64,000 nucleotides of DNA from Streptomyces flavofungini (GTDB lineage: Bacteria; Actinomycetota; Actinomycetes; Streptomycetales; Streptomycetaceae), in assembly GCF_030388665.1 (NCBI RefSeq), contig NZ_CP128846.1, positions 4,228,501 through 4,292,500 of the forward strand. Direction: 5' to 3'. Positions 1 to 64,000 of this stretch are shown here, piece after piece. Positions within the stretch are counted from its first letter, which is position 1; each line of letters opens with the position of its first letter. The translations under genes and the position numbers were made by a program. The notes beneath the pieces were generated by a model. That model had not been told where the DNA came from and made no database searches. It saw only the letters and a list, made by a program, of their open reading frames with translations.

Positions 1-466
1 CGCAGAACCCGGACTCTCCTTTGTAACCGTGCTCGGCGGTGGTCTCCCGGAGGCGTGCACGCTCATCGGAGCGGAACTGCAAGGGGCCGACGCGTTCCGT
101 GCGCTTGTCACCTGTGAAGCGGCGAATCGTGGGCTGCACGCTCTTAACGGTCGGCTCGCCGGCGACGGTCTCGATGACGGAGGCGGGGCGCAGAATGGCG
201 CGTTGGACGGCGTGGCGCGTCTCCAGGTCGGGGCCGCCCTCGGCCCCGGCCTCCGGGTCCGGCGCCCCCTGGCGCGGGACCGTCTCCGCCACCCCCGGGG
301 CGGAGATCCCCGAAGACCGGCCTTGAGTCGGACTCGGGGTACTACTGGCTCCGCCAGGGGCAGCCCGTCCGAACGCGCGACGCCAACGCTCCTTCAGCGT
401 AGGGGATTTCGTCAGGGGCAGCGGCTCGCCGGGGGTGTTGTCGGGGTGGTGGGGATCGTGCGTCAT
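1..466 (-). CDS. MobC-like mobilisation protein (partial, runs off window start)
   Basis: An open frame of 155 codons starts at ATG 466 and runs off the left edge without a stop. The first ~95 residues are Pro/Gly/Ser-rich and of low complexity. After them comes a basic, helix-rich segment containing IRRFTGDKRTERVGPLQF followed by RSDERARLRETTAEHGYKGE. That arrangement resembles the ribbon-helix-helix start of MobC-type relaxosome accessory proteins found near spd genes of Streptomyces integrative elements, which assist relaxase or DNA transfer. It lies downstream of the DUF2637 gene on the same strand, with a hairpin between them. The family call is from memory of similar proteins, and the diagnostic C-terminal half is outside the window. 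The coding frame itself is well supported. Confidence 0.6.
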   Translation of the reverse strand, partial: MTHDPHHPDNTPGEPLPLTKSPTLKERWRRAFGRAAPGGASSTPSPTQGRSSGISAPGVAETVPRQGAPDPEAGAEGGPDLETRHAVQRAILRPASVIETVAGEPTVKSVQPTIRRFTGDKRTERVGPLQFRSDERARLRETTAEHGYKGESGFC

Positions 467-540
467 GCGTGGTGCTCCGGAAGGGCTGGCTGGACGGACG
501 GATACACGGGACCGGTGCGCTGGATGGGGCGGTCACCAGC

Positions 541-560
541 CTGTCCACAGGTGTGGACAG
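541..560. promoter_or_regulatory. Inverted repeat upstream of the mobilisation-like gene
   Basis: CTGTCCAC and GTGGACAG flank a 4-nt centre. The site lies 75 bases upstream of the ATG at 466, in the 160-base gap after the DUF2637 gene. It could be an operator for the downstream gene or a protein-binding site of the element. Nothing beyond the symmetry supports a function. Confidence 0.3.
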
Positions 561-582
561 GCGGGCGGGAAGTGGGGGTGAT

Positions 583-617
583 GGCCGGGTGACCGGAAGG
601 GTTCCGGTCACCCGGCC
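583..617. terminator. Hairpin downstream of DUF2637 gene
   Basis: A perfect 15-bp inverted repeat (GGCCGGGTGACCGGA at 583-597, its complement at 603-617) with a 5-nt loop sits 10 bases past the stop of the leftward DUF2637 gene. It has no T-tract, which is usual for Streptomyces. It probably ends or attenuates the leftward transcript before the mobilisation-like gene. Confidence 0.65.
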
Positions 618-626
618 AGGTTGCGG

Positions 627-1424
627 TCAGCGCTTGGAAACCTCGATCCCGGCGGCTTCGAGTTCCGGCCGCAGCAGATCCATCACCTCGGTCTGGCGCT
701 CGCTGCCGATCGTCAGGTCACGGTCCTTCACAGCCTCCCGGAGCAGGCCCCGAGTGAGCTTGCCGTGCTGATGACCGGTGGCGCGGCCGATGTCGGCCAG
801 CTCCGCGATGGTCGCCTTCGGCGGACGGCCACCGCTCGACTTGGTCGCAGTCTCTGCGGATGGCGGTATCGTCCGCGCATCCGGAGAGCCGAGCAGTTGA
901 CCGGTGGAGGCATCGGATGCAGCGGCTGCCGCAGGGCCATGGGCGGATGCGGTGACCGGTGGTTCCGGCACATGTACGGAACCGGCGTCCGGGTCGTCGG
1001 CAGGATGCGCGACGAGCTGGTGGATCTGCCGCATGAGCACACCGAAGGCCACCATCGCGGCGGCTGGTGGAACCGCGGCGACCACGTAGTCGAAGACGGG
1101 GACTGTGCTGGCGTTGTCGGTGCCGCTGACACCGGCGACGTTCAACGCGATGGAGCCGACCGATCCGATGGCGGTCACGGCGATGGCCCACCCGTCGGTG
1201 ACGCGGCGCAGGCTCGCGCGGAGCATGAGCAACTCGCCCGCGACAATGAAGGCGTCCAGGGTGGCAGGCCAGGCCCAGCGGCGGATCGGGGAGTTGCCGA
1301 GGCCGTGCTGTCCGGCGACGTCGGCCAGATGCGCGTAGGAGAGCCAGAACGCGCCGCCGGTCAGGGCGACGATGACGACGCCCGCCATGGTGAGCGCGTA
1401 CCGCTCGGCATCGTGCTTCGTCAT
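627..1424 (-). CDS. DUF2637 family (SpdB2-like) membrane protein of the integrative element
   Basis: A 265-residue protein. The N-terminal ~120 residues contain about four hydrophobic segments (ALTMAGVVIVALTGGAFWL, then WPATLDAFIVAGELLML and two more). A cytoplasmic tail follows, rich in Pro/Ala/Ser, ending in a basic helical segment that starts SSGGRPPKATIAELADI. This is the DUF2637 layout. Such proteins (SpdB2/TraSpd type) accompany AICEs and Streptomyces plasmids and are thought to help spread DNA between hyphal compartments. I chose ATG 1424 because the frame further upstream to 1793 is Pro/Arg-rich noise and covers the repeat array. It is leftward, like the DUF3631 gene 500 bases upstream. 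Confidence 0.85.
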   Translation of the reverse strand: MTKHDAERYALTMAGVVIVALTGGAFWLSYAHLADVAGQHGLGNSPIRRWAWPATLDAFIVAGELLMLRASLRRVTDGWAIAVTAIGSVGSIALNVAGVSGTDNASTVPVFDYVVAAVPPAAAMVAFGVLMRQIHQLVAHPADDPDAGSVHVPEPPVTASAHGPAAAAASDASTGQLLGSPDARTIPPSAETATKSSGGRPPKATIAELADIGRATGHQHGKLTRGLLREAVKDRDLTIGSERQTEVMDLLRPELEAAGIEVSKR

Positions 1425-1922
1425 CGCCGAGCGCTCGGTGCCCGGCTGGTCGTCGGGCGGCCGGTGGTGCGGTGCATGAGGCAGGGGAAGGGTTGTCAAG
1501 CGGGGAACTCCCTGGGGTTTCGGTGTGAGTGCGTCTTTGCCGTCTTGCCGTTGCAAGCCCAGGTCAGAGCGGGTACGGCAGCGGCCTCGGGGATCCGTCT
1601 TGGCACGTACCGCCGGCGTCTTGGGCCTGCCGCGAGCGGACTCAGGACGCTCGTCTCGCCTGAGCCCACAGGCAGGTTGGCCGGGTCCCGAGTCGGGACG
1701 GTGCCGTTGCGTCTCCCGTCTTGCGGGGCAGGGCTGTGACCTGTGGTGATACGGCAGGACGGCGGGAGACGGCACAAGACGGATAACGGGCACCGTCTTG
1801 GTGGCGGGGATGCGATTGATGATCGCGCTGCCGTCTTGCCCCTGATTGCCGTCTTGGGCGCATACCGTGTGACCTGCGAGATCACGGCAGGGACGGCAAG
1901 TACGGCAACCAGGGGCCGGGGC
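1425..1922. repeat. Non-coding gap with CCGTCTTG iteron array (candidate origin or operator region)
   Basis: This gap between the DUF3631 and DUF2637 genes has no credible frame. The octamer CCGTCTTG occurs on the + strand at 1540, 1595, 1716, 1793, 1831 and 1849 and inverted at 1775-1782, with a one-mismatch copy at 1616-1623. Several copies extend to TGCCGTCTTG, and ACGGCA/GACGGCA half-units are scattered between (around 1574, 1751, 1769, 1887, 1898). Seven exact octamers within 320 bases cannot be chance. Clustered short repeats beside a replication-type ATPase in a mobile element suggest an iteron origin. An array of operators for an element regulator is the main alternative. Confidence 0.6.
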
Positions 1923-3311
1923 TCAGCCCTCGCTCGGGGCGGGATCGGCGTCGACGGGGTGGACCGTGGGGCAATAGCGGCGCCAGGCGTCGAGGAACTT
2001 GTTGCGCATGTAGCCCTTGCGCTGCGTCCGGTCAGCCATCCGCACGTTGCCGGAGGCGATACCGAACTCGCGCAGCATCCGACCCAGTTCTCGGGCGGTC
2101 AGGCCACCGCGCCCCCACTCGGCCCACGGGGCCTCCACGTCCTGACGCAGGTGATGGAGAAGTTCCTCGGTGGCCAGACTGTCGACCTCGCGCTGGGCGG
2201 CGAAGATCCGACGGATGTCGGCGAGGATCCGCGCCCCGCTGGGGTGCTCCTCCTCGGCCGCCACCTCAGCGGCGACCATCCGCGCACACGCCTCCCGTGC
2301 CAGACGTGGCCAGTACCCTCCTGCCAGCTCGGCGACGATGATCAGAGGCTCCCAGGTGTCGGCGGCGCGGTCCTCGACCGGCATCTCCGGCTCCAGGTCC
2401 GCGGCCTCGTCCAACAGGGGCCTGGCCCACGCGTGGATGCGGTCGCGCAGCTCGTGCAGGGCCGGGATGTCGCGGCGCGAACGGAAGGGTTTGACCTTCT
2501 CGCCCTCGGCCCGGCGCCGCATGCGGATCACCACCGCGCGGTCCATGACCGTGTCGGGCAGGTCGCCGATGCCCGCGATGGCGGCCATGGCGAATGTGGC
2601 GAAGCGGTGTGGGGTGTGGTCGTTGCCGACGACCCGGGTCACGTACCGGCCGCGCTGGTGACCGGCGTTGAGCAGGCCGCGCATCTCCTCGTTCTTCTCC
2701 GCCATCTTCGGACTGCCGAAGATAGTGTCCGCCTCGTCCACCAAGAGCGTGGGCGGATCGTCGGCGTCGACGGACCGGAAGATCGCCGCCGGTGTGGTGT
2801 TGATGGTCAGCATCGGTTCGTAGACCGTCTCAGTCAGTATGTCGAGCAGCCGAGACTTGCCGCACCGCTTCGCCGGCCCTACCACCGCCAGGCGCGGAGC
2901 GTGCTGCCACGCCGCCTGCAGATGCGTCGCCACCACCCACAACGTGACCGCGTCCAGCGCCTGCGGCGATGGCAGGATCACGAACCGGGCTATCTGCACA
3001 CGTAGTTCGTCCAACAGCTTCGATCCGGTCGTAGGCGCTGCGTCCGGTATCTCCACCTCCTCGCTGGGCACCTCCGTGTCGGTGCCACGGACAGGCACGT
3101 CGCCGTCCTGGTCCAGTTCGCCATCGTCGGCCTGCGTGGCGCGCAGGTGGGCTCCGGGCTTGCCGGGGATGGCCGTTGCGGGCCAGCTCGCCGGAGCGCA
3201 AGTGGAATAGGAGTCGGGGTTCTCGGGTTGCACCGGGCAGCTCCTGTGGCGGTTGCGGGCTCGCATGCCCTGGCCGCCGGGTCGGTTCACATGGGACTGG
3301 TGGGGAGTCAT
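1923..3311 (-). CDS. DUF3631 domain P-loop ATPase (replication-like) of the integrative element
   Basis: A 462-residue protein. A Walker A-like motif, VVGPAKRCGKSRLLD, lies near residue ~140, and a Walker B-like LLVDEADTIFG follows about 60 residues later. Next come RGLLNAGHQRGRYVTRVVG and the conserved block with MDRAVVIRMRRR. This is the DUF3631 arrangement, a family common beside xis/int in actinomycete integrative elements and often linked to replication or primase-type proteins. The N-terminal ~100 residues are low complexity. ATG 3311 is chosen because a GGAGG lies 4 bases upstream. A frame open to 3542 offers weaker starts, including an ATG about 40 bases upstream. The C-terminal region after ~residue 380 looks like a small winged-helix domain. 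Its exact role is inferred. Confidence 0.82.
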   Translation of the reverse strand: MTPHQSHVNRPGGQGMRARNRHRSCPVQPENPDSYSTCAPASWPATAIPGKPGAHLRATQADDGELDQDGDVPVRGTDTEVPSEEVEIPDAAPTTGSKLLDELRVQIARFVILPSPQALDAVTLWVVATHLQAAWQHAPRLAVVGPAKRCGKSRLLDILTETVYEPMLTINTTPAAIFRSVDADDPPTLLVDEADTIFGSPKMAEKNEEMRGLLNAGHQRGRYVTRVVGNDHTPHRFATFAMAAIAGIGDLPDTVMDRAVVIRMRRRAEGEKVKPFRSRRDIPALHELRDRIHAWARPLLDEAADLEPEMPVEDRAADTWEPLIIVAELAGGYWPRLAREACARMVAAEVAAEEEHPSGARILADIRRIFAAQREVDSLATEELLHHLRQDVEAPWAEWGRGGLTARELGRMLREFGIASGNVRMADRTQRKGYMRNKFLDAWRRYCPTVHPVDADPAPSEG

Positions 3312-3314
3312 CGG

Positions 3315-3340
3315 GCCTCCGGCGTCGCATCGCCGGAGGC
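3315..3340. promoter_or_regulatory. Hairpin sequestering the DUF3631 ribosome binding site
   Basis: GCCTCCGGCG (3315-3324) and its exact complement (3331-3340) flank a 6-nt loop. On the minus strand the 3' arm contains the GGAGG that serves ATG 3311. If the hairpin forms in the mRNA it would mask the ribosome binding site, so it may control translation or act as an attenuator between the excisionase-like gene and this gene. Confidence 0.45.
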
Positions 3341-3463
3341 TCTCCCCCATCTCGCGGTCGCTCAGGTACCGAGAGGGACCACGGACAGTACGTCCACGTC
3401 TGTCCACAGTCCAGCGTTTCTGTGTCAGCTCAGCGCAGAAGCGTCTGCTACGCACACGTCCCC

Positions 3464-3658
3464 TCATGCGGCCAGGCCCAGCAGGGCCAGCAGGTCTGCG
3501 GTCACCACCCGGTAGGCGTTGCCCAGCCGCAGCACCTTGCACGGGTACTGGCCGCGCTTCGCCAGCTCGTACCCCTTGCTCCGCCCGAGCCCCAACGCCC
3601 GATTACCTGTCTCCAGGTCAACGGCGGCGGGCAGGGTCAACAGCTCCTCGCGGCTCAT
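3464..3658 (-). CDS. Excisionase-like MerR/AlpA-type helix-turn-helix protein
   Basis: A 64-residue protein from ATG 3658. The segment ETGNRALGLGRSKGYELAKRGQYPCKVLRLGNAYRV is the usual helix-turn-helix and wing of small directionality factors in Streptomyces integrative elements. These bind att-site DNA and shift the integrase towards excision. Alternative starts in frame are ATG 3709 and GTG 3739. The shortest fits the family length and leaves 130 bases for divergent promoters with the XRE gene. It is transcribed towards the DUF3631 and transfer genes, so expression could couple excision to replication and transfer. Here xis is separated from int and on the other strand, unlike the xis-int operon of pSAM2. 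Confidence 0.8.
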   Translation of the reverse strand: MSREELLTLPAAVDLETGNRALGLGRSKGYELAKRGQYPCKVLRLGNAYRVVTADLLALLGLAA

Positions 3659-3779
3659 GCCCTTCACGTGGCCGACGGCTTCGTTCTCGCGCATACGCGC
3701 TCCATCCATGACTGAGCCCTCGGCGAACGTGACGATCACGCCCGGCTCCAGGCCACCAAATCAAGGATGAAGAAGTTAA

Positions 3780-3796
3780 TGTGTCCTCATGACACA
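3780..3796 (+). promoter_or_regulatory. Inverted repeat overlapping the XRE start codon; possible operator
   Basis: TGTGTC (3780-3785) and GACACA (3791-3796) flank CTCAT, and the ATG of the XRE gene (3789) lies in the loop and right arm. An AT-rich GTTAAT at 3775-3780 could be a -10 element, which would place transcription start at or very near the ATG. That is compatible with leaderless, autoregulated transcription. The promoter and the regulator are inferences; only the symmetry is seen. Confidence 0.4.
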
Positions 3797-4490
3797 ATAC
3801 GATTTCGATGCTGGATACGAGGACGAAGACGAGGACGACATCCCCGAGTGGGCCGACCACGTCATGGCCACCGTGGCCGCCGAGGTCCGACGCCGACGGA
3901 AGGAGCTGCGTATGAGCGCCCAGGACCTCGCCGACCGCTGCGAGGAAATCGGCCATCCGATCCCCCGCAACGTGATTGCCAATATGGAATCCGGCCGTCG
4001 CGCCAACCTCCCCCTGGTCGATGTCATGGTCCTGGCCAGGGCACTGCGCACGAACCCGATCTGCCTCATCTACCCGATCGGTTACGCCGCCGAGGTCCAG
4101 CGGCTCCCGTACGAACAGCGAATCGCTCCGTGGGAGGCCATGGTCTGGTTCATCGCCCAGGACAGCGGCTCCCTGGCCGACCGCGACATGCTCCGCTACC
4201 AGCGCGAGCACATCGAGGCCCTCAGCGAGGCGCGCTCCGCGATGGCCAGCGAGAGCTACGCGCAGTACGCCGTCGAGCAGGCGACCAGCGCCACAGAACG
4301 GGCGGAGGCCCTGCGCGACCAGGCCACCTGCCTGGAGCGCATCGACAAGGCCAAGCAACGCCTGCGCGTCGCCCGCTCCTTCATCCGCCGCGAGCGCGGC
4401 CTCCTCCCCTACCTGCCCCCCGAACTCGCCGACGTCGACCCACCCGAACCCGGCAGCAACACCAACACCACCAAGGAGAACGATCTTTGA
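3789..4490 (+). CDS. XRE-family transcriptional regulator of the element
   Basis: A 233-residue protein. After an acidic N-terminus (DEDEDDIPEW), residues ~25-85 form a helix-turn-helix domain: VRRRRKELRMSAQDLADRC, then IPRNVIANMESGRR and VDVMVLARAL. The C-terminal ~130 residues are predicted helical and include QATSATERAEALRDQATCLE, a likely dimerisation coiled coil. Such proteins sit beside int in many Streptomyces elements and are presumed to control excision or transfer genes. Its stop overlaps the integrase start, so the two are translationally coupled. It is divergent from the excisionase-like gene, and a palindrome overlaps its own start codon, suggesting autoregulation. Confidence 0.85.
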   Translation: MTQYDFDAGYEDEDEDDIPEWADHVMATVAAEVRRRRKELRMSAQDLADRCEEIGHPIPRNVIANMESGRRANLPLVDVMVLARALRTNPICLIYPIGYAAEVQRLPYEQRIAPWEAMVWFIAQDSGSLADRDMLRYQREHIEALSEARSAMASESYAQYAVEQATSATERAEALRDQATCLERIDKAKQRLRVARSFIRRERGLLPYLPPELADVDPPEPGSNTNTTKENDL

Positions 4491-6130
4491 AGGGCTCCAC
4501 CTACCGCCGCTGCTCCTGCCGCGACCCGAAGACCGGCAAGGAACTCGGCACGTCCTGCCCCAAGCGCAACAGCAGGAACCACTGCACCTACTCCATACGC
4601 CAGGAGCTGCCGCCCCGCGAGGACGGCAGCCGCAGGTCGTTCGCCCGAGGTGGCTACGACAGCCGCAAGGCCGCCCAAGCCGACCTCGACCACGTCCGCG
4701 CCCTCCTGGGCCTGGCCGAGTCGGACGATCCCGAGGGCACGGAACTGATCGCCGCCATGCTGGCGGAGGTCGGCCGCGAGCGGACGCCCCTGCCGGACGT
4801 AGAGGAGACCCGTAGGCGCCTCAACGCCGGCCAGGACCTCATCGGCAGCCTGACTGTGGCCGAATGGCTCGACCGGTGGCTGGCGGGGAAGCGCATACGC
4901 AAGTCCGGCATCAGCCGCTACGAGACCGACATCCGCGTGCACTTGAAGCCGCGCATCGGGCACCGGCGCCTCGACCGGCTGCGCGTCAGCCACCTCAGCG
5001 AGATGTTCACGGACATCCGCGACGCCAACGCGGCGATCCTGGAGCAGAACGCCCAACGACGAGCAGCAATCGACGAATTGGCAACCGTGCTGTGGAAGGG
5101 CGTAGGCAACCGCGCCCGCCGCAAGGCGATGAAGGCCGCGATCGACGAGATGCCACCCTTCCGCCGCATCACCGGCCCTGCGACGCGCCAGCACGTCAAG
5201 GCGACCCTCCGCGCGGCCCTGAATGACGCGATCGGTCAGCAGATCATCACGTTCAATCCGGCGGCCCACGTCGAGATCGACCCCGTACGCAAACCGAAGG
5301 CGCTCGTGTGGACGGACGAGCGGATCGCCAAGTGGGAGCAGACGGGCGAGAAGCCGTCGCCCGTAATGGTCTGGACACCGAAACAGACCGGCGCCTTCCT
5401 CGACTTCGTAGCCCAGGACCGGCTGTACGCCATGTGGCACCTGATCGCCTTCCGTGGCCTGCGCCGTGGCGAGGCGTGCGGACAGCCGTGGTCGGAGACG
5501 AACCTCGACACCCACTCCCTCACCGTCTCCGCCCAACTCGTGCAGGACGGCTGGGAGATCGAGGCATCCGACCCCAAAACGGACAGCGGGTACCGCGTGG
5601 TGGCGCTCGACGACGACACCGTCAACGTCCTGAAGCACCACCGCGAGCGCCAGGACGAAGCCCGCGCAGAGTGGGGCTCGGCCTGGGTCGAGACCGGCCA
5701 CGTCTTCACCCAGGAAGACGGCTCCTGGCTCCACCCCGGCAAGGTGACCGACCTCTTCGAGCGGCTCGTCGCAGCCTCCGGCCTCCCGCCGATCCGGCTC
5801 CACGACCTCCGCCACGGCGCGGCCACCCTCATGCTCGCCGCCGGCATCGACATCAAGATCGTGTCGGACACCCTCGGCCACAGTGACACCCGCATCACGC
5901 GGGACATTTACCAGAGCGTCCTGCCCCAAGTCGGCAAGAACGCCGCCGAGGCGACGGCCAAGCTGGTCCCGCTTCAGCGCAAGGCCGAGGCGGAGAAGGC
6001 GGCCCGCAAGGCGGCGAAGAAGGCGAAGGCCAAGAAGCCCCGCAAGGGCGACAGCAGCAAGCCGAAGGACAGGGCGAAAGCCCAGGCCAAGGCCAAGAAG
6101 AAGGCCAAGCGCCGGAAGCCCGAGAAGTAG
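4487..6130 (+). CDS. int: Site-specific tyrosine recombinase (element integrase)
   Basis: A 547-residue protein starting at TTG 4487, which overlaps the XRE stop as TTGA. AAGGAG at 4473-4478 gives correct spacing. Catalytic residues of phage-integrase-type recombinases are visible: Arg326 in GLRRGEA, His439 and Arg442 in HDLRHGAAT, LGHS, and the Tyr475 nucleophile in RDIYQSV. The N-terminal part carries a Cys-rich start (RRCSCRDPKTG) and an arm/SAM-like domain (EWLDRWLAGKRI). The last ~60 residues are an unusual Lys/Ala/Arg tail. The gene ends 130 bases from the 3' end of tRNA-Thr, the expected position for an integrase beside its attachment site. The frame extends upstream to 3767, but that part overlaps the XRE gene. 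Confidence 0.93.
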   Translation: MKGSTYRRCSCRDPKTGKELGTSCPKRNSRNHCTYSIRQELPPREDGSRRSFARGGYDSRKAAQADLDHVRALLGLAESDDPEGTELIAAMLAEVGRERTPLPDVEETRRRLNAGQDLIGSLTVAEWLDRWLAGKRIRKSGISRYETDIRVHLKPRIGHRRLDRLRVSHLSEMFTDIRDANAAILEQNAQRRAAIDELATVLWKGVGNRARRKAMKAAIDEMPPFRRITGPATRQHVKATLRAALNDAIGQQIITFNPAAHVEIDPVRKPKALVWTDERIAKWEQTGEKPSPVMVWTPKQTGAFLDFVAQDRLYAMWHLIAFRGLRRGEACGQPWSETNLDTHSLTVSAQLVQDGWEIEASDPKTDSGYRVVALDDDTVNVLKHHRERQDEARAEWGSAWVETGHVFTQEDGSWLHPGKVTDLFERLVAASGLPPIRLHDLRHGAATLMLAAGIDIKIVSDTLGHSDTRITRDIYQSVLPQVGKNAAEATAKLVPLQRKAEAEKAARKAAKKAKAKKPRKGDSSKPKDRAKAQAKAKKKAKRRKPEK

Positions 6131-6218
6131 GTCGCCGAGCGGCTCCGCTCACGCATCGCTCACGCAAGCCATCTCACGGCACCCCGGCCGTGTGACGCGC
6201 CATGCCCCGAACAAGACA

Positions 6219-6253
6219 AAACCCCAGGTCAGCGGCTATCTGACCTGGGGTTT
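6219..6253. terminator. Bidirectional terminator between int and tRNA-Thr
   Basis: A perfect 14-bp inverted repeat (AAACCCCAGGTCAG at 6219-6232, complement at 6240-6253) with a 7-nt loop. A-run and T-run edges make it a canonical rho-independent terminator in both directions, for the rightward integrase and the leftward tRNA. Being next to the tRNA 3' end, it could also be part of the attachment region. Confidence 0.8.
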
Positions 6254-6259
6254 ATCGGA

Positions 6260-6332
6260 GCCGCCTTCGGGATTCGAACCCGAGACCTACGCATTACGAG
6301 TGCGTTGCTCTGGCCATCTGAGCTAAGGCGGC
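6260..6332 (-). tRNA. tRNA-Thr (anticodon CGT); integration site of the element
   Basis: A 73-nt cloverleaf on the minus strand. The acceptor GCCGCCT pairs with AGGCGGC, the anticodon loop is CTCGTAA with anticodon CGT, and the T arm is GGTTCGAATCC. No CCA is encoded. The 3' end points towards the integrase gene. Integrases of this type recombine within tRNA 3' ends and restore the gene, so the right attachment site probably overlaps 6260 to about 6305. The matching repeat at the other end of the element is not in the window. Confidence 0.95.
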
Positions 6333-6452
6333 GCGCGTCCCGCACCTATGGTGCGATCAGCAACGACGCCAAGTCTACACAGTTTCCGAGGGTGCTCCGC
6401 ACACCCCTGCGAAGCGGCGGTCGGGAGGGTGGTGCGGGGCGCTGAGCTGGGG

Positions 6453-8030
6453 TTATGTGCAGCGCTTGTCCTTCTGGGGGGCACGGCCCGCCAGGAGGTA
6501 GGTGTTGATCGTGTCGTCGACGCAGCGGCTGCCGCGGCCGTACGCGGTGTGGCCGTCGCCCTCGTAGGTGAGGAGGCGGGCCGAGGTGAGCTGGGAGGCG
6601 AGGGCCTTCGCCCAGCGGTAGGGGGTGGCGGGGTCGCGGGTGGTGCCGACGACGATGATCGGGTCGGCGCCCTCGGCCTCGATGCGCTGCGGCTTGCCCG
6701 TGGCCTTCGTGGGCCAGTACGTGCAGTTCAGGGCCGACCAGGCCAGGCCCTCGCCGAAGACCGGGGAGGCCTTCTCGAAGTCGGGGAGCGCCTTGCGCAC
6801 GTCCTCGGGCGAGCTGAAGGACGGCGGCAGGTCGAGGCAGTTCACGGCGGTGTTGGCGTACATGAGGTTGGAGTACGAGCCGTCGCCGTCGCGCTCGTAG
6901 TAGCTGTCGGAGAGCGCGAGGAGCATCGAGCCGTCCTTGTCCTTCATGGCCGCGGCGAGCGCGTCGCGCAGCTGTGGCCAGGACGCCTCGTCGTACATCG
7001 CCGCGATCACGCCGGTCGTGGCCAGTGCCTCGCCGAGCTTGCGGCCGGCGGCCGGGCCGGGGTCGCCCGCGGGGAGCGGCGCCCGGTCCAGGTGCGTGAA
7101 GAAGCCCTTCAGTCGCTTGCCCGCGTCGGCGGCGTTCTTCCTGCCGAGGGGGCAGTCCGGCTGCCGCACGCAGTCCTTCGCGAACGACTGGAACGCCGTC
7201 TCGAAGCCCGCCGTCTGGTCGCGGTTCATCCGGCGCGCGGGCAGCGAGGGGTCCATGGCGCCGTCGAGGACGAGGCGGCCGACGCGGTCGGGGAAGAGGC
7301 CCGCGTACGTCGCCCCGAGGAACGTCCCGTACGAGGCGCCCACGTACGTCAGCTTCTTGTCGCCGAGCACCGCGCGCAGGATGTCCATGTCCCGGGCCGC
7401 CTCCACGGTGGATACGTGCCCGAGCAGCTTCCCCGAGCGCTTCTTGCAGCCCGCCGCGAACTTCTTGTACGCCGTGGCGAGCAGGTCGGTCTCACGCCGG
7501 TCGTCGGGCGTGGTGTCCGTCTGCGTGTACGCGCTCATCTGGCGGTCGTCCAGGCAGGTCACAGGCTCGCTGCGGGCGACGCCCCGCGGGTCGACCGCCA
7601 CCATGTCGTACCGGGCGCGGACCTTCTCCGGATAGCCGAGGGCCGCGTAGGACTGGAGGTATCCGACGGCCGAGCCGCCCGGGCCGCCCGGGTTCACCAG
7701 GAGCGAGCCGAGGCGGCCGCCCTTGCCCGCCGCTCCCCCCGTCGCCCGCTTGCGCGACACCGCCAGCTTCACGTCGCCCGCGTCCGGCTTGTCGTAGTCC
7801 AGGGGCGCCTTCATCGTCGCGCACTGGAATCCGGGCGCCCCGCAGTCGCGCCAGCGCAGCTTCTGGGCGTAGTACGACGCGAGCTCCTTCGGCGTGGCGC
7901 GGGGCAGCTCGTCCATGACCACGTCGGTCGACGAACTCGCCGACGAGCAGCCGGAGATGAGCAGACCGGCGGCCAGGAAGGCCAGGCAGCCGCGGCGGAG
8001 GTGGCGGGCTCGGGGTGGGGAGGTTTCCAT
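6453..8030 (-). CDS. Secreted lipoprotein alpha/beta hydrolase, tripeptidyl aminopeptidase type
   Basis: A 525-residue protein. It begins with a lipoprotein signal: basic RARHLRRG, hydrophobic CLAFLAAGLLISGC with a lipobox cysteine near residue 28, then a Ser-rich linker. The alpha/beta-hydrolase fold carries the oxyanion segment NPGGPGGSA, YDMVAVDPRGVARSE, the nucleophile Ser233 in GASYGT, a late Asp in GTTRDPATP and a His in GDGHTAYG. It ends with the TAP C-terminal domain and its paired cysteines. It matches Streptomyces tripeptidyl aminopeptidase/SlpD-E-like proteins, which trim N-terminal peptides outside the cell. It lies 210 bases downstream of holB on the same strand, separated by a repeat-rich spacer. 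Confidence 0.9.
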   Translation of the reverse strand: METSPPRARHLRRGCLAFLAAGLLISGCSSASSSTDVVMDELPRATPKELASYYAQKLRWRDCGAPGFQCATMKAPLDYDKPDAGDVKLAVSRKRATGGAAGKGGRLGSLLVNPGGPGGSAVGYLQSYAALGYPEKVRARYDMVAVDPRGVARSEPVTCLDDRQMSAYTQTDTTPDDRRETDLLATAYKKFAAGCKKRSGKLLGHVSTVEAARDMDILRAVLGDKKLTYVGASYGTFLGATYAGLFPDRVGRLVLDGAMDPSLPARRMNRDQTAGFETAFQSFAKDCVRQPDCPLGRKNAADAGKRLKGFFTHLDRAPLPAGDPGPAAGRKLGEALATTGVIAAMYDEASWPQLRDALAAAMKDKDGSMLLALSDSYYERDGDGSYSNLMYANTAVNCLDLPPSFSSPEDVRKALPDFEKASPVFGEGLAWSALNCTYWPTKATGKPQRIEAEGADPIIVVGTTRDPATPYRWAKALASQLTSARLLTYEGDGHTAYGRGSRCVDDTINTYLLAGRAPQKDKRCT

Positions 8031-8096
8031 CTCGCGAGACTAACTCTATGGAGTTGTCAGATCACTTTGAGCACTCGTTTGGGTGATGCGGTCAAC

Positions 8097-8200
8097 TGGG
8101 CTGTTGCTGTCGCGCCGCGCTGTTGCTGTCGCAGCTTGCTGCTGCTGTTGCGTCTCGCTGCTGCTGTCACAGCTTGCTGCTGCTGTCGCGTCGCGCGCTC
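8097..8200. repeat. Imperfect CTG-rich tandem repeat in holB 3' spacer
   Basis: GCTGTTGCTGTCGC occurs twice (about 8100 and 8120), followed by two longer units built on AGCTTGCTGCTGCTGT (about 8135 and 8171). It lies 40-140 bases downstream of the holB stop, between holB and the peptidase gene. I see no open frame with coding character through it. Confidence 0.7.
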
Positions 8201-8239
8201 GGTGTGGCGTCGCGGCCTCGCCCCGCGCGCAGCGGCTGC

Positions 8240-9445
8240 TCAGCCCGCCCGCAGTGCCACCGTCATCGCCTCCACCGCGAGCAGCGGCGCCACGTTCCGG
8301 TCGAGTGCCGTGCGGCACGCGCCGATCGCCTCTATGCGGCGCAGCGTCGACTCGGGCGAGGTGTCCCGGGCCATGCGCTCCAGCATGTCCTGCACCTCGG
8401 TGTTGGCGAGCGGGACGCGGGAGCCCAACTGGAGGGCCAGGACGTCTCGGTAGACCCCGGTGAGGTCGATGAGGGCGAGGTCGAGGCTGTCGCGCTGCGT
8501 GCGGGTCCTGCGGCGCTTCTGCTTGTCCTCGAGCTCCTTCATCGCGCCCGCCGTGCCGCGCGGCATCCTGCCGCCCTGGGCCGCGCCGAGCGCCGCCTTC
8601 ATGTCCTCGGTCTCCTTGACGTCGACGTCCTCGGCGACCTGCTTGGCCTCCTCCGCCGCCGTGTCGATCAGCTCCTGCGCGGCCTTGAGGCAGCCGCCGA
8701 TCTCCCCGACGCGCAGTGGCAGCTTGAGCACGGCGGCCCTGCGCTCCCGCGCGCGCTCGTCGGTCGCCAGGCGGCGGGCGCGGCCGATGTGTCCCTGGGT
8801 GGCGCGGGCGGCGGCCGCTGCGGCGGTCGGGTCGATGCCGTCGCGGCGGACCAGCATGTCGGCGACGGCGGCCACCGAGGGCGTACGCAGGGTCAGGTGG
8901 CGGCAGCGGGAGCGGATCGTGGGCAGCACGTCCTCCTGCGAGGGGGCGCAGAGGAGCCAGACCGTGCGGGGGGCCGGTTCCTCCACTGCCTTCAGGAGGA
9001 CGTTGCCCGCGCCCTCGGTGAGGCGGTCCGCGTCCTCCAGGACGATGACCTGCCAGCGGCCCCCCGCCGGGGAGAGCTGGGCGCGGCGGACCAGCTCGCG
9101 GGTCTCCTTGACGCCGATCGACAGCAGGTCGGTGCGGACGACCTCCACGTCGGCGTGCGTACCGATCAGGCTCGTGTGGCAACCGTCGCAGAAGCCGCAG
9201 CCGGGCTCCCCGCCCAGCGCGCGGTCGGGGCTCACGCACTGCAGGGCGGCGGCGAAGGCACGGGCGGCGTCGGCCCGGCCGGATCCGGGCGGGCCCGTGA
9301 ACAGCCAGGCGTGCGTCATCTTCGACGACTCGGGCGGCGGGGTGTCGGCCGCGACGGCGGTGACCAGCGCGTCGGCGTCACGGGCGGCGGCGCCGAGCTG
9401 CCCGCTCACCTTCTCCTGGCCCACCAGGTCGTCCCATACCGGCAT
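8240..9445 (-). CDS. holB: DNA polymerase III subunit delta-prime
   Basis: A 401-residue clamp-loader protein. The N-terminal AAA+ domain begins WDDLVGQEKV and carries a degenerate P-loop GPPGSGRADAARAF. A four-cysteine zinc module follows (C in LQCVSPD, then GCGFCDGC), then VIVLEDADRLT, KAVEEPAPRTVWLLC and the sensor-like IRSRCRHLTL. The C-terminal half is helical, with a charged, basic insert around KQKRRRTRTQ. Delta-prime helps load the beta sliding clamp and is usually ATPase-inactive; the absence of a canonical GKT fits. It sits 185 bases downstream of the tmk fusion on the same strand, as in other actinobacteria. Confidence 0.92.
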   Translation of the reverse strand: MPVWDDLVGQEKVSGQLGAAARDADALVTAVAADTPPPESSKMTHAWLFTGPPGSGRADAARAFAAALQCVSPDRALGGEPGCGFCDGCHTSLIGTHADVEVVRTDLLSIGVKETRELVRRAQLSPAGGRWQVIVLEDADRLTEGAGNVLLKAVEEPAPRTVWLLCAPSQEDVLPTIRSRCRHLTLRTPSVAAVADMLVRRDGIDPTAAAAAARATQGHIGRARRLATDERARERRAAVLKLPLRVGEIGGCLKAAQELIDTAAEEAKQVAEDVDVKETEDMKAALGAAQGGRMPRGTAGAMKELEDKQKRRRTRTQRDSLDLALIDLTGVYRDVLALQLGSRVPLANTEVQDMLERMARDTSPESTLRRIEAIGACRTALDRNVAPLLAVEAMTVALRAG

Positions 9446-9629
9446 GGGTCACCGCCTCCGCCCTACCGACGCACACGATCCCTCGGCGTACGTCCCATTT
9501 CGCACTGTCGGACTCATTGTGGGGCACCCCACTGACACAGCCGGAGAAGGGGCGGGACTGGGGCGCCCCGCGAGGGCCCGGCCCCGGACCGCCCGAACGC
9601 CCAGCGTCTCAGCACCTCACCTCAGCACC

Positions 9630-12600
9630 TCAGCGCCTCCGCCGCCGCCCCTCGTCCACATCGTCGTCCTCATGCGACCCGAGCAGCTCGTCCGCCAGCG
9701 ACGGCAGGTCGTCCAGCGGTGTCTCCTCCGCCCAGTCGGGGCGCGGCCGCTGCCGCGGCGTACCGTCCTCGTCGACCTGAGGCAGCTCCCGCGTCCGGTC
9801 GTCGGGGCCTTGCAGCGCCTCGCCCGACCGGTCCGCACCGGACGGGCCGGACCGGTCGCCTCCGGGTCGCTCGTCGCGGAAGTAGCCCGGCGGCACCTTG
9901 TCCGCCACGGTCTCCGCGCGTCCGCCCCGCGCGGCGGGCTCCCCGCCCACCGCCGGGAGGACCGCCGTCTCGTCGGCCGCCCCCGGCACGTTCGCCTTGG
10001 GCAGCTCGGCGGTCACGTCGGACTCGCCCCCGCCGGACCGGCCCGCGCCGTGCCCCGTACCCGCGGCCCCGGCCTCCGGGACCTGCGGCAGCACAGCGGT
10101 CTCGTCAGCGGCCCGCGGAACCTGCGGCAGGACGGTCGTCTCGTCGGCGGCACCCGGGACCTGCGGCTTCACCACAGGCGTGGGAACGGTCGTCTCGTCG
10201 GCGGCACCCGGGACCTGCGGCTTCACCACAGGCGTGGGTACGGTCGTCTCGTTGTCGGGTGTCTCGACGGGGGAACCGGGCGAACCGGGCGCCTTGCCGA
10301 CCGGGCCGGAGGACCTGCCCGCAGAGTCAGCCGAGTCGGCGGACCTGACCGCAGGACCGGACGACTTCTGAGCCGACTTGTCGAGCGAAGCCTTCCCCGA
10401 ACCCGCGGACCCGGCGCCCCGCGCGGACCCCGCAGCCCCGACGCCCTCGCCGGACTCCGCCGCGCCCGCGGCCGCCTCCGCCAGCAGCCGGGCCTCCTCA
10501 GCCCGGCGCAGTGCCTCCTCAGCCCGGCGCTGCTTCTCCAGGCGGCGGGCCTCGGCCTCGGCGTGCAGCCGGGCCTGTTCCTCGGCCGCGCGGCGGCGCC
10601 GTTCCTCCTCGGCGGCGCGGGCCTGCTCCTCGGCCTCGCGCCGGGCCTCCTCGGCGAGGACCCGGGCGCGCTCCTCCTCGGCCTTGCGGCGGGCCTCCTC
10701 GGCGCGCAGCCGGGCCTCCTCGGCCTGGCGCTCGGCCTCGCGGCGCTGGGCCTCCTCCAGCTCGCGGCGCTTGCGCTCTTCCTCCTCCGCGCGGAGCTTG
10801 GCGAGCTGTTCCTGGCGCTCGCGCTCCAGGCGCTCCTCCTCGGCCTTGCGGGCGGCCTCCTCCTCGGCGCGCCGCCGCGCCTCCTCCTCGGCCTTGCGGC
10901 GGGCCTCTTCCTGGGCCTTCACCTCGGCTTCGGAGAGGGGCAGTACGAGATCGAGGCGGTGCCGGATCACGGTGGTGACGGCCTCCGGCTCCTGGGCCGC
11001 GTCGACGACCAGGTACCGGCCCGGGTCGGCGGCGGCCAGGGTGAGGAATCCGGAGCGCACGCGCGCGTGGAACTCGGCGGGCTCGGACTCCAGCCGGTCC
11101 GGGGCCTCCGTGAAGCGCTCGCGGGCCGCCTCGGGGGCCACGTCGAGCAGGACGGTGAGGTGCGGCACCAGGCCGCCGGTGGCCCACCGGTTGATGCGGG
11201 CGACCTCGGTCGGCGACAGGTCGCGGCCTGCGCCCTGGTAGGCCACGGACGAGTCGATGTACCGGTCGGAGATCACCACGGCCCCGCGCGCGAGGGCGGG
11301 TCGTACGACGGTGTCGACGTGCTCCGCGCGGTCGGCGGCGTACAGCAGCGCCTCCGCGCGGTGGGAGAGTCCGGCCGACGACACGTCCAGCAGGATCGAC
11401 CGCAGCCGCTTGCCGACGGGCGTGGCGCCCGGCTCGCGCGTGACGACGACTTCGTGGCCCTTGGCGCGGATCCACTCGGCGAGCGCCTCGGCCTGCGTGG
11501 ACTTGCCCGCGCCGTCGCCGCCCTCCAGGGCGATGAAGAACCCGGAGGCGGCGGGCGCCTGCACCGGGTCGTCGCCGCCGCGCAGCGCGTCCCGCAGGTC
11601 GTGGCGGAGCGGCACGCCCTGCCGGTCGTCGGCCTTGGCGAGGACCAGCGCGGCCACGGGCAGCAGCAGCGCGCCGACCAGCATCAGCGTGAAGGAGGCG
11701 CCGCCGTGGTCGAAGACGAACTTGCCGTTGACCATCCGGTGCGGCCCGATGACGGCCGCGAGCAGCGGCGCCACGAGCGCGGCGAGCGCCACGAAGAGGC
11801 GCACGACGGCCTGGAGGTGCTCGGTGGTGCGCGCCCTGCGGTAGTCCTCGACCTCCTGGTCGAGGAGCGCGTGCCCGAGGTTCGCCGCGATGCCCGCGGC
11901 GAGGCCGGCGAGCGCCAGGATCAGCAGGACCGTCGTCACGTCGGGGACGAGTCCGGCGGCGAGCAGCGCGACTCCGGTGACGGTGATCGCGAGCGCCAGC
12001 AGACGGCGGCGCGACAGCGACGGCAGCAGCGCGGGCGCGGTGCGGATGCCCGCGACCGTGCCGCCGGTCAGCGCGAAGACGAACAGGCCGTACGTGACGG
12101 GCCCGCCCTGGAGGTCCTTGGCGTGCAGCACGGCGACCGCGACGGCCGCGGCGACGGCCCCGGCGACGGCGGTGCAGGCGGCCACGAGGAGCGGGATCGC
12201 GCCGGTGCGGCCCTTGTCGGTGCCGCTGCCCGTGCGCGGCCTGCGCAGGCCCTCCAGAGGGCTGCGGGCGCGGGGCGTGTGCGTACCGGGCAGCTGGATG
12301 GCGTACACGATCGACAGGGACGCGGCGAACAGTCCGGCCGCGAGGAACGAGCCGAGGCCCGCCTGGTGCTGCTCGAACCAGTCGACTCCGGCGCCGAGCA
12401 GGATGCCGAGGAGGCTGACGGCGACGAGCGCGACGGCCGCGAGCGGCAGCGCCACGAAGCCCGTACGCAGCGACAGGCGCCGCAGGGCGTCCATGTGGTC
12501 GGGCAGGGGGCGCACGGTGGCGCCCTCCAGGGGCGGCCCCGGGAGGAGCGCGGGCGCGGCGCTCTCGCGGGCGACCGTCCAGAAGCGTTCGGCGACACCG

Positions 12601-13067
12601 GCCACGAAGGCGGTGACGAGCAGCATCGCGAGCGCGTTGGCCGGCGTCCAGTCGATCCACAGGGGCGCGCAGATCAGCAGCGCGGCCCGGACGCCGTCGG
12701 CGCCGACCATGGTCCAGCGGCGGTCGAGCGGGCCGTCCGGCGACGTGAGGGACGTCAGCGGGCCGAGCAGGACCGCTCCGAAGAGGAGGGTCGCGAGAAC
12801 GCGTGCTCCGAAGACGGCGGTCACCGCGATGGCGACGCCTCTGTAGCCGTCGCCGAACGCCCCCTCGGCGACAGCCGCTTGGAGGGCGAGCATGACCAGG
12901 ACGAGCAGCGCGAGCGCGTCACCGACGCTGCCGACGAGGTGCGCGCTCCACAACCGCTTCAGCTGCGGTACGCGCAGCAGGGCGCGCACCGCGCGCTCGC
13001 GGGAGTCCGCGAGCAGGGCGTCATCGGGGGCCGTGGTCATGGCGGGTGGCTGTTCGGCACGCGTCAT
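9630..13067 (-). CDS. tmk: Membrane (MFS-like)/thymidylate kinase fusion with coiled-coil and repeat tail
   Basis: A 1145-residue protein from ATG 13067 (ATG 13040 is an alternative). Residues ~1-490 contain about ten to twelve hydrophobic segments of MFS-transporter character. Residues ~510-710 are a complete dTMP kinase: P-loop FFIALEGGDGAGKSTQAEAL, DR-type ISDRYIDSSVAYQGAGR and a LID region. It phosphorylates dTMP to dTDP. Then ~190 residues of Glu/Ala/Arg coiled coil (EEARRKAEEEARRRAEEE), and a low-complexity Pro/Thr/Glu tail with repeated units such as DETTVPTPVVKPQVPGAA (two exact copies, then shorter ones). The MFS-kinase fusion is known in Streptomyces. The coiled coil and repeats are probably lineage variable. 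It lies between topA and holB. Confidence 0.88.
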   Translation of the reverse strand: MTRAEQPPAMTTAPDDALLADSRERAVRALLRVPQLKRLWSAHLVGSVGDALALLVLVMLALQAAVAEGAFGDGYRGVAIAVTAVFGARVLATLLFGAVLLGPLTSLTSPDGPLDRRWTMVGADGVRAALLICAPLWIDWTPANALAMLLVTAFVAGVAERFWTVARESAAPALLPGPPLEGATVRPLPDHMDALRRLSLRTGFVALPLAAVALVAVSLLGILLGAGVDWFEQHQAGLGSFLAAGLFAASLSIVYAIQLPGTHTPRARSPLEGLRRPRTGSGTDKGRTGAIPLLVAACTAVAGAVAAAVAVAVLHAKDLQGGPVTYGLFVFALTGGTVAGIRTAPALLPSLSRRRLLALAITVTGVALLAAGLVPDVTTVLLILALAGLAAGIAANLGHALLDQEVEDYRRARTTEHLQAVVRLFVALAALVAPLLAAVIGPHRMVNGKFVFDHGGASFTLMLVGALLLPVAALVLAKADDRQGVPLRHDLRDALRGGDDPVQAPAASGFFIALEGGDGAGKSTQAEALAEWIRAKGHEVVVTREPGATPVGKRLRSILLDVSSAGLSHRAEALLYAADRAEHVDTVVRPALARGAVVISDRYIDSSVAYQGAGRDLSPTEVARINRWATGGLVPHLTVLLDVAPEAARERFTEAPDRLESEPAEFHARVRSGFLTLAAADPGRYLVVDAAQEPEAVTTVIRHRLDLVLPLSEAEVKAQEEARRKAEEEARRRAEEEAARKAEEERLERERQEQLAKLRAEEEERKRRELEEAQRREAERQAEEARLRAEEARRKAEEERARVLAEEARREAEEQARAAEEERRRRAAEEQARLHAEAEARRLEKQRRAEEALRRAEEARLLAEAAAGAAESGEGVGAAGSARGAGSAGSGKASLDKSAQKSSGPAVRSADSADSAGRSSGPVGKAPGSPGSPVETPDNETTVPTPVVKPQVPGAADETTVPTPVVKPQVPGAADETTVLPQVPRAADETAVLPQVPEAGAAGTGHGAGRSGGGESDVTAELPKANVPGAADETAVLPAVGGEPAARGGRAETVADKVPPGYFRDERPGGDRSGPSGADRSGEALQGPDDRTRELPQVDEDGTPRQRPRPDWAEETPLDDLPSLADELLGSHEDDDVDEGRRRRR

Positions 13068-13229
13068 CCGTCCAGCCTATCTGGACGCCGAGCCTCCTCG
13101 CGGGGCCCGCCCGAACACACGGACCCGTGCCCGCCCGGCCTGTACCGGTGCGGCCGCATCCGTTCCGGGCACGGAAACGCGGCGCCGGAGCACCTTTTCC
13201 TCAGGCACCCCGACGCCGCGTCACGTCAG

Positions 13230-13333
13230 CCGGATCAGCCGTCGAGCGGATCAGCCGTCGGCCGGATCAATTCAACCGTCGACCGGATCAACCGTCGACC
13301 GGATGAGTCCTCGGCCGGATCAGTCCTCGGCCG
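13230..13333. repeat. Six-copy ~16-bp tandem repeat spanning the topA stop
   Basis: Units of the form CGGATCAGCCGTCGRC start at about 13231, 13247, 13263, 13284, 13300 and 13316. One carries a 5-bp insertion, and the last two have diverged to CGGATSAGTCCTCGGC. The final units lie inside topA and include its stop codon at 13320-13322. The array occupies the tmk-topA spacer. Confidence 0.8.
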
Positions 13334-16136
13334 CCGCCTTCGAAGCCGCCGCCTTCTTGGTGGCGGTCTTCTTGGCCGCAGTCGTCGTCTTCTTAGCCGC
13401 CGTTTTCTTGGCAGCTGTCTTCTTAGCCGCTGTTTTCTTCGCCGGGGCCTTCTTGGCCGCCTTCTTGGCGGTCTTCTTCGCGGGGCCCTTCGCCCGCTTC
13501 TCGGCGAGCAGCTCGAAGCCGCGCTCCGGAGTGATGTCCTCGACGCTGTCGCCGGACCGCAGGGTCGCGTTGGTCTCGCCGTCCGTCACGTACGGACCGA
13601 AGCGGCCGTCCTTGACGACGACGGGCTTGGCGCTGACCGGGTCCTCGCCCAGCTCCTTCAGCGGCGGCTTGGCCGCGGCGCGGCCGCGCTGCTTCGGCTT
13701 GGAGTAGATCTCCAGGGCCTCGTCGAGGGTGATGTTGAAGAGCTGTTCCTCGGTCTCCAGGGAGCGCGAGTCCGTGCCCTTCTTCAGGTACGGGCCGTAG
13801 CGGCCGTTCTGCGCGGTGATCTCCACGCCTTCGGCGTCGGTGCCGACGACGCGCGGCAGCGACATCAGCTTCAGGGCGTCCGCCAGGGTCACCGTGTCCA
13901 GGGACATGGTCTTGAAGAGCGACGCGGTGCGCGGCTTGACCGCGTTCTTGCCGGTCTTCGGGGTGCCCTCGGGAAGGACCTCGGTGACGTACGGGCCGTA
14001 GCGGCCGTCCTTGGCGATGATCTCGCGGCCCGTGCTGGGGTCCGTGCCGAGCGCGAAGTCGCCGCTGGGCTTGGCGAGCAGCTCTTCGGCGTACTCGACG
14101 GTCAGCTCGTCGGGCGCGAGGTCGTCGGGGACATCGGCGCGCTGGTGGCCCTCGGAGTCGCGCTCGCCGCGCTCGACGTAGGGGCCGTAGCGGCCGACAC
14201 GGAGCACGATGTCGTTGCCCACGGGGAAGGACGACACCTCGCGGGCGTCGATGGCGCCCAGGTCGGTGACGAGCTCCTTGAGGCCGCCCAGGTGGTCGCC
14301 GTCGCCGTTCCCGGCGTCGGCTGCGCCTCCGGAGGGCTCGCCCTCGCCGAAGTAGAAGCGCCTGAGCCACGGCACGGCCTGCGCCTCGCCGCGGGCGATG
14401 CGGTCGAGGTCGTCCTCCATCCGCGCGGTGAAGTCGTAGTCGACGAGCCGCCCGAAGTGCTTCTCCAGGAGGTTGACGACGGCGAAGGAGAGGAAGGACG
14501 GCACCAGGGCCGTGCCCTTCTTGAAGACGTAGCCGCGGTCGAGGATCGTGCCGATGATCGACGCGTACGTCGACGGGCGGCCGATCTCACGCTCTTCCAG
14601 CTCCTTGACCAGGGACGCTTCCGTGTACCTGGCCGGGGGCTTGGTGGCGTGACCGTCGACCGTGATCTCGTCGGCGGACAGCGCGTCGCCTTCGGAGACC
14701 TGCGGCAGCCGGCGCTCGCGGTCGTCCAGCTCGGCGTTCGGGTCGTCGGCGCCCTCTACGTAGGCCTTGAGGAAGCCGTGGAAGGTGATGGTCTTGCCGG
14801 ACGCGCTGAACTCGGCGTCGCGGCCGTCGGCGGCCCGGCCGCCGATCTTCACCGTGACGGAGTTCCCGGTCGCGTCCTTCATCTGGGAGGCGACGGTCCG
14901 CTTCCAGATCAGTTCGTAGAGCCGGAACTGGTCACCGGTCAGGCCGGTCTCGGCGGGCGTGCGGAAACGATCACCCGAGGGTCGGATCGCCTCGTGCGCC
15001 TCCTGCGCGTTCTTGACCTTCCCGGCGTACGTCCGCGGCTTGTCCGGCAGGTAGTCGCTGCCGTACAGCTGCGTGACCTGCGCGCGGGCCGCCGAGACCG
15101 CCGTGTCGGACAGCGTCGTGGAGTCCGTACGCATATAGGTGATGAAGCCGTTCTCGTACAGCTTCTGGGCCACCTGCATGGTGGCCTTCGCGCCGAAGCC
15201 GAGCTTGCGCGAGGCCTCCTGCTGCAGCGTCGTCGTACGGAAGGGGGCGTACGGCGAGCGGCGGTACGGCTTGGACTCGACCGAGCGTACGGAGAAGGCG
15301 GTCTGCTCCAGGGCGGCGGCGAGCGCGCGGGCGTTGGCCTCGTCCAGGTGCAGCGTGTTCTGGCTCTTCAGCTGCCCGAGCGAGTCGAAGTCGCGGCCCT
15401 GCGCGACGCGCTTGCCGTCGACCGTGGTGAGGCGGGCGACGAGCTGGGAGGGGTCGCTGGAGTCACCGGGGCGACCGGTGCCGAAGGTGCCGGTGAGGTC
15501 CCAGTACTCGGCGGAGCGGAAGGCGATGCGCTCGCGCTCGCGCTCGACGACGAGGCGGGTCGCCACGGACTGCACACGGCCCGCCGACAGGCGCGGCATG
15601 ACCTTCTTCCACAGCACCGGCGAGACTTCGTAGCCGTACAGGCGGTCCAGGATGCGGCGGGTCTCCTGGGCGTCGACCATGCGCTTGTTGAGCTCGCGCG
15701 GGTTGGCGACGGCGCCCTGGATCGCGTCCTTGGTGATCTCGTGGAACACCATGCGCTTGACCGGGACCTTGGGCTTCAGGACCTCGAGGAGGTGCCACGC
15801 GATGGCCTCGCCCTCGCGGTCCTCATCGGTGGCGAGGAAGAGTTCGTCGGAGTCCTTCAGCAGGTCCTTGAGCTTCTTGACCTGCGCCTTCTTGTCTGCG
15901 TTGACGACATAGATCGGCTGGAAGTCATGCTCGACGTCCACGCCGAGGCGGCGCACCTCGCCCGTGTACTTCTCGGGGACCTCCGCGGCGCCGTTGGGAA
16001 GGTCGCGGATGTGCCCGACGCTCGCCTCGACTACGTATCCGGGGCCGAGGTAGCCCTTGATCGTCTTCGCCTTGGCAGGCGACTCGACGATGACGAGTCG
16101 GCGGCCGCCCTGCGCGGTCTCGCTGGTCGGGGACAA
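13320..16136 (-). CDS. topA: DNA topoisomerase I
   Basis: A 938-residue type IA topoisomerase that relaxes negative supercoils. The N-terminal Toprim domain starts RRLVIVESPAKAKTIKGYL and contains LATDEDREGEAIAWH. The central domain holds SAGRVQSVATRLVV, and the catalytic tyrosine is Tyr334 in ITYMRTDSTTL. Instead of zinc fingers the C-terminal half carries repeated TopA-C modules (NGRYGPY, DGRFGPYV), typical of actinobacteria. It ends in a ~70-residue Lys/Ala tail (AKKTAAKKTAAKKTAAKK), which in Streptomyces and mycobacteria increases DNA binding and processivity. About 400 non-coding bases upstream hold its promoter region; TopA transcription is supercoiling-sensitive in S. coelicolor. Confidence 0.96.
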   Translation of the reverse strand: MSPTSETAQGGRRLVIVESPAKAKTIKGYLGPGYVVEASVGHIRDLPNGAAEVPEKYTGEVRRLGVDVEHDFQPIYVVNADKKAQVKKLKDLLKDSDELFLATDEDREGEAIAWHLLEVLKPKVPVKRMVFHEITKDAIQGAVANPRELNKRMVDAQETRRILDRLYGYEVSPVLWKKVMPRLSAGRVQSVATRLVVERERERIAFRSAEYWDLTGTFGTGRPGDSSDPSQLVARLTTVDGKRVAQGRDFDSLGQLKSQNTLHLDEANARALAAALEQTAFSVRSVESKPYRRSPYAPFRTTTLQQEASRKLGFGAKATMQVAQKLYENGFITYMRTDSTTLSDTAVSAARAQVTQLYGSDYLPDKPRTYAGKVKNAQEAHEAIRPSGDRFRTPAETGLTGDQFRLYELIWKRTVASQMKDATGNSVTVKIGGRAADGRDAEFSASGKTITFHGFLKAYVEGADDPNAELDDRERRLPQVSEGDALSADEITVDGHATKPPARYTEASLVKELEEREIGRPSTYASIIGTILDRGYVFKKGTALVPSFLSFAVVNLLEKHFGRLVDYDFTARMEDDLDRIARGEAQAVPWLRRFYFGEGEPSGGAADAGNGDGDHLGGLKELVTDLGAIDAREVSSFPVGNDIVLRVGRYGPYVERGERDSEGHQRADVPDDLAPDELTVEYAEELLAKPSGDFALGTDPSTGREIIAKDGRYGPYVTEVLPEGTPKTGKNAVKPRTASLFKTMSLDTVTLADALKLMSLPRVVGTDAEGVEITAQNGRYGPYLKKGTDSRSLETEEQLFNITLDEALEIYSKPKQRGRAAAKPPLKELGEDPVSAKPVVVKDGRFGPYVTDGETNATLRSGDSVEDITPERGFELLAEKRAKGPAKKTAKKAAKKAPAKKTAAKKTAAKKTAAKKTTTAAKKTATKKAAASKAAAED

Positions 16137-16553
16137 CTTCGCTCTTCTCTCCGGTCGACGCTCGGTGGGCAGTGCTGCGGCGGTGCGGTCCGGCGCCGTG
16201 GGGCGATGTGACCGCGCTTGCGTTGCGCTGACGCTGCGGAGTGTGACGGTACATCCCGCCCCCGTGTCAAACGGGAAAAGCCCGCAACGGCCACTCGAAC
16301 GGTAACCCGACTACCGCCATTCCTGCCGCCTGGGCTGGCGGTCACTGCCCCCTGGGCCCTGGGCGGTGCGGGTGCGGAGACTTTTTTTATGGTGCCCTTC
16401 GCGTGGCGTGCCGTCCATCGCGCTGCGGGCTCGTCCTCAAGCGCCGGACGGGCTTCACCCCGCCCACCCCGCCCTTTCCTCGCCGCGCGCGGCCTGCCCG
16501 GTCGCGTGGGCGTTCCGGTCACGCGGCCTGGCGTGCCGTGCGGCCGTGCCGCC
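16137..16553. other. Non-coding upstream region of topA
   Basis: No credible gene on either strand. The half near 16137-16310 is the topA 5' region. Around 16380 a short AT-rich run (CTTTTTTTATGG) stands out in otherwise GC-rich sequence. I see no strong hairpin. Confidence 0.4.
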
Positions 16554-16751
16554 TCAGAGGCGTGTGAAGCACCACACCGCGAGGGCCAGGGCGCCGGATC
16601 CCGCCAAGGTCGTGAGGGTCGCGGCGGCCGTGGGGTGGACGCCGTGGGCCACGGGGGCGCGGTGGGCGACGCGGGTGCCCGTCCACAGCAGCAGGCCCGC
16701 CCCGAACAGCGCGAACACCGTCCCAGCGAAGATCGCAGGTCCGCTCTCCAT
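16554..16751 (-). CDS. Small two-helix membrane protein of unknown function
   Basis: A 65-residue protein from ATG 16751, preceded by GGGAGG eight bases upstream. Two hydrophobic segments, AIFAGTVFALFGAGLLLWTG and TLTTLAGSGALALAVWCF, are separated by a short His-containing loop (AHRAPVAHGVHP). A longer frame starts at 16874, but its first 41 residues look non-coding. I do not recognise a named family. It sits between the methyltransferase gene and topA on the same strand, and its position and good ribosome binding site favour a real conserved small protein. Confidence 0.65.
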   Translation of the reverse strand: MESGPAIFAGTVFALFGAGLLLWTGTRVAHRAPVAHGVHPTAAATLTTLAGSGALALAVWCFTRL

Positions 16752-16920
16752 GCGCTTGGCCTCCCGCCCCGTCCGTGCGGCACCCGTCGGGTACCCCGGC
16801 TGGGGAGGCTGGCACGCCCGGGCGGCGGAAGCGCGAAATCCGGGTGAACGGGGGGCAGCTTCCGAGGCCCACAATGGCTGGATCGGCTCCCAGAGGGGCT
16901 GATTTCTCCCCTCTGGCCAG

Positions 16921-17012
16921 GTCTGCGGGCGGGCCGGTGCCGGCCTGTGGGCGGGCCGGTGCCGGCCTGTGGGCGGGCCGGTGCCGGCCTGTGGGCGGGC
17001 CCGCCCACAGGC
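16921..17012. repeat. 22-bp tandem repeat ending in a palindromic terminator, 3' of methyltransferase
   Basis: The 22-bp unit GCGGGCCGGTGCCGGCCTGTGG is repeated about 3.5 times. It ends in the perfect 26-bp palindrome made of GCCTGTGGGCGGG and its complement (16987-17012). The palindrome lies 2 bases beyond the stop of the leftward methyltransferase gene and would act as its terminator. The array appears to be an expansion of one arm of this hairpin. Confidence 0.8.
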
Positions 17013-17014
17013 CC

Positions 17015-18574
17015 CTACTGCCCCACCGGCTCCAGGAACCCCTGCTCCACCAGGAGCCGGATCTGCGCCGGGGTGCGGTCGCGCAGCAGCACCGCGTCCT
17101 CACCCATCAACTGGGCGATGGCATCGAGGATCCGGCCGGCGCTCAGCGTGCCGTCGCAGACGCCCGCGAAGCCCGCGCCCACGGTGTCCACCTGGGTGGC
17201 GCGCCGCATGCCGCGGTGCTGGCGCAGCACCACGTGCTCCGGGTCCTCCGCGCCGGGCAGGCCGATCTGCTCCTGCACCACGCCGTCGGCGAGCTTGAAG
17301 TGCTCGGCGAGCAGGGCCGCGTCGTCGTGCGCGCGCAGGTAGTCCTGCCGTGCGAAGAACGCCTGCACCGTCTCGCCGAGGGGCTGCTCGACGGGGTGCG
17401 TCCACTCCTCGACGGTCACGGACGGCTCGGCGGCGCCGGACTTGCGCAGGGTGATCCAGCCGAAGCCGACGCCCCGGGTCTTGCGGGCCTCGAACTCGTC
17501 GAGCCAGGCGTCGTACCGGGCGGCGTACTCGGCCGGGTCCGTGCGGTGGTCCCCGGCGTCGCGCAGCCACAGCTCGGCGTACTGCGTGACGTCCTGCACC
17601 TCGCGCTGCACGATCCACGCGTCACAGCCGCGCGGGACCCAGGAACGGACCCGCTCGGTCCACTCCTCGCCCTCCACGTGCTGCCAGTTGGCGAGAAACT
17701 GCGCGTACCCCCCTTCGTTCAACCGCTCCCCCGCCTCCTGAACGATCGAGCGGCACAGATCGTCCCCGCCCATGCCACCGTCCCGGTAGGTCAGCCGGGC
17801 GCCGGGCGAGATCACGAACGGCGGGTTGGACACGATCAGGTCGTACGTCGCGTCGCCCACGGGCTCGTACAGGGAGCCCTCCCGCAGGTCCGCCGCGGGC
17901 ACGCCGGACAGGGCGAGCGTGAGGCGGGTGCAGTGCAGGGCACGGGGGTTGAGGTCGGTCGCGGTGACCCGGGTGGCGTGCCGGGAGGCGTGCAGGGCCT
18001 GGATGCCGGAGCCGGTGCCGACGTCGAGGGCGCTCGCGGCGGGCGCCCGCACGGTGATGCCCGCGAGCGTCGTGGACGCACCGCCGACGCCGAGCACCAC
18101 GCCCTCGTCGCGGCTTCCGATGCCTCCGGCGCCGCCGACCGCGCACCCCAGGTCGGACACGATGAACCAGTCCTCGCCGTCCGGTCCGCCGTAGGGCCGC
18201 ACGTCGACGGTCGCCCGGAGCCCGTCGGCGCCTTCATCCCCGTCCACCGCGCCCTGCGCGCCGTCCGCACCCTCAGCGCGGACCAGCCAGCCGCTCTCCA
18301 GGAGCGCGCCCACCGGAAGTACGTCGGCCACGCGCGCGTGGGACACGGGACGCTGCAGCAGGAACAGCCGTACGAGCGACGCAAGGGCCCCGTCGCCCCG
18401 GGTGGCCCGGAGCGCGGGCACGGTCTCGCTGCGGGCGAGCGCGGTGTAGGCGGGCGCCCCGAGCAGTTCGAGCAGCCCGTCGGCGGTGAAGTCGGCGGCG
18501 AGGAGGGCTTCCCGCAGCCGCGCGGTGACGTCGGCGCGGTCGGACGAGGGCAAGGGCATGCTGGCGTTACTCAC
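17015..18574 (-). CDS. SAM-dependent methyltransferase (PrmC/MTS-like, substrate unknown)
   Basis: A 519-residue protein starting at GTG 18574, or possibly ATG 18559. The SAM-binding motif I, ALDVGTGSGIQALHA, lies near residue 190. The catalytic NPPF motif (DLIVSNPPFVISPG) follows ~60 residues later; it is typical of enzymes that methylate amide or amino nitrogen in glutamine or adenine (HemK/PrmC, RsmC-like). The ~170-residue N-terminal domain and ~200-residue C-terminal domain are as in the large actinobacterial DUF7059-type methyltransferases, longer than PrmC itself. The substrate cannot be deduced. Position between the lipoprotein and topA regions matches the conserved Streptomyces order. 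Confidence 0.82.
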   Translation of the reverse strand: MSNASMPLPSSDRADVTARLREALLAADFTADGLLELLGAPAYTALARSETVPALRATRGDGALASLVRLFLLQRPVSHARVADVLPVGALLESGWLVRAEGADGAQGAVDGDEGADGLRATVDVRPYGGPDGEDWFIVSDLGCAVGGAGGIGSRDEGVVLGVGGASTTLAGITVRAPAASALDVGTGSGIQALHASRHATRVTATDLNPRALHCTRLTLALSGVPAADLREGSLYEPVGDATYDLIVSNPPFVISPGARLTYRDGGMGGDDLCRSIVQEAGERLNEGGYAQFLANWQHVEGEEWTERVRSWVPRGCDAWIVQREVQDVTQYAELWLRDAGDHRTDPAEYAARYDAWLDEFEARKTRGVGFGWITLRKSGAAEPSVTVEEWTHPVEQPLGETVQAFFARQDYLRAHDDAALLAEHFKLADGVVQEQIGLPGAEDPEHVVLRQHRGMRRATQVDTVGAGFAGVCDGTLSAGRILDAIAQLMGEDAVLLRDRTPAQIRLLVEQGFLEPVGQ

Positions 18575-18704
18575 CCTCCAATTGTGACCCGCCCGCTCAA
18601 GACGGCGCCCCCGGCGCCACTGGGCACCGGGGGCACACGGCCGTACGGATGAGCGGACACCGGGACCCGTCCGGCTCCGCCTCCTCAGCGTGCCGCGGAC
18701 GCGG

Positions 18705-19277
18705 CTAGCTCTGGGTCTTCGGAGTGGCCGCCGCGGACTTGCAGCCGTCCTGCTCGCGCATGGCCTTGCCCACGTCGCCCGCCTCCAGCTTCTTCTGGGC
18801 GGTGTTCTCGCTCTGGCTGAGCTTGCCCAGCTCCTCGGCGATCTTCGCGAGGTCGTCCGCGAAGGCCGACTGGTCCTTGGTGTCGAGCTTGTCGGTCTGC
18901 GCCTTCAGATCGGAGTAGGACTTGGAGAGGCCGTCCAGCTCCTTCACGGCGTCGTTCAGCTTCTTCTCGCCGTCGTCGACGGGCGGGGCGCCCGCCTTCT
19001 TCAGGGCGGCGCTCCGCTGGGCGTAGGCCGCGGAGATGTCGCCGAACGCCTTGGAGTCGGTGCTCTTGACCTCGTCCGGCGAACTGTTGTCGGCGGTCTG
19101 CTTCTTGATCGCCGCGTTGGCGTCGGCGATCTTCTTCGACTGCGGCCCCACGGCCGTGTCACAGACCTTCTTGGCCCAGTCGTCCAGCTTCTTGTCACCG
19201 TCGTCACTGCTGCATCCCGACAGCGCCAGTACCAGTACCGCACCGCCGGACAGCGCGGCCGCGAGCTTCTTGTTCAC
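18705..19277 (-). CDS. Small secreted lipoprotein of unknown function
   Basis: A 190-residue protein from GTG 19277 (AAGGGA suitably upstream; ATG 19295 is the alternative). The signal peptide is NKKLAAALSGGAVLVLALSGC with the lipobox cysteine. The mature part is mostly helical and highly charged with many Lys/Asp, such as KKLNDAVKELDGLSKSYSDL, and two further cysteines (KKVCDTA and QDGCKS) may form a disulfide. No catalytic motif is visible. It is presumably tethered to the outside of the membrane. It lies downstream of the pyrophosphatase gene on the same strand, with a 280-base gap. Confidence 0.82.
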   Translation of the reverse strand: MNKKLAAALSGGAVLVLALSGCSSDDGDKKLDDWAKKVCDTAVGPQSKKIADANAAIKKQTADNSSPDEVKSTDSKAFGDISAAYAQRSAALKKAGAPPVDDGEKKLNDAVKELDGLSKSYSDLKAQTDKLDTKDQSAFADDLAKIAEELGKLSQSENTAQKKLEAGDVGKAMREQDGCKSAAATPKTQS

Positions 19278-19556
19278 CGGATTGGTCCCTTCCATGGCTC
19301 TCGGCCCCGGAACTTACACGCCAACTGGGCGACAACCTCATGCCAGAGGTACGTTACGACCCCTATTGCAGCCATTTGCACCAAGGTGCGGGTACGAGAG
19401 AAGGCTCACGAGGCACGCTCCGCGACCCCGCGCACACGCCCGCGGGCGGACGGCGCCTCAAGAAGCGCCGCCCGCCCGCGTGTTGAGCGGATCCACCGCG
19501 TCCGACCGGTCCGGGTCACCCCGTCCCGGCCCGCCGCGGTCCCGCGTCGGCCTACG

Positions 19557-21959
19557 TCACGAAACCACCGCCGGATCCGCCGAATTGGCGACCTTTCCCT
19601 GCGGCTCCGCGTCACCCACGGCGATGCCGCGCCGCTTGGACACGTACACCGCCCCGACGATGACCGCGATGGACAGCACGGCGATCAGGACCCGCATCGC
19701 CACGCTCTTGTCCTCGCCGTAGCTGAATTTGATGACCGCGGGCGCGATGAGCAGCGCCACCAGGTTCATCACCTTCAGGAGCGGGTTGATCGCCGGGCCC
19801 GCGGTGTCCTTGAACGGGTCGCCGACCGTGTCACCGATCACCGTCGCGGCATGGGCCTCGCTGCCCTTGCCGCCGTGGTGGCCGTCCTCGACGAGCTTCT
19901 TGGCGTTGTCCCAGGCGCCACCGGAGTTGGCGAGGAACACCGCCATCAGCGTGCCGGTGCCGATCGCGCCCGCGAGGAACGAGCCGAGCGCGCCGACGCC
20001 GAGGCTGAAGCCCACCGCGATGGGCGTGAGCACGGCGAGCAGACCGGGCGTGGCCAGCTCCCGCAGCGCGTCCTTGGTGCAGATGTCGACGACGCGCCCG
20101 TACTCCGGCTTCTCCGTGTAGTCCATGATTCCGGGGCGCTCGCGGAACTGCCGCCGCACCTCGTAGACCACGGCTCCGGCCGATCGCGACACGGCGTTGA
20201 TCGCGAGCCCCGAGAAGAGGAACACGACCGCCGCGCCGAGGATCAGGCCCACCAGGTTGTTGGGCTGGGAGATGTCCATCACCAGGTTCATCGGGGCGCC
20301 GTCGCCGAGTTTCTGGCCGACGTCGTCCGCCGCCTCGGCGATCGCGTCGCGGTACGACCCGAAGAGCGCCGAGGCCGCGAGCACGGCCGTGGCGATGGCG
20401 ATGCCCTTGGTGATGGCCTTGGTGGTGTTGCCGACGGCGTCCAGGTCGGTGAGGACCTGTGCGCCCGCGCCCTCGACGTCGCCGGACATCTCGGCGATGC
20501 CCTGCGCGTTGTCGGAGACGGGCCCGAAGGTGTCCATGGCGACGATGACGCCGACCGTGGTCAGCAGACCCGTACCGGCGAGGGCCACCGCGAACAGGGC
20601 GAGCATGATCGACGTACCGCCGAGCAGGAACGCCCCGTACACGCCGAGACCGATCAACAGCGCGGTGTAGACGGCCGACTCCAGACCGATGGAGATGCCC
20701 GCGAGCACGACCGTGGCCGGGCCCGTCAGCGAGCTCTTGCCGATGTCCTTGACGGGACGCCGGTTGGTCTCGGTGAAGTAGCCGGTGAGCTGCTGGATCA
20801 GCGCGGCCATGACGATGCCGATGGCGACGGCCACGACCGCGAGGATCCGCGGGTCGCCGTCCTTGGCGAGGATCGCCGCGTCCGTGACGCCGTCCAAGTC
20901 CGCGTAGTTCGACGGGAGATAGACGAAGACGGCCGCCGTGACGAGCGCCAGCGAGATGCCCGCGGAGATGAAGAAGCCGCGGTTGATGGCGGTCATGCCG
21001 CTGCGGTCGGCGCGCCGGGGCGCGACCGCGAAGATCCCGATCATGGCGGTGATCACACCGATCGCGGGCACGATCAGCGGGAACGCGAGTCCGGAGTCAC
21101 CGAACGCCGCCTTGCCGAGGATCAGCGCGGCGACGAGCGTGACGGCGTACGACTCGAAGAGGTCGGCAGCCATCCCCGCGCAGTCGCCGACGTTGTCGCC
21201 CACGTTGTCGGCGATGGTCGCGGCATTGCGCGGATCGTCCTCCGGAATGCCCTGTTCGACCTTGCCGACCAGGTCGGCGCCGACGTCGGCGGCCTTGGTG
21301 AAGATGCCGCCTCCGACACGCATGAACATCGCGATCAGCGCGGCCCCGAGGCCGAAGCCCTCCAGGACCTTGGGGGCGTCGGCCGCGTACACGAGCACCA
21401 CACAGGAGGCGCCGAGCAGACCGAGCCCCACCGTGAACATGCCGACGACGCCGCCCGTACGGAAAGCGATCTTCATGGCTTTGTGCGAGACGGCGGTGAG
21501 ATCCTTTTCCGGCTCGCCTTCCGCCGGTGTCGCTTCCCGCGCGGCCGCGGCCACGCGCACATTGCTGCGTACGGCGAGCCACATACCGATATAGCCGGTG
21601 GTCGCCGAGAACGCCGCGCCGATCAAGAAGAAGATCGAGCGGCCGGCCCGCTGATTCCAGTCGTCCGCGGGCAGCAGCATGAGCAGGAAGAACACCACGA
21701 CGGCGAATACGCCGAGGGTGCGCATCTGGCGTCCCAGATAGGCATTCGCGCCTTCCTGGACCGCCGCCGCGATCTTCTTCATGCTGTCGGTGCCCTCGCC
21801 CGCCGCGAGTACCTGGCGCACCAGGATCCAGGCGAGCACGAGCGCCGCGACCGCGACGGCCGCGATCACCATCACGATGAGCCGGTTGTCGTCGGTCAGT
21901 ACGGCGGCTGCGAGGGTTGAGGGGTGGTCAAGCTGATGAGGGGTAGAAAGCCCCGCCAT
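19557..21959 (-). CDS. hppA: Membrane-bound proton-translocating pyrophosphatase, K+-independent type
   Basis: An 800-residue integral membrane protein with about 16 hydrophobic segments. It couples hydrolysis of PPi to proton pumping. Signature motifs are seen: DVGADLVGKVEQGIPEDDPRN for Mg-PPi binding, DNVGDNVGDCAGMAADLFESY, and the C-terminal GDTVGDPFKDTAGPAINPLLK. GNTTKAITKG carries Lys where K+-dependent enzymes have Ala (GNTTAA), so this should be a K+-independent H+ pump. AAGGAGG precedes the ATG. The ~720-base upstream region is its own, with a plausible -10 at 22002-22007. It fits a role in recycling biosynthetic PPi. Confidence 0.95.
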   Translation of the reverse strand: MAGLSTPHQLDHPSTLAAAVLTDDNRLIVMVIAAVAVAALVLAWILVRQVLAAGEGTDSMKKIAAAVQEGANAYLGRQMRTLGVFAVVVFFLLMLLPADDWNQRAGRSIFFLIGAAFSATTGYIGMWLAVRSNVRVAAAAREATPAEGEPEKDLTAVSHKAMKIAFRTGGVVGMFTVGLGLLGASCVVLVYAADAPKVLEGFGLGAALIAMFMRVGGGIFTKAADVGADLVGKVEQGIPEDDPRNAATIADNVGDNVGDCAGMAADLFESYAVTLVAALILGKAAFGDSGLAFPLIVPAIGVITAMIGIFAVAPRRADRSGMTAINRGFFISAGISLALVTAAVFVYLPSNYADLDGVTDAAILAKDGDPRILAVVAVAIGIVMAALIQQLTGYFTETNRRPVKDIGKSSLTGPATVVLAGISIGLESAVYTALLIGLGVYGAFLLGGTSIMLALFAVALAGTGLLTTVGVIVAMDTFGPVSDNAQGIAEMSGDVEGAGAQVLTDLDAVGNTTKAITKGIAIATAVLAASALFGSYRDAIAEAADDVGQKLGDGAPMNLVMDISQPNNLVGLILGAAVVFLFSGLAINAVSRSAGAVVYEVRRQFRERPGIMDYTEKPEYGRVVDICTKDALRELATPGLLAVLTPIAVGFSLGVGALGSFLAGAIGTGTLMAVFLANSGGAWDNAKKLVEDGHHGGKGSEAHAATVIGDTVGDPFKDTAGPAINPLLKVMNLVALLIAPAVIKFSYGEDKSVAMRVLIAVLSIAVIVGAVYVSKRRGIAVGDAEPQGKVANSADPAVVS

Positions 21960-22683
21960 TCGTCCTCCTTGACGCTTGGGCTGAGCTCAAGATGTGGACG
22001 GATTGTAGGGAGCCGAACCTGATCAAAACAGTGCGCCGCAAACGGAATTGGCGTGGGAGTGCGTATCCGCAAATGATCGCGCCGCCGGATTGACCCCGAA
22101 AGCGGTAATGCCCCAAAAGCATTGACGCCGGCGCCGCCGCAGAGTTCCCTTAATGGATCACCGAAGTTCGGCCCACCGGAATCACTAGTAACACAATTCA
22201 AACCCCGAACGCCCGTCCCGATATCCGAACACGCTTGGCCCCTTGCAGCTCTCTGACCCCACCCGCCCCGAGGGCCCCACTCCTACCGGAGCGCAGCTGC
22301 CGGCCGACGGGGCTCGGCCCAGCCCGTCGTGGGGGTCCCCTCTGCTCCTCAAGAGCTTGGGGGAGTTTGAGGACGAGGCGCGACGCGCCGACAGGGGGCA
22401 TGGGGCGCGGCCCCATATGACCCACGGGGCATGGGGGCGCATCCCCGGGAGGGGCGGGCGGGTGGGGGAAGCGAAAAGCCCCGGCTCGGGCCGACGCGGC
22501 AGCGCACGGCAGCGAACTGGGGCACAGCAAGTACACCGGGGGCGGCCCCGGACCCGGCCAGGGTCAGGCCACCGCAAGCGTCAGGAAGCCAGAGCCATCA
22601 GGGCGTGGCGACCGTTCAGGGCAGCGCGACCGTCAGCGCGACGCGACCATCAGGACGACGAGACCGTCAGCGCGACGCGACCA
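21960..22683. other. Non-coding region between hppA and the anti-sigma gene
   Basis: About 720 bases with only short frames lacking coding character. 21960-22200 is relatively AT-rich and looks like the hppA promoter region. Around 22330-22390 is the Streptomyces-type extragenic motif with GTCCCCTCTGCTCCTCAAGAG and GGGGGAGTTTGAGGACGAGG. The right end holds the 30-bp duplication described separately. Confidence 0.5.
22002..22007 (-). promoter_or_regulatory. Candidate -10 element of hppA
   Basis: On the minus strand TACAAT lies 43 bases upstream of the hppA ATG, with CTGTTT 18 bases further upstream as a poor -35. The AT-rich surrounding supports a promoter, but the -35 match is weak. Confidence 0.3.
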
Positions 22684-22691
22684 TCAGGACG
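22628..22691. repeat. Exact 30-bp direct repeat containing the anti-sigma stop codon
   Basis: Two identical 30-bp copies (22628-22657 and 22662-22691), beginning GACCGTCAGCGCGACGCG, are separated by 4 bases. The right copy overlaps the last codons and the stop (22684-22686) of the leftward anti-sigma gene. Degenerate partial units extend left to about 22595. Confidence 0.85.
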
Positions 22692-23109
22692 TCGTGGGCC
22701 ACGTCATCCGAATCGACCCGCCGTTCTCGCCGGCGGTCACTTCCACGTCGTCCACGAGTCCGCTGATGACCGCAAGGCCCATCTCGTCCTCGCCCTCGGC
22801 CTCCAGGTCCTCCCCGGATCCGGGCCCAGCACCGGGCGCCCGCTCCCCGGGCGCGGAACGCGGAGCCTCATCGCCGACCTCGATGGAGAACTGCTTCTCC
22901 TCCTCCACGAGGGCAACCCGCACGGGCGCGGGAACCTCGGCGGCCTGATGCAGCCCGACGGCACGGGTGCAGGCCTCGCCGACCGCGAGCCTGACCTCGT
23001 CGAGGACCGCCTCGTCCACGCCCGCCCTGCGCGCGACCGCGGCCGCCACCAGGCGGGCGGTCCGGACGTGCTCGGGCAGCGCGCTGAAGCGGAGTTCAAC
23101 GGTGGCCAT
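22684..23109 (-). CDS. HATPase_c anti-sigma factor (ApgA-like, BldG partner)
   Basis: A 141-residue GHKL-type ATP-binding protein, starting MATVELRFSALPEH at ATG 23109. The N box is VRLAVGEACTRAV and the G-box region is DEMGLAVISGLVDDVEV. Between them is a Pro/Gly/Glu-rich insertion (about residues 85-110) that interrupts the usual ATP lid. Proteins of this class bind a sigma factor and phosphorylate the cognate antagonist. It lies 140 bases downstream of bldG on the same strand, the place of apgA (SCO3548 as I recall) in S. coelicolor, where it interacts with BldG. The two are probably co-transcribed in part. Confidence 0.87.
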   Translation of the reverse strand: MATVELRFSALPEHVRTARLVAAAVARRAGVDEAVLDEVRLAVGEACTRAVGLHQAAEVPAPVRVALVEEEKQFSIEVGDEAPRSAPGERAPGAGPGSGEDLEAEGEDEMGLAVISGLVDDVEVTAGENGGSIRMTWPTTS

Positions 23110-23250
23110 GCATCCCCCTCGGACATACACGCGTGCTGTCAGGGGGCCCGGCCGTCGGCCCGGCCCCCTGCCGTACTGCCACTCCGGGCCGACGGGCCCG
23201 GAACCCCCGGGACGAGTCCCGGGGCGCCCGGCCGCTGCCGGGCAACCGGA

Positions 23251-23592
23251 TCAGTCGGTGGCCGCGACCGCTTCGTCGACCGACGTGTGGATCGGGAACA
23301 CCTTGGTCAGACCGGTGATACGGAAGATCTTGAGAATGCGCTCCTGGTTGCAGACCAGGCGCAGCGAGCCCTCATGGGCACGCACCCGCTTCAGGCCGCC
23401 GACCAGCACGCCGAGTCCGGTGGAGTCGAGGAAGTCCACTCGCTCCATGTCGACGACCAGATGGAAACTGCCGTCGTTCACCAACTCGACCAACTGCTCG
23501 CGCAGCTTGGGCGCGGTATATACATCGATTTCGCCACCGACCTCGACGACCGTACGATCGCCGACGGTACGGGTCGACAGAGACAGGTCCAC
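23251..23592 (-). CDS. bldG: Anti-sigma factor antagonist BldG
   Basis: A 113-residue STAS-domain protein of the SpoIIAA/RsbV class. [20 protein letters not shown] and the phosphorylatable Ser57 in [11 protein letters not shown] are nearly identical to S. coelicolor BldG as I remember it. In Streptomyces BldG is needed for aerial hyphae and antibiotic production. Unphosphorylated BldG captures anti-sigma factors such as ApgA and UshX (RsbH) and releases stress sigma factors. The gene is divergent from the helicase, with only ~80 bases between starts, and is followed by the apgA-like gene. Confidence 0.95.
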
Positions 23593-23673
23593 GGATCCTC
23601 CAGCACCTTGCTATCGAGCGGTCGCCCCTCGGGACACCTCGGCCCACGCCCTCGGGACGGATCGCCAGCCGCG

Positions 23674-26127
23674 ATGGCATTCAATCACTTACCGGCAGGC
23701 GTGCACGACGCCTTCGGACCATTGTCCATCCCGCCGGTGACACACTCGGTGCCGATGGCCAACTTTTCTCCCTCCGGAGGACCCTCGCGGGACACCCCGG
23801 CACACGCCTCCCCGCAGGCGGTCCTCGACCGGCTGACCACGGGGCCGAGCCGGGCTGCGCGCGTCACTCATACGGAGCACCTGCCCCCACGTGCGGCCCG
23901 TTATGCGGTCTGGCCCGATCGCATCCGCGCGGAAGTGATCGCCGCCGTGCAGTCGGCCGGAATCGATCACCCATGGGCCCACCAGGCGCGGGCCGCCGAA
24001 CACGCGCTGGACGGCGAGTCCGTCGTCGTCGCGACCGGCACCGCGTCGGGCAAGTCGTTGGCATATCTCACACCCGTCCTCTCGGCACTGCTCGACGGCT
24101 CCGAGGCCCCCAACGGCCGCGGCACCACCGCCCTGTACCTGGCCCCCACCAAGGCCCTCGCCGCCGACCAGCGCCGCTCCGTCCGCGCCCTGGCCGCCCC
24201 CCTCGGCACGGCCGTGCGGCCCGCGGTCTACGACGGCGACACCCCCGTCGAAGAGCGCGAGTGGGTGCGCCAGTACGCCAATTACGTCCTGACCAACCCC
24301 GACATGCTGCACCGCGGCATCCTCCCCTCCCACCCCCGCTGGTCCTCCTTCCTGCGCGCCCTGCGCTACGTGGTCATCGACGAGTGCCACACCTACCGCG
24401 GCGTCTTCGGCTCCCACGTCGCGCAAGTCCTGCGCCGCCTGCGCCGCTTGTGCGCCCGCTACGGCTCCGACCCCGTCTTCCTCCTCGCCTCCGCCACGGC
24501 CGCCGAACCCGCCCAGGCCGCCGAACGCCTCACCGGCCTCCCCGTCACCGAGGTCGCCGACGACGCCTCACCCCGCGGCGAGGTCGTCTTCGCCCTCTGG
24601 GAGCCGCCGCTCACCGAACTCCACGGCGAGAAGGGCGCCCCGGTCCGTCGCACCGCCACCGCGGAGACCGCCGACCTGCTGACCGACCTGACCGTCCAGG
24701 GCATCCGCTCCGTGGCCTTCGTGCGCTCCCGGCGCGGCGCCGAGCTGATCTCCGTCATCGCCCAGGAACGCCTCGCCGAGGTCGACCGCTCCCTGGCCCG
24801 TCGCGTGGCCGCCTACCGCGGCGGCTATCTCCCCGAGGAGCGCCGCGCCCTGGAACAAGCCCTGCACTCCGGCGAACTCCTCGGCCTCGCCGCCACCACC
24901 GCCCTCGAACTCGGCATCGACGCATCGGGCCTGGACGCCGTCGTCATCGCCGGCTATCCCGGCACCCGTGCCTCCCTCTGGCAGCAGGCGGGCCGTGCCG
25001 GACGCTCCGGCCAGGGCGCGCTCGCGGTCCTCGTCGCCCGCGACGACCCGCTGGACACCTATCTCGTCCACCATCCCGAGGCGCTCTTCGACCAGCCCGT
25101 CGAATCGACCGTCCTCGACCCCGACAACCCCTACGTCCTCGCCCCCCACCTGTGCGCCGCCGCTGCGGAACTCCCGCTCACCGAAGACGACTTCAAGCTC
25201 TTCGGCCCGGCCACCGGGGACCTGCTCCCCCAGCTGGAGGCCGCGAAGCTGCTGCGCCGCCGCACGAAGGCCTGGCACTGGACCCGCCGCGAGCGCGCCG
25301 CCGACCTCACGGACATCCGCGGTGGGGGCGGCCGGCCCGTGCAGGTCGTCGAAGAGGGCACCGGCCGCCTCCTCGGCACCGTCGACGCCTCCGCCGCCCA
25401 CACGACCGTCCACGAAGGCGCCGTCCACCTCCACCAGGGCCGTACCTATCTCGTCCGGTCCCTGGACCTGGACGACTCCGTCGCCCTCGTCGAGGAGGCC
25501 GTCCCGCCGTACTCGACCACCGCCCGCGACACCACCGCCATCTCCGTCCTCGACACCGACACCGAGGTCCCCTGGGGCCCCGGCCGCCTCTGCTACGGCT
25601 CCGTCGAGGTCACCAACCAGGTCGTCTCCTTCCTGCGCCGCAAGCTCATCACCGGCGAGGTCCTGGGTGAGACCAAGCTCGACCTGCCGCCCCGCACCCT
25701 GCGCACCCGCGCGGTGTGGTGGACGGTCACCGAGGACCAGCTCGACGCCGCCCGCGTCAACCCGGAGATCCTCGGCGGGGCCCTGCACGCAGCCGAACAC
25801 GCCTCCATCGGCATGCTGCCCCTCTTCGCCACCTGCGACCGCTGGGACATCGGCGGCGTCTCCGTGCCCCTGCACCCGGACACCCTGCTGCCGACGGTCT
25901 TCGTGTACGACGGCCACCCCGGCGGCGCCGGATTCGCCGAGCGCGCCTTCCACACCGCCCGCACCTGGCTCACCGCCACCCGCGAGGCCATCGCCTCCTG
26001 CGAGTGCGAGGCCGGGTGCCCCTCCTGCATCCAGTCCCCCAAGTGCGGCAACGGCAACGACCCGCTGCACAAACGCGGCGCGATCCGCCTCCTCACCACC
26101 CTCCTGAAGGACGCCCCCACGCCCTGA
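23674..26127 (+). CDS. DEAD/DEAH-box helicase with DUF1998/MrfA-type zinc domain
   Basis: An 817-residue protein. ATG 23674 (MAFNHLPAGVHD) is chosen; the frame is open upstream to 22243 but overlaps bldG and the anti-sigma gene and lacks coding character. Helicase motifs are AHQARAAEHAL (Q), ATGTASGKSLAYLTP (I), APTKAL (Ia), VIDECHTYRG (II, DECH), LLASATAA (III), ATTALELGIDASGLDAV (V) and QQAGRAGRSGQ (VI). The C-terminal four-cysteine cluster CECEAGCPSCIQSPKCGNG marks the MrfA/YprA/Hrq1-like group, which moves 3' to 5' on DNA and in Bacillus serves mitomycin repair. M. tuberculosis Rv3649 is the positional counterpart. Its codon register coincides with a long antisense frame of the Tad gene that converges on it. 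Confidence 0.9.
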   Translation: MAFNHLPAGVHDAFGPLSIPPVTHSVPMANFSPSGGPSRDTPAHASPQAVLDRLTTGPSRAARVTHTEHLPPRAARYAVWPDRIRAEVIAAVQSAGIDHPWAHQARAAEHALDGESVVVATGTASGKSLAYLTPVLSALLDGSEAPNGRGTTALYLAPTKALAADQRRSVRALAAPLGTAVRPAVYDGDTPVEEREWVRQYANYVLTNPDMLHRGILPSHPRWSSFLRALRYVVIDECHTYRGVFGSHVAQVLRRLRRLCARYGSDPVFLLASATAAEPAQAAERLTGLPVTEVADDASPRGEVVFALWEPPLTELHGEKGAPVRRTATAETADLLTDLTVQGIRSVAFVRSRRGAELISVIAQERLAEVDRSLARRVAAYRGGYLPEERRALEQALHSGELLGLAATTALELGIDASGLDAVVIAGYPGTRASLWQQAGRAGRSGQGALAVLVARDDPLDTYLVHHPEALFDQPVESTVLDPDNPYVLAPHLCAAAAELPLTEDDFKLFGPATGDLLPQLEAAKLLRRRTKAWHWTRRERAADLTDIRGGGGRPVQVVEEGTGRLLGTVDASAAHTTVHEGAVHLHQGRTYLVRSLDLDDSVALVEEAVPPYSTTARDTTAISVLDTDTEVPWGPGRLCYGSVEVTNQVVSFLRRKLITGEVLGETKLDLPPRTLRTRAVWWTVTEDQLDAARVNPEILGGALHAAEHASIGMLPLFATCDRWDIGGVSVPLHPDTLLPTVFVYDGHPGGAGFAERAFHTARTWLTATREAIASCECEAGCPSCIQSPKCGNGNDPLHKRGAIRLLTTLLKDAPTP

Positions 26128-26628
26128 TCCCGCCCCCACTGACCAGCCCTCAGCGGCAGCCGCACCCCCGACCAGAGGCCCACCCGGCACCGCCCCCGCA
26201 GGCCCCGCCCGCGACCTGACCTCCAGCTCGAACGGCCCGAACTCCGCCGCCGCCGTCACATCCGACACCTCGCCCGCCACCGCGCACCGCACGATCCGCG
26301 TGTCCTGGGCCCGTGCCACCCGCTCGGCCCGCGCACACGCCTCCGCACGGCCCGCCGTCCAGTGGTCCGCCGCCGCCAACGCCGCCAAGTCGGCCGCGCC
26401 GCCCGCCCGATGACGGGCCACCGTCGCCTGCCCCATCGCCAGCACGACCCCCGCGACCGCGCACAGCAGGGCCATCACCACGACCGTCCACACCGTCGCG
26501 GCACCCCGGTCCGCACCCGCCCCGACCCCACCTGGTCCGGCCCCACCTGGTCCAGCCCCACCTGGCCCGGCCCCGCCCGGCCCGGATCCGCCCCCTGGTC
26601 GCCGACCTCCCGCAGGCCCCCGCCTCAC
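24568..26628 (-). CDS. Rv3654c-like TadE/TadG family protein, with abnormal stopless 3' extension
   Basis: Starts at GTG 26628, overlapping the TadE stop by 4 bases. After a Gly/Pro-rich N-terminus comes DRGAATVWTVVVMALLCAVAGVVLAM (one membrane helix), then RHRAGGAADLAALAAADHW and a CARAERVARAQ/RIVRCAV pair of cysteines. These are features of the helicase/secretion-neighbourhood TadE-like family, usually ~130-160 residues. Family-like sequence ends near 26160. There is no in-frame stop there, and the frame stays open to 24568, fully antisense to the helicase. A TGA lies in the next frame at 26150-26152, so a one-base frameshift would give a normal-length protein. Real product length is therefore uncertain; only the first ~155 residues are credible. 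Confidence 0.6.
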   Translation of the reverse strand: MRRGPAGGRRPGGGSGPGGAGPGGAGPGGAGPGGVGAGADRGAATVWTVVVMALLCAVAGVVLAMGQATVARHRAGGAADLAALAAADHWTAGRAEACARAERVARAQDTRIVRCAVAGEVSDVTAAAEFGPFELEVRSRAGPAGAVPGGPLVGGAAAAEGWSVGAGSGRGGVLQEGGEEADRAAFVQRVVAVAALGGLDAGGAPGLALAGGDGLAGGGEPGAGGVEGALGESGAAGVAVVHEDRRQQGVRVQGHGDAADVPAVAGGEEGQHADGGVFGCVQGPAEDLRVDAGGVELVLGDRPPHRAGAQGAGRQVELGLTQDLAGDELAAQEGDDLVGDLDGAVAEAAGAPGDLGVGVEDGDGGGVAGGGRVRRDGLLDEGDGVVQVQGPDEIGTALVEVDGAFVDGRVGGGGVDGAEEAAGALFDDLHGPAAPTADVREVGGALAAGPVPGLRAAAQQLRGLQLGEQVPGGRAEELEVVFGEREFRSGGAQVGGEDVGVVGVEDGRFDGLVEERLGMVDEIGVQRVVAGDEDRERALAGASGTARLLPEGGTGAGIAGDDDGVQARCVDAEFEGGGGGEAEEFAGVQGLFQGAALLGEIAAAVGGHATGQGAVDLGEAFLGDDGDQLGAAPGAHEGHGADALDGQVGQQVGGLRGGGATDRGALLAVEFGERRLPEGEDDLAAG

Positions 26629-27155
26629 GCCCCCACCCCCACCGTCTGCCCCACCGTCTCTTCCGCCATCGCCACGGCCTCCGCCCGCAGCCTCAGCCCG
26701 AGCCCCAGCGCCCGTGGCCCCGGCGACCGCGCCACAACCTCCACCCGGACCAGGTCACCGTCCCTGCTCACCGCCACACTCGCGCCGCGCGGTGCCGCCT
26801 GCCGGGCCACCGCGACCGCCGTGCCCCGCGGGTCCTGGCGGGCCATCGCCCGGGCCCCGGCCCGGGCCGCGTCCACGCACTGGATCTGCGCGGACGCGGC
26901 CAGCAAGGCCCACACGAGCGCCATCGTGAACAGCACCAGCGTCGGCAGCACCACCGCCGCCTCCGCCGTCACGTACCCGCCGTCACTCCGACCGCGACAC
27001 CGCCCGGCCCAGCGCCCAGAACCACCCTTGGAACCGGACTCGGAACACGATCCAGAACGGGCCTCAGGGCCGGTTCCGGAACCGGCCCCGGAACCGGAAC
27101 CGGACTCAGGGCCAGACTCGGGACCGGCCCCGGAACCAGCCTCAGAACTGGACAT
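26625..27155 (-). CDS. TadE family pilus-assembly membrane protein
   Basis: A 176-residue protein. The first ~55 residues are a Ser/Gly/Pro/Glu low-complexity stretch made of SGSGAGSGTGP-type units. The TadE signature follows: GGYVTAEAAVVLPTLVLFTMALVWALL, a pseudopilin-like hydrophobic helix after a Glu. Then comes VDAARAGARAMARQDP and a beta-rich domain. TadE-like pseudopilins belong to Flp/Tad type IVc pili. The start overlaps the end of the DUF4244 gene by 14 bases, and the stop overlaps the next gene by 4, so it is within one tightly coupled operon. The repetitive N-terminus (GAACCGG-type DNA repeats) probably evolved by slippage. Confidence 0.85.
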   Translation of the reverse strand: MSSSEAGSGAGPESGPESGSGSGAGSGTGPEARSGSCSESGSKGGSGRWAGRCRGRSDGGYVTAEAAVVLPTLVLFTMALVWALLAASAQIQCVDAARAGARAMARQDPRGTAVAVARQAAPRGASVAVSRDGDLVRVEVVARSPGPRALGLGLRLRAEAVAMAEETVGQTVGVGA

Positions 27156-27459
27156 CGAGTGCCCTCTCCACCACCGCCTGGAGCGCGGCCTTGACCGGTC
27201 CGCTCGTCACAACCTTGTAGAGCAACCCGGCGAACGCCACGGTCGCGATGATCCCCATGGCGTACTCGGAAGTGACCATTCCGGAGTCCCGCGCCACGCT
27301 CCGCGCCCTACCCCACATCCGGCCCGGCGGCCGCGCCGAGCTCTCCGAACTCACGCGACGCACCGGCCACTCCCACCGCATCCACCGCATCCACCGCGCC
27401 ATCCGCGTCACGTACCGCCGAGCGCGCGCACGCACCTTGCCCCACATTTCAACCCCCAT
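27142..27459 (-). CDS. DUF4244 Flp-pilin-like small membrane protein
   Basis: A 105-residue protein from ATG 27459. The basic N-terminal half (RARARRYVTRMARWMRW) is followed by the Flp-like core DSGMVTSEYAMGIIATVAFAGLLYKVVTSG, with Gly-Met/Thr-Ser-Glu-Tyr resembling the prepilin peptidase site and Glu5 of pilins, then a short tail ALQAVVERALDVQF. In actinobacteria DUF4244 proteins occupy the place of the Flp major pilin (M. tuberculosis Rv3656c/Rv3657c). The long basic leader before the cleavage-like site is typical of the Streptomyces version. It is preceded by a repeat-filled 330-base gap and could have its own promoter. Confidence 0.82.
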   Translation of the reverse strand: MGVEMWGKVRARARRYVTRMARWMRWMRWEWPVRRVSSESSARPPGRMWGRARSVARDSGMVTSEYAMGIIATVAFAGLLYKVVTSGPVKAALQAVVERALDVQF

Positions 27460-27788
27460 GGAATCTCTGTCAGTTGTTCGCGGCTGGTCCTTCACCGCTG
27501 GTTCTTCACCGCTGGTTCTTCACCGCTGGTTCTTCACCGCTGGTTCTTCACCGCTGGTTCTTCACCGCTGGTTTCTTGCTACTGGCACTTCGCTGCCGGA
27601 CTTCACAGCCAGCTCTTCGCTGCTGGCCGCTCGCTGCTGGCTACTGGCTGCTCGCCGTTGACTCTCCGAGAGCCGTGGTCTCGAAGCCGGTCGTGCGGTC
27701 CCGCGCCCCCGATGTCCTGGCACCCGTACGACATTTCGCCCAGGCGGCCCGCAGGACGCCCGTCCGCGCACCGGGGCGCGGACCCGCC
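27460..27788. repeat. Gap with 14-bp tandem repeat between tadC and the pilin gene
   Basis: CTGGTTCTTCACCG is repeated six times in register from 27484 to 27567 (the first copy has one change). It then decays into related CTGG/CTGCTGG-rich sequence to about 27660. The remaining ~130 bases next to the tadC stop hold no gene. Because this is the only wide gap in the Tad operon and lies upstream of the pilin gene, the repeat may influence pilin expression. Confidence 0.85.
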
Positions 27789-28775
27789 TCACTGCCCGCT
27801 CATCAGGCCCCCGGCCAGGCCGATCACCACCGGCACCACCCCGATCGCGAGGAACGCAGGCAGGAAGCACAGGCCCACCGGTGCCGTCATCTGGACCGCG
27901 GCGCGCCGGGCCCGGGCCGTCGCCGTGCGTCCCTGTTCGGTCCGGCAGTCCGCGGCGAACCGGGCGACAGGGCCGGCTGCGGGCGAGCCTGACTCCGTGG
28001 TGCGCTCCAGGAGGCGGGCCAGCGCGTCGGCGCCCGGTATCTCGCCGACCCTCCGCCACGCGTCGGCCGGTGCGCCGCCGAGCCGTACCTGCGCCGCGCC
28101 CCAGGCGAGCCGTTCCCCGACAGGCCCTCCCAAGGACTCGCCCACGGCCTGGGCCGCCACCACGGGCCCGGCCCCGGCCGCCACACAGGCCACCAACAGG
28201 TCCGCTGCCAGGGGGAGTTGCCGGGCAGCACGGGCAGTGTCGGCCTCGTCCTTCCGGTCGGCGCCCGGCTGCATCCGCCACACGCAGCACCCCGCAGCCA
28301 CGCCCACCACGCATCCCGCGACCCCGCCGACCAGCGCCCACCCCGCGCCGACCACTCCGGCCACCGTCAGCCATCTCCGCGCCTGCGCCCGCCGCCCGGA
28401 CTCCGCGTCGCCCCAGCGCCGGAGCCACGCACGGCCGCCAAGCCCTTTACCGCCGAGCCCTTCACCGCCAGGCCCCGCGCGTCCTTCGCCGCGCCCTCGA
28501 CCCCATGACCGTCCCGGCCGGCCCCCGGCCCCCAGGAGGTCCATGGCCCGGCGCCCCACGGCCCGTTCCCGTCGTGCCGCCGCCAGCGTCAGCAGCAGCC
28601 ACGCCAGGGCCGCCGCCGACCACAGCACCGCCCCCAGGCTGTGGAGAACCCCGGCGCCGACGATCAGCCCGCCCGCCACCTCGTCAACCACCTCGTCAGC
28701 CATTCCGCCCGCGATCCGGCCCGTCGTCCCGTCCGCCACGCGGTCCGCCACCTGGTCTGTCGTCTCCACCGTCAC
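27789..28775 (-). CDS. TadC-like type II secretion F-domain membrane protein
   Basis: A 328-residue protein from GTG 28775, which overlaps the tadB stop by 4 bases like the other junctions in this operon. The open frame begins at 28814. It has an N-terminal hydrophobic segment (LHSLGAVLWSAAALAWLLLTL), a basic loop, a central membrane pair (TVAGVVGAGWALVGGVAGCVVGV), then the GspF/T2SSF domain LPLAADLLVACVAAGAGPVVAAQ with GGAPADAWRRV. It ends in the last membrane pair CFLPAFLAIGVVPVVIGLAGG. With TadB it would form the inner-membrane platform on which TadA drives pilin assembly. Confidence 0.85.
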   Translation of the reverse strand: MTVETTDQVADRVADGTTGRIAGGMADEVVDEVAGGLIVGAGVLHSLGAVLWSAAALAWLLLTLAAARRERAVGRRAMDLLGAGGRPGRSWGRGRGEGRAGPGGEGLGGKGLGGRAWLRRWGDAESGRRAQARRWLTVAGVVGAGWALVGGVAGCVVGVAAGCCVWRMQPGADRKDEADTARAARQLPLAADLLVACVAAGAGPVVAAQAVGESLGGPVGERLAWGAAQVRLGGAPADAWRRVGEIPGADALARLLERTTESGSPAAGPVARFAADCRTEQGRTATARARRAAVQMTAPVGLCFLPAFLAIGVVPVVIGLAGGLMSGQ

Positions 28776-29686
28776 CGCCCCTCCGCCTTCCGCATGATCC
28801 GCAGCGCCCACCACGCGCCCGCGCCCTCGAACAGCCCGCCCACGGCCAGGCAGCCGAGGCCCGGCCCCGTGTGCAGCAGCACCCGCAGCGGTTCGGCGCC
28901 GAGCGCGGCGCCGAGGAGCAGGCCGAGTACGGGAAGCCCGGCAAGCATCAGGGCGGTCGACCGGGCACCCGCCAACTGCGCGCGCAGGTCGGCCCGTTGG
29001 TCCCGCTCCGCGCGCAGCGCCCCTTCAAGGCGCTCCAGTCCGGCCGCGAGGCCCGCGCCCCGGTCCACGGCGACCCGCCAGCACGCCGCGAGTCCGAGGA
29101 GCCCTTCGGCGCCCGGCTCCAGGGCGGCCTGCCGCAACGCGCCGGGCACATCCCCGCCGAACCGCGCCGCAGCAAGCACCCCGGCCCGCGCACCGCCGAG
29201 GCCCCGGCCGACGCCCTCAGCCGACTCCGAGATCGACTCCGAGCCCACCCCCGAGCCCGCCCGCGCGCCCGCCTCCGCGGCCGTCCGCAGCGCCTGCCCC
29301 GGCTGCCGCCCCGCCCGCACCTCACCGGCGAGAGCGCCGCACAGGGTGATGACCGCGTCCGCCCTGCGATCCCGCTCGCGGGCGGCCTCCCTGGCCCGGC
29401 GCACCCGGCCGGCGAGGGGCATGCCGACCGCCCCCGCGACCAGGGGCAGCACGGACTCCCCGAGGAGCCCGACGGCCGCCCCGCCCACCAGGAGCCAGAC
29501 CTCGTGCCCGAGCCGCCCCCGTACCCGCGTGAGGCCCTGGCGCCACCGAGGCGCCGCCGCCGGACCGCGAGCCGGGAGGAGGGACCGTGCCCTCCGCAGC
29601 CCCCGGGAGGCCCGCACCCGCCCGCCGAGCAGCCACACCGAACCACCCGCGCACAGAGCGGCGCCGCACGCCGTCGCCGCGCTCAC
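28772..29686 (-). CDS. TadB-like type II secretion F-domain membrane protein
   Basis: A 304-residue protein. GTG 29686 overlaps the tadA stop by 4 bases; the frame itself is open far upstream to 31318 but antisense-like there. The N-terminal membrane segment (ACGAALCAGGSVWLLGG) is followed by a second around VWLLVGGAAVGLLGESVLPLVAG. The T2SSF domain follows with DAVITLCGALAGEVRAGRQPGQALRTAAEAG and ALRQAALEPGAEGLLGLAACWRVAV, then two terminal helices. It belongs with TadC as the inner-membrane core of the Flp pilus machine. Confidence 0.85.
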   Translation of the reverse strand: MSAATACGAALCAGGSVWLLGGRVRASRGLRRARSLLPARGPAAAPRWRQGLTRVRGRLGHEVWLLVGGAAVGLLGESVLPLVAGAVGMPLAGRVRRAREAARERDRRADAVITLCGALAGEVRAGRQPGQALRTAAEAGARAGSGVGSESISESAEGVGRGLGGARAGVLAAARFGGDVPGALRQAALEPGAEGLLGLAACWRVAVDRGAGLAAGLERLEGALRAERDQRADLRAQLAGARSTALMLAGLPVLGLLLGAALGAEPLRVLLHTGPGLGCLAVGGLFEGAGAWWALRIMRKAEGR

Positions 29687-30852
29687 GTCCCCGCCCCCCG
29701 CTCCGCGAACAGCGCGCTCAACCGCGGCCAGCCGCGCTCCCGGACGAAGCCCCGCTCGCCCCAGCGCAGCGCGGGCACCGTGGCCACCAGGCCCGAAGGG
29801 GCGCGCTCCAGGACCTGCACCTCGGCGATCCGGCGCCGCCCCGCCCGGTCCCGTACGAGATGGAGGACCACCGACAGGGCCGCGGCCAACTGGCTGTGCA
29901 GGGCCGCCCGGTCGAGCCCCGCGGCCGTGCCGAGGGCCTCGAGGCGGGCTGGGACGTCGGCGGCGGCGTTCGCGTGCACTGTGCCGCAGCCGCCCTCGTG
30001 CCCGGTGTTCAGCGCGGCCAGGAGGTGCAGCACCTCGGCGCCCCGCACCTCGCCCACCACCAGCCGGTCGGGGCGCATCCGCAGAGCCTGCCGCACCAGG
30101 TCGTCCAAGCCGACGCGGCCCGCGCCTTCCTGGTTCGCGGGCCGGGACTCGAGGCGCACCACGTGCGGGTGGTCGGGGCGCAGCTCGGCGGAGTCCTCGG
30201 CGAGGACGATCCGCTCGCCCGGTCCGACGAGGCCGAGCAGGGTGCTCAGGAGCGTCGTCTTGCCGCTGCCGGTGCCGCCGCTGATGAGGTACGACAAGCG
30301 GGCGTCGAGGAGGCGGCGCAGCACCCGCTCCCCGCCGGGCGGCACGGTGCCGGCCGCGACCAGTTCGGCGAGGGTGAAGGCGCGGGGCCGCACGACGCGC
30401 AGCGACAGGCAGGTGGAGCCGACGGCGACCGGGGGCAGCACCGCGTGCAGCCGGGTGCCGTCCGGCAGGCGGGCGTCCACCCAGGGCCTGGCGTCGTCCA
30501 GGCGCCGCCCGGCCACGGCTGCCAGCCGCTGGGCGAGGCGCCGCACCGCGGCCGGGTCCCGGAAGGAGACCCGCGTGAGCTCGAGGCCGCCGCCGCGGTC
30601 CACCCAGACGCGGTCCGGAGCGGACACCAGCACGTCGGTCACCGAGGGGTCGGCGAGCAGCGGCTCCAGCGGGCCCGCGCCCACGAGCTCGGAGCGCAAC
30701 TGCTCGGCCGCGCCGAGCACTTCGGCGTCGCCCAGGATGCGTCCCTGCGCCCGCAGGGCCTCGGCGACCCGGGCCGGGGTGGGCTCGGTGCCGTTCGCGG
30801 CGAGCCACTGCCGGACCCCGTCCAGCATGCGGGCGCCCACGACGGCGGTCAT
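29683..30852 (-). CDS. TadA-like pilus assembly/secretion ATPase (CpaF family)
   Basis: A 389-residue ATPase from ATG 30852, overlapping the Ssd stop by 4 bases. N-terminal domain: GPLEPLLADPSVTDVLV, as in CpaF/VirB11. Walker A is ISGGTGSGKTTLLSTLLG, the Asp box IVLAEDSAELRP and Walker B LVVGEVRGAEVLHLLAALNTGHEGG, followed by the His box GTVHAN. It powers assembly of the Flp/Tad filament or related secretion, with TadB and TadC downstream. Mycobacterial Rv3659c is the positional counterpart. Confidence 0.92.
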   Translation of the reverse strand: MTAVVGARMLDGVRQWLAANGTEPTPARVAEALRAQGRILGDAEVLGAAEQLRSELVGAGPLEPLLADPSVTDVLVSAPDRVWVDRGGGLELTRVSFRDPAAVRRLAQRLAAVAGRRLDDARPWVDARLPDGTRLHAVLPPVAVGSTCLSLRVVRPRAFTLAELVAAGTVPPGGERVLRRLLDARLSYLISGGTGSGKTTLLSTLLGLVGPGERIVLAEDSAELRPDHPHVVRLESRPANQEGAGRVGLDDLVRQALRMRPDRLVVGEVRGAEVLHLLAALNTGHEGGCGTVHANAAADVPARLEALGTAAGLDRAALHSQLAAALSVVLHLVRDRAGRRRIAEVQVLERAPSGLVATVPALRWGERGFVRERGWPRLSALFAERGAGT

Positions 30853-31961
30853 ACGCCCCCTCCCGTGCGGTCCGGAAGCTGCTCCCAGAAGGCCGCGCAG
30901 AACCGGGCCAGGGGCCCGCGCGGCGCGCCGCCGGGCGGCTGTCCGCCGCCGCGCGCGGCGGCGATGCCGTGCTCCCTGGGCAGTTCGCCGACGAGGGGCA
31001 GGCCGAGCAGCCGGGCCACCTCGTCCGCGTCGAGGCCGTCGCCGCCGGGCGGCCCGGGGGTGGTGACGAGCCGCAGGTCCCGCAGGACCATGCGCACGGC
31101 CGACGCGACCCGCCGGGCCCCGGCCACCGCGCGCAGCTCCGCCGGCACCACGAGCAGGCCGAGGTCCAGCTGCGCCAGTGCCTCCGCCATCGCCTCGTCC
31201 ACGCGGCGCGGCAGGTCGACGACCACGACGCCTCCACGTCTGCGGGCCGCCGCCAGGACGGCACGCACGGCTTCCGGGGCGATGGCCACCGTGTCGCCGC
31301 GGTCCCAGCTGAGGACACGCAGGTCGTGCAGGGCGGGCAGGGACTCCTCCAGGGCTCCGCCGCCGACCCGCCCCCGCGACTGGGCGAACGCGGGCCAGCG
31401 CAGCCCCTCGGCGGTCTCCCCGCCGAGCATCACGTCCAGTCCGCCGCCCAGCGGGTCGGCGTCGACGAGCATGGTGCGCCGTCCAGCGCGCGCCGCGGTG
31501 ACGGCCAGGGCGCAGGCCAGCGTGGAGGCCCCGGCGCCGCCGCGGCCGCCGATGAGGCCGACGGTCAGCGCGGGGCGTCCGACGCCCTCGGCGACGTCGG
31601 CGATGCGGTCCACCAGCCAGCGCTCGCCGTCGGGCAGCACGAGCACGTCGTCGGCGCCGATCTCCACGGCCCGCCGCCACACGCCCGAGTCGTCCTGGTC
31701 GCGCCCCACGAGCACGACCCCGCGGCGGCGTGCGGCGCCGCGCACCCGGTCGGCCGCGTCGTCCCCGACGAGGACGAGCGGTGCCGCCTCCCATCCGCCG
31801 CCGCGCTCGGGCACGCCGTGGTGCACCTCGGGTCGCGCTCCCGCCGCGGCGCACAGCCGCAGCAGGTCGTCCAGCAGGTCCACGTCCTCCGTGACGATCA
31901 ATGGTCCACCGGCGCGTCCTTCGGACGTCGGCGGTGTGTCGTACGCAATGACTCCAGCCAC
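30849..31961 (-). CDS. ssd: Ssd/TadZ-like (septum-site-determining) MinD-family protein
   Basis: A 370-residue protein starting at GTG 31961 (MAGVIAYDTPPTSEG); the frame extends to 32117 without coding character. An N-terminal receiver-like domain (PLIVTEDVDLLDDLLRLCAAAG ... VLVGDDAADRV) is followed by a ParA/MinD-type ATPase domain with deviant P-loop GGRGGAGASTLACALAV, TMLVDADPLGGGLD and VVVDLPRRVDEA. TadZ/CpaE proteins localise Tad machines. In M. tuberculosis the homologue Ssd (Rv3660c) affects septation. It is the first gene of the seven-gene Tad operon, and the 6C RNA is encoded just upstream on the same strand. Confidence 0.85.
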   Translation of the reverse strand: MAGVIAYDTPPTSEGRAGGPLIVTEDVDLLDDLLRLCAAAGARPEVHHGVPERGGGWEAAPLVLVGDDAADRVRGAARRRGVVLVGRDQDDSGVWRRAVEIGADDVLVLPDGERWLVDRIADVAEGVGRPALTVGLIGGRGGAGASTLACALAVTAARAGRRTMLVDADPLGGGLDVMLGGETAEGLRWPAFAQSRGRVGGGALEESLPALHDLRVLSWDRGDTVAIAPEAVRAVLAAARRRGGVVVVDLPRRVDEAMAEALAQLDLGLLVVPAELRAVAGARRVASAVRMVLRDLRLVTTPGPPGGDGLDADEVARLLGLPLVGELPREHGIAAARGGGQPPGGAPRGPLARFCAAFWEQLPDRTGGGV

Positions 31962-32487
31962 GATCTTCCGGCCCCCTCTCGCTGCAAGTCCTTCGAATGC
32001 GCGTGTGTGCGCATCCGGATCCGCGTCCGCGAAGACCGGCCAATGGAATCCGGCCAAGAACTCCACGAACGGAATCAAGCGTGGGGCGACGCCGGAAATG
32101 ATGTGGATCTTGGTCAATAACTGTGGAGAAGGCGTTGGCTGTGAATAACTCCTTCACCCATACCGGTGACGCCCCGGGCGCCTTCCGCAGCGCAGCCCAA
32201 CGGCTACGCACAGTGACGAATCTGGAGCGCACGACATCGACGTCGTTTCGGCGCGCGCGGCGCCACGACGATCGGAAAAGATCAGGAAAGGGCCCCCAAA
32301 ACCCATCCGGACATGCGACGACCCCCGCCGGGGGGGAGAGCGGGGGTCGTCCCCTCGGTCCGACTCGGGGGGGGAGGAGCCAGACCGGGTTAGCACGGTC
32401 GCGAACGATCCGTGACTTCCATGGTGTACCCGAGAGCCTTCTCAGGCAAACCCACGCGCCTCAGCTTACGCCGAATGGTGGGCGCCT
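31962..32487. other. Divergent intergenic region between ssd and HAD gene
   Basis: 526 bases without a protein gene. The central part encodes the 6C RNA on the minus strand. 31962-32160 is the ssd upstream region, somewhat AT-richer (TCAATAACTGTGGAG around 32116). 32390-32487 must hold promoters for both the 6C RNA and the rightward HAD gene. Confidence 0.55.
32318..32420 (-). ncRNA. 6C small RNA (B11/scr3559-type)
   Basis: The minus strand folds into two consecutive stem-loops with C-rich loops, the definition of the 6C RNA. The first stem is 32377-32387 paired with 32356-32366 (11 pairs, two wobble) with loop CTCCCCCCCC. The second is 32340-32350 paired with 32318-32328 (ACGACCCCCGC, 11 pairs) with seven consecutive C in its loop. 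In mycobacteria the 6C/B11 RNA lies upstream of ssd (Rv3660c) and next to the HAD gene Rv3661, exactly the layout here. The 5' end is uncertain: a weak TTGCCT/TACACC promoter pair around 32426-32452 would place it near 32415. It regulates trans mRNAs via its C-rich loops in M. tuberculosis. Confidence 0.88.
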
Positions 32488-33312
32488 ATGCTCAACCTTG
32501 TGGAAAACCACTCGTCGCCCCGCACAGCCGCGTTCTTCGACCTGGACAAGACGGTCATTGCGAAGTCGAGCACGCTCACCTTCAGCAAGTCGTTCTACCA
32601 AGGCGGGCTGATCAACCGCAGGGCGGTACTGCGAACCGCATATGCCCAGTTCGTGTTCCTCGCCGGCGGGGCCGATCACGACCAGATGGAACGGATGCGC
32701 GCGTACCTGTCCTCGCTGTGCCGCGGCTGGAACGTGCAGCAGGTCAAGGAGATCGTCGCGGAGACCCTGCACGACCTGATCGACCCGATCATCTACGACG
32801 AGGCGGCCTCCCTCATCGAGGAGCACCACACCGCGGGGCGCGACGTCGTCATCGTCTCCACCTCGGGTGCCGAGGTGGTCGAGCCGATCGGCGAACTCCT
32901 CGGCGCGGACCGGGTGGTGGCCACGCGGATGGTGGTCGGCGACGACGGCTGCTTCACGGGCGAGGTGGAGTACTACGCGTACGGCCCCACGAAGGCGGAG
33001 GCGATCCGGGAGCTCGCCGAGTCGGAGGGGTACGACCTGGAGCGCTGCTTCGCCTACAGCGACTCGGTCACCGACGTGCCCATGCTCGAGTCCGTCGGCC
33101 ATCCGTACGCCGTCAACCCGGACCGGGCACTGCGCCGCGAGGCCCTCGCGCGCGGATGGCCGATCCTCGACTTCCACCGCCCCGTGCGACTCAAGCAGCG
33201 GCTGCCCGCACCCCGCCGCCCCGCGCTCGTCGCGGCGGCAGCGGTCGGCGCCGCGGCGGCCACCGCGGGCCTCGTGTGGTTCGCCAGTCGGCGGCGCGCG
33301 GCAGCGAGCTGA
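32488..33312 (+). CDS. HAD-IB family phosphatase with C-terminal membrane anchor
   Basis: A 274-residue protein. HAD motif I is AAFFDLDKTVIAKSST, motif II is VVIVSTSGAEVVEP, and motif III/IV is YGPTKAEAIRELAE ... AYSDSVTDVPMLESVG. This is the SerB/CicA-like HAD-IB subfamily of phosphatases acting on small molecules or phospholipid-type substrates. The last ~30 residues (LVAAAAVGAAAATAGLVWFA then RRRAAAS) form a membrane helix with a basic end, so the enzyme is probably tail-anchored at the inner membrane. M. tuberculosis Rv3661 is the syntenic relative. GTG 12 bases downstream is an alternative start. Confidence 0.88.
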   Translation: MLNLVENHSSPRTAAFFDLDKTVIAKSSTLTFSKSFYQGGLINRRAVLRTAYAQFVFLAGGADHDQMERMRAYLSSLCRGWNVQQVKEIVAETLHDLIDPIIYDEAASLIEEHHTAGRDVVIVSTSGAEVVEPIGELLGADRVVATRMVVGDDGCFTGEVEYYAYGPTKAEAIRELAESEGYDLERCFAYSDSVTDVPMLESVGHPYAVNPDRALRREALARGWPILDFHRPVRLKQRLPAPRRPALVAAAAVGAAAATAGLVWFASRRRAAAS

Positions 33313-33707
33313 CCTCGCACTACGGGGGCGTGCGACATGGCGTTCCGGTGCGCCCCTGGAGGCGGCCGGAACCCTGCGCCCGATTCACCCTTGTTTGAAC
33401 CTAAAAGTAAAGAAGTGCAGCCAGGGCTTCCGCTTCCTCCAGGACAGGAGTACAAAGGAGTCAACGGCCCGCGAGACCAAGGACATCCGAGAGGATTACC
33501 TTTAACCGCATTGATTGGCCCCACGGACCGAAGCATGGTCACCGAGCACCCACGCGACGTCGACCCGTCGATTACGGGCCAGCCGCACCAGGTAACGGGC
33601 AAAGTTCCCGACCTGATGGGCAAACTTTCGAGGACGCTTGGTAACTCGATGGACATGCCAGCGGCGGTACGAATTCTCGTACCGCCGCATCCGTGTGCGG
33701 GGACCCC
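33313..33707. other. Gene-poor gap between convergent HAD and Fic-like genes
   Basis: About 395 bases. Short frames exist on both strands but lack the codon bias of neighbours. Around 33390-33415 (GTTTGAACCTAAAAGTAAAG) and 33495-33660 the GC content drops relative to the genome. It ends with the 12-bp hairpin terminator of the leftward gene. A small RNA or a decayed gene is possible, but I cannot support either. Confidence 0.4.
33661..33688. terminator. Terminator of the Fic-like gene
   Basis: A perfect 12-bp stem, GCGGCGGTACGA (33661-33672) with its complement 33677-33688 and a 4-nt loop ATTC, 20 bases past the stop of the leftward gene. It is GC-rich without a T-run, as usual in Streptomyces. 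Confidence 0.75.
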
Positions 33708-34523
33708 TCAGGCCGCGCCGCGCTGCAGCGCCTCGCACACCGCCGTCGACTCCCTGACGCCCAGCTCAACCGCCTTGCCACAGTGGACGATCCAGGCGGC
33801 CACACCCTCCGGAGTGCCGGACACGTACGCCTCCAGGGCGCCCATATAGGCAGCGCGCCCCAGCTCCGCGTGGCCCGCCTCGGCCGGGCAGATCGACTTC
33901 GGGTCGAGACCGCTGCCCACCAGGACGATGCGCTCCGCCGCACGCGCCACCAGGCCGTTGCACGAGCCGAAGGGACGCAGGGCCGCGAGTTCGCCGTGCA
34001 CCACGGCCGCCGTCACCAGGGCCGGCGCAGAGCCGCCCGCGATGATCAGCTGCGAAAGGCCTTCGAGTCGCCCCGCCACCTCGTCCGCGTCCGGCAACTC
34101 CAGCTCGATCAACGGCTCGTCGACCGGTTCGCCCGCCAGGCGCGGACGGCCCGCGGCCTCGTCGGCTTCGGCCGCGGCGACCAGGTGCAGCCGCGCCAGG
34201 ACCCGCATCGGCGACTGCCGCCAGATGGACAGGAGCTGCCCCGCCTCGGCGGTCAGCCGCAGCGCGGCACCCATCACGCGCGCGTCACCCTCGCCGCTGA
34301 AGTCGGTGCGCCTGCGCACTTCCTCAAGGGCCCACTCGGCGCCGGACAGGGCCGCGGACCCGCGCGCCCCCCGCAGCGCCGCCTCGGCGGTGACCTCGTT
34401 GCTGCGGCGCCGCATGATCCGGTGGCCGTACACGCGGTCCACGGCCTTGCGCACGGAGTCCACGGAGTCGGCGACACCGGGGAGCTCACCCAGGGCCGCC
34501 AGCGGATCGGCTTTCGTACTCAT
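33708..34523 (-). CDS. Fic/DOC-like fold protein with degenerate catalytic motif
   Basis: A 271-residue, largely helical protein from ATG 34523. The segment VVHGELAALRPFGSCNGLVARA aligns by eye with the Fic motif HPFxxGNGRxxR: the Pro-Phe, the Asn-Gly and the last Arg are kept, but the catalytic His is replaced (ALRPF) and GNGR reads CNGL. Fic enzymes transfer AMP or other groups from nucleotides to proteins; with these losses activity is doubtful. Streptomyces genomes often label this gene oxidoreductase, for which I see no motif. A 16-bp palindrome overlaps the start codon. It lies between the HAD phosphatase and a CooC-like ATPase, divergent from the latter. Confidence 0.75.
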   Translation of the reverse strand: MSTKADPLAALGELPGVADSVDSVRKAVDRVYGHRIMRRRSNEVTAEAALRGARGSAALSGAEWALEEVRRRTDFSGEGDARVMGAALRLTAEAGQLLSIWRQSPMRVLARLHLVAAAEADEAAGRPRLAGEPVDEPLIELELPDADEVAGRLEGLSQLIIAGGSAPALVTAAVVHGELAALRPFGSCNGLVARAAERIVLVGSGLDPKSICPAEAGHAELGRAAYMGALEAYVSGTPEGVAAWIVHCGKAVELGVRESTAVCEALQRGAA

Positions 34524-34530
34524 GAGTACG
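34515..34530. promoter_or_regulatory. 16-bp perfect palindrome over the start of the Fic-like gene
   Basis: CGTACTCATGAGTACG is self-complementary over its full length and contains the ATG of the leftward gene. The divergent ATPase gene starts 110 bases away. It could be an operator controlling one or both promoters, or could reduce initiation by hiding the start codon. Confidence 0.4.
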
Positions 34531-34639
34531 ACCCTACGCACCCAGGGCGCGCCCGCCACGAAGGAGTGGTCTTCTTCACGCGATCCGGCACCCCGTGACC
34601 TGAACAGGGCCCCCGTGCCAGAGCGCGCGGCTACGCTAC

Positions 34640-35626
34640 ATGAACATGAAGATCGCTTTCGTGGGGAAGGGCGGCAGCGGCAAGACCACGCTGTCCTCGC
34701 TCTTCATCCGACACCTCGCCGCCACCGGCGCACCGGTCATCGCGGTGGACGCCGACATCAACCAGCACTTGGGCGCCGCCCTCGGCCTCGACGAGGAGCA
34801 GGCCGCCGAGCTGCCCGCGATGGGCGGGCGGCTGCCGCTGATCAAGGACTATCTGCGCGGCACCAATCCGCGCATCGCCAGCGCCGAGAAGATGATCAAG
34901 ACGACTCCGCCCGGCGAAGGATCGCGGCTGCTGCGGGTCCGCGAGGACAACCCGGTGTACGAGGCGTGTGCGCGGGCCGTGGAACTCGACGGCGGCGCCG
35001 TGCGTTTGATGGTCACCGGGCAGTTCACCGAAGCCGACCTCGGTGTCGCCTGCTACCACTCCAAGACGGGAGCGGTCGAACTGCTCCTGAACCACCTGGT
35101 CGACGGCCGCGACGAGTACGCGGTGGTCGACATGACCGCGGGCTCCGACTCCTTCGCCTCCGGGATGTTCACCCGCTTCGACATGACGTTCCTCGTCGCC
35201 GAGCCGACCCGGAAGGGGGTCTCCGTCTATCGCCAGTACAAGGAGTACGCGCACGACTTCGGCGTCGCCCTCTTGGTCGTCGGCAACAAGGTCCAGGGCC
35301 AGGACGACATCGACTTCCTGCGCGAGCAGGTCGGCGACGACCTCCTGGTGACCTTCGGGCACTCCGACTGGGTGCGCTCCATGGAGAAGGGCCGTCCGCC
35401 CCGGTTCGAACTCCTGGAGGAGAGCAACCACTTGGCGCTGAAGACCCTCCAGGAAGCGGCCGACTCCGCCTACGACCGCCGCGACTGGGAGCGCTACACC
35501 CGCCAGATGGTCCACTTCCACCTGAAGAACGCCCGGAGCTGGGGCAACGAGCGGACCGGGGTCGACCTGGCCGCCCAGATCGACCCCGACTTCGTCCTGC
35601 GGGAGCAGGTGAGGGCCACCGCCTAG
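34640..35626 (+). CDS. CooC/ArsA-like P-loop ATPase of unknown target
   Basis: A 328-residue protein beginning MNMKIAFVGKGGSGKTTLSS (the second Met at 34646 may be the start). The deviant Walker A KGGSGKT with signature Lys places it in the MinD/ArsA/CooC group of dimeric ATPases. VIAVDADINQHLGAALG is the A-prime/switch region, and YAVVDMTAGSDSFASGMF corresponds to switch II. CooC-like members insert nickel into enzymes, others handle metals or membrane proteins; no metal-binding CXC is obvious here. It is monocistronic, divergent from the Fic-like gene and convergent with the deacetylase-like gene. Confidence 0.82.
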   Translation: MNMKIAFVGKGGSGKTTLSSLFIRHLAATGAPVIAVDADINQHLGAALGLDEEQAAELPAMGGRLPLIKDYLRGTNPRIASAEKMIKTTPPGEGSRLLRVREDNPVYEACARAVELDGGAVRLMVTGQFTEADLGVACYHSKTGAVELLLNHLVDGRDEYAVVDMTAGSDSFASGMFTRFDMTFLVAEPTRKGVSVYRQYKEYAHDFGVALLVVGNKVQGQDDIDFLREQVGDDLLVTFGHSDWVRSMEKGRPPRFELLEESNHLALKTLQEAADSAYDRRDWERYTRQMVHFHLKNARSWGNERTGVDLAAQIDPDFVLREQVRATA

Positions 35627-35685
35627 CCCGGGGGCCCGCGACCGCGCCGCCACCCGCCCCGGCCACGGGCACGCGACCGCCGCTC

Positions 35686-35800
35686 CCCGGCCGGGACAGG
35701 CCGGCCCACCGCAGCCCCTGGCCAGGACAGGCCGACCCGCCGCAGCCCCTGGCCAGGAAAGGCCGGCCCGCCGCCGTCTGCCCTCGGACAGGCCTACCGC
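35686..35800. repeat. 31-bp tandem repeat reaching the deacetylase stop codon
   Basis: About three units built on GGCCAGGACAGGCCGACC/CGCCGCAGCCCCT begin near 35689, 35720 and 35751. A fourth, degraded unit (CGGACAGGCCTACCGC) contains the stop codon 35794-35796 of the leftward gene. It occupies the whole convergent spacer. Confidence 0.78.
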
Positions 35801-37098
35801 TTGGCCGGCTCCGCGCCCGGAACGCCCTTGGGCGCCGGGGCGGGCCGGGCGGACAGGAACGCGGGCCAGCCCTCCTTCGGCGCCTTGCCGACACCGAGCC
35901 GGGTCAGCTTGGCGAGCACCTGCGGGTCCTGCGCGTCCAGCCAGTCGGCGAGCTGCCGGAAGGACACGCAGCGCACCTCGCGCTTGGTGCAGACGCGCTC
36001 GATCGTCTCCTCGATGGCGCGCATGTACGTGCCGCCGTTCCACGACTCGAAGTGGTTGCCGATGATCAAGGGCGCGCGGTTGCCGTGATAGGCGCGGTCG
36101 AAGCCCTTGAGGAGGCCGTCCCGCATCTGGTCGCCCCAGTACTCGTGCTTGTTGGGGTCACCGTGCGAGGTCGAACCCGACTGGTTCACCATGAAGTTGT
36201 AGTCCATGGTGAGCGTCTCGAAGCCGCGCCCGGGGACCGGGACGAGCTGCATCGACAGGTCCCACAGGCCCTCCTTCTTCTTGGGCCAGAGCTGGTTGTT
36301 CACACCGCTGGTGTCATAGCGGAAGCCGAGATCGCGGGCCGCGCGCATGAAGTTGGTGCGGCCTTCGAGGCAGGGCGTGCGGGCACCGATGAGTTCGCGG
36401 TCGTAGTCGAAGGGCAGCGGCTGCGCCTTCCCCATGCCCGTGTTCGTCTTCCAGGCCTTCACAAAGGACTTGGCCTGGTTGATCTCGCTCTTCCAGTCGT
36501 CGACGGACCACTCGCCGACGCCACGGCCGGTGCCGCAGAAGTGGCCGTTGAAGTGGGTGCCGATCTCATTGCCCTCGAGCCAGGCACCGCGGAGCTGCTC
36601 CACGGTGTCCTTGATTCCGGCGCGGTCGTTGAAGCCGATGTCCGAGCTGCCGGCGAGGTGCTGCGGGGGCTTGTAGAGCCTGCGCTTCTCCTCGGGGAGC
36701 ATGTACACACCGCTGAGGAAGTACGTCATCGTGGCGTTGTTCCGCTTGGCGACCTTGCGGAAGTGCGAGAACAGCTTCTGGCCGTCCTCACCCGCACCGT
36801 CCCAGGAGAACACCACGAACTGCGGGGGCTTCTGGCCCGGTTTCAGGCGCTCGGGTCTGGGGAGCAGCGGCTGCTGACCGGTGAACGAGGTCGAGCCGTC
36901 GCCGATCAGGCGCACCGCGGCCTTGGGCGCCGGGGCACCGGCGGGCTTCTTCGCGCCGTGCGCCGACCCGGGCGCTCCCCCCTTCGTGCCGGACGAGTCG
37001 TCGGCGCACCCGGCCAGCGCCGCCGTGCAGACCATGAGCGCGGCGAGGCCCGCGGCCGTCCGCCGCACCCCCGCGCCCATGCTTGGGTTGGCGGCCAT
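35794..37098 (-). CDS. Lipoprotein with polysaccharide-deacetylase-like (NodB-fold) domain
   Basis: A 434-residue protein from ATG 37098. The lipobox follows VRRTAAGLAALMVCTAALAGC, then a Gly/Ala/Pro/Lys linker. The main domain starts PPQFVVFSWDGAGEDG, which corresponds to the NodB motif 1 (TFDDG) with SWDGAG, and ATMTYFLSGVYMLP is the usual TFF/TYF strand. GNEIGTHFNGHFCG is the H-x-x-x-H metal motif (GHEIGNHTxxH). Later come GARTPCLEGRTNF and IIGNHFESWNGGTY. The first Asp of the usual DD pair is replaced (Trp-Asp), so activity on cell-wall glycans is uncertain. It is exported and membrane tethered. Confidence 0.85.
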   Translation of the reverse strand: MAANPSMGAGVRRTAAGLAALMVCTAALAGCADDSSGTKGGAPGSAHGAKKPAGAPAPKAAVRLIGDGSTSFTGQQPLLPRPERLKPGQKPPQFVVFSWDGAGEDGQKLFSHFRKVAKRNNATMTYFLSGVYMLPEEKRRLYKPPQHLAGSSDIGFNDRAGIKDTVEQLRGAWLEGNEIGTHFNGHFCGTGRGVGEWSVDDWKSEINQAKSFVKAWKTNTGMGKAQPLPFDYDRELIGARTPCLEGRTNFMRAARDLGFRYDTSGVNNQLWPKKKEGLWDLSMQLVPVPGRGFETLTMDYNFMVNQSGSTSHGDPNKHEYWGDQMRDGLLKGFDRAYHGNRAPLIIGNHFESWNGGTYMRAIEETIERVCTKREVRCVSFRQLADWLDAQDPQVLAKLTRLGVGKAPKEGWPAFLSARPAPAPKGVPGAEPAKR

Positions 37099-37394
37099 CT
37101 CCGCCCACCTTCTTCCGTGCAAGTCGGGACAGAACGTCAGCAACTTCGCACGGGGTGACGGACGGCTGATTCCGACAAGCCGATGAGCATTTTTATTCAC
37201 TCATCAGAGTGATCACTTACCCCATTTGCACTGATTATCCAGCTAAGGCCTTTACGCTGCATTACGATTCGTTTACCGAGAGTTGAGATATCCCGCCGCT
37301 GCAACGCCGTGACCCACGGCCGCGACCCGCCCTCCGGGTTCCACCGGAGGACCCCCTGTTCCGCGACCGCGCCGCCCCGGAGGAGACGGGAAAC
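37099..37394. promoter_or_regulatory. Divergent promoter region with AT-rich block and inverted repeat
   Basis: Between the deacetylase-like and SulP genes. 37180-37285 is strikingly AT-rich for this genome. It contains the inverted repeat TCACTC-ATCA-GAGTGA (37197-37212), immediately followed by the palindrome GTGATCAC, suggestive of regulator binding. Promoters for both genes probably lie here; no individual box is clear. Confidence 0.45.
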
Positions 37395-39851
37395 ATGTCC
37401 GCCTGCGTCCCCACAAGTGCCGCTCAGCCGGCGCACGGCCCACGCCCCCAGCAGCCCCACGCGCCACCACCGCGCAAGAAGTTCCGCGTCTCGGGCGCCG
37501 ACGTGTCCGCGTCCATCGCCGTCTTCCTGATCGCCCTGCCGCTGTCCCTCGGAATCGCCCTCGCGACCGGCGCCCCGCTCCAGGCCGGCCTCGTCGCCGC
37601 CGCCGTCGGAGGCCTGGTCGCCGGACGCTTCGGCGGCGCCCCGCTCCAGGTCAGCGGCCCCGCCGCCGGCCTCACCGTCGTCACCGCCGAGCTCATCCAG
37701 CGCTACGGCTGGCGGACCACCTGCGCCATCACCGTCCTCGCCGGAGTCGCCCAGATCGGCCTCGGATGCCTGCGCGTGGCCCGCACCGCGCTCGCCGTGA
37801 GCCCCGCCGTCGTGCACGGCATGCTCGCCGGAATCGGCGTCACCATCGCCGCCGCCCAACTGCACATCGTGCTCGGCGGCACCCCCCAGAGCTCCGTGAC
37901 CGCCAACCTCGGCGCGCTGCCCGCCCAGTTGGCGGACCTGCACCCGGCAGCGCTGTCCGTGAGCGCGCTGACCCTCGGCATCCTCGTACTGTGGCCCCGG
38001 ATCCCCGGCCGCGCCGGACGCGTCGTACGGACCGTCCCCGCGCCCCTGGTCGCCGTCACGGCCGCCACCGCCCTCTCCGGACTAGCCGCCCTGAGCGTCG
38101 CCAAGGTCGACCTGCCCTCCTGGCGCACCCACGCCCTCGCCGGACTGCCCGAGGGACCCGCGCTCGGCCTCGTCGCCGCCGTGCTCACGATCACCCTGGT
38201 GTGCAGCGTGCAGTCGCTGCTCGGAGCGGTCGCCGTCGACAAGCTCACGGCCAAGCGCACCGACGCCGAGGAGCGGGTGGGCCGCTCCGACCTCGACCGC
38301 GAGCTGCGCGGCCAGGGCGTGGCGAACATGGTGTCCGGGGCGCTCGGCGGACTGCCCATCGCGGGCGTCGCCGTGCGCAGCGTGGCGAATGTGCGCGCCG
38401 GTGCCGTCAGCAGGAACTCCACGATGCTGCACGGCGTTTGGGTAGTAGCGGCCTCCCTGCTGCTCGTGCCGGTCCTGGAGAAGATCCCGCTCGCCTCCCT
38501 GGCCGCGCTCGTCATGTTCGTCGGCGCCCAGATGGTCAGCATCAACCACATCCGCACGGTCACCCGCCACCGCGAAGTCCTCGTGTACGCGGCCACCACC
38601 CTGGCCGTGGTGTTCCTCGGCGTCCTGGAAGGCGTGGCCGCGGGCATCGCCGTGGCGGTCGCCGTCGCCCTGCACCGCCTCGCCCGCACCCGCATCACCT
38701 GCGAGGAGGACTCGGAAGGCGTGCACCACGTGCACGTGCGGGGACAGCTGACGTTCCTCGCGGTGCCCCGGCTCAGCCGCTGCCTGCACCACGTCCCCCA
38801 GCGGGCGCACGCCGTCGTGGAACTGGACGGCTCCTTCATGGACCACGCGGCGTACGAGACCCTGCAGAGCTGGCTCGACGCGCACGCCGCGCAGGGCGGC
38901 AGCGCCGAGGTCACCGGACGCGGCGGCCAGCGCATCACGGAGCCCGCGGCCACCGCCCACTGCGGCTGCCGCCCCTGGACACCCTGGCGCAACCACCAGT
39001 GCGACACCCCCCAGGAACCCCCGCGCGCCGCCCGGCCCGAACAGCACCGACTGGCCAAGGGAATCAGCGCGTTCCAGCAGAACACGGCACCACGCGTGCG
39101 GGGCGAGCTGGCCCGTCTCGCGCGCGAGGGACAGCGGCCCGCGCAGCTCTTCCTGACGTGCGCCGACTCCCGCGTCGTCACGTCGATGATCACGTCGAGC
39201 GGCCCCGGCGACCTCTTCGTCGTCCGCAACGTCGGCAATCTGGTGCCGCTGCCCGGCGCCGAGAGCGGCGACGACTCCGTGGCCGCCGCGATCGAGTACG
39301 CGGTGGACGTGCTGAAGGTCAAGTCCATCACTGTGTGCGGGCATTCGGGCTGCGGAGCCATGCAGGCGCTGCTCAACACGCCGCCGACCGGGGCACAGAC
39401 GCCGCTCAAGCGCTGGCTGCGGCACGGCCTGCCGAGCCTGGAGCGGATGGCCGAGCAGACCGCGGAGGCGGCCGACCAGCCTCTGGGTGCCACCGGCCAG
39501 CCCCTCGGCGCCACCAGCCGACCCCTGGGCGCCGCCGAGCAGGCCCTGCGCGGAATGCCCCGGCTCGCGGGCCGCGCCCCCGCCGACGCCGTCGAGCAGC
39601 TCTGCCTCACCAACGTCGTCCAGCAGTTGGAGCACCTGCGGGCCCACGAGGCGGTGTCGAGGCGGCTCGCCGAAGGGAGCCTGGAACTGCACGGGATGTA
39701 CTTCCACGTGGGCGAGGCCCAGGCATATCTGCTGGCCGAAGGCACGGACGGAGCGGAAGAAGGGAAGGAGACGGGTGGAACGGCGCGCCCGGGGCAGGCA
39801 CCTGACGAGGTGTTCAGCCAGGTGCCACCCGCTCACCCAGTAGAGGTCTAA
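37395..39851 (+). CDS. SulP anion transporter fused to STAS and beta-carbonic anhydrase
   Basis: An 818-residue fusion. Residues ~30-435 are a SulP/SLC26 transporter with ~12 membrane segments (FLIALPLSLGIALATGAPLQAG; SGPAAGLTVVTAEL; SRNSTMLHGVWV). Residues ~440-525 are a STAS domain (VHVRGQLTFLAVPRL ... VVELDGSFMDHAAYE). Residues ~550-800 are a beta-class carbonic anhydrase with zinc ligands Cys in LTCADSRVV and His and Cys in VCGHSGCGAM. A linker of repeated QPLGAT-type units (QPLGATGQPLGATSRPLGAA) interrupts the anhydrase domain. Such fusions probably move bicarbonate coupled to CO2 hydration. ATG 37395 lies 14 bases downstream of GGAGGAGACGGG, a usable ribosome binding site. Confidence 0.92.
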   Translation: MSACVPTSAAQPAHGPRPQQPHAPPPRKKFRVSGADVSASIAVFLIALPLSLGIALATGAPLQAGLVAAAVGGLVAGRFGGAPLQVSGPAAGLTVVTAELIQRYGWRTTCAITVLAGVAQIGLGCLRVARTALAVSPAVVHGMLAGIGVTIAAAQLHIVLGGTPQSSVTANLGALPAQLADLHPAALSVSALTLGILVLWPRIPGRAGRVVRTVPAPLVAVTAATALSGLAALSVAKVDLPSWRTHALAGLPEGPALGLVAAVLTITLVCSVQSLLGAVAVDKLTAKRTDAEERVGRSDLDRELRGQGVANMVSGALGGLPIAGVAVRSVANVRAGAVSRNSTMLHGVWVVAASLLLVPVLEKIPLASLAALVMFVGAQMVSINHIRTVTRHREVLVYAATTLAVVFLGVLEGVAAGIAVAVAVALHRLARTRITCEEDSEGVHHVHVRGQLTFLAVPRLSRCLHHVPQRAHAVVELDGSFMDHAAYETLQSWLDAHAAQGGSAEVTGRGGQRITEPAATAHCGCRPWTPWRNHQCDTPQEPPRAARPEQHRLAKGISAFQQNTAPRVRGELARLAREGQRPAQLFLTCADSRVVTSMITSSGPGDLFVVRNVGNLVPLPGAESGDDSVAAAIEYAVDVLKVKSITVCGHSGCGAMQALLNTPPTGAQTPLKRWLRHGLPSLERMAEQTAEAADQPLGATGQPLGATSRPLGAAEQALRGMPRLAGRAPADAVEQLCLTNVVQQLEHLRAHEAVSRRLAEGSLELHGMYFHVGEAQAYLLAEGTDGAEEGKETGGTARPGQAPDEVFSQVPPAHPVEV

Positions 39852-39942
39852 ACCAATTTTCGGCAAGCCCTTGTCACCGGGGCCGAGTGTCTGATGAGCT
39901 GTGGTCTGGGACACAACGGACACCCCGGGAAAGGGAGATGTC

Positions 39943-41907
39943 GTGAGCAACGAAAGCCTGGCCAACCTGCTCAAGGAGGACCGCAGGTTCGCGCCGCCGG
40001 CCGACCTGGCGGCGCACGCCAACGTCAAGGCGGAGGCGTATGAACAGGCCAAGGCTGACAGGCTCGGCTTCTGGGCCACGCAGGCCCGTCGGCTGACCTG
40101 GGCCACCGAACCGACCGAGACGCTCGACTGGTCGAACCCTCCGTTCGCGAAGTGGTTCGCCGACGGCAAGCTCAACGTCGCGTACAACTGCGTCGACCGC
40201 CACGTCGAGGCGGGCAACGGCGACCGCGTGGCCATCCACTTCGAGGGCGAGCCCGGCGACAGCAGGGCCATCACCTACGCCGAGCTGAAGGACGAGGTCA
40301 GCCGCGCGGCCAACGCGCTTACCGAGCTGGGGATCACCGCGGGCGACCGGGTCGCGGTCTATCTGCCGATGATCCCCGAGGCGGTCGTGGCGATGCTGGC
40401 GTGCGCCCGCATCGGCGCCGCGCACTCGGTGGTGTTCGGCGGCTTCTCCGCCGACGCCATCGCCGCGCGCATCAAGGACGCCGACGCCAAGCTCGTCATC
40501 ACCGCCGACGGCGGCTACCGCCGGGGCAAGCCGTCCGCGCTCAAGCCCGCGGTCGACGAGGCCCTGAGCCGCGAGGGCACCCAAGGCGTCGGCAAGGTCC
40601 TCGTCGTCCGGCGCACCGAGCAGGACGTGGCCTGGACCGAAGGCCGCGACCTGTGGTGGCACGACGTCGTCGGCAAGCAGTCGCCGGAGCACACGCCCGA
40701 GGCGTTCGACGCCGAGCAGCCGCTGTTCGTCCTCTACACCTCGGGGACGACGGGCAAGCCGAAGGGCATCCTGCACACCTCCGGCGGCTACCTGACGCAG
40801 GCGTCGTACACCCACCACGCCGTCTTCGACCTCAAGCCGGAGACCGACGTCTACTGGTGCACGGCCGACATCGGCTGGGTCACGGGCCACTCGTACATCA
40901 CCTACGGCCCGCTCTCGAACGGCGCCACCCAGGTGATCTACGAGGGCACGCCGGACACCCCGCACCAGGGCCGGTTCTGGGAGATCGTGCAGAAGTACGG
41001 GGTCACGATCCTGTACACGGCGCCGACGGCGATCCGTACGTTCATGAAGTGGGGCGACGACATCCCCGCCAAGTTCGACCTCAGCAGCCTGCGGGTGCTC
41101 GGGTCGGTGGGCGAGCCGATCAACCCCGAGGCGTGGGTCTGGTACCGCAAGCACATCGGCGCCGACACCTGCCCGATCGTGGACACGTGGTGGCAGACCG
41201 AGACCGGCGCCATGATGATCTCGCCGCTGCCCGGCGTGACCGAGACCAAGCCGGGCTCCGCGCAGCGGGCGCTGCCCGGGATCGCGGCGACCGTCGTGGA
41301 CGACGAGGCGAACGAGGTGCCGGACGGCGGCGGTGGCTATCTGGTCCTGACCGAGCCGTGGCCGTCGATGCTGCGCACCATCTGGGGTGACGACCAGCGG
41401 TTCATCGACACGTACTGGTCGCGCTTCGAGGGCAAGTACTTCGCCGGGGACGGCGCGAAGAAGGACGACGACGGGGACATCTGGCTGCTCGGCCGGGTGG
41501 ACGACGTGATGCTCGTCTCCGGGCACAACATCTCGACCACGGAGGTCGAGTCGGCGCTCGTGTCGCACCCGTCCGTCGCGGAGGCCGCCGTCGTCGGCGC
41601 CGCCGACGAGACGACGGGCCAGGCCATCGTGGCGTTCGTGATCCTGCGGGGCACGGCGGACGCGGAGGACGCGGAGCTGGTGGGTCAGCTGCGCAACCAC
41701 GTCGGGGCGACGCTCGGCCCCATCGCGAAGCCCAAGCGGATCCTGCCGGTGGCCGAGCTGCCGAAGACCCGGTCCGGGAAGATCATGCGGCGACTCCTGC
41801 GGGACGTCGCGGAGAACCGCCAGCTCGGTGACGTGACCACGCTCACGGACTCGTCCGTGATGGACCTGATCCAGTCCAAGCTGCCGGCTGCGCCGAGCGA
41901 GGACTGA
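39943..41907 (+). CDS. acs: Acetyl-CoA synthetase (AMP-forming)
   Basis: A 654-residue ligase that converts acetate, ATP and CoA to acetyl-CoA via acetyl-AMP. GTG 39943 is chosen because AAGGGAG lies 6-12 bases upstream; the frame starts at 39901. Motifs: YTSGTTGKPKGILHT (P-loop), WCTADIGWVTGHSYI, DTWWQTETGAMM, GYLVLTEPWPSMLRT and the hinge region WLLGRVDDVMLVSGHNIS. The C-terminal PKTRSGKIMRR contains the regulatory Lys613, acetylated by Pat-type enzymes and removed by sirtuins in actinomycetes. A strong terminator follows directly. Confidence 0.96.
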   Translation: MSNESLANLLKEDRRFAPPADLAAHANVKAEAYEQAKADRLGFWATQARRLTWATEPTETLDWSNPPFAKWFADGKLNVAYNCVDRHVEAGNGDRVAIHFEGEPGDSRAITYAELKDEVSRAANALTELGITAGDRVAVYLPMIPEAVVAMLACARIGAAHSVVFGGFSADAIAARIKDADAKLVITADGGYRRGKPSALKPAVDEALSREGTQGVGKVLVVRRTEQDVAWTEGRDLWWHDVVGKQSPEHTPEAFDAEQPLFVLYTSGTTGKPKGILHTSGGYLTQASYTHHAVFDLKPETDVYWCTADIGWVTGHSYITYGPLSNGATQVIYEGTPDTPHQGRFWEIVQKYGVTILYTAPTAIRTFMKWGDDIPAKFDLSSLRVLGSVGEPINPEAWVWYRKHIGADTCPIVDTWWQTETGAMMISPLPGVTETKPGSAQRALPGIAATVVDDEANEVPDGGGGYLVLTEPWPSMLRTIWGDDQRFIDTYWSRFEGKYFAGDGAKKDDDGDIWLLGRVDDVMLVSGHNISTTEVESALVSHPSVAEAAVVGAADETTGQAIVAFVILRGTADAEDAELVGQLRNHVGATLGPIAKPKRILPVAELPKTRSGKIMRRLLRDVAENRQLGDVTTLTDSSVMDLIQSKLPAAPSED

Positions 41908-41924
41908 GCCCGCCCGACCCCCTG

Positions 41925-41962
41925 AGGGGCACCCGGCGCCACCCGCGCCGGGTGCCCCTTTT
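41925..41962 (+). terminator. Rho-independent terminator of acs
   Basis: A perfect 15-bp inverted repeat (AGGGGCACCCGGCGC at 41925-41939, complement at 41945-41959) with a 5-nt loop, followed by TTTT. It begins 18 bases after the acs stop. Confidence 0.92.
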
Positions 41963-42002
41963 GCGCTTAAGGTGAATTTTGCCGGATAAGTTCGGGTGCA
42001 CG

Positions 42003-42021
42003 GTTAGGTAAGCTAAGGATC
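42003..42021. promoter_or_regulatory. Partial iron-box-like sequence upstream of nhaA
   Basis: TTAGGTAAGCTAAGGATCA resembles the left half of the actinomycete DmdR/IdeR box TTAGGTTAGGCTAACCTAA, but the right half is poorly matched. It lies 90 bases upstream of the nhaA start in an AT-rich patch that probably holds the promoter. Iron control of nhaA would be unexpected, so this is a weak candidate. Confidence 0.25.
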
Positions 42022-42113
42022 AACGTCAACAACGCGACAAGAAACACCTAGGTGCGCCGGGAAGTCTGGTCGGCATGTGCTCAGCCCTGCCTACCGACCG
42101 GAGGTCGACTCTC

Positions 42114-43511
42114 GTGGCCGCGCCCACCAGCAGCAACCGCAAAGTACTCGGACGCCTCTCCCTGCCCGAGCGGAACTTCGTCGCGGAGGCGCTGCGCGCC
42201 GAGACCGTCGGTGGCGTACTCCTGCTCATCGCCGCCATCACGGCACTGATCTGGGCGAACACCCCGATCAAGGAGAGCTACGAGAGCGTCAGGGACTTCC
42301 ATCTCGGACCCGCCTCGCTCGGCCTCGACCTGTCCATACAGCACTGGGCGGCCGACGGACTGCTCGCGGTCTTCTTCTTCGTCGCCGGGATCGAGCTCAA
42401 GCGCGAGCTGGTCGCCGGCGATCTGCGGGACCCCAAGGCCGCCGCGCTGCCCGTGATCGCCGCCATCTGCGGCATGGCCGTGCCCGCGCTCGTCTACACC
42501 CTGGTGAACGTCCTCGGCGGCGGCGCCACGGACGGCTGGGCCGTGCCGACCGCGACCGACATCGCCTTCGCGCTCGCCGTCCTCGCGGTCATCGGCACCT
42601 CGCTGCCGTCCGCGCTGCGGGCCTTCCTGCTGACCCTCGCCGTCGTCGACGACCTCTTCGCGATCATCATCATCGCGATCTTCTTCACCAGCGACCTGAA
42701 CTTCGCGGCGCTCGGCGGCGCGATCCTCGGCCTCGCGGTCTTCTGGCTGCTGCTCCGCAAGGGCGTCCGCGGCTGGTACGTCTACGTTCCGCTGGCCCTC
42801 GTCATCTGGGGCCTGATGTACAACAGCGGCGTCCACGCCACCATCGCCGGCGTCGCCATGGGCCTGATGCTGCGCTGCCACAAGGAGGAGGGCGAGCGGC
42901 ACTCCCCCGGTGAGCACATCGAGCATCTGGTACGCCCCCTCTCCGCCGGGCTCGCCGTGCCGCTGTTCGCGCTGTTCAGCGCCGGTGTCGCGGTGTCCGG
43001 CGGGGCGCTCGGCGACGTCTTCACCAAGCCGGAGACCCTCGGCGTGGTGCTCGGCCTCGTCGTCGGCAAGGCCGTCGGCATCTTCGGCGGCACCTGGCTC
43101 GCCGCCCGCTTCACCAAGGCCGAGCTGAACGAGGACCTGGCGTGGCCGGATGTGTTCGCGGTGGCCTCGCTCGCCGGAATCGGCTTCACTGTCTCGCTGC
43201 TCATCGGGGAACTCGCCTTCAGCGAGGACCCGTTGCTCACCGACGAGATCAAGGCCGCGGTGCTGGTCGGCTCGCTGATAGCGGCCGTGGTCTCCGGAGT
43301 CCTGCTGAAGCTCCGCAACCGGAAGTACCGCAAGCTGTGGGAGGACGAGGAGCGCGACGAGGACCAGAGCGGCATCCCTGACATCTACGAACAGGACGAT
43401 CCGGACTACCACCTGCGGATGGCGGAGATCTACGAGAAGAAGGCCGCCGAGCACCGCAGACTTGCTCGACTGTCAGCCGGATCGAGCGACAGGCACGACG
43501 GTCCGGCATGA
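42114..43511 (+). CDS. nhaA: Na+/H+ antiporter NhaA
   Basis: A 465-residue antiporter that exchanges cytoplasmic Na+ for external H+. GTG 42114 follows GGAGG by 9 bases; an upstream ATG at 42075 has no such site. NhaA features: WANTPIKESYE, FFFVAGIELKREL, the ion-binding region PTATDIAFALAVLAVIG, the two adjacent Asp in LAVVDDLFAIIIIA, and KAVGIFGGTWLA near the end. About 12 membrane helices. The C-terminal ~65 residues are hydrophilic and charged (KLWEDEERDEDQSGIPDIY), longer than in E. coli NhaA. The next gene starts 51 bases downstream. Confidence 0.94.
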   Translation: MAAPTSSNRKVLGRLSLPERNFVAEALRAETVGGVLLLIAAITALIWANTPIKESYESVRDFHLGPASLGLDLSIQHWAADGLLAVFFFVAGIELKRELVAGDLRDPKAAALPVIAAICGMAVPALVYTLVNVLGGGATDGWAVPTATDIAFALAVLAVIGTSLPSALRAFLLTLAVVDDLFAIIIIAIFFTSDLNFAALGGAILGLAVFWLLLRKGVRGWYVYVPLALVIWGLMYNSGVHATIAGVAMGLMLRCHKEEGERHSPGEHIEHLVRPLSAGLAVPLFALFSAGVAVSGGALGDVFTKPETLGVVLGLVVGKAVGIFGGTWLAARFTKAELNEDLAWPDVFAVASLAGIGFTVSLLIGELAFSEDPLLTDEIKAAVLVGSLIAAVVSGVLLKLRNRKYRKLWEDEERDEDQSGIPDIYEQDDPDYHLRMAEIYEKKAAEHRRLARLSAGSSDRHDGPA

Positions 43512-43562
43512 TCTGATCTGACCAGAAGGCACAGAAGAAGTCAGAGGAATGAGGAGCAAGCG

Positions 43563-44060
43563 ATGAGCGCACCCGACGGTCCCGTCGGCACCGAACGCAG
43601 CCTCGGCCAGCTCGTCTCCGCGGCGAGCAAAGAGATGTCGGAGCTGGTGCACGATGAGATCGCGCTGGTCAAGGCCCAGCTGACGCAGGACGTCAAGCGC
43701 GGTGCGATCGGCAGCGCCGCGTTCATCGCGGCCATCGCCGTCCTCATCTTCTCGCTGCCGATGCTGAGCTTCGCCCTGGCCTATGGCATCCGCACTTGGA
43801 GCGGGTTGAACATGGCCATCTGCTTCGTGCTGTCGTTCGCCGCGAATGTCCTGGTGGCCGGAATTCTCGCGTGGATCGGCGTGATCTACGCGAAGAAGGC
43901 CGCGAAGGGCAAGGGCCCCCAGAAGGCCGCGGCCGCCGCCAAGGAGACCGCCGCCGTCCTCGGGAACGTCAAGCCGCACCCGCGCGCCGTGGCCCCTGCG
44001 GGGGCCCTTGAGCTGGAGGCCGGTGAGCGGGCCGACGCTGTGGCACGCTCGACTACATGA
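43563..44060 (+). CDS. Phage-holin-like DUF1469 (actinobacterial holin superfamily III) membrane protein
   Basis: A 165-residue protein with GAGGAG upstream. The N-terminal amphipathic helix LGQLVSAASKEMSELVHDEIALVKAQL is followed by two membrane segments (AAFIAAIAVLIFSLPMLSFALAYG and MAICFVLSFAANVLVAGILAWIGV), then a basic KKAAKGKGPQ tail. This is the DUF1469/YqjE-like layout; despite the name it is a chromosomal membrane protein of unknown function, not part of a phage. It is coupled by a 4-base overlap to the hydrolase gene, matching M. tuberculosis Rv3669-Rv3670. Confidence 0.87.
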   Translation: MSAPDGPVGTERSLGQLVSAASKEMSELVHDEIALVKAQLTQDVKRGAIGSAAFIAAIAVLIFSLPMLSFALAYGIRTWSGLNMAICFVLSFAANVLVAGILAWIGVIYAKKAAKGKGPQKAAAAAKETAAVLGNVKPHPRAVAPAGALELEAGERADAVARSTT

Positions 44061-45007
44061 CGGACCAAGTCCCACCCCCGGACAGGGCCACCGCGCCGAC
44101 CCCCGCGACCGTACGGATCGAGGGCCCCTGGACGCACCGGGACGTCGCCGCCAACGGCGCCCGCTTCCACATCGCGGAGGCAGGTGAGGGCCCGCTGGTG
44201 CTCCTCCTGCACGGCTTCCCGCAGTTCTGGTGGGCCTGGCGGCACCAGCTCGTCGCGCTCGCCGACGCGGGCTTCCGGGCGGTGGCGATGGACCTGCGCG
44301 GCGTGGGCGGCAGCGACCGCACCCCGCGCGGCTACGACCCCGCGAACCTCGCCCTGGACATCACCGGCGTCGTACGGTCCCTCGGCGAGCCCGACGCCGC
44401 GCTCGTCGGGCACGACCTGGGCGGCTACCTCGCCTGGACGGCCGCCGTGATGCGGCCCAAGCTGGTGCGCCGCCTCGCCGTCTCCTCGATGCCGCACCCG
44501 CGCCGCTGGCGCGCGGCGATGCTGCGGGACCGCAAGCAGACGGCGGCCGGGTCGTACGTGTGGGGCTTCCAGCGGCCGTGGCTGCCGGAGCGTCAGCTGG
44601 TCGCGGACGACGGGGCCCTGGTGGGGCGGCTGGTCCGGGACTGGTCGGGGCCGCGCCTGCCGGACGACGAGGCCGTGGAGACGTACCGCCGCGCCATGTG
44701 CATCCCCTCGACGGCGCACTGCTCGATCGAGCCGTACCGCTGGATGGTGCGCTCCCTCGCCCGGCCCGACGGGATCCAGTTCAACCGGCGCATGAAGCGG
44801 CCGGTGCGGGTGCCGACGCTGCATCTGCACGGCTCCCTGGACCCGGTGATGCGCACCCGCAGCGCGGCGGGGTCCGGCGAGTACGTCGAAGCGCCCTACC
44901 GCTGGCGGCTGTTCGACGGCCTCGGGCACTTCCCGCACGAGGAGGACCCGGTGGCGTTCTCCAACGAGCTGGTGTCGTGGCTGAAGGACCCCGAGCCGGA
45001 CCGGTAG
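44057..45007 (+). CDS. Alpha/beta hydrolase, epoxide-hydrolase-like (EphE type)
   Basis: A 316-residue enzyme whose ATG overlaps the holin-like stop. Motifs: oxyanion HGFPQFWWAWRHQL, VAMDLRGVGGSDR, nucleophile Asp in LVGHDLGGYLAW (Asp instead of Ser indicates epoxide hydrolase or haloalkane dehalogenase chemistry), cap domain to ~residue 235, then acid Asp in HLHGSLDPVM and His in FDGLGHFPHEED. Substrate unknown; the HGxP and GHDxGG pattern favours epoxide hydrolase. The stop codon falls inside the first unit of a tandem repeat. Confidence 0.88.
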   Translation: MTDQVPPPDRATAPTPATVRIEGPWTHRDVAANGARFHIAEAGEGPLVLLLHGFPQFWWAWRHQLVALADAGFRAVAMDLRGVGGSDRTPRGYDPANLALDITGVVRSLGEPDAALVGHDLGGYLAWTAAVMRPKLVRRLAVSSMPHPRRWRAAMLRDRKQTAAGSYVWGFQRPWLPERQLVADDGALVGRLVRDWSGPRLPDDEAVETYRRAMCIPSTAHCSIEPYRWMVRSLARPDGIQFNRRMKRPVRVPTLHLHGSLDPVMRTRSAAGSGEYVEAPYRWRLFDGLGHFPHEEDPVAFSNELVSWLKDPEPDR

Positions 45008-45095
45008 AGGCCCCGGGCCGGTGGAGGTCCCGACCCCGACCGGTGGAGATCCCCGACCGGAGCGGCGGAGATCCGGGGCGGTTCCGGCGGAGGTC
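44996..45095. repeat. Degenerate GACCGGTGGAGATCCC tandem repeat starting at the hydrolase stop
   Basis: About five related units of 16-22 bp (GACCGGTAGAGGCCCC, GGCCGGTGGAGGTCCCGACC, GACCGGTGGAGATCCCC, GACCGGAGCGGCGGAGATCC, CGGTTCCGGCGGAGGTCCG). The first contains the TAG of the hydrolase gene (45005-45007). No frame with coding character is seen in it. Confidence 0.75.
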
Positions 45096-45232
45096 CGATG
45101 ACACGGTTCACGGCTCCCTGGCCGCCACCTCGGGGGAACTACTGTCCTACGAACGCCAATTGCCTGCCGCATAGGCCAATTGGGGCCCTTGGGCGCGGTT
45201 ACCGACCTTGAGGCACGGGCACACGTCCGGGT

Positions 45233-45430
45233 ATGGGCTGGACGCACGACTACAGTGACGTAGCACGCAAGCGCCGGACGGCCACCGTGGTGAACGGCCA
45301 CGAGAGGGGCGGCCCGCACGATCCGGGGCACCCCGGTGACGCGGCTTCCGCCGAGGCCATCGGCATCCCCCGCATTCTGCGCCGCAGGGCCCGCTGGATG
45401 TCCGCGCGGCTGCGGCACACCCGCGACTGA
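45233..45430 (+). CDS. Small basic protein of unknown function
   Basis: A 65-residue frame beginning MGWTHDYSDVARKRRTATVV. It is rich in Arg/His, with a basic C-terminal helix (RILRRRARWMSARLRH). Third codon positions are strongly GC-biased like neighbouring genes, which favours a real gene, but the ribosome binding site is weak (CCGGGT). I do not recognise a family. It lies between a rightward hydrolase and the leftward MarP gene, whose end is 42 bases away. The basic composition would suit nucleic-acid or membrane binding, but that is a guess. Confidence 0.5.
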   Translation: MGWTHDYSDVARKRRTATVVNGHERGGPHDPGHPGDAASAEAIGIPRILRRRARWMSARLRHTRD

Positions 45431-45472
45431 CCCGCCACGCTCACCCGCGCATCGGCTCCCCCAGGGGCGCGC

Positions 45473-46675
45473 CTAGAGCGCGCACCCCTGGCTGTCGACC
45501 TCCTGGTTGGCGGTGCGGCCGCGCTCGATGTCCTCGCGCACCTCGTCCACGGTCAGGGCGTATCCGGTGTCCGGGTCGTCGAGCGACTTGGCGAAGATCA
45601 CGCCGTAGACCTTGCCGTCCGGGGTGAGCAGCGGGCCGCCGGAGTTGCCCTGGCGGACCGTGGCGTACAGCGAGTACACATCGCGGCGGACCGTGCCCCG
45701 GTGGTAGATGTCGGGGCCCTTGGCCGTGATGCGGCCGCGCACGCGCGCGGAGCGGACGTCGTAGGGGCCGTCCTCGGGGAAGCCCGCCACGATCGCGCTG
45801 TCGCCGCTCTGGGCGTCGCGCGAGGTGAACTGCAGCGGCGGCGCGGGCAGGGTCGGCACGTCCAGGACGGCGATGTCGCGCTCCCAGTCGTAGAGCACGA
45901 CCTTGGCGTCGTACTTCTCGGCCTCGCCCCCTATCTGCACCTTGGGCTCGTCGACGCCGCCGACCACGTGCGCGTTCGTCATCACGCGGCGCGGGGCGAA
46001 CACGAAGCCGGTGCCTTCGAGGGCCTTGCCGCAGCTGTGCGCGTCACCGCTGATCTTCACGATGGAGCGCTTGGCATCGGCCGCGACCTTGCTGCCCACC
46101 AGTTTGGGGTCCGGGGGCTCGACGTCCTTGATGGGCTCGTTCGAGAACGGGCTGAAGACCTGTGGGAAGCCGTTCTGCGCGAGGACGGAGGAGAAGTCGG
46201 CGAACCAGGTGTCCGCCTTGTTCGGCAGGGTGCGGGAGACCCCGTGCAGGACCGTGGAGTTGCGCACCTCCTTGCCGAGCGTCGGCAGCGTGGTGCCCGC
46301 GAGGGCGGAGCCGATCAGCCAGGCGACGAGCAGCATCGCGACGACGTTGACCAGCGCGCCGCCGGTGGCGTCCAGGGCTCTGGCGGGCTGCCAGGTGATG
46401 TACCTGCGGAGCTTGTTGCCCAGGTGGGTGGTGAAGGCCTGGCCGACGGAGGCGCAGACGATCACGACGACGACGGCGGCGACGGCCGCGGTCGTGCTGA
46501 CCCGCGCGCCCTCGTCGGTGAAGGCGTCCCAGATGACCGGCAGCAGATACACCGCGACGAGACCGCCGCCGAGGAAGCCGATCACCGAGAGGATGCCGAC
46601 GACGAAACCCTGGCGGTAGCCGACGATCGCGAACCACACGGCGGCGAGCAGCAGCAGGATGTCCAGCACGTTCAC
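45473..46675 (-). CDS. MarP-family membrane serine protease with CvpA domain
   Basis: A 400-residue protein from GTG 46675. Four N-terminal membrane helices form a colicin-V-production (CvpA)-like domain (LDILLLLAAVWFAIVGYRQGF). A periplasmic trypsin-like protease follows, with His in VMTNAHVVGG, Asp in RDIAVLDVP and Ser in VRQGNSGGPLL. A cysteine pair (AHSCGKA and SQGCAL) may form the regulatory disulfide known in mycobacterial MarP (Rv3671c), which is needed for acid resistance. The gene order MarP-Nudix-nth is conserved here, on one strand. Confidence 0.92.
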   Translation of the reverse strand: MNVLDILLLLAAVWFAIVGYRQGFVVGILSVIGFLGGGLVAVYLLPVIWDAFTDEGARVSTTAAVAAVVVVIVCASVGQAFTTHLGNKLRRYITWQPARALDATGGALVNVVAMLLVAWLIGSALAGTTLPTLGKEVRNSTVLHGVSRTLPNKADTWFADFSSVLAQNGFPQVFSPFSNEPIKDVEPPDPKLVGSKVAADAKRSIVKISGDAHSCGKALEGTGFVFAPRRVMTNAHVVGGVDEPKVQIGGEAEKYDAKVVLYDWERDIAVLDVPTLPAPPLQFTSRDAQSGDSAIVAGFPEDGPYDVRSARVRGRITAKGPDIYHRGTVRRDVYSLYATVRQGNSGGPLLTPDGKVYGVIFAKSLDDPDTGYALTVDEVREDIERGRTANQEVDSQGCAL

Positions 46676-46805
46676 GGAATTCAGTCCTCGCCTCGCATCA
46701 TTCCCCGCCTCGCCTCGCGGACTGTGCGCGTCACGGTCCTCGCGCCCGCCCCGCGGGCGGTGCGCACGGCTCCGGGCCCCGGTCGACCCGGTCCCCGCAA
46801 CCTTG

Positions 46806-47621
46806 TCATGAGCCCCAGTCGAGCGGGACCTCGCGGCCTCGGTCCCAGGGGCGCTCCCAGCCCGCGTAGTGCAGCAGTCTGTCGATGAGGCCGGCCGTGA
46901 AACCCCAGACCAGGGCGGACTCGACGAGGAACGCCGGGCCGCGGTGGCCGCTCGGGTGGACCGTCGTCGCGCGGTTCGCCGGGTCCGTGAGATCGGACAC
47001 GGGGACCGTGAACACCCGGGCCGTCTCGGCCGGGTCGACGACGCCGACGGGGCTCGGCACGCGCCACCAGCCGAGCACCGGCGTCACGACGAAGTCGCTC
47101 ACCGGGATGAACAGGCTCGGCAGCACGCCGAAGAGCTGCACGCCGCTCGGGTCGAGGCCGGTCTCCTCCTCGGCCTCGCGCAGCGCCGCCCGCAGCGGGC
47201 CCGCGACGCGCGGGTCGCCGTCCTCCGGGTCGAGGGCGCCGCCGGGGAACGACGGCTGGCCCGCGTGCGAGCGCAGCGAGCTGGCCCGCTCCATGAGCAG
47301 CAGCTCCGGGCCCCGCTCGCCCTCGCCGAACAGGACGAGGACGGCGGACTTCCGGCCCGCGCCGTCCTCCGGCGGCAGGAAGCGGCTGAGCTGGTCGGGG
47401 CGGACGCTCTCGACGGCGCGCAGCACGGGGGTGAGCCACGGGGGCAGGCCCTCGGCGGAGAGCAGGCCCCGGGCGGTGAGGGCGTGGTGGTCGTCGCGGC
47501 GGACGGGGCCGCCGGTCGCGGGGCCTTGGGGGCGTGCGGAGCCTTGGGGGCGTGCCGGGTCCTTGCCCTGGCCGTCGGTCATGTCCGTCTCGTCTGTGTG
47601 CGTATCGCTCGCGTGCGTCAT
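46806..47621 (-). CDS. Nudix CoA pyrophosphatase (NudL-like)
   Basis: A 271-residue protein from ATG 47621. The first ~40 residues are polar and repetitive (PQGSARPQGPATGG). The Nudix box is present as GALDPEDGD ... LRAALREAEEETGLDPSGV with the REAEEETG core. The preceding LRSHAGQPSFPGG matches the NuCoA/UPF0035 signature of CoA-hydrolysing members such as NudL. It would cleave CoA or acyl-CoA to 4-phosphopantetheine and adenosine 3',5'-bisphosphate. It lies between nth and the MarP-like gene, as Rv3672c does in mycobacteria. Confidence 0.88.
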   Translation of the reverse strand: MTHASDTHTDETDMTDGQGKDPARPQGSARPQGPATGGPVRRDDHHALTARGLLSAEGLPPWLTPVLRAVESVRPDQLSRFLPPEDGAGRKSAVLVLFGEGERGPELLLMERASSLRSHAGQPSFPGGALDPEDGDPRVAGPLRAALREAEEETGLDPSGVQLFGVLPSLFIPVSDFVVTPVLGWWRVPSPVGVVDPAETARVFTVPVSDLTDPANRATTVHPSGHRGPAFLVESALVWGFTAGLIDRLLHYAGWERPWDRGREVPLDWGS

Positions 47622-47712
47622 CGGCACCCCCGTCCGTCCCTGCACAACGCCTGTCGGCCCGCTGATGGTTCCTCGTCCCGGCGATCTCCCGGGCGTGCTC
47701 CCGGCCCCCCGG

Positions 47713-48732
47713 TCACCCGGCGGCGCCCAGGGGCGGGGCCGCCTTGCCCGGATAGTCGGGCGGCGGGTTGAGCCGCTGGCCGGGCATGCCCCCCATCTCG
47801 TACTTCAGGAGCTTCCTGGCCTTGTCGGGGTCCGTCTCGCCCTCTCCGTACGACGGGCAGAGGGGGGCGATCGGGCAGGCGCCGCAGGCGGGCTTGCGGG
47901 CGTGGCAGATGCGGCGGCCGTGGAAGATCACGCGGTGCGAGAGCATCGTCCAGTCGCTCTTCGGGAACAGCGCGCCGACGGCGGCCTCGACCTTGTCCGG
48001 GTCGGTCTCCTCCGTCCACTTCCAGCGGCGCACCAGGCGGCCGAAGTGCGTGTCCACGGTGATCCCGGGGACTCCGAAGGCGTTGCCCAGCACCACGAAC
48101 GCGGTCTTGCGGCCCACACCCGGCAGCTTGACCAGGTCCTGGAGGCGGCCGGGGACCTCGCCGCCGAAGTCGTCGCGCAGCGCCGCCGACAGGCCCATGA
48201 TCGACCGCGTCTTGGCGCGGAAGAAGCCGGTCGGGCGGATCAGCTCCTCGACCTCCTCGGGGTTGGCGGCGGCCAGGTCCTCGGGGGTGGGGTAGCGGGA
48301 GAAGAGCGCCGGGGTCGTCTGGTTCACCCGCAGGTCCGTCGTCTGGGCCGACAGGACGGTGGCGACCAGGAGCTGGAAGGGGTTCTCGAAGTCCAGCTCC
48401 GGGTGGGCGTACGGATACACGTCGGCCAGCTCACGGTTGATGCGGCGGGCCTGGCGGACGAGGGCGGTGTGGGATTGCGGGGGTTTGGGCCTCTTGAGGG
48501 GGGCGGCGTCGTCCGTGGGCGTTGCCTTCTTGGCGGGAGCCGTCTTCTTGGCGGCAGTCGGCTTCTTGGCGGGAGTGGCCTTCCTGGCGGAGGCCGCGCT
48601 CTCGACAGGGGCTGCCTTCTTGGCCGGAGCTGTCTTCTTCGCCGGGGCAGCCTTCTTCGCCGCCGTCGTCGCCGTCTTCGGCACCGTCCCGCCTCCGTCC
48701 CTGGAGCCTTCTGACACGCCTCGTTTCGCCAT
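47713..48732 (-). CDS. nth: Endonuclease III with long basic N-terminal tail
   Basis: A 339-residue DNA glycosylase/AP lyase for oxidised pyrimidines. The catalytic domain begins near residue 85. The helix-hairpin-helix with the lysine nucleophile is [14 protein letters not shown], the catalytic Asp is in [11 protein letters not shown], and the [4Fe-4S] ligands are Cys-x6-Cys-x2-Cys-x5-Cys in [18 protein letters not shown]. coli Nth is 211 residues; the extra ~80 N-terminal residues are an [13 protein letters not shown] Lys/Ala/Pro tail, probably a DNA-binding extension. Mycobacterial Rv3674c is the counterpart. It is transcribed away from crp. Confidence 0.94.
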
Positions 48733-49286
48733 GGCGCCAGCGTACGGGCCGTCACTGACACGGGCGGGGGAGATGCGCAGTTGTCACGCGCCGGAGATCG
48801 TCACGCGGGCCGGAACCGACCCGCACGGGCACCCCGGCCACCACCGCGCCCCCTTGGCGGAAAGTCGCCGCACCCGACCGAGCGCTCCGAGGAGCACGCT
48901 CCGGCACTCACTCCCCCACCACGCCTGGCACGCCCCCCGAAACACCCTCCACCCACCCCGGTCCCGCCTCTCCCACGCCCCACCCAACGCCCGATTTGTC
49001 TGGTTCCTCGGGGTAACGTAAGCGTGTTCGCCCACAGCAGAATCACCGGGCGGGCTCGTGACCGCTGTCGCCGTGGCCTGTGCTCTCACGGGCCAGGGAG
49101 CAGGTGTCCGACCCACGTCCGGACGTCCGTATCCGTCGCCGGTCCCCCGGATCGGCCCCCAATTGGCCCCCTTCCGCATTGCCCCCGTCACAAGTGCGGC
49201 AGACTTGAGTGACTGATCACACTGTTTGAACCGTCCGGCAAACTGGGGGCACGGTCCCCTGATGCAGGTCGACAAGGAGAGAACTC
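48733..49286. other. Divergent nth-crp intergenic region
   Basis: About 550 bases without a supportable gene. 48780-49000 is GC-rich with short frames only. From about 49190 the sequence is AT-richer and contains GTGACTGATCAC (49210-49221), close to the reported Streptomyces Crp half-site spacing GTG-N6-CAC, about 65 bases upstream of crp. Autoregulation of crp is therefore conceivable. Confidence 0.4.
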
Positions 49287-49961
49287 GTGGACGACGTTCT
49301 GCGGCGCGCCCCGCTCTTCGCGGCGCTCGATGACGAGCAGGCCGCGGAGCTCCGCGCCTCCATGAGTGAGGTGACCCTCGCGCGCGGAGACGCGCTTTTC
49401 CATGAGGGCGACCCCGGAGACCGGCTGTACGTGGTCACCGAGGGCAAGGTGAAGCTCCACCGCACGTCCCCGGACGGCCGCGAGAACATGCTCGCGGTGC
49501 TCGGCCCCGGCGAGCTGATCGGTGAGCTCTCGCTCTTCGACCCGGGCCCGCGCACGGCCACGGCCTCCGCCCTCACCGAGGTCAAGCTGCTCGGCCTCGG
49601 CCACGGCGACCTCCAGCCCTGGCTGAACGCCCGCCCTGAGGTGGCCGCCGCCCTGCTGCGCGCTGTCGCCCGGCGCCTGCGCAAGACCAACGACCAGATG
49701 TCGGACCTGGTGTTCTCCGACGTCCCCGGCCGCGTGGCCCGCGCCCTGCTGGACCTGTCCCGCCGCTTCGGCGTGCAGTCCGAGGAAGGCATCCACGTGG
49801 TGCACGACCTCACCCAGGAAGAGCTGGCCCAGTTGGTCGGCGCGTCGCGCGAGACGGTCAACAAGGCCCTCGCCGACTTCGCGGGCCGCGGCTGGCTGCG
49901 CCTGGAGGCCCGCGCGGTGATCCTGCTCGACGTGGAGCGCCTGGCCAAGCGGTCGCGCTGA
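49287..49961 (+). CDS. crp: Crp/Fnr-family cAMP receptor protein
   Basis: A 224-residue regulator from GTG 49287 with AAGGAGAG upstream. The cyclic-nucleotide domain contains GDPGDRLYVVTEGKVKLHR and GPGELIGELSLFDPGPRTATASAL, with Glu and Arg-Thr in the cAMP pocket. The hinge helix leads to the winged helix: HDLTQEELAQLVGASRETVNKALADF, whose recognition helix contains RETVNK. In S. coelicolor Crp governs germination, early development and precursor supply for antibiotics. It is followed by its own strong terminator. Confidence 0.96.
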   Translation: MDDVLRRAPLFAALDDEQAAELRASMSEVTLARGDALFHEGDPGDRLYVVTEGKVKLHRTSPDGRENMLAVLGPGELIGELSLFDPGPRTATASALTEVKLLGLGHGDLQPWLNARPEVAAALLRAVARRLRKTNDQMSDLVFSDVPGRVARALLDLSRRFGVQSEEGIHVVHDLTQEELAQLVGASRETVNKALADFAGRGWLRLEARAVILLDVERLAKRSR

Positions 49962-50002
49962 CGCTGTTCCTCACGTACGGGGCCCGGCGCTCCGTACGCG
50001 AT

Positions 50003-50035
50003 CGGGGCCGCCCCCTGAACCAGGGGGCGGCCCCG
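50003..50035 (+). terminator. Terminator of crp
   Basis: A perfect 15-bp stem, CGGGGCCGCCCCCTG (50003-50017) and its complement (50021-50035), with a 3-nt loop, starting 42 bases after the crp stop. Confidence 0.88.
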
Positions 50036-50134
50036 TCGTCGTATCCCCGCGAGCACGCCCGCGCCCCGCGCCACCAGTCGACTTCAGGGCGGAATTTACG
50101 TGCCCCGGGGCGCGGCACGCTGCACAGTGGGCCC

Positions 50135-50971
50135 ATGGGCACCGTCAGTCGGGGACTGGACAGTCAGGGCTACATCGAGCGTGAGGGCTCGCTGGGGCGG
50201 GTGGGCGACGCCCTGTGGCCCGTCGTGGCCGCCGCGCGCGACCGCGTCGCGGAGACCTTCGGCAAGCGCCTCGACAGCGCGTACCTGTACGGCTCCGTGC
50301 CCCGCGGCACCGCCCGCGCGGGCCGCTCCGACCTCGACCTGCTGCTCGTCCTGCGCGCGGAGCCGACTCCGGACGACCGCGCCGACGCGGACGCCGTGGC
50401 CGCCGCCGTCGACAAGGAGTTCACCGAGGTCGACGGCGTGGGCGTCCTGCTGTCGAGCCGCGCGGCCGTCCTGAGCGATCTTGAGACGTACGACCTCGGC
50501 TGGTTCGTGGCCTGCCTCTGCACGCCCCTGCTCGGCGAGGACCTGGCCGAATTCCTGCCCCGCTACCGGCCCGACAGCCTCCTCGCCCGCGAGACCAACG
50601 GCGACCTCGCCCTGTTCCTGCCCCGCTGGCGCGCCCGGGCCGCCGCGGCCGCCGACGACCCCGAGGCCCTGCGCGCCCTGGTCCGCGGCGCCTCCCGCCA
50701 CCTCGTGCGCACCGGCTTCACGCTCGTCATGCCGCGCTGGGGCGGCTGGACCAGCGACCTCACGGAGATGGCGGAGGTGTTCGCGCGGTACTACCCCGAA
50801 TGGGCCGACCCGATGCGGGCGGCGGCCGCCATGGCCCTCGAACCGGCCGCCGACACCGCCGCGCTGCGCGAGTACACCGACGTGATCGGGCCGTGGCTGG
50901 CCGAGGAGTACGCGGCGGTGCACGGAGTGAAGGCCCCGCGCCCGGAGCAGGACGAGCCCGGGGCGCACTAG
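50135..50971 (+). CDS. Nucleotidyltransferase-domain protein (AadA/KNTase-like fold)
   Basis: A 278-residue protein. The polymerase-beta-like nucleotidyltransferase core is in SAYLYGSVPRGTARAGRSDLDLLLVL, that is GS-x-x-x-G followed by the metal-binding Asp-x-Asp. A third acidic strand is plausible around EFTEVDGVGVLL. The C-terminal two-thirds are helical, as in aminoglycoside adenylyltransferases, although such chromosomal proteins mostly have unknown substrates. Its start is 170 bases after crp, beyond the terminator, so it is a separate unit. Confidence 0.8.
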   Translation: MGTVSRGLDSQGYIEREGSLGRVGDALWPVVAAARDRVAETFGKRLDSAYLYGSVPRGTARAGRSDLDLLLVLRAEPTPDDRADADAVAAAVDKEFTEVDGVGVLLSSRAAVLSDLETYDLGWFVACLCTPLLGEDLAEFLPRYRPDSLLARETNGDLALFLPRWRARAAAAADDPEALRALVRGASRHLVRTGFTLVMPRWGGWTSDLTEMAEVFARYYPEWADPMRAAAAMALEPAADTAALREYTDVIGPWLAEEYAAVHGVKAPRPEQDEPGAH

Positions 50972-51110
50972 GAAGTCCTCCGGCGCGTCCGCAGGGCCCG
51001 CGCCGGACCGATCCTCCGGACAGCCCCGGATGAGCCCGTGCTCGCGCAGCTTCCCGGGCGAGCCCGTGCCCCCCCCCCACAGCCCCGGAGGACCCCGCGC
51101 CCCCGCAGCC

Positions 51111-51941
51111 CTAAATGAGCCCGTGCTCCCGCAAGTAGTCCAGCTGCGCCCGCACCGACAGCTCCGCCGCGGGCCACAGCGAGCGGTCCACGTCCGCGTA
51201 CACGTGCGCCACGACGTCGCCCGGCGCCACGTACCCGTTCTCGACCGCCGTCTCCACCTGGGCCAGGCGGTGCGCCCGGTGCGCCAGATAGAACTCGACC
51301 GCGCCCTGGGCGTCGTCGAGCACCGGGCCGTGGCCCGGGAGCACCGTGTGCACGCCGTCGTCGACCGTGAGGGAGCGCAGGCGGCGCAGCGAGTCCAGGT
51401 AGTCGCCGAGGCGGCCGTCGGGGTGGGCGACGACCGTGGTGCCGCGGCCCAGGACCGTGTCGCCCGTCAGGACGGCCCGGTCGGCGGGCAGGTGGAAGCA
51501 GAGGGAGTCGGCGGTGTGTCCGGGCGTCGGTACGACGCGCAGCTCCAGGCCGCCCGTCGTGATCACGTCGCCCGCCGCGAGGCCCTCGTCGCCGAGGCGC
51601 AGCGCCGGGTCGAGGGCGCGGACCTTGGTGCCGGTCAGCTCCGCGAAGCGCGCGGCGCCCTCGGCGTGGTCGGGGTGGCCGTGCGTCAGCAGGGTCAGGC
51701 CGACCCGCGCGCCCCGCTCCTCGGCCGTCGCGACGACACGGGCGAGGTGGGCCTCGTCGAGGGGGCCCGGGTCGATGACGACCGCGAGGCCGGAGCCGGG
51801 CTCCGCGACGATCCAGGTGTTGGTGCCGTCCAGGGTCATCGCGGACGGGTTGGGCGCGAGGACGTTGACGGCGCGGGCGGTGGCGGGACCGCTGAGTACG
51901 CCGCCGCGGGGCTGGCCGGGGAGTGCGGCTGCTTCGGTCAT
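51111..51941 (-). CDS. Metallo-beta-lactamase-fold hydrolase
   Basis: A 276-residue protein. The zinc motif THGHPDHAEGA, His in VVPTPGHTADSLCF, Asp in VLTGDTVLG and His in VLPGHGPVLDD define a binuclear MBL-fold hydrolase. The C-terminal helices (AHRAHRLAQVETAV) resemble the LACTB2/winged-helix end of glyoxalase-II-like and RNase-like members. It is the end of a leftward group DUF4177-RidA-Nudix-MBL, corresponding to mycobacterial Rv3677c-Rv3678c. Substrate unknown. Confidence 0.88.
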   Translation of the reverse strand: MTEAAALPGQPRGGVLSGPATARAVNVLAPNPSAMTLDGTNTWIVAEPGSGLAVVIDPGPLDEAHLARVVATAEERGARVGLTLLTHGHPDHAEGAARFAELTGTKVRALDPALRLGDEGLAAGDVITTGGLELRVVPTPGHTADSLCFHLPADRAVLTGDTVLGRGTTVVAHPDGRLGDYLDSLRRLRSLTVDDGVHTVLPGHGPVLDDAQGAVEFYLAHRAHRLAQVETAVENGYVAPGDVVAHVYADVDRSLWPAAELSVRAQLDYLREHGLI

Positions 51942-52002
51942 GCGGGGGTGGCTCCCGTCGGGTCCGGGTGGGTGCGGTGCCGGTGGGCGGGGGCCGGCCG
52001 CC

Positions 52003-52929
52003 TCATGCGGTGCCGCCCACCGGGATGTGCTTGGTGAACTCGTCGTGGCCCGGCCAGGACAGGACCAGCTCGCCGTCCTCCAGGCGGGCCCGGGCGATGA
52101 CGGGGGTCAGGTCGCGGGACGCGGCTGCGGCCAGGGCGTCGGCGGCGGTGGCGGTGCCGTCGAGCTGGCGCAGCGTGGCGATGGTCGGCGGCATCATCAG
52201 GAGTTCGCCGCGGTCGTAGCGCTCGGCGGCCTGCCGGGGGCGGATCCAGACGGTGCGGTCGGCCTCGGTGGAGACGTCGCGGGTGCGCTGGCCCGCGGGC
52301 AGGACGGCGACGAAGAAGAACGTGTCGTAGCGGCGGGGTTCGAACTCCGGGGTGATCCAGCGGGCCCACGCGCCGAGCAGATCGCTGCGCAGGACCAGGC
52401 CCCGGCGGTCGAGGAACTCGGCGAAGGACACCTCGCGGGCGACCAGGGCGACGCGGTCGGCCTCCCAGTCGTCGCCGGTGGTGTCGCCGACGACGGTGTC
52501 CGGGGTCGGCCCGGCGAGCAGCACGCCCGCCTCCTCGAACGTCTCGCGGACGGCCGCGCACACGATGGCCTGGGCCGCCGCCTCGTCCACACCCAGGCGG
52601 GCCGCCCACGCGGTGCGCGGCGGGCCCGCCCAGCGGACGTGGTGGTCGTCGTCGCGCGGGTCGACGCCGCCACCGGGGTAGGCGTAGGCGCCGCCCGCGA
52701 ACGCCATCGAGGCGCTGCGGCGCAGCATGTGCACTTCGGGGCCCGGGCCGTGCGCTTCGGGCCCCGCCCCGTGCCCCTCGGGCCCCTCGGGCCCCGCGCC
52801 GGTGTCCGGTGTGTCCCGCAGGAGCATGACCGTGGCCGCCGGGCGGGGCGCTGCAGGCGTCAGTTCGCCGGCCGCGAGGGCACGGACACGGTCGGGCCAC
52901 TCCGGTGGGTACCACTGCCCATTCGCCAT
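52003..52929 (-). CDS. Nudix hydrolase (NUDT19/acyl-CoA-type)
   Basis: A 308-residue protein. The Nudix domain is split by insertions: PAATVMLLRDTP and SMAFAGGAYAYPGGGVDPRDDD precede AIVCAAVRETFEEAGVLLAG, giving R-E-T-F-E-E-A-G in the Nudix helix. A Gly/Pro/His-rich insertion (GPEGPEGHGAGPEAHGPGPE) between strands is repetitive. The long spacing and ITPEFEPRRYDTFFFVAVLP resemble NUDT7/19-like CoA-hydrolysing enzymes. It lies 62 bases upstream of the MBL gene and 55 bases downstream of ridA, probably one operon. Confidence 0.85.
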   Translation of the reverse strand: MANGQWYPPEWPDRVRALAAGELTPAAPRPAATVMLLRDTPDTGAGPEGPEGHGAGPEAHGPGPEVHMLRRSASMAFAGGAYAYPGGGVDPRDDDHHVRWAGPPRTAWAARLGVDEAAAQAIVCAAVRETFEEAGVLLAGPTPDTVVGDTTGDDWEADRVALVAREVSFAEFLDRRGLVLRSDLLGAWARWITPEFEPRRYDTFFFVAVLPAGQRTRDVSTEADRTVWIRPRQAAERYDRGELLMMPPTIATLRQLDGTATAADALAAAASRDLTPVIARARLEDGELVLSWPGHDEFTKHIPVGGTA

Positions 52930-52984
52930 GGGCGGAGGCTATCCGGTGTGGTGCGGATGTTCGAGAGGTAGTTGGTGCGTACCG

Positions 52985-53455
52985 CTACTGCGGCAGCAGC
53001 TCCACCTGGATCTCGACCTCGACCGGCGCGTCCAGCGGGAGCACCGCGACGCCCACGGCGCTGCGGGCGTGCACGCCCTTGTCGCCGAGGACCTCGCCGA
53101 GGAGTTCGCTGGCGCCGTTGAGGACGGCGGGCTGGCCGGTGAAGTCGGGGGCCGAGGCGACGAATCCGGTGACCTTCACGACGCGCGCGATCCGGTCCAG
53201 CTCACCCGCGACGGACTTGACCGCGGCCAGCGCGTTCAGCGCGCAGGTGCGGGCCAGGTCCTTGGCCTCCTCCGGCGTGACCTCCGCGCCGACCTTGCCG
53301 GTGACCGGCAGCTTGCCGTCCACCATGGGCAGCTGGCCGGCCGTGTACACGTACACGCCCGACTGGACCGCGGGCCGGTACGCCGCGAGCGGCGGGACGA
53401 CGCCGGGCAGGGTCAGACCGAGCTCGGCGATCCGGGCCTCGACCACACCGCTCAT
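52985..53455 (-). CDS. RidA family protein
   Basis: A 156-residue protein from ATG 53455, coupled to the DUF4177 gene by a 4-base overlap. It is the longer RidA/YjgF subfamily: LPPLAAYRPAVQSGVYVYTAGQLPM, LARTCALNALAAVKSV, RIARVVKVTGFVASAPDF, ARSAVGVAVLPLDAPVEVEIQ. The catalytic Arg usually seen before the last strand (as in CxRxxV) is replaced by Ala-Arg-Ser-Ala, so enamine/imine deaminase activity should still be considered but may differ. Counterpart of Rv3678c. Confidence 0.88.
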   Translation of the reverse strand: MSGVVEARIAELGLTLPGVVPPLAAYRPAVQSGVYVYTAGQLPMVDGKLPVTGKVGAEVTPEEAKDLARTCALNALAAVKSVAGELDRIARVVKVTGFVASAPDFTGQPAVLNGASELLGEVLGDKGVHARSAVGVAVLPLDAPVEVEIQVELLPQ

Positions 53456-53613
53456 GCCTGCTTCTCCCGCTTCAGGTAGGCCACGAGCTGCTCGGGGTTG
53501 TTCGGCCCGGGCACGACCTGGACGAGCTCCCAGCCGTCCTCGCCCCAGGTGTCCAGAATCTGCTTCGTGGCATGGACGAGCAGCGGCACGGTTGCGTATT
53601 CCCACTTGGTCAT
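53452..53613 (-). CDS. DUF4177 small protein
   Basis: A 53-residue protein, MTKWEYATVPLLVHATKQ at the start, with GEDGWELVQVVPG in the middle: the Trp-Glu-Tyr and Gly-Trp-Glu-Leu-Val pattern of DUF4177. Its stop overlaps the ridA start. Function unknown; the family is small and probably a binding or structural domain. The frame extends upstream to 54708 only as the antisense of the ArsA-like gene. Confidence 0.88.
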   Translation of the reverse strand: MTKWEYATVPLLVHATKQILDTWGEDGWELVQVVPGPNNPEQLVAYLKREKQA

Positions 53614-53709
53614 ACGGCGACTGTAATGCCTGGCACCGGGGGCCTCACGAACGCCTGAGGTCCCGGGCCTCATGCGTAGCCCGCCGGGGGACTGGTTAGG
53701 CTCGAATAC

Positions 53710-54684
53710 GTGAGCAGGCTCCAGGTCGTCAGCGGCAAGGGCGGTACCGGCAAGACCACGGTGGCCGCGGCCCTCGCGCTCGCCCTCGCGACGGAGGGCA
53801 AACGCACCCTCCTCGTGGAGGTCGAGGGCAGACAGGGCATCGCGCAGCTCTTCGAGACAGAGGCGCTGCCCTACGAGGAGCGGAAGATCGCCGTCGCTCC
53901 GGGGGGCGGGGAGGTGTACGCCCTCGCCATCGACCCCGAACTGGCCCTTCTGGACTACCTCCAGATGTTCTACAAACTGGGCGGCGCGGGCCGCGCCCTG
54001 AAGAAGCTCGGCGCCGTCGACTTCGCCACCACCATCGCGCCGGGCCTGCGCGACGTCCTGCTGACCGGCAAGGCCTGCGAGGCGGTGCGCCGCAAGGACA
54101 AGCGGGGGCGGTACGCGTACGACTGCGTGGTCATGGACGCCCCGCCGACGGGCCGCATCACCCGCTTCCTCAACGTGAACGACGAGGTGGCGGGGCTCGC
54201 GAAGATCGGACCGATACACAATCAGGCACAGGCCGTCATGCGGGTCCTCAAGTCCCCTGAGACGGAGGTGCACTTGGTGACGCTCCTGGAGGAGATGCCC
54301 GTCCAGGAGACCGTGGACGGCATCGCCGAGCTGCGCGCCGCCGACCTTCCGGTGGGCCGCGTCATCGTGAACATGGTGCGCCCGGCCCTCCTCGACGAGG
54401 CGGACCTGGAGCTCGGCCTGGAGCGCACGCCGCGTACGGCCATCGCGAAGACCCTGGCGGCCGCGGGGCTCGGCGGGGCCCGTGGCGCCGCGGGCCGCCT
54501 CGTGGACCCGCTCCTCGCCCAGGCCGCCGAGTACGCCGAGCGGTACGCCCTGGAGGGCGCCCAGCGGGCCGTGCTCGGCGAGCACGGCCTGCCCCTGCAC
54601 GAACTGCCCCTGCTGGCCGACGGACTCGACCTGGGGGGCCTGTACGAGCTCGCGGCGGAGCTGCGGCGGCAGGGGGTCTCGTGA
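53710..54684 (+). CDS. ArsA-family anion-transporting/GET3-like ATPase, first of a pair
   Basis: A 324-residue protein starting at GTG 53710. P-loop VVSGKGGTGKTTVAAALALAL with the signature Lys, TLLVEVEGRQGIAQLF as switch I, and YDCVVMDAPPTGRITRFL as the Walker B/switch II. It lacks the ArsA metal-binding cysteines, so arsenite transport is unlikely. It pairs with the second ArsA-like gene 57 bases downstream, as Rv3679-Rv3680 do in M. tuberculosis, where the two form a heterodimer linked to redox and glycerol-metabolite stress. Immediately downstream of the pair is wblA on the opposite strand. Confidence 0.9.
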   Translation: MSRLQVVSGKGGTGKTTVAAALALALATEGKRTLLVEVEGRQGIAQLFETEALPYEERKIAVAPGGGEVYALAIDPELALLDYLQMFYKLGGAGRALKKLGAVDFATTIAPGLRDVLLTGKACEAVRRKDKRGRYAYDCVVMDAPPTGRITRFLNVNDEVAGLAKIGPIHNQAQAVMRVLKSPETEVHLVTLLEEMPVQETVDGIAELRAADLPVGRVIVNMVRPALLDEADLELGLERTPRTAIAKTLAAAGLGGARGAAGRLVDPLLAQAAEYAERYALEGAQRAVLGEHGLPLHELPLLADGLDLGGLYELAAELRRQGVS

Positions 54685-54741
54685 GCGCGGCGTACGGCAC
54701 GACACCACTCATCACGTCATCACGCGGAGACCAGGAAACCC

Positions 54742-56178
54742 ATGAGCCTCGATCCGGCACGTGACCCGCTCGACGTCGACGCCCTGCTCGACGATCCGAA
54801 GACCCGCATCGTGGTCTGCTGCGGCTCCGGGGGCGTCGGCAAGACGACCACCGCGGCCGCCCTCGGCCTGCGTGCCGCCGAGCGGGGCCGCACGGTCGTG
54901 GTCCTGACGATCGACCCCGCGCGCAGGCTGGCGCAGTCCATGGGGATCGACTCGCTGGACAACGTGCCGCGGCGGGTGAAGGACGTCCAGGGCGCCGGGG
55001 AACTGCACGCCATGATGCTCGACATGAAGCGGACCTTCGACGAGATCGTCGAGGCGCACGCGGACGCGGACCGGGCCAGGGCGATCCTCTCCAACCCCTT
55101 CTACCAGTCGCTCTCGGCGGGCTTCGCGGGCACGCAGGAGTACATGGCGATGGAGAAGCTGGGGCAGCTGCGCTCCCGCGACGAGTGGGACCTGATCGTG
55201 GTGGACACCCCGCCCTCGCGCAGCGCCCTCGACTTCCTGGACGCGCCGAAGCGGCTGGGTTCGTTCCTGGACGGGAAGCTGATCCGGCTCCTGATGGCCC
55301 CGGCGAAGGTGGGCGGCCGGGCCGGGATGAAGTTCCTGAACGTCGGGATGTCGATGATGACGGGGGCCCTCGGCAAGCTGCTCGGGGGGCAGCTCCTGCG
55401 GGACGTGCAGACCTTCGTGGCCGCGATGGACACCATGTTCGGCGGCTTCCGCAAGCGGGCCGACGCGACGTACCGGCTGCTCCAGGCGCCGGGGACGGCG
55501 TTCTTGGTGGTGGCGTCGCCGGAGCGGGACGCGCTGCGGGAGGCGGCGTACTTCGTGGAGCGGCTCGCGGCGGACGACATGCCGCTCGCGGGTCTGGTCC
55601 TGAACCGGGTGCACGGCAGCGGCGCGGCCGAGCTCTCGGCGGAGCGGGCGCTGGCCGCGGCGGAGGGGCTGGAGGAGAAGTCCGGGGAGGGCCCGGAGGC
55701 GAAGCCCGGAGAAGGCCCGGAGGCGAAGCCCGGAGAAGGCCCGGAGGCGAAGCCCGGAGAAGGCCCGGAGGCGAAGCCCGGGGAGGGTCCGGAGGCGAAG
55801 CCCGGAGCGGCCGCCGAGGAAAATCTTGAGGCGGTCGGCATTGTGGATCAGGAGGGCGGGAAGGTTGGACTGCGTAACTCCTCAGAGTCCGAGGCTCCCA
55901 ACTCCCCTGAGGCGAACGGCTCTTCTCCTTCAACCAAAGACAACGACTCCGGCGCGTCCGTCGAGCAGCTGACGGCGGGCCTGCTGCGGCTGCACGCCGA
56001 GCGCATGCGGCTGCTCGCCCGTGAGCGGCACACCCGGGACCGCTTCACGGCGCTGCACCCGGAGGTGGCTGTGGCCGAGGTGGCGGCGCTGCCGGGCGAC
56101 GTGCACGACCTCGACGGCCTGCGCGCGATCGGCGAACGGCTCGCGTCGACGGGCGCCGCTGCCGCCGAGCAAGGCTGA
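54742..56178 (+). CDS. ArsA-family ATPase, second of a pair, with repeat insertion
   Basis: A 478-residue protein. P-loop VVCCGSGGVGKTTTAAALGL, then VVVLTIDPARRLAQSMG and LIVVDTPPSRSALDFL. Between the ATPase core (to ~residue 310) and the C-terminal helix region (LRLHAERMRLLARERH) is a low-complexity insertion, residues ~310-400. It begins with six near-identical 8-residue units EGPEAKPG. The 24-bp DNA repeat and disordered composition suggest a recently expanded linker. Forms a presumed heterodimer with the preceding gene. Confidence 0.9.
   Translation: MSLDPARDPLDVDALLDDPKTRIVVCCGSGGVGKTTTAAALGLRAAERGRTVVVLTIDPARRLAQSMGIDSLDNVPRRVKDVQGAGELHAMMLDMKRTFDEIVEAHADADRARAILSNPFYQSLSAGFAGTQEYMAMEKLGQLRSRDEWDLIVVDTPPSRSALDFLDAPKRLGSFLDGKLIRLLMAPAKVGGRAGMKFLNVGMSMMTGALGKLLGGQLLRDVQTFVAAMDTMFGGFRKRADATYRLLQAPGTAFLVVASPERDALREAAYFVERLAADDMPLAGLVLNRVHGSGAAELSAERALAAAEGLEEKSGEGPEAKPGEGPEAKPGEGPEAKPGEGPEAKPGEGPEAKPGAAAEENLEAVGIVDQEGGKVGLRNSSESEAPNSPEANGSSPSTKDNDSGASVEQLTAGLLRLHAERMRLLARERHTRDRFTALHPEVAVAEVAALPGDVHDLDGLRAIGERLASTGAAAAEQG
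55684..55810 (+). repeat. 24-bp in-frame coding repeat in the second ArsA-like gene
   Basis: About five copies of GAGGCGAAGCCCGGAGAAGG-type 24-bp units run from 55684 to 55806, encoding EGPEAKPG. Copies differ by GGA/GGG synonymous changes only, which indicates recent expansion and probable length variation between strains. Confidence 0.85.
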
Positions 56179-56270
56179 CTCGGCGACCAAGGCCGCCTGC
56201 CACCGATCGCGGCTCGCTCGCCGACCAAGGCTGCCTGCCACCGATCGCGGCCGCCTCTCCGGTCAAGGCT
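56160..56270. repeat. 38-bp tandem repeat at the 3' end of the ArsA pair
   Basis: CGACCAAGGCYGCCTGCCACCG is present at 56184 and 56222 with a period of 38. A degenerate third copy follows at about 56260, and a degenerate copy before 56184 (CCGAGCAAGGCTGA) contains the stop codon of the ArsA-like gene. No coding potential seen. Confidence 0.75.
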
Positions 56271-56582
56271 CCCTCTCGGGGCAGCCGGTGACCGGACGTG
56301 ACCGTCCGTCCAGACGGGTGCGCGCACTCCTCGTACCCCTGTCGCAGCTGGACACCGTCCGTTCTGACGCGCCCTGTCGAATCACCTGGCGTACAGCCCA
56401 TACGTCAGATGTCGCACAGCTCTGGCGGCAGGTCGCCCGGCGGCCCCGGTGCCGCCTGTGAGCGGCGGCACTCCTGGGGGCCGGAGGGCCGGCGGTGGGT
56501 GCTGCGTCGGTTGGTGCGTGGTGATGCGTGCTGGTGCGCGATGCCGCGTGGCGTCCTGCCACGGGCGGCGCGTGACGTGGGC
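56179..56582. other. Convergent gap between ArsA pair and wblA
   Basis: About 400 bases without a supportable gene. The left quarter is the 38-bp repeat. The right end carries a 7-bp hairpin CGTGGGC/GCCCACG (56576-56592) whose loop is exactly the wblA stop codon and which may serve as its terminator. Confidence 0.45.
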
Positions 56583-56927
56583 TCAGCCCACGGCCGCGTA
56601 GCTCTCGTAGGTCTCCTCGTCGTCCAAGTCCACGGGCAGCAGGCCCGTGCCACGCTCGTACTCGGAGCGTGCTGTCTCAAGGAGCCTGCGCCACGAGGTG
56701 ACGGTGGGACGCCTGCGCAGCAGTGCGCGGCGCTCCCGCTCTGTCATGCCACCCCACACGCCGAACTCGACGCGATTGTCCAGCGCGTCGGCCAGACACT
56801 CCGTGCGCACCGGGCAGCCGGTGCACACCGCCTTGGCCCTGTTCTGCGCTGCTCCTTGTACGAACAGTTCATCCGGATCGGTAGTGCGGCAGGCGGCCTG
56901 CGCACTCCAGTCGGTTACCCAGCCCAT
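56583..56927 (-). CDS. wblA: WhiB-like regulator WblA
   Basis: A 114-residue protein from ATG 56927 (MGWVTDWSAQAAC); the frame extends to 56984 but this start gives the known WblA N-terminus. The four [4Fe-4S] cysteines are in AACRTTD, AVCTGCPVRTEC. The GVWGG turn and basic RERRALLRRR follow. The C-terminal DDEETYESYAAVG matches WblA of S. coelicolor (SCO3579) as I recall. WblA is a pleiotropic regulator needed for aerial hyphae maturation and represses antibiotic production. Its upstream region is unusually long (430 bases), in line with complex control. Confidence 0.95.
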   Translation of the reverse strand: MGWVTDWSAQAACRTTDPDELFVQGAAQNRAKAVCTGCPVRTECLADALDNRVEFGVWGGMTERERRALLRRRPTVTSWRRLLETARSEYERGTGLLPVDLDDEETYESYAAVG

Positions 56928-57359
56928 ACCGGCGCCGTCCTCTCCCGAATCGAGGCTCCCCCACGGCGGCAGCGGCATATTCACCGCCGCCAGTTGAGGA
57001 CGTTACGGAAGGTGGGCACAGCGCAACACCCCCTGCGGGCCCAATCTTGAATGGTCCGAACGGACTATGCGTAAGCGGCAGATCACCCGACGGAGTGAGC
57101 TGGCGACATGCGTGACCAACCCGGCAAATGCGGGCAGTTCAGCTGGGTCACAGCGGACGCGAGGAGACCGACGAGGCGGATTCGGACGTCGCTTCCGACA
57201 TCACTCCGGCATCGCTTCCGGCTTCCGTCCCGGCGTCGCTTCCGACCTCTCCGGGAACGGCACGGGGTTTGGTGCGCGACCGCACTGCTGTGACAGTTGA
57301 GAGCAGCTTAGGCCAAGGCATATACGCGTGTCCGGCGAATCAGAACGTAGGCTGCCCCC
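56928..57359. promoter_or_regulatory. Divergent regulatory region of wblA and the PBP gene
   Basis: 432 bases without a supportable gene. The inverted repeat GTCCG-AA-CGGAC (57054-57065) lies 127 bases upstream of the wblA ATG, in an AT-richer patch (CAATCTTGAATGG). Further right, CGCTTCCG is repeated about four times between 57188 and 57250. These may be binding sites for developmental regulators of wblA, but no known consensus is matched with confidence. Confidence 0.4.
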
Positions 57360-59618
57360 ATGGCAAACAAGCGATCGGGCGGTGGGCTCTCCCCCGCGCA
57401 GCAGGCCGCCAAGTTCCTGGGCGTGAGCGTGCTCGCGGGCGCGGTGCTCGCCGGGATCGCGCTGCCCGCGGCGGGCATGATCGGACTCGCGGCCAAGGGG
57501 TCGGTCGAGGGCTTCGACGAGATTCCGGCCAACTTGAAGCAGCCGCCGCTCAGCCAGCGCACCACGATCCTGGACTCGGCGGGCGGGGCCATCGCCACGG
57601 TGTACTCGCGCGACCGCACGGTGGTGCCGCTGAAGCGCATCTCGCCGTACATGCAGAAGGCGATCGTCGCGATCGAGGACTCCCGTTTCTACGAGCACGG
57701 CGCGGTGGACCTCAAGGGCATCCTGCGCGCGGTGAACCAGAACGCGCAGAGCGGCGGCGTCGCGCAGGGCGCCTCCACGCTCACGCAGCAGTACGTGAAG
57801 AACGTCTTCGTGGAGGAGGCCGGCGACGACCCGGACAAGGTCGCCGAGGCCACCCAGCAGACCCTCGGCCGCAAGATCCGCGAACTGAAGTACGCGATCC
57901 AGGTCGAGGAGGAGCTCGGCAAGAAGCGGATCCTCAAGAACTACCTGAACATCACGTACTTCGGTCAGCAGGCGTACGGCGTCGAGGCCGCCTCCCAGCG
58001 GTACTTCTCCAAGCCCGCCAAGGACCTCAAGCTCCAGGAGGCGGCCCTCCTCGCCGGCATCGTGCAGTCGCCGAGCCGCTACGACCCGGTGAACGACGCG
58101 GCCGAGGCCAAGCAGCGCCGCAACGTCGTGCTCCAGCGCATGGCCGAGACGCACGACATCTCGCAGCGTGAGGCCGACGAGGCGAAGCGGACCAAGCTCG
58201 GCCTGAACGTCAGCCGCCCCAAGAACGGCTGCATCACGGCCGTGAAGGGCGCCGGGTTCTTCTGCAAGTACGTCGAGAAGACCTTCCTGAACGACCCGGT
58301 CTTCGGCAAGACCAAGGAGGCCCGCGCCAAGCTCTGGGACCGCGGCGGCCTGCGCATCAGGACCACGCTCGACCCAACGGCACAGCAGGCCGCGCAGGCC
58401 TCGATGAAGCAGCACGTGCACCAGTCCGACGACGTGGCGACCGCCAGCACGTTCGTCGAGCCGGGCACCGGCAAGATCCGTGCCATGGGCCAGAACCGCG
58501 CCTACGGCTACGACAAGGACAAGAACGAGACGGAGATCAACCTCTCCGTGGACGTCGACATGGGCGGCGGCGCGGGCTACCAGCCCGGTTCGACGTTCAA
58601 GCCGATCGTGGCCGCGGCGGCCCTGGAGCGCGGCATGTCACCGGGCAAGCGGTACGACTCGCCGTACGAGATGCCCTACCCGAAGCGGGTCTCCGCCTGT
58701 GACGGCAAGACCTGGCGGAACTTCGGCAACCAGAAGCTCACCAACGAGAACGAGTCCGAGGTCGGCCCCTACCGCATGCGGGAGGCGACCGCGAAGTCGG
58801 TCAACACCTACTTCGTGGAGATGATCGGCGACATCGGCATCTGCCCGGTGACGAAGATGGCCGCCAAGATGGGCGTCGAGCGCGCCAACGGCAAGCCGAT
58901 GGACCAGGCGCCGTCGATCGCGCTCGGCACCCAGGAGGTGTCGCCGCTGACGATGGCCAGCGCGTACGCGACCTTCGCCGCGCGCGGCAGGTACTGCACC
59001 CCGATCGCCATCGAGTCGATCCGCACTCTCGGCGGCAAGTCCCTGCGGGTGCCCAAGTCGACGTGCTCGCAGGCCATGTCGGAGCGGACCGCCGACACGA
59101 TCAACACCCTCCTCAAGGGCGTCGTCGAGGACGGCACCGGCAAGCAGGCCGGACTCGGCTCCCGCGACAGCGCGGGCAAGACCGGTACGACGGACTTCCG
59201 CTACGCCGCCTGGTTCGCGGGCTACACCCCGAACATGTCCGGCGCCGTCTGGGTCGGCGACCCGGCCCACGACCGCCGCATGGTCAACATCACCATCGGC
59301 GGCCGTCCCTACGGCAAGGTCTTCGGCGGTGAGGTCCCCGGCCCGATCTGGCGCGACGCCATGAGCGGCGCGCTCGCGGGCAAGCCAGACCCCGACTTCG
59401 AGACGGTGCGGCTGCCCGGCGACAAGGACCGGGACCGGGACCGCGACCGGGGCCGGGGCCAGGGGGACGGCGGCGGCGACAGCGATGACGGGAAGCCGGG
59501 CAACGGTGGCGGCAACGGTCATGGCGGCGGTGGCGACGACGATGACGACGACCCGTGGCCGGACCTGCCCGGGGTCATCGGTGGCGGGGGCGGGGGTCCC
59601 GGCGGCCGGCGGGACTAG
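57360..59618 (+). CDS. Bifunctional (class A) penicillin-binding protein
   Basis: A 752-residue protein, PonA2-like. An N-terminal membrane segment (FLGVSVLAGAVLAGIALPAAGM) precedes the GT51 glycosyltransferase: catalytic Glu106 in AIEDSRFYEHGAVD, GASTLTQQYVKN, and ILKNYLNITYFGQQAYGVEAA. The transpeptidase has nucleophile Ser411 in GSTFKPI, SVN (AKSVNTYF) and Lys607 in GKTGTT. The C-terminus is a charged, Gly/Asp-rich disordered tail (RDRDRDRGRGQGDGGG). It polymerises and cross-links peptidoglycan. Downstream of wblA, as ponA2 (Rv3682) follows whiB4 (Rv3681c) in mycobacteria. No PASTA domain is present, unlike mycobacterial PonA2. Confidence 0.93.
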   Translation: MANKRSGGGLSPAQQAAKFLGVSVLAGAVLAGIALPAAGMIGLAAKGSVEGFDEIPANLKQPPLSQRTTILDSAGGAIATVYSRDRTVVPLKRISPYMQKAIVAIEDSRFYEHGAVDLKGILRAVNQNAQSGGVAQGASTLTQQYVKNVFVEEAGDDPDKVAEATQQTLGRKIRELKYAIQVEEELGKKRILKNYLNITYFGQQAYGVEAASQRYFSKPAKDLKLQEAALLAGIVQSPSRYDPVNDAAEAKQRRNVVLQRMAETHDISQREADEAKRTKLGLNVSRPKNGCITAVKGAGFFCKYVEKTFLNDPVFGKTKEARAKLWDRGGLRIRTTLDPTAQQAAQASMKQHVHQSDDVATASTFVEPGTGKIRAMGQNRAYGYDKDKNETEINLSVDVDMGGGAGYQPGSTFKPIVAAAALERGMSPGKRYDSPYEMPYPKRVSACDGKTWRNFGNQKLTNENESEVGPYRMREATAKSVNTYFVEMIGDIGICPVTKMAAKMGVERANGKPMDQAPSIALGTQEVSPLTMASAYATFAARGRYCTPIAIESIRTLGGKSLRVPKSTCSQAMSERTADTINTLLKGVVEDGTGKQAGLGSRDSAGKTGTTDFRYAAWFAGYTPNMSGAVWVGDPAHDRRMVNITIGGRPYGKVFGGEVPGPIWRDAMSGALAGKPDPDFETVRLPGDKDRDRDRDRGRGQGDGGGDSDDGKPGNGGGNGHGGGGDDDDDDPWPDLPGVIGGGGGGPGGRRD

Positions 59619-59668
59619 GCACGTCCGGCCGGGGGCCGCACGGCCACTGAACGCACCGGCCCACGCTT

Positions 59669-59715
59669 GAGGGGGCGCCGCCCGAGTCGAGATCCGACTC
59701 GGGCGGCGCCCCCTC
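59669..59715. terminator. Bidirectional terminator between PBP gene and yqeY
   Basis: A perfect 21-bp inverted repeat: one arm 59669-59689, the other 59695-59715, 5-nt loop. It sits between convergent genes, 50 bases past the PBP stop and 21 bases past the YqeY stop. Confidence 0.9.
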
Positions 59716-59736
59716 GACGTACGAGAACGCAGCGAT

Positions 59737-60204
59737 TCAGCTGCCGGCCAGGAGCTTCTTGACCGTGGCGGCGACGCGGCCGCCCTCCGCCTGCCCGGCG
59801 ACCTTCGGGTTCACGATCTTCATGACCTGGCCCATGGCCCGCGGCCCCTCGGCGCCCGCGCCCTTCGCCTCGGCGACGGCTTCGGCGACGATCTGCTCGA
59901 GCTCGTCGTCGGAGAGCTGCTTGGGCAGGTACTCGGCGAGCACCTCGCCCTCCGCCTGCTCGCGCGCGGCCTGCTCGGGGCGGTTGCCCTGGGTGAAGGC
60001 GTCGGCGGCCTCGCGTCGCTTCTTCGCCTCGCGGGTGATCACCTTCTGCACCTCGTCGTCGGAGAGCTCGCGCTTCTCCTTGCCCGCGACCTCCTCCTTC
60101 TGCACGGCGGCGAGCGTCATCCGCAGCGTCGAGGAGCGCAGCTCGTCGCGCCCCTTGATCGCGGCGTTGAGGTCGTCCTGAAGCTTCGACTTGAGCGTGG
60201 TCAT
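59737..60204 (-). CDS. GatB/YqeY domain-containing protein
   Basis: A 155-residue helical protein starting MTTLKSKLQDDLNAAIKGRDE at ATG 60204. It contains STLRMTLAAVQKEEV, EYLPKQLSDDELEQIVAEAV and the conserved end MGQVMKIVNPKVAGQAEGGRVAATVKKLL. YqeY resembles the tail domain of GatB, which contacts tRNA in the amidotransferase, but free-standing YqeY proteins have no established role. It is separated from the phosphoesterase gene by ~110 bases, divergently transcribed. Confidence 0.92.
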   Translation of the reverse strand: MTTLKSKLQDDLNAAIKGRDELRSSTLRMTLAAVQKEEVAGKEKRELSDDEVQKVITREAKKRREAADAFTQGNRPEQAAREQAEGEVLAEYLPKQLSDDELEQIVAEAVAEAKGAGAEGPRAMGQVMKIVNPKVAGQAEGGRVAATVKKLLAGS

Positions 60205-60315
60205 GGGGCAATTGTGGCAGGTGGAACGCAGCCGTGGCCCCCTCATTTCCGGGGGCGGCCACCCAGGGCCCACGGGGCGTCCAACGGGCGTACGGGGTCT
60301 GACACGATGGGGGGC

Positions 60316-61251
60316 ATGCGCGCGCGATACGCAGTACCTCTGGGAATCACGGCGACGGCCGCGGCCGGAATCGCCTACTCCGTGGGCATCGAAGCCCGCT
60401 TCTTCCGACTGAGGCGGGTGACGGTCCCGGTGCTCCCCGCCGGAATGCGTCCCTTGCGCGTCCTACAGGTATCCGACATCCACATGGTGTCCGGCCAGCG
60501 CAAGAAGCAGCGGTGGCTGCGCTCCCTCGCGGGCCTGCGCCCGGACTTCGTGATCAACACCGGCGACAACCTGTCGGACCCGGAGGGCGTGCCGGAGGTC
60601 CTGGACTCGCTCGGCCCGCTGATGTCCTTCCCCGGGGCGTACGTCTTCGGCTCCAACGACTACTACGGCCCGACGCTGCGCAACCCCGGGCGCTACTTGA
60701 TCGAGAAGATGCAGGGCCGCCACGGCCTGAACGGCAACAAACCCGTGGTGGGCGCGGTCCACAACCCGTGGGAGGACCTGCGGGACGGCTTCGACGCGGC
60801 GGGCTGGCTGAACCTCACGAACACCCGGGGCGCGCTGAAGATCGACGGTTACGAGATCGCGCTGACCGGCCTGGACGACCCGCACATCAAGAGGGACCGG
60901 TACGCGCGGGTGGCGGGCGGCCCGGTGGCCGACGCGGACTTCTCCATGGGCATCGTGCACGCCCCGTACCTGCGCGCACTCGACGCCTTCACAGCCGACG
61001 GCTACCCCCTGGTCCTCGCGGGCCACACCCACGGCGGCCAGCTGTGCATCCCCTTCTACGGGGCGCTGGTCACCAACTGCGACCTGGACACGGACCGGGT
61101 GAAGGGGCTCTCCACGCACACGGCCGAGGGCCACACGTCCTACCTGCACGTCTCCGCGGGCTGCGGCACCAGCCGCTACACCCCCCTCCGCTTCGCGTGC
61201 CCCCCGGAGGCCACCCTCCTGACCCTCACGGAACGCTCCCCGCACGCCTGA
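60316..61251 (+). CDS. Membrane-anchored metallophosphoesterase
   Basis: A 311-residue protein from ATG 60316 (ATG 60307 also possible). The N-terminus has a membrane segment (YAVPLGITATAAAGIAYSVG). Calcineurin-like motifs: VSDIHMVSG (D-x-H), NTGDNLSDPEG (GD), FGSNDYYG (GN variant: Gly-Ser-Asn-Asp), a His in GIVHAPYL and GHTHGGQLCIP. These bind two metals. Homologues (YaeI-like) hydrolyse phosphodiesters or UDP-diacylglucosamine-type substrates. Mycobacterial Rv3683 follows ponA2 in the same order. It ends 112 bases before tRNA-Pro. Confidence 0.92.
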   Translation: MRARYAVPLGITATAAAGIAYSVGIEARFFRLRRVTVPVLPAGMRPLRVLQVSDIHMVSGQRKKQRWLRSLAGLRPDFVINTGDNLSDPEGVPEVLDSLGPLMSFPGAYVFGSNDYYGPTLRNPGRYLIEKMQGRHGLNGNKPVVGAVHNPWEDLRDGFDAAGWLNLTNTRGALKIDGYEIALTGLDDPHIKRDRYARVAGGPVADADFSMGIVHAPYLRALDAFTADGYPLVLAGHTHGGQLCIPFYGALVTNCDLDTDRVKGLSTHTAEGHTSYLHVSAGCGTSRYTPLRFACPPEATLLTLTERSPHA

Positions 61252-61363
61252 GCCGCACCCGCGCCCCACCCCGCAAAACCGGATTTCGTCTCCGGCCGCC
61301 GGTCCGCTAAAGTAATCGATGTCGCCGCGACCTGCCCAGGCAGGACCGCCGGAACAACGACAT

Positions 61364-61437
61364 CGGGGTGTGGCGCAGCTTGGCAGCGCGCTTCGTTCGG
61401 GACGAAGAGGTCGTGGGTTCAAATCCCGCCACCCCGA
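61364..61437 (+). tRNA. tRNA-Pro (anticodon CGG)
   Basis: A 74-nt cloverleaf. The acceptor CGGGGTG pairs with CACCCCG with discriminator A, the D arm is GGCGCAGCTTGGCAGC, the anticodon stem CTTCG/CGAAG has loop TTCGGGA (anticodon CGG), and the T arm is GGGTTCAAATCCC. CCA is not encoded. Accessory genes and a gene remnant begin right after its 3' end, so it may be an integration hotspot. Confidence 0.96.
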
Positions 61438-61839
61438 CAGAGAAGTACCAGGTCAAGGGCCTGATTCGGAGACGGATCAGGCCCTTGCTGCGTCTCCGGT
61501 GATCGTTTGGGAGAAAGCCAGGGAGAAGATCTTGGTCGGGGTCTCCCAGATCCTGGTGGCTGAGTGCGAGCAGCGAGCAGCGAGCAGCGGGACCGTGCCC
61601 CGCGTGTGCGCCTTCGTGAATCCGCGTGGGAGGCGTTGGCGACGAAGCGGCGTCGGGCCTCGAAGGACTTCTCCAGCCGGTCGAGCAAGATGTCTGGGCG
61701 CGGTGTCCGTCCAGTCGGCCTGCGTGAGGAGAATCCTGGCGGTGTCGGCGGCGGCCGATGGCCGGTGAGTGCGAGCAGGTGACCGCCTCCGCTACGGGGT
61801 GTCCCGCCGGGAGGGCCTCCTCAGCCGACGCGTGCTCGC
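61438..61839. other. Decayed region after tRNA-Pro
   Basis: About 400 bases without an intact gene. The tRNA terminator is at 61454-61487. On the minus strand around 61590-61690 a fragment reads LDRLEKSFEARRRFVANAS, which looks protein-like but is cut off on both sides and breaks frame. GCGAGCAGCGAGCAGCG at about 61566 is a small tandem repeat. Probably gene debris from an earlier integration. Confidence 0.4.
61454..61487 (+). terminator. Terminator of tRNA-Pro
   Basis: A perfect 12-bp stem, CAAGGGCCTGAT (61454-61465) and its complement (61476-61487), with a 10-nt loop, starting 17 bases after the mature tRNA end. Confidence 0.85.
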
Positions 61840-62040
61840 TCAGCCCTCCCGTGAGGGCAGGGGGTGGCGCAGGACGCGGCCCCATATCGACGGGTACTGC
61901 CGCCACAGCGGTCCGGTGGCGTAGGGCAGGCCGTAGCAGCGGTCGCAGATCTCGCGAACGCGCGGGGCGAGTTGGGTGTAGCGGTTGCTGGGCAGGTCGG
62001 GGAAGAGGTGGTGCTCGGCGCACAGGACGTGACCTACCGG
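61840..62040 (-). pseudogene. Fatty-acid desaturase, C-terminal remnant
   Basis: Read on the minus strand from about 62040 to the stop at 61840, the frame gives GHVLCAEHHLFPDLPSNRYT, then QLAPRVREICDRCYGLPYA and TGPLWRQYPSIWGRVL. The E-H-H-L-F-P-x-x-P-x-x-R/N-Y block is the third histidine box and C-terminus of acyl-lipid/fatty-acid desaturases. An in-frame stop lies just upstream (at about 62044-62049), and the first two histidine boxes and membrane helices are absent. Only the last ~65 codons remain, so the gene is dead, truncated where DUF5994 sequence begins. Confidence 0.85.
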
Positions 62041-62110
62041 GCCTCAGGCGTGGCCTGCAGCTGCTCCCCTTCGGAATCGGGCAGTTGATGCGTCTCCTGG
62101 TCCGCGGACG

Positions 62111-62524
62111 TCACGCGGGTCGACGGTTGCCGCTCGCGCCCGCCACCCGCGCCATCATCAGTTCCGCGGCCTCCTCCGTCGTATCCGGGGGGACGACGAT
62201 CAGGTCCCAGCGGCCGTGGCCGGGGGCCGTGAGGACAATGGTGTGTGCCGCGGTGGCCGACGGGCGCCTGCGCAGGCTCACGACCTGGCCGGCGACGAAC
62301 ATCCGGCCCGGCGTCGACGACCACTCCACCCCGTTGAGCATGACGCTGGTGATCTGACCCCAGGCGCGGGGCAACCCGGCCAGAAGGGTCGGGAGTTCGG
62401 CGAGCAGGACGTACGAGCGAGGCCACCAGGCCCCGTCGATGGCGCGGGGCCCGTCGGCATGGGGTGCCAGGCGCAACCGGAGCTGGGGCTGGCCGGGAAG
62501 CGGAAGGTGCGGGGCGTATGTCAT
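62111..62524 (-). CDS. DUF5994 family protein
   Basis: A 137-residue protein from ATG 62524 with AGGAG nine bases upstream. The pattern LRLRLAPHADGPRAIDGAWWPRSYVLLAELPTLL, followed by WGQITSVMLNGVEWS and a C-terminal WDLIVVPPDTTEEAAELMM, matches DUF5994, a common Streptomyces family of unknown function often next to STAS, anti-sigma or GAF/ANTAR genes. No catalytic residues are evident. It is 43 bases downstream of the STAS gene on the same strand, so co-transcription is likely. Confidence 0.8.
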   Translation of the reverse strand: MTYAPHLPLPGQPQLRLRLAPHADGPRAIDGAWWPRSYVLLAELPTLLAGLPRAWGQITSVMLNGVEWSSTPGRMFVAGQVVSLRRRPSATAAHTIVLTAPGHGRWDLIVVPPDTTEEAAELMMARVAGASGNRRPA

Positions 62525-62567
62525 GGAGTGCGGCTCCTGCGGGCTGAAGTGCATGGGTGCGGGTTGT

Positions 62568-62960
62568 TCACGGGGTGCTGTCGGATGCGGCGGGCGGCGA
62601 TCGGGCGGTGTCGGAGCGGGCCGGATGGTGGGGCGGCTGCTGGGCGAGGTCGTCGTGCAGGGGCAGGCGGTCGCGCAGGTTGCTGTGCGCGAGGGCGAGT
62701 TGGACGACGTGGCTGGGGTTGGCCAGGGTGAGGCTGCCACCGGCGTGGTGAATGGCCTGGCGGATGCCGAGGAGGGTGAAGAGGCTCGCGTTGTCGCAGT
62801 GGGTGACCGCGGCCAGGTCCAGGGTCAGGTGGCGGCTTCCCTCGGCCAGGACCTGTGAGGTCAGTGCGCACAGTGCGGGGGTGGAGCGGGTGTCGAGTTC
62901 GCCGTCCAGGGTGAGGGTCATGACGTAGTGGGGAAGGGTGGGAGTGCGTGTCAGGCCCAT
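62568..62960 (-). CDS. STAS-domain anti-sigma factor antagonist-like protein
   Basis: A 130-residue protein from ATG 62960 with AAGGAG seven bases upstream. STAS fold: VMTLTLDGELDTRSTPALCALTSQ, then LTLDLAAVTHCDNASLFTLLGIRQAI. The usual phosphorylatable D-S/T-x-G is replaced by CDNASLF: a serine is present but preceded by Ala, so phospho-switching by an anti-sigma kinase is uncertain. The last ~30 residues are Pro/Ser-rich. Forms a probable two-gene unit with DUF5994. Such pairs are believed to feed into sigma-B-like or redox regulatory networks in Streptomyces. Confidence 0.82.
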   Translation of the reverse strand: MGLTRTPTLPHYVMTLTLDGELDTRSTPALCALTSQVLAEGSRHLTLDLAAVTHCDNASLFTLLGIRQAIHHAGGSLTLANPSHVVQLALAHSNLRDRLPLHDDLAQQPPHHPARSDTARSPPAASDSTP

Positions 62961-63677
62961 GCGCGGCTCCTTGGCTGCTGGTTTCGATCGGCCGTGGACG
63001 TCAGCAGTGCGCTCGGACGCCGGGCCTTGGGGCTGCGCATGACGGGTTCCCTGTGGAGCATTACGGTGCCGGTCTCGTGAACGCGGCCGTACGTACGGGC
63101 GCGCTGACGAGCGACGGCGCGGCGCCGCGGTGTGGCTCTTCCGCAGCGGCACCGCGCGGCGCCCTTCCGGCGCCAGGGCGTGCGGGAGCAGCCCCCGTTG
63201 GAACAGGCCGGAAGAGTCGAAGGTCGGGGCCGTGCCCCCGTGGGTATGGGCCGGGTCGTAGCAGATCGCGAAGACGCGGAGAACGCGTCAGGAGAGTGGA
63301 CTGACTGCCGGATCGAATCCAGGACGCGGGCTCCCTGCCGATGAGCGACCCGAGGGCGTCCGGGGACCGGGGACCTTGCCAGAAGCGGTCACACGATGAC
63401 CAGCGACGATACTTACGCACAGTAACCCACCAGGGGCAAGTGCGGGGCGGGCGCGCGACACCAGGTTGTGTACGCCGATTTCGGCATCAGGGACCAGCCA
63501 GTGCATCCGTGGCGGAGGCTGGCCGGGCAGGCCGAGAGGGCCGTGAACCGCAACGTCACTTTCTGTATCCGGAAGGATTCCTGGCGTGATGCGCGGCTGG
63601 GGAGGAGGCTGGAGGCAATAGCCGCGTGAGCAGTCTGCGCAAGCGTGCTTCCAAGCACTGTGAAGATGGGCGGATAC
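62961..63677. other. Gap between STAS gene and GAF gene
   Basis: About 700 bases. Frames on both strands are Pro/Arg/Ala-rich and lack the expected codon pattern, so I call none. The right part (63380-63660) is less GC-rich and likely contains the promoter of the GAF gene. A small or decayed gene cannot be excluded. Confidence 0.35.
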
Positions 63678-64000
63678 ATGGCTGAACTGCCGCACGAAGA
63701 GCAGTTGGCGGCGGCGTTCGTGGAACTCACCGACACACTGGTGCAGGGCTTCGACGTCATCAACTTCCTGCACACGCTGGCCGAGCACTGCGTCGCCCTG
63801 CTGGACGTGACGGCCTGCGGTGTCCTGCTGGCCACCCCGCAGGGCCGGCTGGTGGACGCGTCCGCCTCTGACGAGCGCACCCGCCTGCTGGAGGTGGCCA
63901 GCATCGAATGGGACGAGGGCCCCTGCCGGGACTGTTACATCACCAGGCGCGAGGTTCCTGACGCTCCGCTGAACACCGCGGCCGCGCGCAGGCGCTGGCC
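63678..64000 (+). CDS. GAF-domain (probable GAF-ANTAR) regulator, partial at window end
   Basis: An open frame from ATG 63678 (ATG 63666 also possible) to the window edge, 107 codons. LAAAFVELTDTLVQGFDVIN, FLHTLAEHCVALLDVTACGVLL and LLEVASIEWDEGPCRDCY are typical of Streptomyces GAF-ANTAR proteins, in which a GAF sensor precedes an RNA-binding ANTAR domain that acts as antiterminator. The ANTAR part would lie beyond the window, so that assignment rests on the N-terminus only. It is rightward and separated from the STAS-DUF5994 pair by 700 bases. Confidence 0.8.
   Translation, partial: MAELPHEEQLAAAFVELTDTLVQGFDVINFLHTLAEHCVALLDVTACGVLLATPQGRLVDASASDERTRLLEVASIEWDEGPCRDCYITRREVPDAPLNTAAARRRW

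Follow-up and report, generated by a model that had tools for sequence, protein, structure and literature searches.

REP and BIME elements constitute a conserved palindromic family, whose members often lie just past stop codons. The excerpted account of Borg elements, which are archaeal extrachromosomal elements with tandem repeats, describes repeats of independent origin, fast evolution and locus-specific sequence, whose units are divisible by three within genes and mostly not between genes; they are perfect, A-rich, equally common in genes and almost missing from the host (PMC9879509). Bacterial VNTRs or minisatellites include the MIRU-VNTR typing loci (PMC2734929, in excerpt), and S. coelicolor appears in a table of “Satellites in the prokaryote world” (PMC6749651, in excerpt). 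The MIRU are presented, in the part of the source considered here, as one dispersed family, apparently mobile, whose copies are inserted at start codons and have a coupled reading frame (PMC12548453). For the chloramphenicol cluster of S. venezuelae, the excerpted text reports repeats of 8-16 bp with strain-variable copy number, which are upstream or intergenic (PMC7357120).

Here, we describe tandem arrays at gene ends in a 64-kb stretch of Streptomyces flavofungini DNA (the window) and in further Streptomyces sequences. Consisting of head-to-tail copies with a unit of roughly 7-100 bp, they have the form of minisatellites, and like VNTRs they have units of 10-80 bp, would grow by duplication and vary in copy number and presence among related species; the boundary at the stop codon and the genus-wide excess at 3′ ends distinguish them from VNTRs as the excerpted sources describe these (PMC2734929, PMC6749651). 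As in the available description of Borgs, the first unit lies in or partly in the gene end, with 95 crossings at 1477 stops versus 9 at 1611 starts in three Streptomyces sets, and periods within genes are divisible by three, in 157 of 160 arrays versus 90 of 213 intergenic ones (arrays with a match of at least 90 %). The latter share, 42 %, exceeds one third, so some arrays called intergenic may be coding. Unlike the perfect, A-enriched Borg units of that account, many arrays here are GC-rich with matches of 73-90 %, and they lie on a bacterial chromosome, mainly at gene 3′ tails. Similar to the MIRU as excerpted, they occur where genes meet and leave the genes on either side intact, but their units are local, copied from the gene end and not of one family, and the few crossings at starts contrast with insertion at start codons. 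The S. venezuelae repeats share the genus and the short units, whereas the excerpt (PMC7357120) gives them no link to stops.

Arrays at gene ends in the window

With Tandem Repeats Finder (score at least 50, period at least 7), 45 arrays were counted in the window, 28 in genes and 17 outside. Among the latter, 13 have a stop within 100 nt (two of them on the basis of low-scoring gene calls) and 4 are farther away, while 5 contain a stop. The seven arrays named in the first-pass annotation, which is therefore a selective list, are all present, both in the Tandem Repeats Finder output and on reading of the sequence. It had placed five of them at or over a stop codon; the stop is within the array in four, and the other three lie 13-43 nt past it.

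The array over the topA stop (13229..13333, minus strand, 16-bp period, about 6 copies) extends 14 nt into the gene and includes the stop codon (13320-13322), its unit corresponding approximately to the last codons, the stop and a few bases after. The gene (13320..16136, minus strand) encodes a type I DNA topoisomerase (NCBIfam TIGR01051, 810.6 bits, above the cut-off). Another array (22598..22688, minus strand, 17-bp period, 5.3 copies) reaches 5 nt, stop included (22684-22686), into a gene with a histidine-kinase-like ATPase domain (22684..23109, minus strand, Pfam HATPase_c_2, 109.6 bits), which had been called apgA-like. On the plus strand, a compound array with 17-, 22- and 11-bp periods (44996..45097) covers the stop (45005-45007) of an alpha/beta-hydrolase gene (44057..45007, Pfam Abhydrolase_1, 87 bits); its stop-containing part, 44996-45032, reaches 12 nt into the gene. 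Also on the plus strand, an array with a 38-bp period and 2.5 copies (56163..56274) takes in the last 16 nt, stop included (56176-56178), of an ArsA/Get3-type ATPase gene (54742..56178; BagB equivalog, NCBIfam NF053621, 667.3 bits, cut-off 521). The fifth stop-containing array, absent from the earlier list, is a weak 13-bp duplication of 1.9 copies (9608..9632, minus strand) at the end of the thymidylate-kinase gene (9630-13040, minus strand).

The remaining three arrays, all on the minus strand, are detached from the stop. The array at 35676..35774 (31-bp period, 3.2 copies), given before as 35686-35800 with the stop inside, lies 19 nt past the stop (35794-35796), which on reading of the sequence is reached by a degenerate partial unit only. 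Past the methyltransferase stop (17015-17017), the array (16923..17001, 22-bp period, 3.6 copies) begins at 13 nt; at 2 nt, where the array had been located, a perfect 28-nt palindrome with 14-bp arms (16985..17012) begins with its left arm, as read from the sequence between stop and array, and its second arm is part of the first 22-bp repeat. Past the holB stop (8240-8242; NF005926, 544 bits) there are, as claimed, repeats at 8100..8220 with 19/38-bp periods, in two arrays, 8100-8196 at 43 nt and 8184-8220 at 19 nt from the stop. As a counter-example, the cleanest array of the window (27483..27573, no strand assigned, 14 bp x 6.5, 98 % match) has its nearest called stop 215 nt away.

Distribution around stops and starts

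In 1.26 Mb of the same genome, arrays cross stops 46 times at 598 and starts 5 times at 634, with genes called by a home-made codon-usage finder unchecked against annotation. The fraction of sequence covered by arrays is 0.126 up to 100 nt from a stop, 0.048 in deep intergenic sequence and 0.027 up to 60 nt from a start. The ratio of near-stop to deep intergenic coverage is 2.64 (1.97-3.87), and the first-pass annotation is not refuted by its own test, since arrays are commoner at stops than elsewhere between genes. Arrays occur in 117 of 545 3′ regions of this genome, whereas three shuffles of the intergenic part (first-order) gave 11, 13 and 16; the stop itself is crossed in 47 real cases and in 3-4 shuffled ones. 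Arrays at gene ends are real, genus-wide and well above chance. The set of 80 loci represents a single chromosomal neighbourhood and includes 5 that bear the name Actinacidiphila, Wenjunlia or Kitasatospora.

Genes with an array across the stop show no striking preference for a stop-codon type (TGA 96, TAG 20, TAA 5; for the rest 1403, 435 and 93). Nor does the replication strand make a difference, an array being within 100 nt in 73 of 315 leading and 55 of 230 lagging genes. Compared with random placement, arrays contain the stop modestly too often: 86 of 373 versus 54.2 expected and, when placement is limited to within 30 nt of the stop, 86 of 185 versus 71.9. Slower decay of the in-gene copy was considered as the cause and is insufficient, since near-perfect arrays keep an excess as large (18 of 75 versus 9.9 expected).

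Gene ends copied downstream

In the Streptomyces samples, the terminal 11 nt of the gene are found again just downstream in 55 of 1570 cases, versus 2 of 590 elsewhere, the latter from seven genomes with 44-180 gene ends each, which are few and small samples and include three genera that belong to the same family and have 71-73 % GC. The last 11-mer recurs in the gene's own tail in 21 of 604 cases, and in 0-1.4 when tails are swapped. Together with the comparison at topA, where the final few codons are alike whether or not a species has an array, and the copies further on vary in spacing and sequence, this identifies the first array copy as the gene's own end. The earlier proposal that 3′-terminal sequence, with the stop, undergoes repeated duplication is therefore well founded, and this has happened to one and the same gene in many species, each time independently.

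The same proposal took the stop codon as the anchor of the process, which the profile of 11-mer duplication along 1214 3′ ends does not support. The excess is 0.3 % at -30, which is background, 0.6 % at -22, 1.8 % at -17, 2.4 % at -14, 3.4 % where the 11-mer ends with the stop, and 3.4-5.7 % later, up to +40. It rises along the final ~20 nt of coding sequence to a plateau of about 4-6 % in the ~50 nt that follow, and the stop itself shows no peak along these ends. The stop codon seems to mark a boundary rather than to be the target.

Turnover between species

At the topA stop the arrays differ between species, and arrays differ even between close species. The probability of an array in a second species, given one in the first, is 0.58 at an identity of at least 95 % (base 0.30), 0.43 at 91-95 % (base 0.21), 0.19 at 88-91 % (base 0.17) and 0.22 below 88 % (base 0.20), so that array presence is uncorrelated below ~91 % identity. 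With one genome per species, the closest relative by the topA 3′ match is at 87 % among the matches listed.

Comparison of 11 close pairs gives an identity of 0.805 and an aligned fraction of 0.828 for the near-stop class, against 0.918 and 0.97 for genes. Deep intergenic sequence is nearly as divergent as near-stop sequence (0.838 vs. 0.805), whereas its unalignable part is 4.5 % vs. 17 %. Exact tandem insertions make up 12 of 156 indels in 16 close pairs, only 1 of these in the 3′ class, under a strict criterion (an adjacent copy of equal length) that misses multi-unit and degenerate arrays, such as a five-fold 10-bp repeat present in one locus (L081) and absent from another (L035). The positions of indels are left out of the evidence, since the aligner puts gaps right after the conserved gene.

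Possible explanations

We suggest, with a probability of about 0.68, that the arrays are ordinary minisatellites, which arise by repeated short tandem duplication and are sorted by selection. The duplications, probably made by slipped-strand pairing or illegitimate recombination, would mostly involve units of about 10-60 bp. A duplication spanning the stop would leave an extra copy behind the first stop, with the protein unchanged at any unit length; in a gene it would have to be a multiple of three and tolerated, upstream of a gene it would damage the start, the ribosome site or the promoter, and in a terminator hairpin it would break the hairpin. Since the other sites would be harmed, the gap between stop and terminator would be the zone where duplications survive, and because the arrays would extend into the gene by no more than about one unit, they would seem to begin at the stop or to include it. 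Later rounds would enlarge and degrade the arrays, with loss within roughly 10 % sequence divergence, and the arrays presumably do nothing for the cell.

For this tolerance of duplications speak the frame filter within genes, the many more crossings at stops than at starts, the rapid turnover, the copying from gene to tail at topA and the near-stop class being the least constrained one. The ramp without a peak is also what is expected if duplications persist wherever the protein stays intact. Hairpins are spared: 36 arrays lie wholly between the stop and the best hairpin versus 21.9 expected, and 40 partly overlap it versus 57.7. Against tolerance counts the excess of stop-containing arrays over random placement, near-perfect ones included, and the strict tandem-insertion result lends it no support. 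Relaxed constraint alone may be insufficient for the 2.64-fold near-stop coverage, because substitution divergence near stops and in deep intergenic sequence is nearly equal while unalignable sequence is far apart. This 2.6-fold excess and the high rate in the genus are left unexplained by tolerance.

A mutational hot spot at gene 3′ ends, stronger in Streptomyces than elsewhere, would account for them, although we consider it unlikely. Past the stop, RNA is no longer covered by ribosomes, and RNA-DNA hybrids, pausing of RNA polymerase at terminators or replication-transcription collisions could promote duplication. The coverage ratio, the surplus of unalignable sequence at nearly equal substitution divergence, the persistence of the stop-containing excess among young arrays and the contrast in copied gene ends between Streptomyces and other genomes are all consistent with it, but leading and lagging genes are alike, the duplication profile has no peak at the stop and unannotated features may constrain deep intergenic sequence. 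Moreover, stop-crossing arrays are as frequent (5 of 70) in one further genus of the family (G127) as they are in Streptomyces. Doubtful likewise is the wider proposal that untranslated gene tails of Streptomyces are a site of directed tandem duplication tied to termination or naked nascent RNA, with 3′ UTRs formed from copies of their own genes and turned over within ~10 % divergence.

It is improbable that the arrays are kept for a function, whether as multiple terminators, mRNA 3′-end stabilisers or back-up stops in all frames. Genes with an array do have slightly stronger best downstream hairpins (mean -26.6 vs. -25.2 kcal/mol; below -22 kcal/mol in 73 % vs. 61 %), and many units carry a stop triplet. 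However, units fold no better than shuffled ones (mean z 0.12, 133 arrays), unlike the REP/BIME palindromes whose position just past stops they share, and the best hairpin lies inside the array more rarely than expected (25 vs. 31.2); array presence is also unconserved beyond ~91 % identity. A role as terminators or mRNA 3′ ends, raised in the first-pass annotation, is thus unsupported by predicted folding. Back-up stop codons are rejected, since the periods of 46 stop-containing arrays show no frame preference (14, 15 and 17 with remainders of 0, 1 and 2 on division by three). The methyltransferase array, for its part, does adjoin a palindrome.

Insertion of a dispersed repeat at stops, whether mobile or interspersed (MIRU-, REP- or BIME-like), is already contradicted, and we regard it as highly improbable. 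The position at gene ends recalls the MIRU at gene junctions (PMC12548453, as excerpted), but each locus has its own unit, as first noted from the window and correctly taken to indicate a process instead of a dispersed element, and the first copy equals the gene's own end. Within its own genome the methyltransferase array matches only itself, its inverted copy and one 46-nt partial at 80 %; for the topA array, none of the matches listed in 41 genomes covers more than ~20 nt of the non-coding part. An artefact of chance or composition, produced by a lenient repeat finder in a genome of 72 % GC, is equally improbable and contradicted, because the 11-16 arrays in shuffled 3′ regions fall far below the real count, own-tail copies nearly vanish on tail swapping and other genomes at 71-73 % GC (G033, G121, G127, G132) show far fewer 11-mer recurrences (2 of 368).

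Implications

A large share of Streptomyces 3′ tails consists of recently copied gene end rather than inherited sequence, as the proportion of 3′ regions with an array in this genome illustrates, which matters when terminators are predicted, 3′ UTRs compared or strains typed in Streptomyces. The arrays are a natural reporter of short tandem duplication, in which the stop marks where mutations turn silent, and the rate and size of duplications could be read from genomes. If the near-stop excess is mutational, tandem duplication would be tied to the end of translation or transcription.

Arrays at the stop codons

The genome of S. flavofungini is 9.36 Mb in size, and its genes were called by a codon-usage finder trained on its own long frames. 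The first-pass annotation listed seven short tandem repeat arrays in the window as starting at, containing or closely following a stop codon. All seven exist, each being reported by Tandem Repeats Finder; four include the stop codon, and the other three lie 13, 19 and 43 nt beyond it. At holB, the nearest array row of the window is 19 nt past the stop and the other 43 nt. The methyltransferase array was said to begin 2 nt after the stop, but the supposed first repeat is an arm of a perfect 28-nt palindrome (16985-17012), which itself lies 2 nt past the stop. The palindrome's second arm has turned into the initial unit of the 22-bp array, as though one side of a terminator stem had been amplified. 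Overall, 17 arrays of the window lie outside genes; 13 have a stop at most 100 nt away, and for two of these the adjoining gene call scored low. The window's cleanest minisatellite (27483-27573, 14 bp x 6.5, 98 % match) is separated from the nearest called stop by 215 nt, and two more arrays are close to it (27373-27397 and 27617-27657). The gene described as apgA-like (22684-23109) carries a histidine-kinase-like ATPase domain (Pfam HATPase_c_2).

The own-genome sample comprised the window and 60 further stretches (1.264 Mb, 930 confident genes). Arrays were found in 117 of 545 3' regions, compared with 11, 13 and 16 once the intergenic part was shuffled, and 47 arrays crossed the stop, compared with 3-4 in shuffles. 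Crossings numbered 46 at 598 stops and 5 at 634 starts in this genome, 36 at 691 stops and 4 at 767 starts in the topA loci of related species, and 13 at 188 stops and none at 210 starts in another Streptomyces genome (G012). Pooling the three sets gave an array coverage of 0.126 (0.106-0.146) for positions no more than 100 nt from a stop and no less than 150 nt from a start. Deep intergenic positions had 0.048 (0.033-0.062), and those up to 60 nt from a start 0.027. The comparison of stops with starts proposed in the first-pass annotation therefore shows arrays to be richer at stops than at starts or in deep intergenic sequence.

Gene-end sequence is copied downstream. When each gene's final 11 bases were sought in the next 90 nt with no more than one mismatch, they recurred at 21/604 ends in the own genome, 30/776 in the topA loci and 4/190 in G012; swapped-tail controls gave means of 0.0-1.6 (1.4 in a separate own-genome draw).

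The topA stop could be read in 100 of 111 rows, since two ran off the contig and nine had no topA frame. An array crosses it in 19 rows, two of them the own genome read twice, and lies within 150 nt in 38. The first part of these arrays repeats the terminal codons and stop of the species concerned, and unit length and sequence vary by species; the claim that 3'-terminal sequence including the stop is repeatedly duplicated is thus borne out in many species. Among ten orthologous genes near topA, arrays across the stop range from 0/74 and 0/69 species to 14/80 for topA, so genes differ in array tendency. A strong stem-loop 20-90 nt past the topA stop, which looks like a terminator, is common to many Streptomyces species (L027-L061 and other loci), and the sequence from stop to stem-loop varies wildly among them.

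The stop codon: boundary or target

Are duplications directed to gene 3' ends, or is the stop merely the boundary of where they are kept? In the latter case, short tandem duplications would fall anywhere and survive where silent, and the chance of an 11-mer being copied would rise over one unit length, up to the position at which the 11-mer finishes with the stop codon, and remain flat thereafter. Over 1214 ends, the copy excess was 0.3 % for 11-mers starting at -30, 0.6 % at -22, 1.8 % at -17, 2.4 % at -14, 3.4 % at -11 (ending at the stop), 4.2 % at -8, 3.4 % at -5 and 3.9 % at 0; beyond, it was 4.1 % (+5), 4.9 % (+10), 5.7 % (+15), 4.3 % (+20), 4.8 % (+30) and 4.0 % (+40). This ramp, in which there is no peak at the stop, matches the prediction of silent duplication. 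The same silence filter is seen in the periods, which are divisible by three in 157/160 arrays inside genes and 90/213 between genes (match of at least 90 %), as they are in each of the window's 28 arrays within genes. Such arrays occur at 13387-13506 (the Lys/Ala-rich topA tail), at 10542-10919 (thymidylate-kinase gene, 9630-13040) and at 55671-55807 (in-frame, 24 bp x 5.7), within a BagB-type ATPase gene whose stop also has an array. No frame preference was found for stop-containing arrays.

However, some observations fit pure tolerance less well. Under random placement, with arrays permitted one unit deep into the gene, 86 stop-containing arrays were observed and 54.2 expected (n=373), or 18 and 9.9 for near-perfect ones (n=75). 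The excess persists when placement is limited to 30 nt around the stop (86 against 71.9, n=185), and is not significant in G012 alone (13 against 10.6). Arrays avoid cutting into the best hairpin (40 against 57.7 expected), and exceed expectation wholly between stop and hairpin (36 against 21.9) and beyond it (26 against 16.2). Leftward growth halted by the gene, together with the terminator acting as a barrier on the far side, may account for part of the stop excess. In addition, coverage near stops is 2.64-fold that of deep intergenic sequence, with similar substitution divergence and much more unalignable sequence, which is compatible with an additional mutational contribution at gene ends.

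Turnover, distribution and function

At identities of at least 95 %, when one species carries an array within 100 nt, so does the other with a probability of 0.58 (base 0.30), based on 7 pairs of ends with both arrays and 10 with one, from four pairs of loci only. The value is 0.43 (base 0.21) at 91-95 %, 0.19 (0.17) at 88-91 % and 0.22 (0.20) lower. Insertions directly past stops in close pairs contain gene-end copies; for example, L081 has a 10-bp unit five-fold that L035 is without, and L039, L040 and L056 have degenerate arrays, each different.

Outside the genus, the last 11-mer recurs at 1/180 ends in G033, 0/75 in G121, 1/69 in G127, 0/44 in G132, 0/75 in G048, 0/52 in G051 and 0/95 in E. 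coli K-12. The contrast is less clear-cut for stop-crossing arrays (5/194, 1/73, 5/70, 0/52, 4/74, 0/59 and 1/99, respectively), with 95/1477 in Streptomyces against 11/389 in four high-GC genomes that share its family or order (G033, G121, G127, G132; p = 0.0045). G127 and G048, from two other genera, show crossings in small samples, yet their last 11-mer hardly recurs. By our own count, 43/151 Streptomyces genomes contain one common gene end in duplicate, the copies 4-34 nt apart, and 7/151 contain the pattern read backwards; in 134 genomes from other genera of the class the numbers are 6 and 2. These are raw counts not scaled to each genome's number of such ends.

Array units fold no better than their shuffled versions (mean z 0.12 over 133 arrays), arrays do not differ between leading and lagging genes, and turnover is fast, which together speak against a conserved role. 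Downstream hairpins are slightly stronger in genes with arrays.

A search of a limited literature collection turned up no description of stop-bounded arrays in Streptomyces. MIRUs also occupy the junctions between genes, but they belong to an apparently mobile family found at start codons (PMC12548453).
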